Of a DNA stretch of 38,649 nt, positions 1 through 38,649 are shown piece after piece (the stretch's first letter is position 1; every line of letters begins with the position of its first letter). The notes below the pieces were generated by a model that made no database searches, was not told the origin of the DNA, and saw only the letters and a list, made by a program, of their open reading frames with translations. The position numbers and the translations under genes were made by a program. Source of the DNA: a virus. The stretch is taken from positions 1 to 38,649 of IMG/VR virus record IMGVR_UViG_3300029449_000141; one strand, 5' to 3'.

Positions 1-12
1 ACCTCCATAAAT

Positions 13-729
13 TTAGTGGATAATCAAATTGAGCCGCTGTTGAAGCGACTCAGCGAGTACGCCTTGCGGCTCAGGTTCGGGTTGCGGTTGTTCTTTGGTC
101 TTTACCTTATCAAGCAAGGAATTGGTAACTGCCCTGCGACTGAACGCATAGGTCGGAGCGGCTTGATGTCTTTTGCTGTCTTCCAGCACACCGTCGGCAA
201 AACCCAATTCAATCGCCTTGTTTGCGTTCATCCATGTTTCTGCGTCCATCCAGTGGGAGATTTTTGCTCTCGACTGATTGGTCTTGACTTGGTAGGCGTT
301 GATGATGGATTCTTTGACCTCGTCCAGCATGGAGATGGCTTTTTGCATTTCGTCCGTGTCACCGATGGCGATGGTCAGTGGATTGTGCACCATCATCAGT
401 GCGGTGGGAGCCATGAGGACTTTCGTGCCAGCCATAGCGATGACACTTGCCGCAGAAGCGGCGATGCCGTCAATCTTGACCGTGACGTTGTGCGGATAAT
501 CCATCAACATGGCGTAGATTTGACTTGCAGCGATGCAGTCTCCGCCGGGCGAATTTAGCCAGATGGTGATGTCACCCTTGTCTGAGAAGAGTTCCGATTT
601 GAACATTGCCGGAGTGATTTCATCGCCCCACCAAGTCTCATCCGAGATCTCTCCATCAAAGTAAAGGACGCGTTCGCCACTTTCGTCAGCATCACGCGCC
701 CAGTTCCAAAACTTCTTGTTTTTTGCCAT
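13..729 (-). CDS. ClpP-like phage prohead protease
   Basis: Serine protease that matures the HK97-type procapsid by cutting scaffold or capsid precursor. The 238-residue protein has the Clp protease core. Ser92 in GIAASAAS aligns with the ClpP nucleophile and His115 in MMVHNP with the catalytic histidine. The third acid should fall near Asp162-Glu164, just before the conserved GFADGV. A proline- and glutamine-rich tail (about 213-225) follows the core. The ATG shares one base with the portal stop codon (TAATG), so translation is probably coupled. The portal-protease order is standard for this morphogenesis module, and the capsid gene should follow outside the window. Family assignment is firm; the role in capsid maturation is inferred from position. 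Confidence 0.93.
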   Translation of the reverse strand: MAKNKKFWNWARDADESGERVLYFDGEISDETWWGDEITPAMFKSELFSDKGDITIWLNSPGGDCIAASQIYAMLMDYPHNVTVKIDGIAASAASVIAMAGTKVLMAPTALMMVHNPLTIAIGDTDEMQKAISMLDEVKESIINAYQVKTNQSRAKISHWMDAETWMNANKAIELGFADGVLEDSKRHQAAPTYAFSRRAVTNSLLDKVKTKEQPQPEPEPQGVLAESLQQRLNLIIH

Positions 730-1958
730 TAGCTTGTATCCTCCGTTTCATTTGGTTTGTATGCTGCTCCAACATCGGCCAGCTTGACCATGTTGCCGTT
801 GACGAAGTGCAGATCGCCGCCTTCCTCGGCAGTCAGCAGATTCATATCCTCCAAGCCACGTACATCGTTGACCGACATAAATCCGTTTTGAATGCCTGTT
901 GAATAGCCTTGCATACGGCTTTGGTAGTCGCCGCGAAGTAGTCCGTCGAGATTAAACTTGATAAAGATCGTCGCTTTTTCCGATGGCAGAATGAGAACCT
1001 GCTGTAAAGACTGCTCCCACCTGACCACCCACGGGTCGAGGGTATACTTGACGAACTCTAAAGACTGCTGTTCGATGTTGGAGAAGCTGCTCTTTTCAAG
1101 GTCGCCGACCATATGAGGAGGCACTCTGAAAATACGGGCAATTTCATTTATTTGAAACTTACGTGTTTCCAAAAACTGCGCCTGTTCAGGCGGTATGGAC
1201 ATCTGATGGAATTTAAGACCTTCCTCCAAAACCGCTACTTTGTGTGCATTTGCGCCTCCGAATTGCGACTGCCAGCTTTCTCTGAGCCTGTCGGCCTGTT
1301 CCGGTTTGATGACACCGGGGTGTTCCAGTACACCGCCGGGGTTCGCTCCGTTGGCGAAAAACGTAGCGCCGTAGTCCTCCGTTGCAAGGGCAAGCCCCAC
1401 GGCGTTCTTTGCCATCGCAATCGGCGAGTAACCTATAAGGCCGTCAAAGCCCAAGCCGGGGATATGCAGGATATTCTCGCGACGTAACTTGACCTGACCC
1501 TTGTCACTTTGGTAGGTGTAGACCAGTTCGCCGCTTTCGTTTCTATCCACAGCCATTCGGTCGGGCAGGAGTGGATAGAGCGCAATGGGAAACCCCCTGC
1601 CGTCTCTGATAATCTGTGCGTAAGCGTTGCCCCAAAGTAAAAGATGACTCATCAGTGTTTCTCTGAACACAAATGAAGTCATCTCGCGGTTAGGCTCATC
1701 ATGAAGCAGCCGGTAGAGGGGGTGTGACGGTTTTGTGGATTTGCTCCCGTTGGCGGTTCGCTCATATACGTGGAGCGGAAGTCCCGCCACCGATTCGGCA
1801 AGGATACGGACGCAAGCGTAGACCGCCGAGGTCTGCATCGCCGTCCGCTCATTGACCGCCTTACCGCTGGTTGTGCCACCGAAGAGAAAATTCCAGCCAC
1901 CACCGACACGGTTTTTAGGCTTATCCCGTGAGCGGAACAACCCTGAGAATATGCTCAT
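729..1958 (-). CDS. HK97-family phage portal protein
   Basis: Forms the dodecameric ring at one capsid vertex through which DNA is packaged and ejected. The 409-residue length is normal for the HK97 portal family. Typical segments are visible: an N-terminal stretch with SAVYACVRILAESVAGLPLH (about 44-63), the GNAYAQIIRDGRG region, and a C-terminal wing-helix region with FSNIEQQSLEFVKYTLDPW. It overlaps the large terminase stop by 4 bases (ATGA) and the protease start by one base, so the three genes form a coupled packaging and head operon. Nothing looks broken. Assignment rests on recognised family sequence and on the terminase-portal-protease order. Confidence 0.93.
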   Translation of the reverse strand: MSIFSGLFRSRDKPKNRVGGGWNFLFGGTTSGKAVNERTAMQTSAVYACVRILAESVAGLPLHVYERTANGSKSTKPSHPLYRLLHDEPNREMTSFVFRETLMSHLLLWGNAYAQIIRDGRGFPIALYPLLPDRMAVDRNESGELVYTYQSDKGQVKLRRENILHIPGLGFDGLIGYSPIAMAKNAVGLALATEDYGATFFANGANPGGVLEHPGVIKPEQADRLRESWQSQFGGANAHKVAVLEEGLKFHQMSIPPEQAQFLETRKFQINEIARIFRVPPHMVGDLEKSSFSNIEQQSLEFVKYTLDPWVVRWEQSLQQVLILPSEKATIFIKFNLDGLLRGDYQSRMQGYSTGIQNGFMSVNDVRGLEDMNLLTAEEGGDLHFVNGNMVKLADVGAAYKPNETEDTS

Positions 1959-3562
1959 ATAAATAACAACCCCCTTTCATCATAGACACTGTCGTTGATA
2001 CCGCCGCCGAGGGTTGCCCTCGCAAGTCCCATGATCAGCGCGACTACACCATCTATTTTTTCTGTAGATTTCTTCTTATTGGGTTTGATGTTGCCCGCAG
2101 CATCTTGGTCGACGATGACATTACTCATATTCCAGTCGAGGACAGGATGTTTTCCATGGCGTATTTTGCCTTCCATCACAAACTGAAAGAAGTCCTTTGA
2201 AGGTGGGGACATGGAAATGAAACCCTGACCGAACGGAAACACCGTAAACCCATGCTCCGCACCCAGTTCTTCAAGGTCGCGGCGAATCTTCTCCGCACCG
2301 TAGCGGTCGTAGGCGATTTCACGAATTCTAAAACGCTCAGACAGCTTGGCGATGAAAGCCACTATGTAGTCATAGTCCACCACATTGCCCTCGGTGGTGT
2401 TGAACACTCCTGACTTTTTCCATACGGCATAAGGAACGTGGTCGCGCCTTGTCCGCAGGTCAATCACATCTTCCGGCAGCCAGTAAAATGGCATCACTGT
2501 GTATTTGGTATCAACTCCAACCGGTGGGAATACCAGAACCAGAGCCGTAAGATCGCCGGTACTGGAAAGGTCGAGACCGCAGTAGCAATCCCGACCCTCG
2601 TATTCTTCAAAGTCTATGTCTTCACCGCAGGCGTCCCATTTGTCCATAGGCATCCACCTGATATCAGCATTACACCATTCGTTCAGGCGAAACTGCCGAA
2701 AGTGCATCTCCTCGGCAGGGTTTTGTTTTGCCTGTTCATAGGCAGCCTGCACCGTTTCAAAGGGAATCGTTACGTCGATGGATGGATTGACCCGTCGCCA
2801 GACGGCTTCGTCATTCCAATCATCATCTTCTTCAATGCCGAATACGGCAGGATAGAAGGACGGATCAATTTTTGAGCCGTCCATAACCGCTTTTGCTTTT
2901 TGGTGGATTTCATAACAGATGCTCGTCTTATCCCTGCCCGCTGTGGTGATGAGAAAGTAGAGGGGCTGCCGTCTGGCGTCACCTGTGTACTTGGTCATGG
3001 TATCGAACAGTTCGCGGGTCTGCTGGGCGAAGAGTTCATCAAATATAAGACCGGAAACATTGAAGCCTTGTTTGGACTTTGTTTCCGAGGACAGCACTCT
3101 ATAAAAGCTGTTGGTGTGCGGGAATATAATCCGCTTGGTTGACGGCACGAGTTTTGACAGCTTTGCCAGATCGCCGCATTGCTCGACCATCGCTTTGGCA
3201 GTATTGAAAACAATACTCGCCTGATTGATGTCGGCGGCACAGGAGTAGACCTCGGCACCCGCTTCGCCATCGGCGAACAGGAGGTAGAGGGCGATTGCCG
3301 CCGCCAGTTCCGACTTACCGTTTTTCTTACCGACCTCAACATACGCCGTGCGAAACTGCCGATAACCGTCCTCTCCGACGATACCAAAAATATCACGGAT
3401 AATTTGCTCCTGCCACGGCATCAACTGAAAAGGTTTTCCATACCATTCGCCGGTGGTGTGCTTGAGCATGGATATAAAATTAACCGCAAAATCCGCTCGT
3501 CGTACATCATATCGGCTGGTCGGCAACATGAGTGGTGTTGGTTTGTATTTGAAATCAGGCAC
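1955..3562 (-). CDS. terL: Phage terminase large subunit (packaging ATPase-nuclease)
   Basis: Motor that translocates and cuts phage DNA during packaging. The GTG at 3562 (protein begins MPDFKYKP) is preferred because GGAGG lies six bases upstream; an in-frame TTG at 3583 has no such site. This gives 535 residues. Visible motifs are the variant Walker A VEVGKKNGKSEL (about 75-86), Walker B GLIFDEL (171-177) and a RuvC/RNase H-type nuclease motif GLDLSSTGD (about 329-337). The N-terminal PFQLMPWQEQIIRDIFG is typical of the Terminase_1 family. The stop overlaps the portal ATG. The small subunit gene is about 3 kb upstream, separated by accessory genes, an arrangement common in clostridial prophages. 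Confidence 0.94.
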   Translation of the reverse strand: MPDFKYKPTPLMLPTSRYDVRRADFAVNFISMLKHTTGEWYGKPFQLMPWQEQIIRDIFGIVGEDGYRQFRTAYVEVGKKNGKSELAAAIALYLLFADGEAGAEVYSCAADINQASIVFNTAKAMVEQCGDLAKLSKLVPSTKRIIFPHTNSFYRVLSSETKSKQGFNVSGLIFDELFAQQTRELFDTMTKYTGDARRQPLYFLITTAGRDKTSICYEIHQKAKAVMDGSKIDPSFYPAVFGIEEDDDWNDEAVWRRVNPSIDVTIPFETVQAAYEQAKQNPAEEMHFRQFRLNEWCNADIRWMPMDKWDACGEDIDFEEYEGRDCYCGLDLSSTGDLTALVLVFPPVGVDTKYTVMPFYWLPEDVIDLRTRRDHVPYAVWKKSGVFNTTEGNVVDYDYIVAFIAKLSERFRIREIAYDRYGAEKIRRDLEELGAEHGFTVFPFGQGFISMSPPSKDFFQFVMEGKIRHGKHPVLDWNMSNVIVDQDAAGNIKPNKKKSTEKIDGVVALIMGLARATLGGGINDSVYDERGLLFI

Positions 3563-3627
3563 CGTCGTCCTCCTTTCGCGCAAAATAAAAGACCTCCGAA
3601 GAAGTCATCAAAATCTATCTGTACGAG

Positions 3628-3651
3628 AGACAGCCCCTTGTCGGGGTGTCT
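3628..3651 (-). other. Hairpin between small gene and terL
   Basis: The 109-base gap between the 77-aa gene and terL holds an imperfect stem. AGACA pairs with TGTCT and CCCC with GGGG, with one bulged G and a five-base loop. No U-tract follows on the minus strand, so it does not look like an efficient terminator there. It could be a pause or RNA-processing site in the late transcript. Confidence 0.4.
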
Positions 3652-3671
3652 GTCTTTCGGTTGTTTCGTGT

Positions 3672-3905
3672 TTAGTTGTACTTGCTGAGGATGATGCTGT
3701 AGACCGCCTTGACCTCATCGGTGGGTTTGATATCCCAACCCCTGTCGTAGTTAACAACGTCGCGGGTCTCGCCGAACTTGCGTATTGTCAGCTTGCTGAT
3801 TTTGCCGCCGTCGATACCGAACGGAGAGCTTTCCTCATAATGCTTGACCCAGTATTTGTACTTGCTGCCTGTCGATGGGCAGTAGATAATTCCTTCACTC
3901 CACAT
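3672..3905 (-). CDS. Small conserved phage protein, unknown function
   Basis: A 77-residue protein of unknown function. The ATG at 3905 is chosen because AGGAGA sits eight bases upstream; the TTG at 3911 is poorly placed. The sequence has CPSTGSKYKYWVKHYEESS near the start, then GIDGGKISKLTIRK and a hydrophobic C-terminal helix. This reads as a compact beta-rich domain. Its start lies inside the end of the DUF4314 gene (11-base overlap), so the two are probably translated together. Small proteins of this kind are common between methylase and terminase genes in Firmicutes phages, but I cannot name a function. Confidence 0.7.
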   Translation of the reverse strand: MWSEGIIYCPSTGSKYKYWVKHYEESSPFGIDGGKISKLTIRKFGETRDVVNYDRGWDIKPTDEVKAVYSIILSKYN

Positions 3906-4308
3906 TTTCAAGTTCTCCTGTCAATATCAGATTTGCATATCGCTTGGTGTCCGTGGAAATGAAGTTCGCTAATTCGTTGAATCCCATCTCCATCGCAATT
4001 TTGAACACTGCTTTGGTATCAAACATATTCGTGCGCCCCGTGGCCGCCACCTTACGACATTGTGCTTTGACAACCTCGGCTTTGGAAAGCAGTCTGATTT
4101 CATCCTCGCCAAAAACTGCTCCGAGATGTGAGCCGCTGTCCCAGATAATGAAAACCGTGCCTGTGTCGTCTACGAAGTCCACCGTTCCCGTGTCGCCGGG
4201 TTTCAGCTTGGTGTAGGGGTCAGTCATAGAAATCAGTTCAACACGAGCGCCTTTTTTGTAACTTACCCTCCGTGCTTCGAGGGCTGCTTTTGATATGAAA
4301 CTATTCAC
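3895..4308 (-). CDS. DUF4314-domain phage protein
   Basis: 137 residues from a GTG at 4308, which lies behind GGAGGTGG and overlaps the upstream stop by 8 bases. An open frame continues upstream to 4494 but lies antisense-free inside another gene and has no domain, so the longer start is rejected. Residues about 17-75 match DUF4314, a small SH3-like fold with the hallmark GARVELISMTDPYTKLKPGD, then GTVDFVDDTGTVFIIWDSGS and a conserved GEDEIRLL. The remaining 60 residues are helical and unassigned. The DUF4314 fold resembles ligand- or nucleic-acid-binding SH3 barrels, but its role in phage is unknown. Confidence 0.82.
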   Translation of the reverse strand: MNSFISKAALEARRVSYKKGARVELISMTDPYTKLKPGDTGTVDFVDDTGTVFIIWDSGSHLGAVFGEDEIRLLSKAEVVKAQCRKVAATGRTNMFDTKAVFKIAMEMGFNELANFISTDTKRYANLILTGELENVE

Positions 4309-5002
4309 TGTCTGCCACCTCCATTTTCTTGCCGCCTTTCCAGCTTGAATTGCCTTCAAGTCTTGAAAGTAATATCTTTCGAGCTGCTTTGTACTCGTCG
4401 CCGATGAATCCAAGGGAGAGCAGGAAACACCGCATAGCGTATTTCGGGTTGCCGTCGATGTCTTTTTCTCTTGCCGTGATTCGCTTCTTTTCAATTGCAG
4501 TTTTGCAAAGCAGGCTGATCAGCGTGGCGTAGGCTTCTGTGTGTTCCGTATCAATCGTTCCTTTAAACCAGGGGAACTGCAGTGTGTCGGTGGTCTGCTT
4601 AATCGGCAGGTCATCCGTTCCGATCGACGCCTTGAGAAGCGGGGCTTTGGCATTCACCAGTTTGGAGAGATTGTCGAGTTTCTCAGGTGTAAAGCCGTCA
4701 AGGGGTATTTCGATGGTCAGGCGGTCGCTGAGATCCGCTTGGTATGTGCTGCTTTCGGGTCCAGTCGCCAGCTCATCGTATTCTTCGGTGACTGCCTTGA
4801 AGCTGTGCAAACCGCAAAGGTTAGCGACCAGCTCCCGGTTGTCCTCGCCCATGAGCGTGCCAGTCTTGTCGATGTGGTAGCCGCCAACCTCGTAGGCGAA
4901 TGTCGGCGCTCCGAGGTAATTGGTCGGGGCGTTAAGTTCATGGCTGATGGCTGCGACCAGTGATTTGCGTTCAGAGCCTGTTACGTTGTAAGAAAGTCTC
5001 AT
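4301..5002 (-). CDS. Phage 'virulence-related' family protein, unknown function
   Basis: 233 residues. The ATG at 5002 (MRLSYNVTGSERK) sits eight bases after GGAGG, while an upstream ATG at 5017 overlaps that same site, so the shorter start is used. The N-terminal pattern, a short beta strand followed by GSERKSLVAAISHELNAPTNYLGAP, belongs to a family common in clostridial prophages and usually annotated only as virulence-related. The C-terminal half is helical, with FPWFKGTIDTEHTEAYATLI and LLCKTAIEKKRITAREK. No catalytic motif is recognised. It is translationally coupled to the DUF4314 gene downstream. Confidence 0.75.
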   Translation of the reverse strand: MRLSYNVTGSERKSLVAAISHELNAPTNYLGAPTFAYEVGGYHIDKTGTLMGEDNRELVANLCGLHSFKAVTEEYDELATGPESSTYQADLSDRLTIEIPLDGFTPEKLDNLSKLVNAKAPLLKASIGTDDLPIKQTTDTLQFPWFKGTIDTEHTEAYATLISLLCKTAIEKKRITAREKDIDGNPKYAMRCFLLSLGFIGDEYKAARKILLSRLEGNSSWKGGKKMEVADSE

Positions 5003-5207
5003 GTTCGTTTCCTCCATTTTCCTTGATTTTGCAGGGGTTTTGTCCTCCGTGCACTACATATATCACTCTGAACGCCTTTATTAGCAAGCTTTTATGTGAT
5101 AATAAATGCACCGAATATCAAGGAAATACAGCCCCTTGTTATTGTGTGTATGACACAATGCCGCTGAGAATAAAATCATACTTGGAAGAGCCACATAGCG
5201 CTTTTGA
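5003..5207. other. 205-base intergenic region with operator-like palindrome
   Basis: No gene is supported in this gap between the methyltransferase stop and the next start. It contains a perfect 7-bp inverted repeat, ATTGTGT / ACACAAT, with a five-base spacer at 5141-5159. Just beside it is ACAGCCCCTTGT, which also occurs in the hairpin near 3631-3641. The segment is more AT-rich than its neighbours. It may hold a regulatory or processing site for the downstream late genes; nothing more can be said. Confidence 0.4.
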
Positions 5208-6461
5208 CTATATTAAAGCCACCTCTTTCACGAGGTCGGCATATTGGAATACCTTGCCGTCACGCTCACAGGTGATATCCTCGCCACCGTTTTGCTTGTA
5301 CTCGGCATACCTGCGTAAAATGACCGAAGCATATTTCTCGTCCAATTCGAGCATGTAGCAGGTGCGGTCAAGCTGCTCGCAGGCGATGAGCGTCGACCCG
5401 GAGCCGCCGAAAGTGTCCAGCACGATGGCGTTTGCCTGACTGCTGTTGGCAATAGGATATGCCAGCAGGTCGAGGGGTTTGCTTGTCGGGTGATCGGCGT
5501 TTTTCTTTGGTTTATCGAAGTTCCAAATGGTAGTCTGCTTACGGTCGGAATACCACTTGTGTTTGGAGGTATTCTTAAAGGCATACAGCACCGGCTCGTG
5601 CATTTGCTGGTAATCACCCCGACCAAGCACGAGGGCATTTTTCACCCAGATGCAAGTCGTGGAATAATGGAACCCTGCGTCCACGCAAGCGCGGAAGAAA
5701 TTTACCTTCTCCGAATCTGAATGGAAGCAGTAAAAAGCCCCGCCGTCGGCGAGGTTCTCGTAAAGATTCTTAAATGCCGACAGCAAAAAGATGTAGAATT
5801 GTTCTGCTTTCATGCTGTCGTTCTTGATTTTTAGTCCGCTCACAGATTCAAAGCTGACGTTGTAAGGGGGATCGGTCAGGACAAGATTGGCTTTGCGACC
5901 ATCCATCAGCTTCTTGACAGTTTCCGATATCGTGGCATTGCCGCAAATGAGTCGGTGCCGCCCCAGCGTCCAAACATCTCCAGGTAAAACAAAAGCCGCC
6001 TGTTCAAGAGCGGCTGTTAAGTCGAAATCGTCGTCAGCTACGTCCCCGCCGGGGTCGACGAAGAGTTTTTCAATCTCGTCGGCGTCAAAGCCCGTAATTT
6101 CGAGGTCGAAGCCGAGTTCCTTGAGGTCGGCAAATTCCAGAGCTAAAAGTTCCTCGTCCCATCCGGCATTGAGTGCCAGTCTGTTGTCAGTAAGAATATA
6201 CGCCCGCTTCTGGGCTTCGGTCAGATGCTCCACAAACACGCAGGGGATTTCGGTCAAACCTTCTTCCCGTGCTGCCATAATGCGTCCATGTCCTGCGATA
6301 ATATTCAGGTCTTTATCCACGATGACCGGGTTGACGAAACCGAACTCACGCAGGGAGGAACGAAGCTGTAAAATCTGCTCCTTGCTATGGGTGCGGGCGT
6401 TCCTTGCATATGGGACGAGACGGTCTATATTCACTTTTTCAAATCGTTCTGTCGATTTCAT
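5208..6461 (-). CDS. ParB-domain/DNA methyltransferase fusion
   Basis: 417 residues with two parts. Residues about 8-100 form a ParB/Srx-like domain (LVPYARNARTHSKEQI, then GHGRIMAAREEG). The rest is an amino-methyltransferase of the N4-cytosine/N6-adenine class. Motif IV is DPPY at 197-200 and the AdoMet-binding motif is FGGSG at 351-355; this order (IV before I) marks the beta-type layout. Such fusions are frequent orphan methylases in Firmicutes prophages, where they probably shield phage DNA from host restriction or mark packaging sites. It starts three bases after the small-terminase stop. The base specificity cannot be read from sequence. Confidence 0.93.
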   Translation of the reverse strand: MKSTERFEKVNIDRLVPYARNARTHSKEQILQLRSSLREFGFVNPVIVDKDLNIIAGHGRIMAAREEGLTEIPCVFVEHLTEAQKRAYILTDNRLALNAGWDEELLALEFADLKELGFDLEITGFDADEIEKLFVDPGGDVADDDFDLTAALEQAAFVLPGDVWTLGRHRLICGNATISETVKKLMDGRKANLVLTDPPYNVSFESVSGLKIKNDSMKAEQFYIFLLSAFKNLYENLADGGAFYCFHSDSEKVNFFRACVDAGFHYSTTCIWVKNALVLGRGDYQQMHEPVLYAFKNTSKHKWYSDRKQTTIWNFDKPKKNADHPTSKPLDLLAYPIANSSQANAIVLDTFGGSGSTLIACEQLDRTCYMLELDEKYASVILRRYAEYKQNGGEDITCERDGKVFQYADLVKEVALI

Positions 6462-6464
6462 ATC

Positions 6465-6965
6465 CTAAAACCCCCTGTTTGTTAGCAGTTCGAGAAAGGC
6501 GTTCTTTTCTTCGCCCTGCGTGCTGCTGTGGCGATTGATGATTTGCATAATCAGGTTAAAGTCGCCTTGCATCGCCTTGTAATACTGAGCGCCTGCCGTG
6601 ACGTAGGGCGAGAGCTTCAGTTCCTTGGTCATTCGTCCGATTTTACGGTTCATGGCTTCGCAGGCAAGAAAGCCTTGCCTGTTCAGCACATAATCTGTAA
6701 TAGTCTGCGGTGCTACATAACCATCACAGCCGCGAGCTGAAATATACTCCTCGATTTCATTTCGCAGCACATCCGCCGCCGGAACTTCTTTTTCACATTC
6801 CTTCATAGCAATGGAGAAGTAGTCCGACATCACATTTTTGGAATTGACCTTTTTTGGTTTTGGCAAACTTACAGCATTTGCGCCAGAAGTTTTACCTTCA
6901 AGCTTTTTATCGATTGGATTTTTCCGAGGACGGCCTGCCCCCGGACGATAGCCTCCGCTGGGCAT
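6465..6965 (-). CDS. P27-family terminase small subunit
   Basis: DNA-recognition subunit of the packaging terminase. The ATG at 6965 (MPSGGYRPGAGRPRK) is chosen because GAGGTG lies at the right distance upstream; the longer frame to 7046 adds a low-complexity Lys/Ile stretch. The 166 residues carry the basic GAGRPRK tail typical of the family, then a helical P27-type domain with SDYFSIAMKECEKEVP and a C-terminal helix ending in ELLTNRGF. It sits between the HNH nuclease and methylase genes, a usual arrangement. Assignment is by family resemblance and by the neighbouring large subunit. Confidence 0.85.
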   Translation of the reverse strand: MPSGGYRPGAGRPRKNPIDKKLEGKTSGANAVSLPKPKKVNSKNVMSDYFSIAMKECEKEVPAADVLRNEIEEYISARGCDGYVAPQTITDYVLNRQGFLACEAMNRKIGRMTKELKLSPYVTAGAQYYKAMQGDFNLIMQIINRHSSTQGEEKNAFLELLTNRGF

Positions 6966-7067
6966 TGTCATCACCTCGTTTTTGATTTTGATTTCCGTTT
7001 TGATTTTTTGATTTTTGATATTTGAATAATTTGCACGGCAGGCCAAGCGCGCTGTCCACCTTAGAAG

Positions 7068-7451
7068 TCACAGGGATTGAGACCGCCCCTCGGTCTGAAC
7101 TTTAAAATAGTCGCCTTGCCCAGCGTGAAGTCTTGAGTGGCATTCCTGACAAAGCGCCATCATATTCTCCCAGTCGTTTGTGCCGCCGTCGGTCAGCTTC
7201 ACCTTATGGTGTGCAAGGGTGGCGGGAGTGAGCCGTCCGTCACGTTTACACATCACACATAGCGGGTTGGCCGACAGGAACGCTGCACGGATTTGTTTCC
7301 ACGTTCTACCGTAGCGTTTATTGCTGTCGGGGTCGCGGTCGTATCTGTTATATCGTTTGGCTTCCTGTTTCTGATGTTCCTCACAGTACCTACCCGTGGC
7401 CAGCTTGGCGCAGCCAGGGTAGGCACAGGGTTTCTTTGCTTTATATGGCAC
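7068..7451 (-). CDS. HNH endonuclease, phage packaging-associated
   Basis: 127 residues from a GTG at 7451 immediately behind AGGAGGTG. The open frame extends to 7532, but that part runs through an intrinsic terminator, so the GTG is the real start. The N-terminal part has a zinc-binding pattern (CAYPGC, then YCEEH) and the C-terminal half is an HNH domain. There CVMC and CQECH supply zinc ligands and HHKVKLTDGGTNDWENMMAL carries the catalytic His pair and Asn. HNH proteins next to terminase genes are needed for cleavage of packaged DNA in several siphoviruses. It is the first gene of the late operon here. Confidence 0.92.
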   Translation of the reverse strand: MPYKAKKPCAYPGCAKLATGRYCEEHQKQEAKRYNRYDRDPDSNKRYGRTWKQIRAAFLSANPLCVMCKRDGRLTPATLAHHKVKLTDGGTNDWENMMALCQECHSRLHAGQGDYFKVQTEGRSQSL

Positions 7452-7474
7452 GTTGCACCTCCTGTTCTGCGCAT

Positions 7475-7508
7475 AAGAAAAGCCCCGTGGGATTGCTCCC
7501 GCGAGGCT
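7475..7508 (-). terminator. Intrinsic terminator at the early/late boundary
   Basis: On the minus strand a 12-bp stem (AGCCTCGCGGGA / TCCCACGGGGCT, one C-A mismatch and one G-U pair) is capped by a GCAA tetraloop and followed by TTTTCTT. It ends only about 24 bases before the HNH start. Transcripts arriving from the early genes should stop here unless antiterminated. Confidence 0.85.
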
Positions 7509-7569
7509 CGTGTGTGCATTTAATTTTGCCATTTTAATAATAACAGGCTTCTAAGCGGAATTATAGTGG

Positions 7570-8001
7570 TCAACAGTGGCGTATAGCATCGATCTCGTCC
7601 AAAGCCCGGCCGTGAAGCCGGTAAACCCAGCGAAGGTCGAAATGCAGCTCGACCGCTATCTGTTCCCATGTCTTGAAACACAAATACCTTAATTCCAGAA
7701 GCGTCTGGAGTTCGGGGCTTTCCACGCACTTAATCACCGTGACGATTTCATGCTTCAGATTTATCAGGCGAGTCAGGTCAGCGTTGATTTCAGACTCCAG
7801 GTCTACCATCTTGGCGATAACATCTTCCATGCGGTGAACATTGCGGTTTCCCTTGCTTGGCGGCACATCGGACAGAGTGGCACTTGCTTTTCCGGCGAGT
7901 TCTCGCAATGACTGCACCTGCTCAATCTTGCTATTGATACGCTGGTCTATGCGATAAGCTTGGGACAAATAATCCTTTGCCGATAGTTTTGGTTTGTTCA
8001 T
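7570..8001 (-). CDS. DUF1492 / ArpU-like late transcriptional regulator
   Basis: 143 residues with a strong GGAGGT site before the ATG. The N-terminal two thirds are helical and coiled-coil-like. The C-terminal part (about 100-143) has ELRYLCFKTWEQIAVELHF followed by WVYRLHGRALDEI, a sigma-region-4-type helix-turn-helix as in the ArpU/RinA group. Proteins of this type are made late in the early phase and switch on the packaging and morphogenesis genes. The position, last before the terminator and the HNH-terminase genes, fits that role. I did not find an unambiguous target promoter in the 60 bases downstream, although TATAAT-like sequence is present there. Confidence 0.85.
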   Translation of the reverse strand: MNKPKLSAKDYLSQAYRIDQRINSKIEQVQSLRELAGKASATLSDVPPSKGNRNVHRMEDVIAKMVDLESEINADLTRLINLKHEIVTVIKCVESPELQTLLELRYLCFKTWEQIAVELHFDLRWVYRLHGRALDEIDAIRHC

Positions 8002-8058
8002 AGGCTACCTCCGATAATTTAATCCCCTCGGATTGGCAGCTTTTGACTCCATAGATTG

Positions 8059-9419
8059 TCATAGATTTGCTTTTACCGCATCAATTAAGGCGGTTTGTGT
8101 TTTGTCCTTGGCGGACAGGGCTTTCATTACCCGTTCGTCAATGGTGTCCTTGGCGATAATGTGGTGGAGAACCACCGTTTCAGCTTTCTGACCCTGCCGC
8201 CAAAGACGGGCATTGGCCTGCTGGTAGAGCTCTAAACTCCACGTCATCCCGAACCAAATAATCGTGGAGCCGCCCGACTGAAGATTCAGGCCGTGTCCGG
8301 CAGAAGCGGGGTGGATTAAGGCGACAGGCCATTTGCCCTCGTTCCAGCTTGCGATACTATCCGATGTATCCAATTTTGTAAATGATATATGCCGGTCTTT
8401 CAACCTTGCTGATATTCGCTCCAAATCGTGCTTGAACCAGTAGGCCACGAGAACGGGCTTGCCGTTGGCGGCTTCAATCAAATCCTCAAGGGCATCCAGC
8501 TTGCAGTCATGGATGTAGTGGACTGTGCCGTCGTCGCCATAGACCGCACCATTCGCCATCTGGCAGAGCTTTCCTGATAGGGCGGCGGCATTGGCGGCAG
8601 TGACATCGCCACCAGCCAGTTTTAATACCAAGTCCTGCCGCAGTTCGTCGTATCGCTCACGCTCTTTGTCTGATAGCTTAATGGGATATTGGGCGGTTAC
8701 CAGTTCGGGCATGATCAAGTGATCAGTAGATTTCATCGATATGGTAATGTCGGCGATTTTGGCGTATATTTCTTTTTCAGCAAACGGCAGAGGCTTGTAG
8801 CTGAATATGACCTGACCGTTTCTTTTGTCGGGTGTAAAGTATGTGCTGCGATACTGCCCGATGAACCGTCCGAGCCGCTGACCCATGTCGAGAAGCCGGT
8901 ACTCAGCCCATAAATCCATCAAACCGTTACTACTCGGTGTTCCTGTCAGACCGATGATGCGTACTACCTTGGGGCGAACCTTCATCAATGACCTGAACCG
9001 CTTTGTCTGGTGGTTCTTGAAGCTGGATAGTTCATCAACCACCAGGGTGTCGAAATCGAAAGGGATGCCGCTGTCCTCGATCAGCCACACTACGTTTTCG
9101 CGGTTGATTACGTAAATATCTGCTTTAGCCTGAAGCGCCGCTTTGCGCTCCGTCTCCGTGCCGACAGCAACGGATAATCTCAGGTCGGAGAGATGCTCCC
9201 ATTTACTTATTTCTTCAACCCAGACTGCACTAACGCGAAGCGGACAAATAACAAGAATCTTTCCGATTTCAAAGCTGTCAAACAGCAGGTCGGCGATGGC
9301 GGTTAGTGTTAACACCGTCTTGCCTAACCCAAGCCCATATCGAGGAACACAGCTGCGACAGTGTTTTCCTTGATATATTCGGTCGCATATCGCTGGTAAT
9401 CATGCGGTATGAACTTCAT
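8059..9419 (-). pseudogene. SNF2-family phage helicase, frameshifted in Walker A
   Basis: The natural start is the ATG at 9419, overlapping the VRR-NUC stop as ATGA. The first 31 codons read MKFIPHDYQRYATEY and reach FLDMGLG, exactly the front half of the Walker A motif, then hit TAG. The other half (LGKTVLTLTAIADLL) continues in a different frame from about 9327 to the end. Motif II is DELSSF, motif III GLTGTPSSN, and motif VI resembles QQANARLWRQGQKAETV. The break falls in a repetitive run near 9322-9335, consistent with a net one-base loss or five-base gain. The 418-residue remainder lacks the front of its ATP-binding loop. A sequencing error, or programmed frameshifting, are alternatives. 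Confidence 0.85.
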
Positions 9420-9703
9420 TCGGCACCACCTCCAATCTGCTCTAAAATTTCTCTAATTTGCGCTCCATCGTCCAAAACGTAGACCGTAAAACCCAACCGC
9501 CGAAGCATCCCATGTCGCGCTTCCTGCAAAGGTCGAGGTTTCTCCCCATACCGCTTCACTTCAACAAAGGCGATTTTGCCCCGCGGCAGGAGAATAAGGC
9601 GGTCGGGCATCCCATCAAAACCGGGACTTGTAAATTTAAGTGCGGTACCACCCATTGCTTTGACTGCTTGGACGAGTTTCTGTTCTATGATTTTCTCTCT
9701 CAC
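9416..9703 (-). CDS. VRR-NUC domain nuclease
   Basis: 95 residues from a GTG at 9703 with GGAGG six bases upstream. The frame stays open to 10018, but that part covers a non-coding hairpin and the end of the VapE gene, so the short form is used. The whole protein is a VRR-NUC domain, a PD-(D/E)XK-type fold. It has an N-terminal helix with a conserved Glu, GGTALKF, then PGFDGMPDRLILLPRGKIAFVEVK, giving the PD...ExK signature (the D in MPDR, and EVK). Single-domain VRR-NUC proteins next to a SNF2 helicase are a fixed pair in Firmicutes phage replication modules, probably acting on branched DNA. Confidence 0.9.
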   Translation of the reverse strand: MREKIIEQKLVQAVKAMGGTALKFTSPGFDGMPDRLILLPRGKIAFVEVKRYGEKPRPLQEARHGMLRRLGFTVYVLDDGAQIREILEQIGGGAE

Positions 9704-9861
9704 GATAACCTCCAATTTCTCATTTGCCGATTGCCCGATTTTTCCTATAATTACTACGCGTGCGTTTCCCGTGTGCCTATTACCCTTATCCTTACCTATA
9801 TAAATTAGTAGAATAAAATGGGCAATAAGGGAAAGAGCAACCGTAGAACACTGATTTAATA

Positions 9862-9900
9862 GGGGCTTGCGACATTGCCGAGCTTGGTTGCCGAAGCCCC
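9862..9900 (-). other. Hairpin in the VapE to VRR-NUC gap
   Basis: The 226-base gap 9704-9929 holds no supported gene. A 7-bp perfect stem, GGGGCTT / AAGCCCC, encloses a 25-base loop that can pair further. On the minus strand it lies about 30 bases after the VapE stop and is followed by TATTAAAT rather than a U-run, so it could be a weak terminator or a 3'-end stabilising structure. Confidence 0.45.
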
Positions 9901-9929
9901 AAAACGAGCAGACAGGCAATAAAAATGCT

Positions 9930-12254
9930 TCATTCCGTTCTAACGAACACTCTCTGAATGCCATAGATGGGCAAGGATTTTTTGCCGGTCTTATTTCCAT
10001 CGAATAGAGACCAGCCACCGATACGGTTCAAGATACCTTGGATTTCGTAAGAATCAGCTTTCTTTATGGACTCGCGGGACTTTCCGAAGCACTCACACCA
10101 TATCTCCATCACGCAGACTTGATTCCTGCGGACGCTTCCGCTCGCTCTTGTGGGGTCGTCAGGTGAACGGATGTATTCGATCCTGCGATAAAGGTCCATT
10201 GCATCCCAGCTTTCAGGTAGCAGGGTTTCAAGGTAATCTACAACCATGCCCTCGCGCTCGTCGTTTTCCATAGCGTTGCGCTGTTCGGCAAACGCCGCCA
10301 TAGCAACATCGCCTTTTAAGAACAATTCTTCGCCGCCTTGGTATTTTACGAGGGCTTCTGCCCAAATCTGATCTATGTCCGCAAGCTCCCAAGCGCGGTA
10401 TTTACTCTCGCCGGATACCCAAACAGGCCAGAAGCGTCGGTTGCCCGTGATGTCCCGCAGAAATCCGCCGTCTGAGTTGGTCGTACCTACGATAATGCAC
10501 TGGCGCGGGTGGCTCTCAACCGCCCGGCCGTACGAAGGACGATACTTATCATCGGTGCGGGTGATAAAGGATTTTACTGTCTCGACATCCATTTTCTTAA
10601 TGCCCGCAAGCTCCCCGAGCTCGAGTATCCAGTAGCCCTGAAGCTTCTCCGGGGCGGTTTTATCTTTCATATCAGATATTGAAAGGCTGTCGGAATACCA
10701 TTGCTGGCCCAGTTTGGAGAAGAGTGTGGATTTGCCGATACCCTGCTTGCCATTGAGGACAAGGATGGAGTCATGCTTTGTGCCTGGGCTAATAATCCGA
10801 GCCACCGCTGCTACGAGGGTCTTACGGGTGACGGCTCTGGTATAAGGCGAATCTTCCGCGCCGAGGTAATCAATAAGCAGTGTGTCGATGCGGGGAATTC
10901 TGTCCCATTCGGGCAAACTTTCGAGGTATTCCCGAATCGGATGATATGCACGGTCGTCGGCAACCTTAGCCAGCGCAAGTTCATAGTTTCGAGCCGAGAA
11001 CGTGCCATAGCGTTTATCGACGAAAGCCACAAGCTGGGCTGTATCGACATCCCTCCAAGGCTTATGCGGACGTTCCCAGGGCAGTTCGTCACCGTATATC
11101 TGGTTGGCGAGGCGATTATGTCGGATACCCGTTAAGGTTTCATCGTTGTTCAGGATAAGGAGCAGGTTGCCGAGGGTGTTGGAGAGGATGCCGCTTTTCT
11201 CACGCTGAAGCTGGGATTTCCAATCAGCATCTTCATCAAAGTCGCTTTCAGCCTTGGCAATGCGCTCCTCGGCGAGCAGTAGTTTTACATTTTCATCCTG
11301 TACTGCCAGTGCGCTCATCGCCTTAAAGCCTGCCTTTTCGTCAAGATCGGTGAACTTATGGATGCGGACGAGGTCAAAGGCGTTTAACAGCCTGCCACAG
11401 GCGGGGTCGGTGGCGTGATGGGAATACGACCATTTGCTTTCATACAGCACCACACCCGCCGAACTATCGGCAGGGATATAGTCATAACGGCCGCTCATTG
11501 CCGACGCCTCGTATACATCAGATAGAAATGTTGCAATCACAGCTTCAATCGAATAAGCACGACAGAAAGCGCCGACTACGCCTTCTTTTTCGAGCGGATC
11601 TTGCTGCTGGCGGATGTTGCGCTGTATTACTTCGGACTGGCGGCTTGATGTAGGCCAGAGTGAGCAGTCGTGCCAATCGGAGAGCTTGGAGAGGTATGCG
11701 TCTGGATCGAGGACATCGCCATCGATTTCTTTAAAAATGTATTTACCGTCGGAAGGTGTGGACGGCCAGTACATCAGGCGTTCCGGTTCATAGGTGCTGT
11801 CATCAAAGAAGTCCATGCCGATGACTTCCGCTACCAGTCGGGAAACAGCAGCGTATTCGTCCGGCGAAATCTCGCGGGCAAGCGGAATAACCATGCGAAG
11901 CCGGGGTTCTTCGGGTGTATGGCTGTGGGTAGAATAGATCACGCACTTGTGAGGAAACAGCATCTCCACCGTGTCAATAAAATTACTACCGGCGTGATCG
12001 GCATCAAGAGTTATCCCTGAGCGACTTTCTACCGTATCCTTTTTACGTCTGCCGCCCTTTAGATGCCCGAGAACATAGCCACCTACATCTTTTGCGGCAT
12101 CGCGACGGTCTTTGGTGAATCTCTTGTATTCTGCGACAGTTTCAGTTGTGCGGCGAGTGACTTTGAACCGCTCGCACAATCCTTCAAATGTGGTCTTTTT
12201 ATTGATCCACCGTTTTGAAAGACGGCTATCGCCATATGCGATTTTAAGTTCCAT
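9930..12254 (-). CDS. VapE-type primase-helicase (virulence-associated E)
   Basis: Replication initiator with an N-terminal primase-like part and a C-terminal superfamily 3-like ATPase. The ATG at 12254 (MELKIAYGDSR) follows GAGGTG at good spacing. The 103 residues upstream in frame are antisense-like and overlap the preceding gene, so they are dropped, leaving 774 residues. The front contains SGITLDADHAG, an acidic motif compatible with a prim-pol metal site. The VapE domain has Walker A NGKQGIGKST (about 501-510), an acidic ELGELAG motif, and the sensor-like GTTNSDGGFLRDITGNRRFW. It overlaps the DUF4406-like gene by 11 bases. In phages lacking a DnaB/DnaG pair this protein drives replication with the phage polymerase. 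Confidence 0.92.
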   Translation of the reverse strand: MELKIAYGDSRLSKRWINKKTTFEGLCERFKVTRRTTETVAEYKRFTKDRRDAAKDVGGYVLGHLKGGRRKKDTVESRSGITLDADHAGSNFIDTVEMLFPHKCVIYSTHSHTPEEPRLRMVIPLAREISPDEYAAVSRLVAEVIGMDFFDDSTYEPERLMYWPSTPSDGKYIFKEIDGDVLDPDAYLSKLSDWHDCSLWPTSSRQSEVIQRNIRQQQDPLEKEGVVGAFCRAYSIEAVIATFLSDVYEASAMSGRYDYIPADSSAGVVLYESKWSYSHHATDPACGRLLNAFDLVRIHKFTDLDEKAGFKAMSALAVQDENVKLLLAEERIAKAESDFDEDADWKSQLQREKSGILSNTLGNLLLILNNDETLTGIRHNRLANQIYGDELPWERPHKPWRDVDTAQLVAFVDKRYGTFSARNYELALAKVADDRAYHPIREYLESLPEWDRIPRIDTLLIDYLGAEDSPYTRAVTRKTLVAAVARIISPGTKHDSILVLNGKQGIGKSTLFSKLGQQWYSDSLSISDMKDKTAPEKLQGYWILELGELAGIKKMDVETVKSFITRTDDKYRPSYGRAVESHPRQCIIVGTTNSDGGFLRDITGNRRFWPVWVSGESKYRAWELADIDQIWAEALVKYQGGEELFLKGDVAMAAFAEQRNAMENDEREGMVVDYLETLLPESWDAMDLYRRIEYIRSPDDPTRASGSVRRNQVCVMEIWCECFGKSRESIKKADSYEIQGILNRIGGWSLFDGNKTGKKSLPIYGIQRVFVRTE

Positions 12255-12666
12255 ATTCCAGCACCTCACATTTGTGGTTGTAGTATTTGATAGGTATACC
12301 GCGCTTTTTTGCCTTAGCGACCTCGCGGGACATACCCTTGGAAGGTTTGCCGAAAACCCATAGCTCATCGCATTTGCCAAGCAGGACAAGGGCAAAGAAC
12401 ATCCCCAATTCGCGCTGCTCTCTGTCATCTTCATCCATGAACTGCGGGTAGTGGAGGTGGGGAGCAATCGGGATGCATCCCTTGGAAACAGCAAAGCGAC
12501 AATAGCCTCGTGCCCGTTCGATGTTTCTTTCCGTGTCTCCTGCAAAAGGTGAAGCGAGGTAAACAAGCGGACGATAAGTTTTCGCCGGGGTTTCCGATTT
12601 GGTAACCGCCGTCAATGCTTCATAGGCGGTCGGGTCGGGATAACCCTCGCTATTGTACTTGTCCAT
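12244..12666 (-). CDS. DUF4406/DUF7768-like protein
   Basis: 140 residues; the ATG at 12666 (MDKYNSEGYPDPT) follows GGGGAGGTG. The core (about 35-140) has YLASPFAGDTERNIERARGY, HLHYPQFMDEDD, CDELWVFGKPSKGM and REVAKAKKRGIPI. This is the pattern of small Rossmann-like proteins related to nucleoside 2-deoxyribosyltransferases, annotated DUF4406 or DUF7768. The Ser-Pro-Phe-Gly/Ala loop and the D-E-LWVFG strand are the recognisable parts. It could act on phage nucleotides or bind a nucleotide ligand; no activity is shown here. It overlaps both the membrane protein gene upstream and the VapE gene downstream. Confidence 0.8.
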   Translation of the reverse strand: MDKYNSEGYPDPTAYEALTAVTKSETPAKTYRPLVYLASPFAGDTERNIERARGYCRFAVSKGCIPIAPHLHYPQFMDEDDREQRELGMFFALVLLGKCDELWVFGKPSKGMSREVAKAKKRGIPIKYYNHKCEVLEYGT

Positions 12667-12940
12667 CGGGCACCTCCCCTTGGTAATACTGCTCAACAAG
12701 CGAACGCAGCCAGTCGATTTCTTCATCAAGGCGGGCGTTTACCGATTCGTACATAGCGTTCTCAGCTTCAAGCGCAGCAAGCTGTTTTGACCGTTCTGCA
12801 CTTTTGTCCGCACTGATAAACAGGAGTGAGAAGAAGCATGTCAGCCCGATCCACATCAATACCCACGGGAGCGCTGACCATATTGCCTTCCCAACCTTCT
12901 TCAGAGCCGTCTTGATAGCTTGCTTCTTCTCAATATTCAT
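12650..12940 (-). CDS. Small membrane protein with coiled coil
   Basis: 96 residues. A basic N-terminus (MNIEKKQAIKTALKK) is followed by a hydrophobic segment at about 20-43 (WSALPWVLMWIGLTCFFSLL). An acidic heptad-repeat region (about 48-85) comes after it. This looks like a single-pass inner membrane protein with its coiled coil outside or inside the cell. It overlaps the antirepressor stop by 11 bases and the next start by 17, so it is part of the early operon. I do not recognise a family. Small membrane proteins in early phage operons can act in superinfection exclusion or tether replication, but no evidence here decides. Confidence 0.7.
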   Translation of the reverse strand: MNIEKKQAIKTALKKVGKAIWSALPWVLMWIGLTCFFSLLFISADKSAERSKQLAALEAENAMYESVNARLDEEIDWLRSLVEQYYQGEVPDGQVQ

Positions 12941-13709
12941 TGTCGTTTACCCCTTTCCCAAGGAAGAGATTGATAAAATACTGCTGCCCCTTGCCCGTGA
13001 CTTTTGTAGTCTTGCTGATAGTGACATGACCGTCTGAATGAGTGATGGCAGTTTCCTTAACCCGGAAAAGCCCCAGCTCCATCGCCCTTTGGGTTGGCGC
13101 GTTATAATCTGTTCCTTTGCGCTTGATGAGGTAGCCGTCCTGACGCAGTTTTTCAAACAGACGGTTCTGGCCGATTTCGATACCGTTGCCTTTGAGGATT
13201 TTTGCCAACTCACCAATAAGAATGGTGCCCTCGGAGACAGACACCGCATCGGCGAAGATAACCTTTGGTTTATTCTCGGTGGCTTCCAGTTGCAGCCGTT
13301 CCTTGGCAGCGCGCTCTTCCTTAAGGGCGGTCAGCGCTTTAATCCATGAGTCGGGATCGTTCATCAACTCTTCTAATTTAGCGGGAGTGACATACGCGCC
13401 ATGCTTGCGGATGGTGGGAAGCACTTCATGGGTGACCCAGCGTTTAAACTTTTTAGCTTCGGGCTTGCGGGATAACAAAATAATGCTGTAAAGCCCACTT
13501 TCAGTAACTGCGATCATTTCCTGTCGACCACCAAGGGTGTCCACTAATACCGGCTCCCTTTCATCGTCGTCTAATCGTGCTGCTGCGTCGCGATATTTTT
13601 CAATCCCGAGAATGCCGCACACATCCTTAAGTACCCAGAGAATATTGCTACCCTTTTGAACAGTCCTGACTTCGTTCCCTTCATAGGAGAACACTTGTAA
13701 TCCGTACAT
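12930..13709 (-). CDS. Phage antirepressor, BRO-N plus KilAC domains
   Basis: 259 residues behind AGGAGG. Residues 1-105 are a BRO-N domain (LQVFSYEGNEVRTVQKG, WVLKDVCGILGIEKYRD, and the conserved ESGLYSIILLSRKPEAKKFK with WVTHEVLPTIRKHGAY). Residues about 150-255 are a KilAC/ANT domain (IGELAKILKGNGIEIGQNRLFEKL recognition region). A charged helical linker joins them. Such proteins bind DNA or the phage repressor and push prophages toward lytic growth. Its leader carries one of two matching RNA hairpin elements, so its expression is probably controlled after transcription. No repressor gene is in the window for it to act on. Confidence 0.92.
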   Translation of the reverse strand: MYGLQVFSYEGNEVRTVQKGSNILWVLKDVCGILGIEKYRDAAARLDDDEREPVLVDTLGGRQEMIAVTESGLYSIILLSRKPEAKKFKRWVTHEVLPTIRKHGAYVTPAKLEELMNDPDSWIKALTALKEERAAKERLQLEATENKPKVIFADAVSVSEGTILIGELAKILKGNGIEIGQNRLFEKLRQDGYLIKRKGTDYNAPTQRAMELGLFRVKETAITHSDGHVTISKTTKVTGKGQQYFINLFLGKGVNDNEY

Positions 13710-13730
13710 ATTGAACCTCCTGAAAATTTA

Positions 13731-13788
13731 TTTTCGAGAGGCAACAACCCCTCTACTGCCTACAGACAGGAGAGGTTGTTTTGCGTAC
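13731..13788 (-). ncRNA. Conserved leader hairpin element, copy 1
   Basis: On the minus strand GTACGCAA is followed by a long stem: AACAACCTCT with AGAGGGGTTGTT (two extra Gs), then CTGTC with GGCAG, and a TGTA loop. After it comes TGCCTCTCGAAAA. The element ends 21 bases before the antirepressor ATG. A second copy at 18070-18129 keeps the flanks and loop but changes both sides of the stems so that pairing is retained. Confidence 0.6.
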
Positions 13789-13794
13789 TGGCAT

Positions 13795-15789
13795 TTAATC
13801 TTTTTTATAAAATGAGCAATCGAACCCATCGGCAATGAGTAAAAGTCCCTCAGCCCAAGGCGGCGTCCGGCTCATTTGCTGACATAAAATTTCGGCAGAC
13901 ATCTCTGGACCGGCTTCGATGACGACTTCGTCGTGGATGTGCATCACGATGGAGCAATGACGGAGCGTCTGCATGGCGTAGGATAAAATATCCCGGCTGA
14001 TCGCCTGCACAATATTCTCCACGAACTTAGGACCATAGCTTTCAATATGTTCCCATTTTTTTGTGCCACCGACGCCTTCATAGGTCACACAGTCTGAGCC
14101 GAATTGGTTTGTTCCGATACGTGGCTTGACATAGGAAAGCCTCCTGCCGGAGGGAAGCGTGATAAACAGCATCCCGCTTTGATAGCCGAAGCGAATTCCG
14201 TGAGTTTCGGTCATCGTCCTGTCCCTGACTGCTTTCATAGCCGCGCGATCAACATCCCACCAAAACCTCACGATATTCGGGTTCGCCGACCGCCATGCTG
14301 AAACGAGTGGACGGAGTTCTTCTTCCGACAAACCCATCTCCAAGGCGCCCATCGCTTTGAGTGCACCGACCGAGCCGCCGTAGCCGAGGGCAAGTTCGGC
14401 AATCTTTCCTTTTTGCCTGAGCGGGCTACCTTTGGTGACTTCCTCGATCGGAACATGGAACATCTGACTTGCCGAAGCTTCGTAAATCTTGCCGTGGGTG
14501 GCAAACACATCGTTTCGCCACCGCTCTCCGGCAAGCCAAGCGATGACGCGGGCTTCAATCGCCGAAAAGTCAGCGACAATTAGCTTGTAGCCATCCTTCG
14601 GCACGAAGGCTGTGCGGATCAACTGGGAGAGAACGTCGGGAATGTTGTCATAGAGCAGTTCCAAAGCGGCGAAGTCTCCATCATGAACAAGCCATCGTGC
14701 ATCTTCAAGGTCGATCAGATGATTTTGTGGCAGATTTTGCATTTGAATGAGCCGCCCAGCCCATCTGCCGGTTCTGTTAGCGCCGTAAAACTGAAACATT
14801 CCACGGGCGCGACCGTCAGCGCAGACGGCGTTCTCCATCGTCTGATACTTCTTGATCGAGGATTTTGCTAATTGCTGTCGGAGCGACAGGACTTTTCCAA
14901 GTGGCTCAGGTGCATCCTTAAGCAGCTCCGTTACCACTTTTTTCCCGAGAGAATCAGTTTCCATACCGTTATCGGCGAGCCACTGTTTCATTTGTTGTAG
15001 TGAATTTGGATTATCCAGATCGGTGAGTTCCTTCATCAAGCGGGTCAACTTGGTACGGGAGCGGGCATCTGCTTTAATGGCATTGCGGACGAGCGCCATG
15101 TCCAAAGCTACGCCACGATCGTTAATCTCTTGGTCATGGGCGTATTCTTCCCATACATTTTCAGGCACGGGAAACTTGGCAAGCCGCTCTTGGATAGAGA
15201 GTTCCGTCTCAACGTCGCGGCGATTGTATGCTTTGAATGATTCCCATTTGTCGGAGGCGTGCTCCGGCAAGTTCCGTGTTCTTTGCCCGTTTGTGGCGGT
15301 GGGTTTACAGGGTGAGCAAAAGTATCTGATGAGATCCTTGCCCTCGGTCAGTTTTTGCTTCTCAAGTCCCAATACCGCTCCCGCGCCTTCGAGGGAGAGG
15401 GGCAACCCCATGTATGCTGACCAGATCATCGTACACCGCCACGATGCGGGATTAAGGTATTTCGCCTTGCCGAGGATTTCAGCAGAGTGGTGGTTGTCGG
15501 CGAAGGGGTCAAGACTGATGTCCATATCCGAAATGTATCGAGAGAGACAGACCCTCTCAAAATTGGCGTTGAACGCCCATTTTTGAACATCGTCGTCTGT
15601 TAGCGCATTGAGGATTTCTGGCGGTAGATGTTCGCCCGCCGCAAGGTCGATGACCTGAACATCGCCGTCATCTACGGAATAACCGAACAGAAGAATCTCA
15701 AAGTCGGGCGACTCGGCGTACTTGTACACGCCACATTTGGAGAGGTCATAGCCGCTATAGGTTTCAATATCTATGGATAAAGTTTTCAT
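13795..15789 (-). CDS. Phage family A DNA polymerase with 3'-5' exonuclease
   Basis: 664 residues, ATG behind GGAGGTCTT. The N-terminal 3'-5' exonuclease domain begins with LSIDIETYSGYDL (DIET at about 5-8). The polymerase domain has motif A VADFSAIEARVIAWLAGE, with the metal-binding Asp at about 407. The O-helix region has RQKGKIAELALGYGGSVGAL, and motif C is MHIHDEVVIE with His-Asp-Glu at 619-621. All catalytic motifs appear intact. The size is that of the short phage polymerases without a 5'-nuclease domain. A small hairpin (GGCAG/CTGCC, 15811-15829) lies in its leader. It follows the ssDNA-binding protein gene, forming the replication core with VapE. Confidence 0.95.
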   Translation of the reverse strand: MKTLSIDIETYSGYDLSKCGVYKYAESPDFEILLFGYSVDDGDVQVIDLAAGEHLPPEILNALTDDDVQKWAFNANFERVCLSRYISDMDISLDPFADNHHSAEILGKAKYLNPASWRCTMIWSAYMGLPLSLEGAGAVLGLEKQKLTEGKDLIRYFCSPCKPTATNGQRTRNLPEHASDKWESFKAYNRRDVETELSIQERLAKFPVPENVWEEYAHDQEINDRGVALDMALVRNAIKADARSRTKLTRLMKELTDLDNPNSLQQMKQWLADNGMETDSLGKKVVTELLKDAPEPLGKVLSLRQQLAKSSIKKYQTMENAVCADGRARGMFQFYGANRTGRWAGRLIQMQNLPQNHLIDLEDARWLVHDGDFAALELLYDNIPDVLSQLIRTAFVPKDGYKLIVADFSAIEARVIAWLAGERWRNDVFATHGKIYEASASQMFHVPIEEVTKGSPLRQKGKIAELALGYGGSVGALKAMGALEMGLSEEELRPLVSAWRSANPNIVRFWWDVDRAAMKAVRDRTMTETHGIRFGYQSGMLFITLPSGRRLSYVKPRIGTNQFGSDCVTYEGVGGTKKWEHIESYGPKFVENIVQAISRDILSYAMQTLRHCSIVMHIHDEVVIEAGPEMSAEILCQQMSRTPPWAEGLLLIADGFDCSFYKKD

Positions 15790-15854
15790 AAGACCTCCAT
15801 AATTGAAGAAGGCAGCAAGTTGCCCTGCCGCCCTCCGTAGTCTCGCGAATGTAG

Positions 15855-16442
15855 TTAGCCGAGGAAATCCTCGTCGTCGTAGGTGGCGAAATCATCCTCC
15901 GCACGGGATTTACCGCCGAGGGGTTCGCCGTCGCGGATTTTCTGCAGGTTGTTCAGGCCACAGGCAATACCTTTATTGCCGTTACTGTTGAAAGCGTAGA
16001 AATTAATGCTCGCTCTGCCATATACGCCGCTGTAAACTTCCGAGCGGTTTATAATTTCCTGACGGTCTGCATCAACCACGCCTGGTGCGGTCGCACTGTT
16101 GGCGTTGATAAAATAGGCGTTTTCGTAGGCGGGGTCGTCGGGACGTTCAGTGTCGCCATCACGAAGCGGGGTCTTGAGGGCGGCAAGGGGCGGTACGGTT
16201 TTGCCGTTGCCTTTTAGTTTCGCCTCACCTTCGCGGTAAGCCGCTTCAATCGCTGTCTTGATTTTAGCGATGGTCTTGGTATCTGACTTGGGGATAATGA
16301 GTGATACCGAGAACTTCGGCGTGCCGCCGTTGATGGATTTCGCTTCCCACACATTAGCGTAAGACCAGCGGGTATCGTGTCCTGTGATGACCTTCATAGG
16401 GTTTTGAGCCTGTGTGTTTACATTGTTTGTCGTGTTAGCCAT
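15855..16442 (-). CDS. DUF2815 phage single-stranded DNA-binding protein
   Basis: 195 residues; the ATG at 16442 (MANTTNNVNTQ) is preferred, with GGAGGA about nine bases upstream. It has the DUF2815 core: VITGHDTRWSYANVWEAKS, FSVSLIIPKSDTKT and the central LRDGDTERPDDPAYENAYFI, then SGVYGRASINFYAFN with GNKGIACGLNNLQKI, and an acidic tail (DDFATYDDEDFLG). This family, including the phage Enc34 protein, has an OB fold and binds single-stranded DNA. The acidic tail resembles the partner-recruiting tails of other SSBs. It overlaps the DUF2800 gene by 8 bases and precedes the polymerase. Function is known for the family; not tested here. Confidence 0.9.
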   Translation of the reverse strand: MANTTNNVNTQAQNPMKVITGHDTRWSYANVWEAKSINGGTPKFSVSLIIPKSDTKTIAKIKTAIEAAYREGEAKLKGNGKTVPPLAALKTPLRDGDTERPDDPAYENAYFINANSATAPGVVDADRQEIINRSEVYSGVYGRASINFYAFNSNGNKGIACGLNNLQKIRDGEPLGGKSRAEDDFATYDDEDFLG

Positions 16443-17577
16443 TGGAATTTTCCTCCTCATAATCATTAAAATCGTGTTTTGCTGTATGGATTGCCGGACG
16501 TTTGTCGCCCTCCGGTACGAGCGTTGGTTTGCCTTGTGGCTTCTCGACCAGATCGCCGAGCAGTTCGGAGAACCTTACCTTGCCAAGAGCCTTTTCCATT
16601 GCGGTGATGCCAATTACTTTGTGTTCATATGGGTCGAAGCCTGCCGCGCTGACGGCATCAGCGACTGCCTCATCGTTTGTGTACCTGCGGTTAGAACGAC
16701 CTTCAACCAGTTTCCAACCTGACCAGCGCTTGCCGCTGAGTGCACTTTGAAGAGCGTAGTCCTTGATGTCCGAAGCCCACGAAACAAGATCGTCTATCTT
16801 GCCAAGAATGGATTCGATTTCATCATCCTCTAAAAGGGGCGGTAACTTGAATTCGTATTTTGCGAGTTCAAGGTTTTGCTCTGCCCGTTTGCGGCAGTCA
16901 TGCTTCGCCTTGCAGAATTGGCACCAATCGCCACACCGGAATTCGCCCTTGCCGTCGTAGGCAAGGTCTGCGATAGGTTTTAAGGTTTCTGCTGCCCACT
17001 GATAAAGTGATTCTTTGAAAACCGTGTGGGTACTGATGTTATCCCGCCTTGGCTGGTAAATGGTCATGCTGACTGTGTCGATGTCATAGATTCCGTCAAA
17101 CAACTCCAGAGCACCCAAGGCGTATAGTTTCATTTGCGGGTTGTCGTCAGATTCGATCAGTACACCTTGTCCGTGCTTGTAATCCACGATGTGGAGCGTG
17201 CCGTCAGCGATGATCACGCAGTCGCCGGTGCCAAAGCCACCCTCGACATACTTAGAAAAGTCGAGACGCTGCTCAATCAGCACCACAGGGTCGGAGCAAT
17301 TTTGCTTTGCCGTTTCCACCAGTTCCATGATGTAAGCGGCATATCCGTTGGCGTATTCCTCCATCTCTTCGGAGTAGTAGGTCAGGCTGGTGGTTGGATC
17401 TTTGGTGTGGATGCTGAGAGCCGTTTTCAACTTGTACTCACACAGGGTGTGTGCCTCCGTGCCTTCGGCGGCATAACTGCTGCCTTTATCTTCGTACTTC
17501 TCACCAAGCCTGGCCGAGGGAGGGCAGTTCAACCATCGGTGGCTTGAAGAAGCAGAGAGAAGTGCGTGTTTACCCAT
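16435..17577 (-). CDS. DUF2800 Cas4/RecB-like nuclease with Fe-S cluster
   Basis: 380 residues; the ATG at 17577 (MGKHALLSASSSHRW) sits behind GGAGGT, and the longer frame to 17709 is rejected because it overlaps the upstream gene without a site. The SSSHRWLNCPPSARL start is typical of DUF2800. The nuclease core has GTGDCVIIADGTLHIVDYKHG, with D...D-x-K as in RecB/Cas4 PD-(D/E)XK enzymes, then QMKLYALGAL. Cysteines in FRCGDWCQFCKAKHDC, with an earlier Cys, fit a 4Fe-4S cluster. Likely a phage recombination or end-resection exonuclease acting with the SSB encoded next to it. The family link is solid; the Fe-S cluster is inferred. Confidence 0.88.
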   Translation of the reverse strand: MGKHALLSASSSHRWLNCPPSARLGEKYEDKGSSYAAEGTEAHTLCEYKLKTALSIHTKDPTTSLTYYSEEMEEYANGYAAYIMELVETAKQNCSDPVVLIEQRLDFSKYVEGGFGTGDCVIIADGTLHIVDYKHGQGVLIESDDNPQMKLYALGALELFDGIYDIDTVSMTIYQPRRDNISTHTVFKESLYQWAAETLKPIADLAYDGKGEFRCGDWCQFCKAKHDCRKRAEQNLELAKYEFKLPPLLEDDEIESILGKIDDLVSWASDIKDYALQSALSGKRWSGWKLVEGRSNRRYTNDEAVADAVSAAGFDPYEHKVIGITAMEKALGKVRFSELLGDLVEKPQGKPTLVPEGDKRPAIHTAKHDFNDYEEENSNG

Positions 17578-17890
17578 TTCCCAGTACCTCCGCTTCTGCG
17601 AGCAGGGCAGCGTAATTTTTGGGGTCGATCTCTGATAGCTTCGCAGCGCCATGCTTTTCGAGCAGTTCCCGAATTTTAGCGGTGTAACCGTTACGAGATT
17701 TTTCCGCAAGTACTGCTCTGACCTCTTCCAGTGTTAGAGGTTTTGAAGTTGGCGTTGATTCTGGCTGTACCGATGTTCTGGGTTGGCTGCCGCTGAAAAG
17801 AGAAGTCAAGCTATCAGCTACGGTGTTCAGGGACTGTGCAACACTACGAAGTTCGCTAACACAGAGGTCGAGTTCGCCCATCTTGCTCAT
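17570..17890 (-). CDS. Small early phage protein ('rrp5-like')
   Basis: 106 residues; the ATG at 17890 (MSKMGELDLCV) follows GGAGGTG. The N-terminal half is a short amphipathic helix (SELRSVAQSLNTVADSLTSL). After a Ser/Pro/Thr linker comes a compact helical C-terminal domain with LTLEEVRAVLAEKSRNG and LLEKHGAAKLSEIDPKNY. Similar phage proteins are often mis-annotated as rRNA biogenesis protein rrp5; the C-terminal domain looks like a small helical DNA- or protein-binding fold. It overlaps the DUF2800 start by 8 bases. Function unknown; constant association with DUF2800 and DUF2815 suggests a recombination or replication accessory. Confidence 0.8.
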   Translation of the reverse strand: MSKMGELDLCVSELRSVAQSLNTVADSLTSLFSGSQPRTSVQPESTPTSKPLTLEEVRAVLAEKSRNGYTAKIRELLEKHGAAKLSEIDPKNYAALLAEAEVLGNG

Positions 17891-18056
17891 CTGGTGCACC
17901 TCCTTCCCTGGTGGATTCTTTCTGCTTTTGAAGTGCGAGCAGCTTCTTGGCAAGACGTTTAGACACGACACTTATTGCCGTGAGGATGCCTGCAAGTTCT
18001 TCGTCCAGCTCGGCATCACGCATTTCCGCGTTCCTTTCAGTTGCTTCTGTTTGCAT
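17856..18056 (-). CDS. Small early phage protein, unknown
   Basis: 66 residues from the ATG at 18056 (MQTEATERNAEMRD), after ACGGAGGTAAG. It is strongly charged, mostly helical and followed by an unstructured tail. No family is recognised. The gene overlaps the following start by 35 bases, and its leader carries the second copy of the conserved hairpin element. The overlap and good ribosome site support a real gene, but it could also work mainly as a translated leader for the next gene. Confidence 0.6.
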   Translation of the reverse strand: MQTEATERNAEMRDAELDEELAGILTAISVVSKRLAKKLLALQKQKESTREGGAPDEQDGRTRPLC

Positions 18057-18069
18057 TTTCTTACCTCCG

Positions 18070-18129
18070 TTTCCGAGAAGCATTACCGCCCCTCTACCGT
18101 CTACAGACAGAAGAGGGGCGGTTGCGTAC
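18070..18129 (-). ncRNA. Conserved leader hairpin element, copy 2
   Basis: On the minus strand GTACGCAA is followed by ACCGCCCCTCT pairing perfectly with AGAGGGGCGGT; inside this CTGTC pairs with GACGG around a TGTA loop. TGCTTCTCGGAAA follows, then GGAGG and the ATG at 18056. Compared with copy 1, changes on the two sides of the stems compensate each other. No U-tract follows, so a plain terminator is unlikely. Confidence 0.6.
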
Positions 18130-18141
18130 CACGAAGAGTGG

Positions 18142-18828
18142 TTACTCAAAAAACTTCTTCAGGGCTTCGTCATTTCGCAGGATGTCAAGGACACGGCGGA
18201 CATGAACGGTAATGCTGCGTGATGATTTAAAATCGTACTTAGGCGCTAATTCACGCACGGTTTTTTCATGGATAATGCGGTCTGTTATAAGCTCACGGTC
18301 TTTTTGAGTGAGGGTAGCAAGTGCGGCATAGAGGGTGTCTAATACAGCCTTTTGTTCTAAAAATTCTGTGATATCAGTGGGATCGGCAGGTTCGTAAAAT
18401 GTATCCGAGCCGTCAGAATCGTTACCCAATGGCTTATCAAGTTCAACAGTGCGGCTCGTGCGGGACTTACAAGTCTCACATTTTTGGTTACACTTGCTTG
18501 TTCCTTTCCATACGCATTGAAATTTCCGCTCTTGATATTTTTGCTCTCGCCATATAGAGCGCATATTCTCCCGCGCAAGGTCTTCCCCCATCTGGTTACG
18601 GGGCAGACGGACAACAAGGCCGGATTCCTCATCGACATACCAGCGTTGTGGAAAGGGTTTTTCGGGTTCTTCGGAACGGGCAAGGCACTCTGCTCTTGGT
18701 ACTTTGAATTCCTGTGCTCCATCCTCCGATAGGATGTAGTAGGCCATCGGTTCACCGGATTTCGTGCGGTGTGGAATGGGGGTGGGTTTGAAAGACTTGT
18801 TTTGGCTTTGATTTGCTTGGTTTTTCAT
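18142..18828 (-). CDS. Sigma-region-4-like early regulator with Cys-rich motif
   Basis: 228 residues; the ATG at 18828 (MKNQANQSQNK) is eight bases after GGAGG. The middle has a compact beta-like segment (MAYYILSEDGAQEFKVPRAE) and a likely zinc motif built on Cys residues in CVWKGTSKCNQKCETCKS. The last 60 residues read TLTQKDRELITDRI, then EKTVRELAPKYDFKSSRSI, a sigma-70 region 4 helix-turn-helix. Such proteins open early operons of clostridial prophages and are usually annotated as sigma-70 family or hypothetical. It is the first gene of the leftward operon and lies next to the divergent promoter, so it may control either side. Confidence 0.82.
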   Translation of the reverse strand: MKNQANQSQNKSFKPTPIPHRTKSGEPMAYYILSEDGAQEFKVPRAECLARSEEPEKPFPQRWYVDEESGLVVRLPRNQMGEDLARENMRSIWREQKYQERKFQCVWKGTSKCNQKCETCKSRTSRTVELDKPLGNDSDGSDTFYEPADPTDITEFLEQKAVLDTLYAALATLTQKDRELITDRIIHEKTVRELAPKYDFKSSRSITVHVRRVLDILRNDEALKKFFE

Positions 18829-18898
18829 CAGATTTCCTCCTGTGATTTGAATTGCGTGAGCAATCGCAGGGAGGAAATATGGAAGTTTGTACAGATTC

Positions 18899-18952
18899 AC
18901 ACTGTTATCATTGTTTTTCGGATTGGTGCGTGATATAATGGTTTAACAGTGT
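18899..18952. promoter_or_regulatory. Inverted-repeat operator bracketing the divergent promoter
   Basis: Perfect 9-base arms, ACACTGTTA (18899-18907) and TAACAGTGT (18944-18952), lie on either side of the rightward promoter, centres 45 bases apart. The right arm covers the predicted start point. A regulator bound to both arms would clamp or loop the promoter. Confidence 0.55.
18911..18939 (+). promoter_or_regulatory. Extended -10 promoter for the defence island
   Basis: TTGTTT (18911-18916), a 17-base spacer, then TATAAT (18934-18939) preceded by TG one base earlier, giving an extended -10. The start point should fall near 18946, leaving a leader of about 180 bases before the first gene at 19126. 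Confidence 0.7.
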
Positions 18953-19045
18953 TTAGTGTGGGTTGTTATTTTGGCTTTTGCACCTTCGCCACCGTACAAG
19001 AGCAACAAAAAATGCCCCTGCGATTTCTCACAAGGACATAAAATG

Positions 19046-19099
19046 GTTCGCCGAGTTCGCCAACCATACTTCGTAGAGTTGGTTAGAGTTCGCCGAGTT
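19046..19099 (+). repeat. Two 12-bp direct repeats in the defence leader
   Basis: GTTCGCCGAGTT occurs at 19046-19057 and 19088-19099, with a related GAGTTCGCC between them and a CCAAC/GTTGG inverted pair in the middle. They lie in the untranslated leader of the island. They could be regulator sites or a relic of insertion; the sequence does not decide. The rest of 18953-19125 shows no gene. Confidence 0.5.
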
Positions 19100-19125
19100 A
19101 GTTTTTTGAAAAGCGGTGAAAATAT

Positions 19126-20058
19126 ATGGCAAAAATAGTAAAGCAGCGTCTTTGCGGCGGCACTTTCCTTACATTGTTTTTACGTGCAAGAAAGTCCCTA
19201 CGTGGAGCAAATGAATATTATACGGGGAATCCGGAGCCTTATTCCGAACCCATAGCTCTGTTCGCCTTATCTAAGGTGATCGTTCCTGACTGGCAGAACA
19301 TATTTGTATTCGCTGACAGCACAGTTAGCGGCAATACTTCAGAATATAAGACCTGTAAAAATGAAGGAGGCTCAATATATCCTTTTGGTGACGATGCGGC
19401 ACTGACTGCATTCAATACGCGAATCAAAGATAATTACCCCTCCGTATTAGCCGAAATGTCTAAGGTAATAGCATTGCTCATTGATACAGGCAGCATGAGA
19501 AAAGACGAAAGATTGGTTATAGAACTTTTAGCCTTGATTGAAGCTGATGACTCCATCGGTGATAATCAACTTTTCTTTGCTTCGGAAAGCGGTGATGCAA
19601 TAACAAAATCCGACATTCTCAAAGCAACAAGTGTTTGCCTGCAATCATTTTTATTAGGTGTTTGGCATTTTGCAGTAACCCGTTCAGAAAAGAATACTTT
19701 TGGCAAGGAAACAATCAATTTATGGTGTCCTTCAACCGGAGGGGGAAAGCGTGAATATAAAGGGAACCTTGCAAACCTCATTTCAAGGAATATTACGCTA
19801 AACTATTGTGAAGGCTTTGGAGAAAGTGTCGATGCTGAAATTGTTGATGAGCCATTAGTGGACGAACCAATGACAAATGATGAAAGTCCTAATGAGGAAC
19901 AGTCGGCAGAGAAAGAGCCTGACGCATCCATCTTGACGCAGCAGGTTATAAACAACAATCCTACATTCTTCAATTTCAACATATCCGGCAATAACAACAG
20001 TTTCTATAATCATGTAGATACAGTAAATATTAATAACGGAGGGCAAAAAGATGAGTGA
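19126..20058 (+). CDS. Uncharacterised protein of a two-gene module, part A
   Basis: 310 residues; no family is named with confidence. The N-terminal domain (about 1-180) starts LCGGTFLTLFLRARKSLRG, with a helical core including FALSKVIVPDW and a conserved-looking YKTCKNEGGSIYPFGDDAAL. A highly acidic linker (about 235-265, rich in Glu and Asp) follows. The last 40 residues are NNNPTFFNFNISGNNN and a short VDTVNIN stretch, a Gly/Asn motif also seen near the start of the next protein. The start has only a weak ribosome site. The two genes overlap by 8 bases. Nothing shows a catalytic site. Likely a sensor or adaptor in a conflict system, inferred from context only. Confidence 0.7.
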   Translation: MAKIVKQRLCGGTFLTLFLRARKSLRGANEYYTGNPEPYSEPIALFALSKVIVPDWQNIFVFADSTVSGNTSEYKTCKNEGGSIYPFGDDAALTAFNTRIKDNYPSVLAEMSKVIALLIDTGSMRKDERLVIELLALIEADDSIGDNQLFFASESGDAITKSDILKATSVCLQSFLLGVWHFAVTRSEKNTFGKETINLWCPSTGGGKREYKGNLANLISRNITLNYCEGFGESVDAEIVDEPLVDEPMTNDESPNEEQSAEKEPDASILTQQVINNNPTFFNFNISGNNNSFYNHVDTVNINNGGQKDE

Positions 20059-20680
20059 TAAACTGAAACCGATCTCATCCACCGTTCTTCCGTCGAGTGG
20101 TGCATCGGCAAATATAAACCTACCCGGTGATGGGAACACGCTGATTGCTCACGCGAATGCAGTGAATATGAAAAGCGTGTATATTCCTGTAGTTCAGACA
20201 AGTGGGGTCACGCTTCCGACAAGACGCACTGTAAATGAGAATTATTATAGTCTTTTCGTTATTGGTGATGAATTGTTCACCGGAGGCCATTTTATGGTAC
20301 CGAAGGAATGTGCTTTGACCGAGAGTATAGCACCCGAATTAAAAGCCAAATACGCCAAATTAGATATGGGGGCCATTACAGCAATAAAAACCTTCCCGGC
20401 TATATTCGCAAGCAGAAATCATCAATATGGTCGTGCAGGTGAAAATCAAGATGCCTATCTCGGATTTGTTGATGAAGTAATAGTTCAAGATAACGGCATC
20501 AAGGTGTGTTTTCATTTGCTGTACGCCATATCGCAGCGCCGACTCAATGAGCTTACTTGTGAACTCTCTATCGATAGCGCTTCGGCATTTAATGAATTTG
20601 ATCGTACACATTGGACGATAAAACAGATAAATCTAATTGAGAAGCTGCGCAAAGCAGATGTAATAAACACTCTGTTTTAA
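20051..20680 (+). CDS. Uncharacterised protein of a two-gene module, part B
   Basis: 209 residues; the ATG overlaps the previous gene and follows GGAGGG. The N-terminal segment INLPGDGNTLIAHANAVNMK matches the Gly/Asn motif of part A. The main domain runs from NENYYSLFVIGDELFTGGHF through ECALTESIAPELKAKYA and TFPAIFASRNHQYGRAG to a C-terminal RTHWTIKQINLIEKL. Mixed alpha/beta character, no transmembrane segment. I do not recognise a named domain. The pair is probably one functional unit whose proteins bind each other or a shared partner through the common motif. The HTH gene follows after 49 bases. Confidence 0.7.
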   Translation: MSDKLKPISSTVLPSSGASANINLPGDGNTLIAHANAVNMKSVYIPVVQTSGVTLPTRRTVNENYYSLFVIGDELFTGGHFMVPKECALTESIAPELKAKYAKLDMGAITAIKTFPAIFASRNHQYGRAGENQDAYLGFVDEVIVQDNGIKVCFHLLYAISQRRLNELTCELSIDSASAFNEFDRTHWTIKQINLIEKLRKADVINTLF

Positions 20681-20683
20681 GAG

Positions 20684-20711
20684 TTGTAACCACAACAAAA
20701 CGAGATATATA
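20684..20711 (+). promoter_or_regulatory. Possible promoter before the HTH gene
   Basis: TTGTAA (20684-20689), a 16-base spacer and TATATA (20706-20711) precede the HTH gene start at 20730. The spacing is one base short. It would let the restriction cluster be expressed apart from the two-gene module. Confidence 0.3.
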
Positions 20712-20729
20712 CATTATGGAGGTTTTGAC

Positions 20730-20930
20730 ATGAGCAACGAGATTGATAAGAATATAACCGAAAAATGGGTGAATCTTGAGGATATCGCCGAGTATCTCAG
20801 TGTAAGCAAGGACACTGTCCGCACGTGGATGCGGGAAGGTAAACTCCCCGTTAATAAAGCCGGGAAACGCTATAAGTTTAAAGTCTCCGAAGTTGACGAG
20901 TGGGTACGCAAGGGCAAAATCAAGGAGTAA
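20730..20930 (+). CDS. Excisionase-type HTH DNA-binding protein
   Basis: 66 residues behind GGAGGTTTTGAC. Nearly the whole protein is a MerR/excisionase-like winged helix: WVNLEDIAEYLSVSKDTVRTW, MREGKLPVNKAGKRY and a wing leading to DEWVRKGK. It lies 29 bases ahead of the helicase gene and points the same way. Small proteins of this class often precede restriction operons and act as their regulators; less often they are true excisionases. With no integrase in the window, operon control is the better reading. It is a candidate ligand for the inverted repeat upstream, though that is speculative. Confidence 0.88.
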   Translation: MSNEIDKNITEKWVNLEDIAEYLSVSKDTVRTWMREGKLPVNKAGKRYKFKVSEVDEWVRKGKIKE

Positions 20931-20959
20931 ATCGAATGAAATTCTAAGGAGTCAATAAT

Positions 20960-23900
20960 ATGCAGATGCCAGAAATGCTTGATAATGTGAATAAAACGGT
21001 TAAGGACGACTTGACCGTTTCGATAAACAAGGGCGACAAGCTGTCCATAGCGGCTGCCTGTTTCTCCATATATGCGTACCAAGCCCTCAAGAAACAGCTT
21101 GATGGCATCAATGAGTTGCGTTTTATTTTCACCTCACCGACTTTCCTGCATGAGAAGGCGCCCAAGGAAAAACGAGAGTTCTATATCCCACGTCTTAACC
21201 GTGAGCTTTCACTCTACGGCACGGAGTTTGAAGTGAAGCTTCGTAATGAATTGACACAAAAGGCAATTGCCCGCGAGTGTTCCGACTGGATTCGTAAGAA
21301 GGTAAAATTCCGTTCCAACCTCACAGGCGGGAACATCAGCGGTTTTATGAATGTTGAAGGAAATGAGTGCACGACCTATATGCCACTACATGGGTTCACC
21401 ACTTCCGACATCGGTTGCGAGCGTGGCAACAATATCATTAATCCGGTTAATAAGATGTTTGCGCCGCTCTCCGGCGAGTATATCCGTATGTTTAATCAAA
21501 TTTGGAACGACAAGAGCCTGATGCAAGATGTGACTGAGCAGGTCATCGATGGTATCACTGCGGCCTATAACGAAAACGCACCAGAGTTTATTTACTTTGT
21601 GGCAATATACAATATCTTCAATGAGTTCTTGGAGGATATCTCCGAGGACGTTTTACCCAATGAAGCGACGGGATTTAAAGAGAGTAAAATCTGGAATATG
21701 TTATATGCATTCCAAAAGGACGCCGTACTTGCGATTATTAACAAACTTGAATCATATAACGGATGTATCCTTGCAGACAGCGTAGGACTTGGTAAAACAT
21801 TTACCGCCCTTGCTGTCGTTAAGTATTATGAAAATCGCAACCGCTCCGTGCTTGTTTTGTGCCCTAAGAAGTTGTCGGATAACTGGAATACATATAAAGA
21901 CAACTATGTGAACAACCCAATAGCTGCCGACCGCTTGCGATATGATGTGCTGTATCATACGGACCTTTCAAGGGATCGCGGCAAATCCAACGGGCTTGAT
22001 TTGGATAGGCTTAACTGGGGCAATTATGACCTTGTGGTAATCGATGAGTCCCACAACTTTAGAAACGGCGGTGAAGTATATGGAGAAGACCGTCGCGAGA
22101 ATCGCTACCTTCGTTTAATGAACCGTGTTATACGCACGGGAGTAAAGACGAAGGTTTTGATGCTTTCGGCAACTCCAGTCAACAACCGTTTTACCGATCT
22201 TCGCCACCAGCTTGAACTTGCTTATGAGGGCAATCCGAGTCTCATCAATGAGAAACTCGGCATAAATCGCACAATAGATGAAATTTTTAGAAGCGCCCAA
22301 AAGCAATTCAACCAGTGGAACAAGAAGGAAGAGGACGAAAGAACTACGAACTCGCTGTTAAAGTCACTCGATTTCGACTTTTTTGAGGTGCTGGACAGCG
22401 TGACCATCGCTCGCTCCCGTAAACATATAGAAAAATATTACAATATGAAGGAGATAGGCTCATTCCCCGAACGATTGAAGCCCATCTCTTTGCGACCGCG
22501 CCTGACCGATTTAGAAAGCGCAATAAACTACAGCGAAATTTACTATCAGCTAATGAAATTGAATCTCTCGGTGTATATCCCTACCGATTACATATTCCCA
22601 AGTATGCTCCATAAATATGTTGATACTTCCCGCAACATCAACCGCGCAGGGCGTGAAATGGGCATACGCCGCTTGATGAGCATAAACCTAATGAAACGAC
22701 TCGAAAGCTCCGTAGAGTCCTTTCGGCTCACTGTTGGGCGGGTTAAGCAATTAATTGATAGCACAATTGCCGAAATAGATGCCTACACAAGTGGCGGCTA
22801 TTCGGTTATAGACGGACGGGAACTCACAGGCGACGCAGACTTCGACGATGATGATCGCAATACGGAGTATTTTGCTGCCGAACACAGCATCAAAATTGAC
22901 CTTGGCGACATGGATTATAAAACCTGGCGGGACAGGCTTTCAGAAGACAGCGAGGAGCTTGCCTTACTGAAAATGCTGATTGACGATATCACACCAAAAC
23001 ACGACACAAAACTCCAGACGCTTTTCGGACTTATCGAAGGCAAACTGACGAATCCGATTAACGATAGAAACCGAAAGATCCTGATATTCTCAGCATTCTC
23101 AGATACGGCGGAGTATCTGTACCACCATGTCAGTTCATTCGTGAAGTCTAAATTTGGGCTTGATACGGCGATGATTACGGGAAGCGTTGATGGCAAAACC
23201 ACGATAAAGGGACAGCGGGCTTCTATGAACGAGGTGCTGACCTTGTTCTCCCCGATTTCAAAGGACAAAAACCTGTTGATGCCAAACAACACCGCTGACA
23301 TTTCGGTGCTGATTGCCACAGACTGCATATCAGAAGGTCAGAACCTGCAAGACTGCGACTATTGCGTCAACTACGACATTCACTGGAACCCCGTCCGTAT
23401 TATTCAGCGTTTCGGGCGGATTGACCGTATTGGCAGCCGCAACGAGGTTATTCAGCTTGTCAACTTCTGGCCGGACGTGGATTTGGATGAGTATCTCTCC
23501 CTTAAAGGTAGGGTGGAAACAAGGATGCGGATTTCTGTCATGACCGCAACCGGTGACGACGACCTTATCAACGCCGAGGAAAAAGGCGACCTTGAATACC
23601 GCAAAGCGCAACTCAAACGACTTCAAGAGGAAGTTGTGGATATAGAAGATATGCAGTCGGGCATCTCCATTATGGATTTGGGACTGAACGAATTTAGGCT
23701 TGACCTGCTTGAATATGTTAAAAACAATGGCGATATGGATAAAGTTCCTTTTGGGCTTCATGCGGTTGTCCCCGCTTCGGAGGATTGTCCGCCGGGAATT
23801 GTGTTCGTGTTGAAGAACCGCAATAACAGCGTAAACATTGATATGCAGAACCGCCTCCACCCGTTTTACATGGTGTATATAGGAACGGACGGTGAAGTCA

Positions 23901-24190
23901 TTTGCGACCATCTTTCCCCAAAGGAACTGCTTGACAAGTTCCGATCTCTATGCAGGGGCAAAACCGAACCAACGATGGAAGCCTGCCAAGACTTCAACAA
24001 AGAGACAAAAGACGGGCGAGATATGCGCGGCGTGTCCACGTTGTTATCGGATGCAATCAACTCAATTATTGAAGTAAAAGAGGAAAGCGATATCGATAGC
24101 TTGTTCAGCCCGGGCGGCACATCTGCCCTAAATACCAATATCAGCGGGCTGGATGATTTTGAATTGATTTGCTTCCTTGTGGTGAGGTGA
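20960..24190 (+). CDS. SNF2-type defence helicase with degenerate PLD-like N-terminus
   Basis: 1076 residues; ATG eight bases after AAGGAG. Residues about 25-165 resemble the phospholipase D-like front domain of defence helicases, but I see no HxK motif, so it looks non-catalytic. The SF2/SNF2 motor follows: motif I DSVGLGKT (about 273-280), motif II DESH (362-365), motif III LSATPVNN, and the C-lobe DCISEGQNLQDCDYC plus IIQRFGRIDRIGS. This motif layout is intact. The next gene (DUF4391) begins four bases after the stop. Helicases of this type supply DNA translocation in DISARM-like and other multi-gene systems. Here it heads the Mod-Res operon as an extra motor beyond Res itself. Confidence 0.9.
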   Translation: MQMPEMLDNVNKTVKDDLTVSINKGDKLSIAAACFSIYAYQALKKQLDGINELRFIFTSPTFLHEKAPKEKREFYIPRLNRELSLYGTEFEVKLRNELTQKAIARECSDWIRKKVKFRSNLTGGNISGFMNVEGNECTTYMPLHGFTTSDIGCERGNNIINPVNKMFAPLSGEYIRMFNQIWNDKSLMQDVTEQVIDGITAAYNENAPEFIYFVAIYNIFNEFLEDISEDVLPNEATGFKESKIWNMLYAFQKDAVLAIINKLESYNGCILADSVGLGKTFTALAVVKYYENRNRSVLVLCPKKLSDNWNTYKDNYVNNPIAADRLRYDVLYHTDLSRDRGKSNGLDLDRLNWGNYDLVVIDESHNFRNGGEVYGEDRRENRYLRLMNRVIRTGVKTKVLMLSATPVNNRFTDLRHQLELAYEGNPSLINEKLGINRTIDEIFRSAQKQFNQWNKKEEDERTTNSLLKSLDFDFFEVLDSVTIARSRKHIEKYYNMKEIGSFPERLKPISLRPRLTDLESAINYSEIYYQLMKLNLSVYIPTDYIFPSMLHKYVDTSRNINRAGREMGIRRLMSINLMKRLESSVESFRLTVGRVKQLIDSTIAEIDAYTSGGYSVIDGRELTGDADFDDDDRNTEYFAAEHSIKIDLGDMDYKTWRDRLSEDSEELALLKMLIDDITPKHDTKLQTLFGLIEGKLTNPINDRNRKILIFSAFSDTAEYLYHHVSSFVKSKFGLDTAMITGSVDGKTTIKGQRASMNEVLTLFSPISKDKNLLMPNNTADISVLIATDCISEGQNLQDCDYCVNYDIHWNPVRIIQRFGRIDRIGSRNEVIQLVNFWPDVDLDEYLSLKGRVETRMRISVMTATGDDDLINAEEKGDLEYRKAQLKRLQEEVVDIEDMQSGISIMDLGLNEFRLDLLEYVKNNGDMDKVPFGLHAVVPASEDCPPGIVFVLKNRNNSVNIDMQNRLHPFYMVYIGTDGEVICDHLSPKELLDKFRSLCRGKTEPTMEACQDFNKETKDGRDMRGVSTLLSDAINSIIEVKEESDIDSLFSPGGTSALNTNISGLDDFELICFLVVR

Positions 24191-24194
24191 CGAG

Positions 24195-24806
24195 ATGTTA
24201 GGATTGCCACGCACAACGCAGGTAAACCGCCGTGTTGCAAAAGAGAAGCTTTATCAAAACGCAGCTCTTGCGCCCCAAACGCGTGAGATGATAAAGGACC
24301 AGATAGATTCAGTCTTCTGGCGAAACAAGCTTGCAGATAGCACGATGGCGATCAGTGCAGGCGAAACAGTTGCAGAAATTCAGATATTTGAAATTCAGCT
24401 TCGCCAACGGGAACTCGACAAGCGGGTTTTGCCCGCCATTGCCAAAGCAATACCGTATAAAATCCTGTTTATTCTCGTGTTCGGCGACGAGGCACAGTTG
24501 TGGATTGAAGCGGCTGGCATGTTCTACAACACTGACTGGCAGCCGCTTGGCGGTTTTGCGTTGAAGTTCGAGGGGTTAAATCTGGATGCGGTGTACGAAA
24601 ACTTGGCGCGGCAGATTTCGGGTGGACGGCTTGGTACGGAGGGCGACATTGAAGAAGCCGTAGACCGTGATAAACAGCGGCAAAGACTCGAACATGATAT
24701 TGCCGCCTTGGAAAAGAAACTACTGCGTGAGAAGCAGTTTAATAAACAGGTTGAGTTGAATGGCGAGTTGAAACGGCTACGAGCCGAGTTGGAAAGGATG
24801 GGGTGA
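24195..24806 (+). CDS. DUF4391 protein
   Basis: 203 residues. The N-terminal 150 residues match DUF4391, with LPRTTQVNRRVAKEKLYQN, a DQIDSVFWRNKLA stretch, the strand IQIFEIQLRQRELDKRVL and then IPYKILFILVFGDEAQLW. The last 50 residues (about 152-203) are a charged coiled coil. DUF4391 genes usually sit directly after an SNF2-type helicase in operons with DNA methylases, so the product is probably a partner of that helicase. No catalytic residues are evident. Biochemical role unknown; its coiled coil may dock to the helicase or to another component. Confidence 0.85.
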   Translation: MLGLPRTTQVNRRVAKEKLYQNAALAPQTREMIKDQIDSVFWRNKLADSTMAISAGETVAEIQIFEIQLRQRELDKRVLPAIAKAIPYKILFILVFGDEAQLWIEAAGMFYNTDWQPLGGFALKFEGLNLDAVYENLARQISGGRLGTEGDIEEAVDRDKQRQRLEHDIAALEKKLLREKQFNKQVELNGELKRLRAELERMG

Positions 24807-24808
24807 AT

Positions 24809-25795
24809 ATGAATTTGACTTTTACTGCAAGGACAACTCCTGCCTGTCAGGATTTTTTGAAGATAAGAAAAGACGATGTATGTTACACGATTGATGAGTT
24901 TATTGCAAAGTATCATTCTGATTCCGATGAGGTTCTTGGTGATTGCGTAATTCAATACCGTGAAGCAGAAATGAGTCACCAAAAGATGGTTGATGATTAT
25001 GTTGCTTTTTCGGAAGGCTTGGAATTTTACAATTTTCAAGAGCCGGCACTTGTGTTTGATAATTCGATACAGGCAGCTATCTATTTTGCGAAAAAAGCAA
25101 GAGAGTGTCTGCAAATCGCACGGTTTTTTGCAATGAAAAGCGCGTTGCTTTTAGATACTGATTACAACTTGAATTGGTCACAGGGCTATGTACCTCAATA
25201 CTTATTTCGGTGCATAAATTTTGGAACTGCTTCAACATGGTATTCTAATTGCTTCGACAACATTCTCCAAGTAGCATATTGGGGCTTTTCGTTATATACA
25301 TCTGCTGTTGATAGAGATGGTAATACTTACGACGATTCGTGGGATGCAAAAAAGATTATGGGGCTTTGCACATACGAGCTTGTTGTCGCGGAATTGAAAA
25401 CTCGCGGACTCAAGGATATAAGAAAAAGCCTAACATCATGCTCTGGTAAATTTGAAGATGTAAGAATGTGGGCGAACTATATTAAGCATAAAGGCGGCAT
25501 CGACTACAAACATCTGGAAGCTGAGAAGCCTTTCCAAGTGTATCTGATGCCGATTGAGGAAGGACAAGAAAAAATACCTCCGCTGCAAATAGGTGATAAG
25601 TATAAGCAACCTGACGAGCGTTTTGCAATCAACGACTTTAAATCTCCCGTTGAGGTCGATATAGATGCAAATCTTCCAAGACTAAGAGAAACACACATTG
25701 CCATACACAAATGCCTTGGCGAGATAGTAACCGCCGTGGATTTCGACGGACATTCAGTAAAAATAGGAAGCAAGGAGGGCAACCCAAATGAATAA
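24809..25795 (+). CDS. HEPN-like protein inserted between DUF4391 and Mod
   Basis: 328 residues from the ATG at 24809; a GTG six bases earlier is also possible. The protein is mostly helical: FDNSIQAAIYFAKKARECLQ and RFFAMKSALLLDTDYN lead to VRMWANYIKHKGGIDY. There an Arg and a His, about 219 and 227, resemble the R-x(n)-H site of HEPN ribonucleases, and the context AN-x-IKHKG resembles the Cthe_2314-type HEPN group. The family link is tentative. The gene is clearly more AT-rich than DUF4391 (38% against 52% GC in sampled 60-base blocks), and it overlaps Mod by 8 bases. It may be an RNase effector that fires when restriction fails. Confidence 0.6.
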   Translation: MNLTFTARTTPACQDFLKIRKDDVCYTIDEFIAKYHSDSDEVLGDCVIQYREAEMSHQKMVDDYVAFSEGLEFYNFQEPALVFDNSIQAAIYFAKKARECLQIARFFAMKSALLLDTDYNLNWSQGYVPQYLFRCINFGTASTWYSNCFDNILQVAYWGFSLYTSAVDRDGNTYDDSWDAKKIMGLCTYELVVAELKTRGLKDIRKSLTSCSGKFEDVRMWANYIKHKGGIDYKHLEAEKPFQVYLMPIEEGQEKIPPLQIGDKYKQPDERFAINDFKSPVEVDIDANLPRLRETHIAIHKCLGEIVTAVDFDGHSVKIGSKEGNPNE

Positions 25796-27632
25796 ACCAA
25801 AATTTGAAACCCCGAACCTCACCGCCGAGAATGTGGCGAAAATAGCTGAACTTTTTCCCGGTGTGGTGACCGAAGGGAAGGTTAATTTTGACCTGCTGCG
25901 CTGTATGCTGGGTGATGAGTTATACGGCGATGAAGTTTACGAGTTTACATGGGTGGGTAAGCGCGCCGCCATTGCCGAAGCAGGGCGGCCAGTTCGCAAA
26001 ACCCTCCGCCCCTGCGTGGAGGAAAGCAAAAACTGGGACACAACTGAAAATCTCTACATTGAGGGAGACAACCTTGATGTGTTGAAATTGTTGCAAGAAA
26101 GCTACCTCGGCAAGGTGAAGATGATCTATATCGACCCTCCCTATAACACAGGCAACGACTTTGTTTACCGCGATGATTTTACTCAAAGTCGTGATGAGTA
26201 CGATGGTGAAGTTGGGGTATACAATGAAGATGGCGATAGATTATTCAGAAACACCGAAAGCAACGGTCGTTTCCACTCTGATTGGTGTAGTATGATTTAT
26301 CCACGTCTTGTTTTAGCGCGAAATATATTGAAAGACGATGGAGTCATTTTCATAAGTATTGATGAAAATGAAGTCCAAAATATGCGGAAGATATGTGATG
26401 AGGTATTCGGAGAAGCTAACTTCATCTCGCAACTTGGATGGCAAAAGGTATACTCACCAAAAAACCAAGCTCGTTATTTTTCTAATGATTATGAGTTTAT
26501 TCTTTGTTATTGTAAATCAATCGCAAGTTTTTCCGTGGGTTCTTTACCAAGAACCCCTGAGATGAACGCTCGTTACAAAAATCCTGATAATGACCCCAGA
26601 GGGGATTGGAAAGCGGGCGATTGTGTTGGGTCTGGTATCAGAAAAAATGGCTATTATGATGTTGTCAGCCCCAAGACAGGCAAAACGCATAATGTACCAC
26701 AAGGCAAGCATTGGGTTTATGCTCCGGAAACAATGAAGCGACTAATTGCCGACAATCGAATTTGGTTTGGACACGACGGGAACAGTTTTCCAGCAGTTAA
26801 ACAATTTATTTCGGAAGTAGGTGGACGAAAAGCATCAAGTTTACTTTTATATAATGACTTTGGTCATACTGATATGGCAATGAAAGATTTGAAAAAAATA
26901 TTTAGTGAGATGGAAAAAGTTCCATTTGACACGCCTAAGCCTGTAAAACTTGTTAAGATGCTTTCAATTCTCGGTATGTCTAACGATGATATTATCCTCG
27001 ACTTTTTTGCCGGTTCTGGTACTACTGCGCAGTCCATTATGGAGTTGAACGGTGAGGAAAATGGCAATCGTAAATTTATTCTAGTTCAAATTGATGAAGC
27101 AATTGAAAACAATGATGAAGCAATTTCTTTAGGCATGAATACAATTAGCGATGTGACAAAAGAACGCATACGCCGCGCCGGGGACAAAATCAAAGCCGAA
27201 GCGGGCTTGACTGCACAGAACCTCGACATTGGCTTCCGTGTGCTTAAACTCGACGAAACAAACATGAACGACGTGTACTATGCAGCGGGCGACTACACTC
27301 AAGAATTAGTGCTTCAGATGGAGAGAAACATTAAGCCCGACCGCACCGATTTGGATTTGCTTTATGGTTGCTTACTTGACTGGGGCTTGCCTCTTTCTAT
27401 GCCTCACTCGCATGAAGAAATAGACGGTTTCACCGTCCACACCTACAGCGACGGAGACTTAATTGCCTGCTTCGAGGAACGTATCAGCGAAAAAGCTATT
27501 CGTGAAATCGCAGGCCGCAAACCCCTACGTGCCATATTCCGCGACAGTAGCTTTACCAGTTCGCCCGAAAAAATAAACGTGTTTGAAATCTTCAAGCTGC
27601 TTGCACCCAACACGAATGTGAGGGTGATGTAA
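25788..27632 (+). CDS. mod: Type III restriction-modification methyltransferase (Mod)
   Basis: 614 residues; ATG after GGAGGG. N6-adenine methyltransferase of the beta layout: motif IV DPPYNTGND with Asp at 116 and Tyr at 119, and later the AdoMet motif DFFAGSGTTAQ (about 405-415). The part between them, including the target recognition domain, is sharply more AT-rich: a sampled block at 26461 has 23% GC, against 62% at 25981 and 55% at 27181. That suggests the specificity domain was exchanged. The protein modifies host sites and gives Res its specificity. Two HEPN-like genes flank it, so the Mod-Res pair is split by accessory genes. Confidence 0.94.
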   Translation: MNKPKFETPNLTAENVAKIAELFPGVVTEGKVNFDLLRCMLGDELYGDEVYEFTWVGKRAAIAEAGRPVRKTLRPCVEESKNWDTTENLYIEGDNLDVLKLLQESYLGKVKMIYIDPPYNTGNDFVYRDDFTQSRDEYDGEVGVYNEDGDRLFRNTESNGRFHSDWCSMIYPRLVLARNILKDDGVIFISIDENEVQNMRKICDEVFGEANFISQLGWQKVYSPKNQARYFSNDYEFILCYCKSIASFSVGSLPRTPEMNARYKNPDNDPRGDWKAGDCVGSGIRKNGYYDVVSPKTGKTHNVPQGKHWVYAPETMKRLIADNRIWFGHDGNSFPAVKQFISEVGGRKASSLLLYNDFGHTDMAMKDLKKIFSEMEKVPFDTPKPVKLVKMLSILGMSNDDIILDFFAGSGTTAQSIMELNGEENGNRKFILVQIDEAIENNDEAISLGMNTISDVTKERIRRAGDKIKAEAGLTAQNLDIGFRVLKLDETNMNDVYYAAGDYTQELVLQMERNIKPDRTDLDLLYGCLLDWGLPLSMPHSHEEIDGFTVHTYSDGDLIACFEERISEKAIREIAGRKPLRAIFRDSSFTSSPEKINVFEIFKLLAPNTNVRVM

Positions 27633-27633
27633 G

Positions 27634-28470
27634 ATGGCGTCATTATCATTTCGTGAGAAATCTAAATTAGAAGCACTTTTAGGAATGGAGAGCGGGTATG
27701 TTCTTCAGTTCTCGAATTCGTCATTTGCGCGTTTCATTGGTGATATATGTAATATCGATATTTATAATGGCAAAGGTTATGAAGAATATGCATCAAAAGC
27801 CAATAAGCTTCGGCAGATATGGAATAATGAGAACGATTTAGTTGTTGGAAATCTCCTCAATGCGTTGTTGGATGAGTATGTTGATTATAAACAGCGAATT
27901 GACGAATACCACTCCAGCGATGAACATGATGTTGGTGAAATGCGGATTGTAGCCAGCCGGTTATTGGGGAATGCAATAAAACTGGATATACCTGTCCAAA
28001 GGGAAGAAACCCTAAAAACACTGCAAGAAGATATAAATAATGCTCTTTCAAGGAATCAGCCAACATTGGTATTAGACCGTCTGCATACCTTTTCCACGAA
28101 GTTTCTTCGTCAGATTTGTTCGGAACACGGCATTACTGTAGTTGACAATAAGGGAATCAACCTACCACTACATAGTCTGGCTGGAATGCTTAAAAAGCAT
28201 TATGAGCAAAACCCGGTCTTTGATTCAGATTTTGTACCGCTGGCTATTCAGAATAATATTGCGCTTTTTGATAGATTTAACGCAATACGAAATAATCAAA
28301 GCTATGCGCACGACAATGTTGTTTTGGGTAATATGGAAGCCGAATTTGTTGTGCGCACTATGATAAATACTATTTCATTCATTGATGCCATAGAGCGATA
28401 CAGAAAATCAAATTCAGCAGCGCCAGCTTTGGAAGATATCGATACCGGGAATGATGATTTACCTTTTTAG
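27634..28470 (+). CDS. Abi_C/HEPN-type abortive infection protein
   Basis: 278 residues; the gene starts one base after the Mod stop. The N-terminal domain (about 8-80) has LEALLGMESGYVLQFSNSSF followed by FARFIGDICNIDIY, seen in proteins annotated as abortive infection. The C-terminal domain has AIRNNQSYAHDN, with Arg219, Asn220 and His226, the R-N-x(5)-H signature of Abi_C/HEPN folds. It is probably an RNase that stops growth when the restriction system is challenged. The gene is AT-rich (30% GC in a block at 27721) beside a GC-richer Res. Fold assignment is fair; activity is inferred. Confidence 0.82.
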   Translation: MASLSFREKSKLEALLGMESGYVLQFSNSSFARFIGDICNIDIYNGKGYEEYASKANKLRQIWNNENDLVVGNLLNALLDEYVDYKQRIDEYHSSDEHDVGEMRIVASRLLGNAIKLDIPVQREETLKTLQEDINNALSRNQPTLVLDRLHTFSTKFLRQICSEHGITVVDNKGINLPLHSLAGMLKKHYEQNPVFDSDFVPLAIQNNIALFDRFNAIRNNQSYAHDNVVLGNMEAEFVVRTMINTISFIDAIERYRKSNSAAPALEDIDTGNDDLPF

Positions 28471-28485
28471 GAAGGAGGGATATAG

Positions 28486-31400
28486 ATGAAATTAAAGTTT
28501 AGGCATCAGCCTTTTCAGGCAGACGCAGCAAAAGCAGTTTGTGACGTGTTCGCAAGTCAGCCGTTACGCACCCCAACATATATGATAGATTCCGGTTTGG
28601 GACAGCTTTCCCTATCCCAAACACAGGATTTTACGGGCTTTAGCAATGCGCCTATTGCTGTTTCTGATGAAAAAATACTGGAGCATATCCGCGCCACTCA
28701 GCGGCAAGGGGGTATAAAACCGTCCGATTCACTTGTAGGCCGTTTTAACCTGACCATTGAGATGGAAACAGGTGTTGGCAAAACCTATACATATATCAAG
28801 ACCATGTACGAGCTTAACAAACGGTATGGCTGGAGCAAATTTATCATCGTTGTGCCAAGCGTAGCTATTCGTGAGGGTGTTTATAAATCCTTCCAAATGA
28901 CGGAGGAGCATTTTGCCGAGGATTACGGCAAGAAAATCCGCTATTTCATTTATAATTCCTCGCAGCTCACTGAGATTGACCGGTTCGCTTCTGATAGTGC
29001 AATTAACGTGATGATCATCAACAGCCAAGCGTTTAATGCAAGAGGTAAGGACGCCCGGCGTATTTATATGAAGCTTGATGAGTTTCGTTCTCGCCGTCCG
29101 ATTGATATCATCGCAAAAACAAACCCGATATTGATCATCGATGAGCCACAGTCGGTGGAAGGTAAAGCAACAAAAGAGCGATTGAAAGAGTTCGCTCCCC
29201 TTGTCACCCTTCGTTATTCTGCGACCCACAAAGCTGACAGTATGTACAACATGATTTACCGCTTGGATGCGATCGAAGCCTATAACAAACGGCTCGTAAA
29301 AAAGATAGCCGTCAAGGGTATTTCGGTTTCCGGTAGCACCGCTACTGAAGGCTATGTTTATGTGCAGAGCATAAACCTTTCAAAGGGAAACCCCACAGCG
29401 ACAATCGAATTTGACATAAAGAATAAGACCGGCTTCAGTCCAAAAACACGGGTAGTAATCGAAGGTTATAGTCTGTTCGATAACTCCGGAGAGCTTGCCG
29501 AATATAAGGACGGCTATACCGTTTTGCGAATTGACGGCAGAGATTCTTCCGTTGAATTTACAAACGGTAAGAAGTTGTTTGCCGGGGATGTTATCGGTGC
29601 GGTCAGTGAGGATCAGTTGCGTCGTATTCAGATACGGGAAACCATCCTGTCCCATATCGAGCGGGAGCGGCAGTTATTTACCAAAGGCGTGAAGGTTTTA
29701 TCGCTTTTCTTTATTGATGAAGTGGCGAAGTACAAGCAGTATGATGCTTCAGGCAACGCACAGGGCGGCACCTATGCTGAGATTTTCGAGGAGGAGTACA
29801 AAGCCATCGTCGGCAGTATGCAGCTTGCCTTAACTGACACGACGGAGTACCTTGCGTATCTTGACGGTATTGAGGTCGAGCGGACACATGCTGGTTACTT
29901 TTCAATTGATAAGAAAAGTGGTCGTATGGTAGACAGTAAGCTCGGCGATAGAAAAGAACGCACATCCGACGACGCGGATGCCTATGACCTCATCATGAAG
30001 GACAAGGAACGCCTGCTTGACCGCCGAGAGCCTGTGCGGTTTATCTTTTCCCACTCTGCCTTGCGCGAAGGCTGGGATAACCCGAATGTTTTTCAGATTT
30101 GTACTTTGAAACAGAGCGGAAGCGATGTTCGTAAACGCCAGGAAGTCGGGCGTGGGCTGCGCCTTGCCGTCAATCAAGGCGGCGAACGTATGGATGAAAC
30201 CCTCCTATCCCGCGAGGAAGTCCACAATATCAACGTACTGACGGTTATTGCAAACGAAAGCTACGATAGCTTCGCCAAGGGATTGCAAAGCGAAATTGCC
30301 GAAGCTGTCGGCGATCGTCCGCGCAAGGTGGAAGCAAAGCTGTTCACAGAGAAGTTCGGCGAAGATACAGCCCTTGCTATATATGAGAGCTTAATAGAAA
30401 ACGGTTATGTGAAGCGAGGCGAACTAACCGAGAAATATTACGAGGATAAGAAAAACGGCACTATAGAAGTACCTGAAGAAGCAGCCGGACAAACTGCTGA
30501 TGTCATAGCCGTACTGGATTCTGTCTACGATCCGAATGCCAATAAGCCTGAAAACGCTCGCAAAAACACCGTCGAGGTCACGCTTGATAAGGGAAAACTG
30601 GATAGCAAGGCATTCCAAGAACTGTGGTCACGCATTAACCACAAAAGCTACTATGTCGTAGGATTTGATGAAGATGAATTGGTGGAAAAGGCTGTAAAGG
30701 AACTGAATGCACGACTGCGCGTTTCGAAGATTTATTTCAGGGTTGAGACGGGCGAACAGGCAAAGAATATTGACTCCAAGGAACAGCTTGAGTACGGAGA
30801 AGCATTTGTTCGAAAGGATATGGTGCGCGAGGAAGCGGCTTCATTCATGACGATGCGGGCAAGTTCATCCGTCCACTACGATCTTGTTGGAAAAATCGTA
30901 GCAGAGACGGGACTAACCAGAAAAGCCGTGACAAAGATTATGGTCAGGCTCGAAAAAGTAATCTTTGACCAGTTTGGAGACAACCCCGAAGAGTATATTA
31001 TCCGCGCGTCTAACATCATCAACGAACAGAAAGCCACAGCAATTATCGAACACATAACCTACGATAAGCTGACCGCTGCTTTTGGTACTGATATATTCAC
31101 CGAACCTGATCTTAAAAAAGGTAGCCTTGGCGTGAACGCCATGGAGGCAAAGCGCCACTTATATGATTATGTTATTTACGATTCAACCAACGAGCGTGAT
31201 TTCGCTTCCGCGTTAGAAGCGCACAGCCAAGAAGTAGAGGTCTATGTCAAGTTGCCACGCGGATTTTATATCAACACCCCTGTGGGCAAGTATAACCCCG
31301 ACTGGGCGATTGCGTTCTATGAAGGTAAAGTGAAACACATTTATTTCGTTGCTGAAACGAAAGGTGATATGTCCTCGATGGAACTACGCAAAATCGAGGA

Positions 31401-31509
31401 AGCCAAAGCACACTGCGCCCGTGAGCATTTCCGTGCTATCAGCGGCGATAAGGTGAAATACGATGTAGTTGACAGCTATGACAAGCTGTGGGAGCTGGTA
31501 CAGGGATAA
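28486..31509 (+). CDS. res: Type III restriction subunit (Res), helicase-nuclease
   Basis: 1007 residues behind GGAGGG. Superfamily 2 motor with motif I METGVGKT (93-100), the type III variant DEPQ (219-222), LRYSATHK and motif VI RQEVGRGLRL (about 549-558). A C-terminal PD-(D/E)XK nuclease has Pro938-Asp939 in NPDWAI, then Glu957 and Lys959 in AETKG. All key residues are present, so the enzyme should cleave DNA with Mod when two unmethylated head-to-head sites meet, as in EcoP1I-type systems. It is separated from Mod only by the Abi_C gene. Confidence 0.95.
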   Translation: MKLKFRHQPFQADAAKAVCDVFASQPLRTPTYMIDSGLGQLSLSQTQDFTGFSNAPIAVSDEKILEHIRATQRQGGIKPSDSLVGRFNLTIEMETGVGKTYTYIKTMYELNKRYGWSKFIIVVPSVAIREGVYKSFQMTEEHFAEDYGKKIRYFIYNSSQLTEIDRFASDSAINVMIINSQAFNARGKDARRIYMKLDEFRSRRPIDIIAKTNPILIIDEPQSVEGKATKERLKEFAPLVTLRYSATHKADSMYNMIYRLDAIEAYNKRLVKKIAVKGISVSGSTATEGYVYVQSINLSKGNPTATIEFDIKNKTGFSPKTRVVIEGYSLFDNSGELAEYKDGYTVLRIDGRDSSVEFTNGKKLFAGDVIGAVSEDQLRRIQIRETILSHIERERQLFTKGVKVLSLFFIDEVAKYKQYDASGNAQGGTYAEIFEEEYKAIVGSMQLALTDTTEYLAYLDGIEVERTHAGYFSIDKKSGRMVDSKLGDRKERTSDDADAYDLIMKDKERLLDRREPVRFIFSHSALREGWDNPNVFQICTLKQSGSDVRKRQEVGRGLRLAVNQGGERMDETLLSREEVHNINVLTVIANESYDSFAKGLQSEIAEAVGDRPRKVEAKLFTEKFGEDTALAIYESLIENGYVKRGELTEKYYEDKKNGTIEVPEEAAGQTADVIAVLDSVYDPNANKPENARKNTVEVTLDKGKLDSKAFQELWSRINHKSYYVVGFDEDELVEKAVKELNARLRVSKIYFRVETGEQAKNIDSKEQLEYGEAFVRKDMVREEAASFMTMRASSSVHYDLVGKIVAETGLTRKAVTKIMVRLEKVIFDQFGDNPEEYIIRASNIINEQKATAIIEHITYDKLTAAFGTDIFTEPDLKKGSLGVNAMEAKRHLYDYVIYDSTNERDFASALEAHSQEVEVYVKLPRGFYINTPVGKYNPDWAIAFYEGKVKHIYFVAETKGDMSSMELRKIEEAKAHCAREHFRAISGDKVKYDVVDSYDKLWELVQG

Positions 31510-31533
31510 AAATAGTCTGAGGGGAGAGAAAAT

Positions 31534-32859
31534 ATGGGTGGGGCTACTATTATATGTCCGAATTGCAAAAAGTCTTTTGAAATATCTGATGCCATACAGC
31601 ACCAGATTGAGGATGAGTTGCTTCGGGCAAAAACTGAGCAGTCGGAGACACTCCGCAAGGAGTATGATGCCGCTGCCGAGATAAAGTTAAAGCAAGCCGT
31701 GGAAAATGCTATATCCGAGGCACAACAGGCGGCACAGCTTCAAATTGAACGGGAGCGGCAGACTGCTAAACTTGAACTGGACAAGGCTCGCCAAACTACT
31801 GAACTTGAAGTTGAAAAGGCAAAGCAGACCACGGAACTCGAAACCGAGCGTCTGCGCCGTGAAGCCACCGCTTCAAAGGAAAGCGAAAAGCAGCTCCGTA
31901 AGCAGTTATCGGATTTGCTCGAAGAACTCTCCAAGGCAAATAAGGCGCGTGAGGATGCAGAACTCACGGCCCGCAAGGAACTGCTCGAAAAAGAAAAAGG
32001 CATACGTGCCGAGGCGGCGCAAAAAGCCTCCGAGGACTTCAACACAAAAATCCGCGAGCAGGAGGAAACCATCAACCGGTTACGTGAGCAATTAACCACA
32101 GCTAAACAGGTAGCGGAACAAGGTTCACAGCAGTTACAGGGTGAAATCCTCGAACTGGATATCGAAAATGCCCTCCGCAGCGGTTTCCCGTTCGATACAG
32201 TCGAGGAAGTCAAAAAGGGCGAACGCGGTTCGGACATTCGCCAAGTGGTCAACGAGCAGTTTTATATGAACTGCGGCTTGATTTTATGGGAGTGTAAAAA
32301 TGCCAAGACCTATCAGGCAAGCTGGCTCGGCAAACTGAAAGATGAAATTGCATCAGAAAAAGCTCAAATGGGAGTTATTGTGTTCAATCCCACTGACGGA
32401 GGAGGCGACGACTTCAAACAGCTTGCTGATAATATCTGGCTTGTGAAGCCGCGCTATGTGATAATGCTCGCCACGTTATTGCGGGAAGCAATCGTCAAGG
32501 TCTTTGCGGCTAATCGCGCTGCTGAAGGCAAAGATGTGAAGGTTGAACTGATATACAACTATCTGACCGGTGGCGAGTTTAGTAACCGGATTCGTTATAT
32601 CCTTGAGTCCTACGACGAAATGGCAAAGCAGCTCGACACCGAGAAGAAACAAGCCCAGAAACGCTGGGCAGCACAGGAAAAAATCTTGCAAAAGGTCACA
32701 AATAGTCTCTATGGTATGAGCGGCGATCTCCAAGGTATAGCCGGCCGGGAGATAATTGCGTTGCCCGCTCTCGGAGATGACGAAGAAGAAATTCCGGCTA
32801 TAAAGCCACGTATATCGGAGCCGCGAAAACGAACGGAGGATATAGATGATGAATACTAA
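31534..32859 (+). CDS. DUF2130 nuclease-like coiled-coil protein
   Basis: 441 residues; good AGGGGAGAG site. A short zinc knuckle at the start (CPNC, 8-11) is followed by a long coiled coil at about 30-205, rich in Ala, Glu and Lys and with repeated QTTELE units. The DUF2130 domain has GERGSDIRQVV and LILWECKNAKTYQASWLGKL. Asp234, Glu253 and Lys255 form a D...E-x-K pattern typical of PD-(D/E)XK nucleases. An acidic tail ends the protein. The coiled coil suggests oligomerisation or DNA-spanning. It sits between Res and the ATPase with a 14-base overlap into the latter, so the two may work together. Nuclease activity is an inference. Confidence 0.85.
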   Translation: MGGATIICPNCKKSFEISDAIQHQIEDELLRAKTEQSETLRKEYDAAAEIKLKQAVENAISEAQQAAQLQIERERQTAKLELDKARQTTELEVEKAKQTTELETERLRREATASKESEKQLRKQLSDLLEELSKANKAREDAELTARKELLEKEKGIRAEAAQKASEDFNTKIREQEETINRLREQLTTAKQVAEQGSQQLQGEILELDIENALRSGFPFDTVEEVKKGERGSDIRQVVNEQFYMNCGLILWECKNAKTYQASWLGKLKDEIASEKAQMGVIVFNPTDGGGDDFKQLADNIWLVKPRYVIMLATLLREAIVKVFAANRAAEGKDVKVELIYNYLTGGEFSNRIRYILESYDEMAKQLDTEKKQAQKRWAAQEKILQKVTNSLYGMSGDLQGIAGREIIALPALGDDEEEIPAIKPRISEPRKRTEDIDDEY

Positions 32860-35140
32860 AATAACTTCCGCAATCGAAAAACTTATGCTAAACGCTGCGA
32901 CTTTTCACGGCATTCCGGTTGAGCCCACGCTTATCAACTTCTTTTATGGAAACAACGGCACGGGAAAATCTACCATAGCGAGGGCTGTCCATGCCAATGA
33001 GGGTTTGTCTTGGCAAGCGGGAAAATCCGCAGATGACTACTCCGTGCTTGTCTATAATCAGGAGTTTGTAGAAGCGAACTTCCGTGACTACGGCAAACTC
33101 AAGGGCGTATTCACCGTTGGCGAGCAGAACATAAAGATTCAAGCTGACATTGCTGAAAAAAACACTCAGCGGGCTGAGCAGGAAAAGCTAAATGGCGAAA
33201 ATACCATAACAAAGGACCGCAAGGAGTCAGCACGAAACACCTTGCTCGACGACTTTCAAGGAACCTGTTGGGATAAAACGAAAGCCATCCGAGACGTATT
33301 TGACGCTACGCAGAGCGGCTTTAAGCGGAAGGCTCAGTTTGCCGAGAAAGTATTGCAAATAGGAAACCCTACTCAGCATGATATAGGAGAGTTAAGAACT
33401 CTGTACGAAACGGCATTTGACCCAAAAGCTGCTACATATAAGAAGTTTCAGCCTACTGGAGGCACGGAAAGATTAAAAGGGTCATCCGGCAACGAACTAC
33501 TTAATAAATCCATTACGAGCAGTAGTGACACACCTTTTGCTGCTTTCATAAAAGCGATTAAAGCTACGGACTGGATACGCCAAGGGCATGAACATTTCGC
33601 CGAAAAATCAGAAGGAAAATGCCCTTATTGCCAACAGGAATTACCCGACGATTTTGAAAAACAAATCTCTGCCTGTTTTGATGGCCAGTATCAAGAGGAT
33701 ATTAGTGCCCTTCGGCAATTTCAAGAGGACTATGTAAGCGATATGCAAGGCTTCCTTGATGTACTTAACGGCAATCTCCAGGATGCTTTCCCGAAACTTG
33801 ATCTTACTGAATATAAGACGAAACTTGCGCTCTTAGAGAAAATGATTGAAATCAATATCCAACGGATAACTGACAAGTTGAAAGAGCCGTCTTCAGTTAT
33901 CACACTTGAAAACGTCAAAACTCTGCGTGATGAAATAAACGTCCTAATCGAGGGTTTTAATAAACAGATTCAAGCAAACAACGACATTGTCGGTGCGAAG
34001 CGTCAGAAGCAAACCGAGTGCACCAGGAAAGTCTGGGAACTTATTGCATTTACACTTCAAAGTGATGTTTCGACCTATAGATTACGGCGCAAGACCTTTG
34101 ATGACGAGATTACTGCATTGATTAAGCTGGTCGATGACGGTGCTAAGGCATCACGAGCTTTAGAAAATGAAATTGCAGAACTTAACAAACGAGTGGTTAG
34201 TACCGCCCCAACCATCAAAAGCATAAACGATTTACTTCGAGATTCAGGTTTCCAGGGCTTCACCCTGCGGGAAAAGCGAGGTCAGCAAAATGTCTACGAG
34301 GTTGTGCGCCAAGACGGGACAGTTGCGGATAAGCTAAGTGAGGGCGAGAGGAATTTCATTGCGTTCCTGTACTTCTATCACCTCGTTCGCGGAAGTCATA
34401 CCGATGCTGATGTTAGCAAGGATAAAATTGTCGTAATAGACGACCCCGTTTCCAGTATGGATAGCTGCGTCCTATTCATCGTCAGCACCTTGGTGCGGGA
34501 GATGGTAGGTGTCTGCTTTAACAACGCTGAATATCGTGAACAGGAACGTGAGGTTCAGGGCGACTATATAAAGCAGATTTTTATCTTGACCCACAACGTC
34601 TATTTCCATAGGGAGATAACCTATAACCAAGCATCCCGCTATCATTGCGTATCGTTCTATGTGATAAACAAAGCGAGTAACAATTCCACAATCAAGCATT
34701 GTGTCCGACAATGTATATCTAAGCCAACCGAGCAAGAAAACTTCAACCCTGTCCAAAACTCCTACGCTGCCCTCTGGGGTGAGTACAGAGAAGTGGATAC
34801 AGTTATTCCGCTAATGAACGTAATACGCCGCATTTTGGAATATTACTTCATGCAACTTTGTGGTTACGACGGTGTGAATATCCGCAAGAGGGTTCTTGAT
34901 GAACATAGAGATAAGTTCGTGGAAACGCCAGACGAAGGGTTACCCGACTACACGAAGTACCACCTCGCCACGGCTATGTTGTCTTATATCAATGCCAACT
35001 CCGTAGGGTTTAGCGATGGTTTGAATTATGTTGATGATTGCACCGACATCACGCTGTATAAGGATGTGTTCAAATTAATTTTTGAAGCCTTGGAGCAGGA
35101 ACAGCATTACAAAATGATGACGGGCGAAGAAGTTGTATAA
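32846..35140 (+). CDS. PrrC/RloC-like AAA_13 ATPase with CxxC hook
   Basis: 764 residues; ATG after GGAGGATATAG. ABC/SMC-like ATPase: Walker A GNNGTGKST (35-43), signature LSEGE (497-501), Walker B IVVIDDPVSSMD (528-539) and a H-loop-like THNVYFHRE. The central coiled coil is interrupted by CPYC (259-262), like the zinc hook of RloC. After the ATPase, MNVIRRILEYYF gives Arg661 and Glu665, an R-x3-E match to the anticodon nuclease triad of PrrC. The His expected in a GSH-type segment is not obvious; the local sequence reads INANSVGF. The protein may be a tRNA nuclease guarding the restriction system, or only an ATP-driven sensor. Confidence 0.85.
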   Translation: MMNTKITSAIEKLMLNAATFHGIPVEPTLINFFYGNNGTGKSTIARAVHANEGLSWQAGKSADDYSVLVYNQEFVEANFRDYGKLKGVFTVGEQNIKIQADIAEKNTQRAEQEKLNGENTITKDRKESARNTLLDDFQGTCWDKTKAIRDVFDATQSGFKRKAQFAEKVLQIGNPTQHDIGELRTLYETAFDPKAATYKKFQPTGGTERLKGSSGNELLNKSITSSSDTPFAAFIKAIKATDWIRQGHEHFAEKSEGKCPYCQQELPDDFEKQISACFDGQYQEDISALRQFQEDYVSDMQGFLDVLNGNLQDAFPKLDLTEYKTKLALLEKMIEINIQRITDKLKEPSSVITLENVKTLRDEINVLIEGFNKQIQANNDIVGAKRQKQTECTRKVWELIAFTLQSDVSTYRLRRKTFDDEITALIKLVDDGAKASRALENEIAELNKRVVSTAPTIKSINDLLRDSGFQGFTLREKRGQQNVYEVVRQDGTVADKLSEGERNFIAFLYFYHLVRGSHTDADVSKDKIVVIDDPVSSMDSCVLFIVSTLVREMVGVCFNNAEYREQEREVQGDYIKQIFILTHNVYFHREITYNQASRYHCVSFYVINKASNNSTIKHCVRQCISKPTEQENFNPVQNSYAALWGEYREVDTVIPLMNVIRRILEYYFMQLCGYDGVNIRKRVLDEHRDKFVETPDEGLPDYTKYHLATAMLSYINANSVGFSDGLNYVDDCTDITLYKDVFKLIFEALEQEQHYKMMTGEEVV

Positions 35141-35168
35141 TTCTACAAAAGTAGCAGGAGGGTTGAAA

Positions 35169-38165
35169 ATGAGTTTTTCAAAACAGAAAATTGGTGACAA
35201 GAACTTCATCGCTCACGTTCCAAGGGGAGCAGATTGGATAAGCGTTGACGAAGTTCTTTCGTCATGGAAAAATAACAGTTTCAGTCTTCCTGAGAGCAAG
35301 TTTGATACTGATGCTGGTTTTCGCTCTGCCCAGTTGGGAGCCATCTATGCTATAAAGTCGCACTGGACAGTATCGTCTTCTGCTGCCACGATTGTTATGC
35401 CAACAGGAACAGGAAAGACCGAGGTGATGATAGCCACAGTAGTGTCTGAACATCGTTCAAAAACCTGCATAATAGTGCCAAGTGACTTATTGCGAAAACA
35501 AACGATTTCAAGATTTTGTTCTCTTGGCAAATTACGCGAGATAGGAGCAATAAATGATTCCTTTGAAAATCCAGTTATCGGGTGCCTTGTTTCGTCGCCA
35601 AAAGACATAACCGAACTACAGGAACTACTCGATAAGAGCAACCTTATCATAACAACAATGTCATTGCTTAATTCTGGTCACTTCAAAGATGAGTTTTTAC
35701 GACTTTTGGCATCAATGTGCGACACACTTATTATTGATGAATCACATCACGTTCCGGCAAATTCATGGAAGAAAGTCAAAAAAGTGTTTGAATCCGTTGA
35801 GTGCTTGCAATTTACAGCCACACCATTCCGAAATGATGGGAAAAAGATCGATGGCGATATCATTTATAATTTTCCGCTTGCTCTTGCCCAAGAGCGTGGG
35901 TATTTCAAGCCGATAAACTTTTATCCGATTTATGAATTCGATAATGACAAAAAGGACTTTTCTGTAGCAGCAAAAGCGATTGATCTTCTTGAGGCGGACA
36001 TAGCAAAAGGATACCCGCATTTACTACTGGTTCGGGCTTCGACACAAACCCGTGCGAAAGCGCTATATGAAAACGTGTACCAGAGTAAATATGCAAAATA
36101 CTCCCCAGTTTTAATCGTTAGTGGAAACAAAGCAACCGATAATCGGACTGCTCTCCAGAAGGTCAATGACGGGACTTCAAAAATCATCGTCTGTGTAGAT
36201 ATGTTTAGCGAAGGGATAGACATCCCACAGTTGAAGATATGTGCAATCCACGACAAATATATGTCCTTGCCTATAACGATGCAGTTCATTGGACGATTTG
36301 CCCGGACACAGGCTGACCTTGGCGAAGCCTCCGTTGTGGCCAATATTGTCGACGACGACATTCAGGAGTCCTTGGAAGAATTGTATTCGCAAGATGCGGA
36401 CTGGAATAAAATACTCAAAGACACGTCGGATGAAAAAATCGGTCGAGAAGTAGAATTGCAGAAATTGGCTCGTGGCTTCACGGGGACAGAAGTCATTCCA
36501 CTAAATCAGATAAGACCGAAAATCAGTATGTTCATGTATACAACGACCGAGTCCCAGTGGTATTGGCGGCGATGGAGCAAGGTCTTCAACGAGGAGCATA
36601 GTCACCACTACGTAAATGAAACAGAGAAAATTTTGATAATTACGGAGCTTCGCACAAGCAACGTGGACTGGACCACTTGTCGCGACATAACGGATGACAA
36701 CTGGAATCTGCACATTCTTTACTGGAACGAAACGAAAAACGTATTTTTCATCAACACGACCGATAAAGGAATAGCTGATAGGTTGGCTGAAGCTGTTTTT
36801 GACAACTATAAACGAATAGCCGGAGAAGATGTGTTCCGTTGCCTTTCAGGAATAAACAGATTGATGCTTTCTACTGTTGGGCTTAAGACCGCCGTTTCCA
36901 ATCATCATATCCGCTACAGAATGTTCGCCGGTGTCGACGTTGCTGAAGGAATAACCGGGGCAACTACAGGTACCGCAACAAAATCAAACCTGTTTGGCGT
37001 GGGTTATGAAAATGGGAGCAGTATAAGTATTGGTTGTTCCTACAAAGGGACGATTTGGGCAAAGTGGGTTGAGACCATAAATTACTGGAAAGACTGGTGC
37101 GATAAACAAGCGGAGAAAATTTTAAACTCGGCTATTGATACCACGACCGTACTAAAAGGTGCGCTTGTTCCAGAGGAAATCACCGCACGGCCTGCGGTTG
37201 TTCCTTATCGAATCGACTTTCCATCGGAAATTGAAGAAGACTGGAAAGGATCAATCACCGTAAAAACGGCTCTAACTGATTCCAAGTCGTTCCTTATGGA
37301 CATAAGGTTGACTTCATTTGATGAAACATCAGAATTAACTTTTTCAGTGGGAAACGATGACTTCAAAGAGGAGTTCACTCTTAAAATAACATCGACTGGG
37401 TATTCGGTTAGCCATAAAAGCGGTTCAATTATAAGCATACGTTTCAGCCGCGGCAGAGAGATGCTCATTAGAGACTTTTTCATGGATAACCCTCCGACAA
37501 TATGGTTTGTTGATGGGTCGTCCCTTGAGGGCAATCTTCTTGTCAAACTAAAAACAGCCCGTCCAGTTACATTTCCTACAGATAGCATTATCCCGTGGGA
37601 TTGGTCTGGGATCGATATCAGTAAAGAATCCCAGGGGACAGACAAAGCGACGGAAAGCATTCAATATAAACTTATTTCAGAATTAAAAGCATCAGGTAAA
37701 TACTGTCTTATTTTCGATGATGACGGTTCTGGAGAAGTGGCAGATGTCATCGCAGTTCAAGAAGACGTTGCAAATAACAAACTTTTATTTGAATTATACC
37801 ATTGTAAATATTCGAGTGCGCCAAAGGCTGGAGCGAGGGTCGGGGATTTATATGAAGTTTGTGGGCAAACGGAAAAATGTATTAAATGGGCAAGTGATTC
37901 AAAATCTATGCTGGAACGACTTATGAGACGCGAAAGCGACAGGGCCAGTAATGGGAAACCCTCGCGATATGAGATTGGAGACAACAAGTTAATGTTTATC
38001 CTAAAAAACAAACTGAAAGTCTATTCATCGGAGTTTAGGGTTTATATAGTTCAACCGGGTGTCGATAGCACCCAAATTACTACCTCAATGCATCAGGTAC
38101 TTTGCAGTGCAGAGGCTTATCTGAAGGATACATACGCAATCCCGTTGACGCTGATCTGCTCATAG
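35169..38165 (+). CDS. Helicase with possible C-terminal nuclease domain
   Basis: 998 residues from the ATG at 35169, eight bases after AGGAGGG; the ATG at 35133 lacks such a site. Superfamily 2 helicase: motif I PTGTGKT (78-84), motif II DESHH (190-194), TATPFR, and motif VI QFIGRFAR (372-379). The middle (about 410-840) has no domain I can name. Near the end GSGEVADVIAV (about 853-863) and YHCKYS (877-882) give an Asp ... H-x-K pattern that may be a variant nuclease site. The gene is AT-rich (33% GC near 35461), with its own ribosome site, and may be a self-contained helicase-nuclease defence gene appended to the operon. Confidence 0.82.
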   Translation: MSFSKQKIGDKNFIAHVPRGADWISVDEVLSSWKNNSFSLPESKFDTDAGFRSAQLGAIYAIKSHWTVSSSAATIVMPTGTGKTEVMIATVVSEHRSKTCIIVPSDLLRKQTISRFCSLGKLREIGAINDSFENPVIGCLVSSPKDITELQELLDKSNLIITTMSLLNSGHFKDEFLRLLASMCDTLIIDESHHVPANSWKKVKKVFESVECLQFTATPFRNDGKKIDGDIIYNFPLALAQERGYFKPINFYPIYEFDNDKKDFSVAAKAIDLLEADIAKGYPHLLLVRASTQTRAKALYENVYQSKYAKYSPVLIVSGNKATDNRTALQKVNDGTSKIIVCVDMFSEGIDIPQLKICAIHDKYMSLPITMQFIGRFARTQADLGEASVVANIVDDDIQESLEELYSQDADWNKILKDTSDEKIGREVELQKLARGFTGTEVIPLNQIRPKISMFMYTTTESQWYWRRWSKVFNEEHSHHYVNETEKILIITELRTSNVDWTTCRDITDDNWNLHILYWNETKNVFFINTTDKGIADRLAEAVFDNYKRIAGEDVFRCLSGINRLMLSTVGLKTAVSNHHIRYRMFAGVDVAEGITGATTGTATKSNLFGVGYENGSSISIGCSYKGTIWAKWVETINYWKDWCDKQAEKILNSAIDTTTVLKGALVPEEITARPAVVPYRIDFPSEIEEDWKGSITVKTALTDSKSFLMDIRLTSFDETSELTFSVGNDDFKEEFTLKITSTGYSVSHKSGSIISIRFSRGREMLIRDFFMDNPPTIWFVDGSSLEGNLLVKLKTARPVTFPTDSIIPWDWSGIDISKESQGTDKATESIQYKLISELKASGKYCLIFDDDGSGEVADVIAVQEDVANNKLLFELYHCKYSSAPKAGARVGDLYEVCGQTEKCIKWASDSKSMLERLMRRESDRASNGKPSRYEIGDNKLMFILKNKLKVYSSEFRVYIVQPGVDSTQITTSMHQVLCSAEAYLKDTYAIPLTLICS

Positions 38166-38321
38166 AAGACGAAATATGCCGTGAGCACCGAAAAATCAGC
38201 ATTTACCATACTAAATTTTAAGGATTTGGATATAGACACTGTGGTGGTGCAAAAGCGGTGCAAATTTTAACGATTTGATTCGAGCGGTGCATTTTATCAA
38301 TAGTTAGTTCCTTTGCCATGC

Positions 38322-38358
38322 AAAGCACCGGTCTTTTAAAAAAGGCAGGTGCTTTTTT
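38322..38358 (+). terminator. Intrinsic terminator of the defence operon
   Basis: AAAGCACC pairs with GGTGCTTT around an A/T-rich loop that can also pair (TCTTTT with AAAAGG-like sequence), and the right arm runs straight into TTTTTT. It lies about 155 bases after the last stop and would end plus-strand transcripts. Confidence 0.9.
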
Positions 38359-38592
38359 GACTTCTAAAGCCAACGGGGATTGTGTTTGCCATTCCTTGCC
38401 TGCGGACGGGACTGGGCAATATGGATTTGCAACCGTTTTGAAATAGAAAACAAGGCACTTTACAAGGGAACCGACATGTGTTAGGATATATAAGTACCGA
38501 TTGGGGGAGTAATACCTGAAATAGTTGAAATTTCAACGTTTGAGGGATATTGGCTGCCTTGATGTTTTGTCATTGCATTTGTATTTGCTTTT

Positions 38593-38617
38593 ACTGACAA
38601 CTGAGAACTGACAACTG
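38593..38617 (+). repeat. 11-bp direct repeat
   Basis: ACTGACAACTG occurs twice, at 38593-38603 and 38607-38617, three bases apart, just before the tRNA. Short repeats of this sort are common in clostridial spacers and may be unrelated to the island. Confidence 0.5.
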
Positions 38618-38628
38618 GTTTTTCACAT

Positions 38629-38649
38629 GCGAAAGTGGCTCAGTGGTAG
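38629..38649 (+). tRNA. Partial tRNA, probably tRNA-Gly (5' end only)
   Basis: The last 21 bases read as an acceptor strand GCGAAAG, T8, G9, D-stem GCTC and the D-loop AGTGGTAG. Clostridial tRNA-Gly genes start almost this way. The anticodon is outside the window, so the identity is an inference from the 5' part alone. Confidence 0.6.

Follow-up and report, generated by a model that had tools for sequence, protein, structure and literature searches.

The closest described systems include type III restriction-modification (R-M) systems such as Eco86II and BspHIV, which carry an extra SF2 helicase-like ATPase immediately 5' of mod. According to the sections of Murray et al. 2021 that deal with them (PMC8259958), this helicase arrangement is found in more than 500 genomes, the helicase has no PD-ExK or other nuclease motif, and in a similar-looking system the extra helicase proved dispensable in vitro, for methylation as well as for cleavage. 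Defence genes embedded in other operons have been sought by "guilt-by-embedding" (the term is used in PMC10855318 and PMC12255303), the source of the PADLOC PDC and HEC candidates (Payne et al. 2024, a preprint as cited in PMC12988326). The neighbourhoods of HEPN and R-M genes, including PrrC/PrrI, led Anantharaman et al. (PMC3710099) to propose layered defence as early as 2013; the relevant part of that article gives the catalytic HEPN histidine as required in the PrrC/RloC anticodon nucleases. Lastly, BREX-related Type-2 systems are described in PMC12839542 as an HKD-Snf2 helicase, a DUF499 ATPase, DUF3780 and an N6-MTase. There is thus precedent in print both for the embedding of defence genes and for a helicase next to type III genes.

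Here we describe an operon in a 38,649-nucleotide stretch of viral DNA, hereafter the window, in which an HTH gene, a SNF2 translocase, DUF4391, Mod and Res form a conserved core with exchangeable genes. We consider it likely that this is a prophage-borne anti-phage operon, a type III R-M core carrying exchangeable defence genes. Neither the SNF2-DUF4391 unit nor the swap of a cargo-Mod block was found in the literature searched, which took in few preprints, most subscription journals lying outside it.

Organization of the operon

Nine plus-strand ORFs with spacers or overlaps of at most about 30 bp occupy positions 20960 to 38165 and are preceded by a short HTH ORF (Table 1). An earlier note, made from the sequence without database searches, had reported this same-strand arrangement with short spacers correctly, and profile searches confirmed its labels for the SNF2 helicase, DUF4391, Mod, Res, DUF2130, the AAA_13 ATPase and the last helicase. 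Homologues of the HTH protein precede SNF2 in several loci, and small annotated helix-turn-helix genes stand at the same place elsewhere. The two genes upstream of the operon gave no Pfam or PADLOC matches and have homologues at the same position in L002, L004, L011, L014, L016, L017 and G143. A tRNA scan of the window found none. Searches for near DNA matches to the operon returned nothing in E. coli and one 117-bp stretch in plasmids.

Table 1. Features of the operon and its surroundings in the window
Position	Strand	Feature	Basis
19126..20680	+	Two hypothetical genes (310 and 209 aa), upstream of operon, not core	
20730..20930	+	Short helix-turn-helix protein, 66 aa, first gene of operon	HTH label by eye, homologues
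20960..24190	+	SNF2-family DNA translocase with degenerate phospholipase-D-fold N-terminal domain (core)	Profiles, motifs, model
24195..24806	+	DUF4391 protein (core)	Pfam 7.9e-50
24778..28486	+	Block replaced between window and G143 (slot A, Mod, slot B)	
24803..25795	+	Slot A cargo: 330-aa protein, HEPN-like by appearance only	No family match
25788..27632	+	Type III methyltransferase/specificity subunit Mod (core, fast-changing)	PADLOC, motifs
27634..28470	+	Slot B cargo: Abi_C (HEPN-like) protein	Pfam 1.1e-05, RNNQSYAH
28486..31509	+	Type III restriction subunit Res (core)	PADLOC, Pfam, motif
31534..32859	+	DUF2130 protein, PD-(D/E)XK-like motif (lineage-specific addition)	Profile 1.1e-49
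32846..35140	+	AAA_13 (PDC-S06) ATPase, CPYC hook, HEPN-type C-terminus without histidine	
35133..38165	+	ResIII-type helicase, possible C-terminal nuclease motif (variable last position)	Profile 1.4e-22
38247..38319	.	Probable right end of mobile element	Homology limits

The conserved core

Mod matches the PADLOC model MTase_III over residues 1-613 [E 4.9e-227] and carries DPPY and FAGSGT, the motifs of a beta-class Mod (DPPY, FxGxG). Res matches REase_III over its full length [1.9e-286], has a C-terminal RE_endonuc domain [8.6e-34] and carries PDW...ETK, as expected of an SF2 motor with a C-terminal PD-(D/E)XK nuclease. The motifs of both subunits are intact in the window.

The SNF2 helicase matches the PADLOC model "HKD+Snf2" [E 8e-123] with its motor motifs intact, and a structural model of its N-terminal domain (pLDDT 79.7) matches the structures of SauUSI and NgoAVII. 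An HxKx4D motif within the first 250 aa was seen in 4 of 90 SNF2 sequences, and the window's protein has none. Though the fold fits, a PLD nuclease activity was rejected because the HxK motif is lost. For DUF4391 (model pLDDT 93.6) Foldseek returned zero PDB matches at E ≤ 0.001, and a sequence search gave a single weak match (E 0.6); the VIA structure rows mostly align the C-terminal helices, so that the globular part is barely covered. Plasmid rows were left out of structure alignments A5 and A6.

Co-occurrence was scored in 299 genomes drawn nominally from one phylum, with a SNF2 cut-off of E ≤ 1e-60. DUF4391 was present in 25 and the SNF2 family in 21, all of them among the 25; Res of the operon's type occurred in 23 of the DUF4391 genomes and in 15 others. 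In G052, G239, G257 and G307 DUF4391 was found without SNF2 at this cut-off; SNF2 pieces adjoin DUF4391 in the last three, and G052 ends there. No Res was seen in G166 and G239, yet Mod adjoins DUF4391 in both. Where the genome loci had room, DUF4391 was accompanied by SNF2 in 77 of 79, by Mod in all 62 and by Res in 48 of 50; SNF2 was not seen in the roughly 500-650 bp available beside DUF4391 in L078 and L082, nor Res within about 5 kb in L027 and L088. SNF2 also stands beside DUF4391 in all 18 viral and all 6 plasmid loci. In draws that were not picked by likeness to the window it accompanied 27 of 28 and 22 of 26 DUF4391 matches, L143/L149 and L184/L186, probably split single genes, being counted separately; the misses are cut near a contig end. 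Loci bearing the core have titles that name several phyla, and some genomes of E. coli carry it too.

SNF2 and DUF4391 are thus near-constant companions of each other and of the operon's Mod-Res type. Mod-Res here is not the bare two-gene system, as the earlier note had recognized; its tight linkage with SNF2 and DUF4391 is seen across many taxa. From this linkage we infer that the pair is coupled to Mod-Res in function, against which the in vitro result on the extra helicase in PMC8259958 has to be weighed.

Genes between DUF4391, Mod and Res

What a locus carries between DUF4391 and Mod, or between Mod and Res, differs widely. With a gap of >200 bp counted as filled, the position between DUF4391 and Mod (slot A) is filled in 36 and empty in 37 of 73 genome loci, and that between Mod and Res (slot B) is filled in 21 and empty in 41 of 62; these counts include loci left out of the sets of slot ORFs. 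Empty slots mostly show a gap of 0-60 bp (maximum 176), and filled ones hold other ORFs. The ORF sets were picked by hand from plus-strand ORFs of roughly ≥ 90 aa; left out were minus-strand or shorter ORFs, L104, which duplicates L103, the IS-broken L007, L026, whose gap shows no clear ORF, and a long ORF in slot A of L092/L093 that the overlap filter missed. The resulting 71 ORFs fall into 38 clusters and, among the matches listed, include the families TIR, SIR2, Schlafen, PDDEXK, Fic, RhuM, HNH, Mrr and HEPN as well as the PADLOC candidates PDC-S05, S13, S23 and S66 and parts of Thoeris. Most lie on the operon strand, and many overlap or abut the adjacent gene.

Both cargo proteins of the window had been called HEPN-like. 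The label has support for the slot B protein, which has a Pfam Abi_C match just above the cut-off and the motif RNNQSYAH. For the slot A protein it goes by appearance: no Pfam, PADLOC or NCBIfam model matched and no plasmid or viral relative was found, and its single homologue in the slot ORF sets, that of L011 (44%), keeps, as aligned, no Rx4-6H motif.

Cargo homologues recur across loci with Mod identities of 44-70% in most of the pairs listed, and also alongside Mods that are 59-78% identical where the SNF2 proteins share 85-91%. Since homologues are common to loci with such divergent Mods, a cargo gene does not go with one particular Mod, and a strict cargo-Mod coupling is not supported.

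The position of the slot genes directly beside Mod, and the toxin-type families among them, invite comparison with PrrC in the hsd operon, a precedent covered in PMC3710099: candidate slot toxins would be bound and silenced by Mod, Res and SNF2 and freed when a phage disables restriction. However, about half of the A slots and most of the B slots are empty, and many slot ORFs match, among the matches listed, single-gene defence candidates. We regard such a guard function as quite unlikely.

Genes downstream of Res

The DUF2130 protein retains its G-S-D...E-C-K motif. Its gene comes after Res in 4 of the 42 genome loci and also in G143; DUF2130 and AAA_13 together follow Res in L011, L014, L016, L017 and G143. 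The AAA_13 ATPase has a profile match over nearly its full length [8.8e-131] and matches the full-length PADLOC PDC-S06 model over residues 10-762 of 764 [1.9e-223]; a sequence search at E ≤ 0.01 found no solved relative. It had been described as PrrC/RloC-like, and the P-loop and CPYC hook agree with this, but NANSVGF stands at the NDGSH-type place, and the HEPN histidine is missing, as it is in 7 of 7 close copies. The histidine is present in all 8 of the plasmid homologues examined, of 106 records with a match. Of the three RNA-targeting factors originally proposed only one has motif support.

The last helicase had been listed as a putative nuclease. Pfam shows no nuclease domain in it, and this assignment now comes down to a D...HCK...Q motif common to 4 of 4 aligned homologues. 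The AAA_13 and last helicase genes lie in other gene contexts in the five plasmid regions examined. A whole-genome search of nine genomes and two plasmids gave only partial weak matches to the last helicase (best E 8.2e-8). There was no strong match in 80 genome loci, a weak count, as these reach only 10 kb past DUF4391 and so fall short of the helicase's place in the window. All four extended relatives (G001, G002, G003 and G010) lack it at that position.

A block swap between near-identical elements

Genome G143 carries the same element, with 99% DNA identity on either side of a replaced block, and one block swap between the two versions is seen. Slot A and Mod are replaced, the Mods being 61% identical and the slot A genes different, and the Abi_C gene is absent, slot B being empty in G143 as it is in L011. 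DUF2130, AAA_13 and the last helicase are retained. Homology to G143 ends at 38319, and the segment 38256-38318 recurs in G003.

These data bear on the proposal that all nine genes form one integrated, layered system, each of them needed, which would cut DNA first and shut down the cell second. The single strand, the tiny spacers, the recurrence of DUF2130 and AAA_13 after Res and the retention of the last helicase in G143 agree with it. The nine-gene system is nevertheless not supported, above all because a near-identical element does without the HEPN-like and Abi_C genes; by the criterion that the earlier note had set, these two genes, DUF2130 and the last helicase are mostly found apart, the last helicase is missing from its place in the extended relatives, and it and AAA_13 have other neighbours on plasmids. 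We consider an integrated system very unlikely. The sequence of cutting first and then shutting down is in itself plausible; PMC3710099 put it forward in 2013 for operons that combine R-M and HEPN genes.

At the other extreme, the locus might be a plain defence island in which chance insertion brought unrelated single-gene systems into the operon of a type III system that has an additional helicase, with zero functional coupling. The different contexts of AAA_13 and the last helicase elsewhere, and the sharing of cargo by loci with divergent Mods, would fit this; the orientation of most slot ORFs and their close abutment to adjacent genes speak against it, as does the pairing of SNF2 with DUF4391, which is not random. 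A plain island is in our judgement unlikely.

The swap also raises the possibility, to which we give a low probability, that slot A, Mod and slot B are an exchange cassette with a Mod-gated effector, and that SNF2, DUF4391 and Res are its fixed chassis. If so, each new DNA specificity would bring a new second-line effector gated by that Mod, and the SNF2-DUF4391 pair would let any Mod and any effector plug in.

Proposed function and significance

In the reading that we prefer, a type III core with exchangeable defence genes, Mod would, like its family, recognise and methylate a short asymmetric site, and Mod-Res would cut DNA without Mod's mark, depending on ATP and acting at paired inverted sites as is typical of the class. 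SNF2, with an intact motor and a PLD fold devoid of the catalytic motif, may be a translocase that works on or clears DNA-bound Mod-Res. DUF4391, which ends in a helical hairpin, would link motor and enzyme; because the fold search gave nothing clear, this role is a guess. The slot genes would be second-line effectors that gain co-expression from their position.

Extra defence-type genes swapped between the parts of an operon show how anti-virus gene sets are assembled. With the conserved core told apart from the genes that ride with it, experiments can be aimed at the proper unit. Why a type III enzyme would keep a second motor can be asked cleanly of the SNF2-DUF4391 pair, the slots narrow down where new effectors might be sought, and nature's own exchange between the two near-identical elements offers a ready-made comparison of specificity and cargo.

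Comparison with known systems

Marker genes speak against BREX and DISARM, as had been noted. Among the matches listed for the operon proteins there was no PglZ or BrxC/PglY, and partial matches of the BrxHI/BrxHII helicase models to SNF2 were the sole BREX-type matches; DrmB was likewise absent among the matches listed, and the DrmA and DrmD models gave partial helicase matches only (for NCBIfam DrmD, 150 bits where the cut-off is 610). BREX-related Type-2 systems, as outlined in PMC12839542, similarly have a PLD-fold N-terminal domain fused to a Snf2 helicase beside an MTase. This class was rejected, as the operon gave no DUF499 or DUF3780 match and the window's protein has lost the active HKD motif; Res, moreover, is present here.

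PrrC/PrrI and the HEPN-R-M operons, as presented in PMC3710099, likewise combine R-M with genes of ABC-HEPN, RhuM and Fic/Doc type. The core here is type III, and its ABC-HEPN-like protein has no catalytic histidine (NANSVGF), so that AAA_13 was not placed among the PrrC/RloC anticodon nucleases.

Eco86II and BspHIV resemble the present operon in joining type III Mod and Res to a conserved helicase-like ATPase upstream. Their helicase lies directly 5' of mod, whereas DUF4391 intervenes in the loci studied here, and the cargo slots present here were not noticed in the portion of the published account that describes them (PMC8259958). NCTC86, relevant to the Eco86II helicase, was not among the megablast matches listed when three versions of the core from E. 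coli served as queries.

Embedded defence candidates, as characterized in the sources cited above, are likewise defence genes nested in the operon of another system, and their PADLOC models apply here: AAA_13 corresponds to PDC-S06 and, among the matches listed, many of the slot ORFs hit PDC models as well. What sets the present case apart from those accounts is a host made up of a type III core plus SNF2-DUF4391, together with an observed swap between near-identical elements.

Organization of the window

The left half of the 38,649 bp virus window carries phage genes, and the right half an operon in which a small helix-turn-helix (HTH) protein is followed by an SNF2 translocase, DUF4391, and the type III restriction-modification genes Mod and Res. 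Profile searches confirmed SNF2, DUF4391, the type III genes Mod and Res, Abi_C, DUF2130, AAA_13 and a helicase of ResIII type (here the last helicase); the 330-aa gene, which the earlier note had called HEPN-like, matched no family.

Features of the window and their positions
Feature	Position	Strand	Description
Phage genes	left half	minus	protease, portal, large terminase, helicase-primase, anti-repressor, polymerase, ssDNA-binding protein
Phage gene	4301-5017		near packaging genes; match to amidoligase family phrog_2443
Phage gene	5208-6461		ParB-like part and DNA methyltransferase part (phrog_498, phrog_620)
Two hypothetical genes	19126-20680	plus	first of the right half
HTH protein	next	plus	66 aa
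Nine more genes	to 38165	plus	
330-aa gene	24803		
AAA_13	32846-35140	plus	PrrC/RloC-like ATPase
Last helicase	35133-38165	plus	ResIII-type
Segment recurring in genome G003	38256-38318		in G003, towards the distal end of the related region
End of homology to genome G143	38319		

Linkage of the core genes

A DUF4391 alignment from ten loci was used as the query for a genome scan, which gave 402 confirmed relatives; the best 80 of the 402 were kept as genome loci, and 18 viral loci and six loci opened among 42 plasmid records were added. The window proteins were mapped onto these loci and the neighbours counted. SNF2 lies immediately 5' of DUF4391 in 77 of the 79 genome loci with room for it, Mod 3' of DUF4391 in 62/62, and Res 3' of Mod in 48/50. 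The two loci that miss SNF2 (L078, L082) end some 500-650 bp upstream, a stretch without an SNF2 match; at the two that miss Res (L027, L088) other ORFs are seen over about 5 kb 3' of Mod.

Since the best 80 loci had been picked by their likeness to the window, the linkage was re-tested in genome draws independent of likeness. The first comprised 299 genomes, taken as the phylum of G001 (Syntrophomonas wolfei), of which 25 contain DUF4391; SNF2 sequence adjoins it in 27 of 28 matches; the remaining one (L123) has less than 200 bp upstream. Protein searches at E <= 1e-60 found SNF2 in 21 of the 299, all of them among the 25 DUF4391 genomes, against about 1.8 shared genomes expected under independence (21 x 25 / 299). 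In the four DUF4391 genomes below this cut-off (G052, G239, G257, G307) SNF2 pieces lie beside DUF4391, or the sequence ends there. At the same cut-off Res occurs in 38 genomes, including 23 of the 25 with DUF4391; the other two (G166, G239) have no Res match, yet Mod adjoins DUF4391. The Res family is thus found both with and without the SNF2-DUF4391 pair, and the pair was never seen without type III genes where the locus had room.

In a second draw of 398 genomes, 23 contained DUF4391, and SNF2 accompanied 22 of 26 matches; contig position and locus length indicate that the other four are close to the end of a contig. Among 5,426 E. coli genomes three versions of the core matched 10, 54 and 24 genomes, the queries covering different parts of the core and one of the 24 having an SNF2 piece only; Mod-Res without the pair is also present in this species. 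In E. coli CFT073 (L196) the neighbours of the core are a tRNA-Leu, a broken integrase and a brxA remnant. A further and more distant copy of the SNF2-DUF4391-Mod core, with Res nearby, is present in S. wolfei (L148, contig 1 of G001).

Genes beyond Res

The earlier note had proposed one expanded operon running through to the last helicase. SNF2, DUF4391, Mod and Res are indeed linked across genomes; the last helicase has matches in 183 plasmid records, and no type III genes were present in the three plasmid contexts opened. The position 3' of the DUF2130-AAA_13 pair varies between relatives: it holds the last helicase in the window and in G143, which carries a near-identical element. G001 has there a DUF4357/RAMA protein together with RhuM, G002 a pair of AAA_5 and McrBC along with a macro-domain protein, and G003 three genes without a Pfam match. 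No match to the last helicase was found there in G010. For this helicase the comparison uses these four extended relatives, since the 80 genome loci are too short to reach its place.

At L152:2912-6738, on the contig of its type III operon, G003 has counterparts of the two hypothetical genes of the window (30% and 37%), directly followed by a second AAA_13 copy (52% identical). These genes may move together as a separate cassette.

Slots and their cargo

The DUF4391-Mod gap (slot A) and the Mod-Res gap (slot B) are either small (mostly 0-60 bp, maximum 176) or larger and occupied by further genes, the cargo. Slot A is filled in 36/73 genome, 4/15 viral and 0/6 plasmid loci, and slot B in 21/62, 6/15 and 1/6, the plasmid case being the IS-broken L007. 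Selected ORFs (41 from slot A, 30 from slot B) fell into 38 clusters. Among the Pfam matches listed for slot A (25 of 40) are Bro-N, PDDEXK_3, TIR, Schlafen AlbA_2, AAA_13, Trypsin_2, SIR2_2, YhcG and DUF4145; those listed for slot B (25 of 29) include RhuM (at least 6 of 30 ORFs), Fic (at least three), YhcG (at least two), TIR, Schlafen, HNH, PLDc_2, Mrr_cat, HEPN and the Abi_C of the window. The PADLOC matches listed for slot A (25 of 83) include parts of Thoeris and, among other candidates, PDC-S66 and PDC-S13; those listed for slot B (25 of 103) include PDC-S05 (at least 7/30) and PDC-S23 (at least 6/30). At L174, from a further genome, DUF4391 has a DUF2130 homologue less than 1.5 kb away, so slot A cargo may include DUF2130 as well.

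Both slots are empty in ten Bacilli loci (Paenibacillus, Brevibacillus, Cohnella: L051, L053, L055, L057, L059, L062, L064, L070, L073, L079), whereas one or both are filled in many Clostridia-type loci, so the use of cargo may depend on lineage. One more Paenibacillus locus (L074) has a slot A gap of 567 bp.

A natural swap

G143 and the window are 95.6-96.4% identical in DNA over most of 1-17846, 98.9% over 17347-24778 and 99.3% over 28486-38190, and their proteins agree closely (SNF2 99.9%, Res 98.9%, DUF2130 100%, AAA_13 99.9%, last helicase 99.8%). Between these stretches G143 has in slot A a 156-aa gene with no real similarity to that of the window, a Mod only 61% identical, and an empty slot B. 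The mosaic sequence of DUF4391 (91%) and of the first bases of Res suggests that the swap arose by recombination through the flanking core genes. S. wolfei JCM 14075 (L011, in G001) presents a similar case (Mod 58%, slot A homologue 44%, slot B empty), its SNF2, Res, DUF2130 and AAA_13 being 97-99% identical to those of the window. Over 165 locus pairs with SNF2 at >=85%, which are non-independent and include the twins L103/L104, median identities are 89 for SNF2, 78 for DUF4391 and 65 for Mod, and 84 for Res over 154 of these pairs. Homologous cargo is found beside quite different Mods, which speaks against a strict cassette of slot gene and Mod.

Features of the proteins

The motor motifs of SNF2 are intact. 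Its residues 1-246, modelled with moderate confidence (pLDDT 79.7), resemble in fold SauUSI and NgoAVII, both enzymes of the PLD type (E 1e-5 and 3e-4; TM-scores <0.5), but no more than 4/90 sequences have HxKx4D within their first 250 aa. DUF4391 gave a confident model (pLDDT 93.6) with no clear match in the PDB; P5, K16, W42, E61, Y134, E179, Q181 and N183 are invariant in 74 sequences. DUF2130 has a G-S-D...E-C-K motif (5/5), and the last helicase D...HCK...Q (4/4).

AAA_13, which had been taken for a PrrC/RloC-like RNA-targeting factor, possesses the P-loop and CPYC. The histidine required in PrrC and RloC (PMC3710099) is missing from the window copy and six others (G143, L011, L014, L016, L017 and the second G003 copy), which bears against an RNase role; it is present in all eight plasmid homologues opened, among 106 records with a match.

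Probable end of the element

Given where G143 homology stops and that the adjacent segment recurs in G003, an integrated phage-like element most likely has the operon at its right end. In the stretches searched, this end did not occur a second time. The last ~20 bases of the window resemble, by impression, the start of a tRNA gene; a tRNA scan of the window found none.

Comparison with known systems

Our literature search found no published description of an SNF2-DUF4391-Mod-Res unit with slots, nor of the natural swap. Layered restriction-modification and HEPN defence was proposed in 2013 (PMC3710099). The embedding of defence genes is likewise known (PMC12988326, PMC10855318, PMC12255303). 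Type III systems with an extra helicase-like ATPase 5' of mod have also been described (PMC8259958), the ATPase being dispensable for methylation and not detected in the partly purified enzyme.
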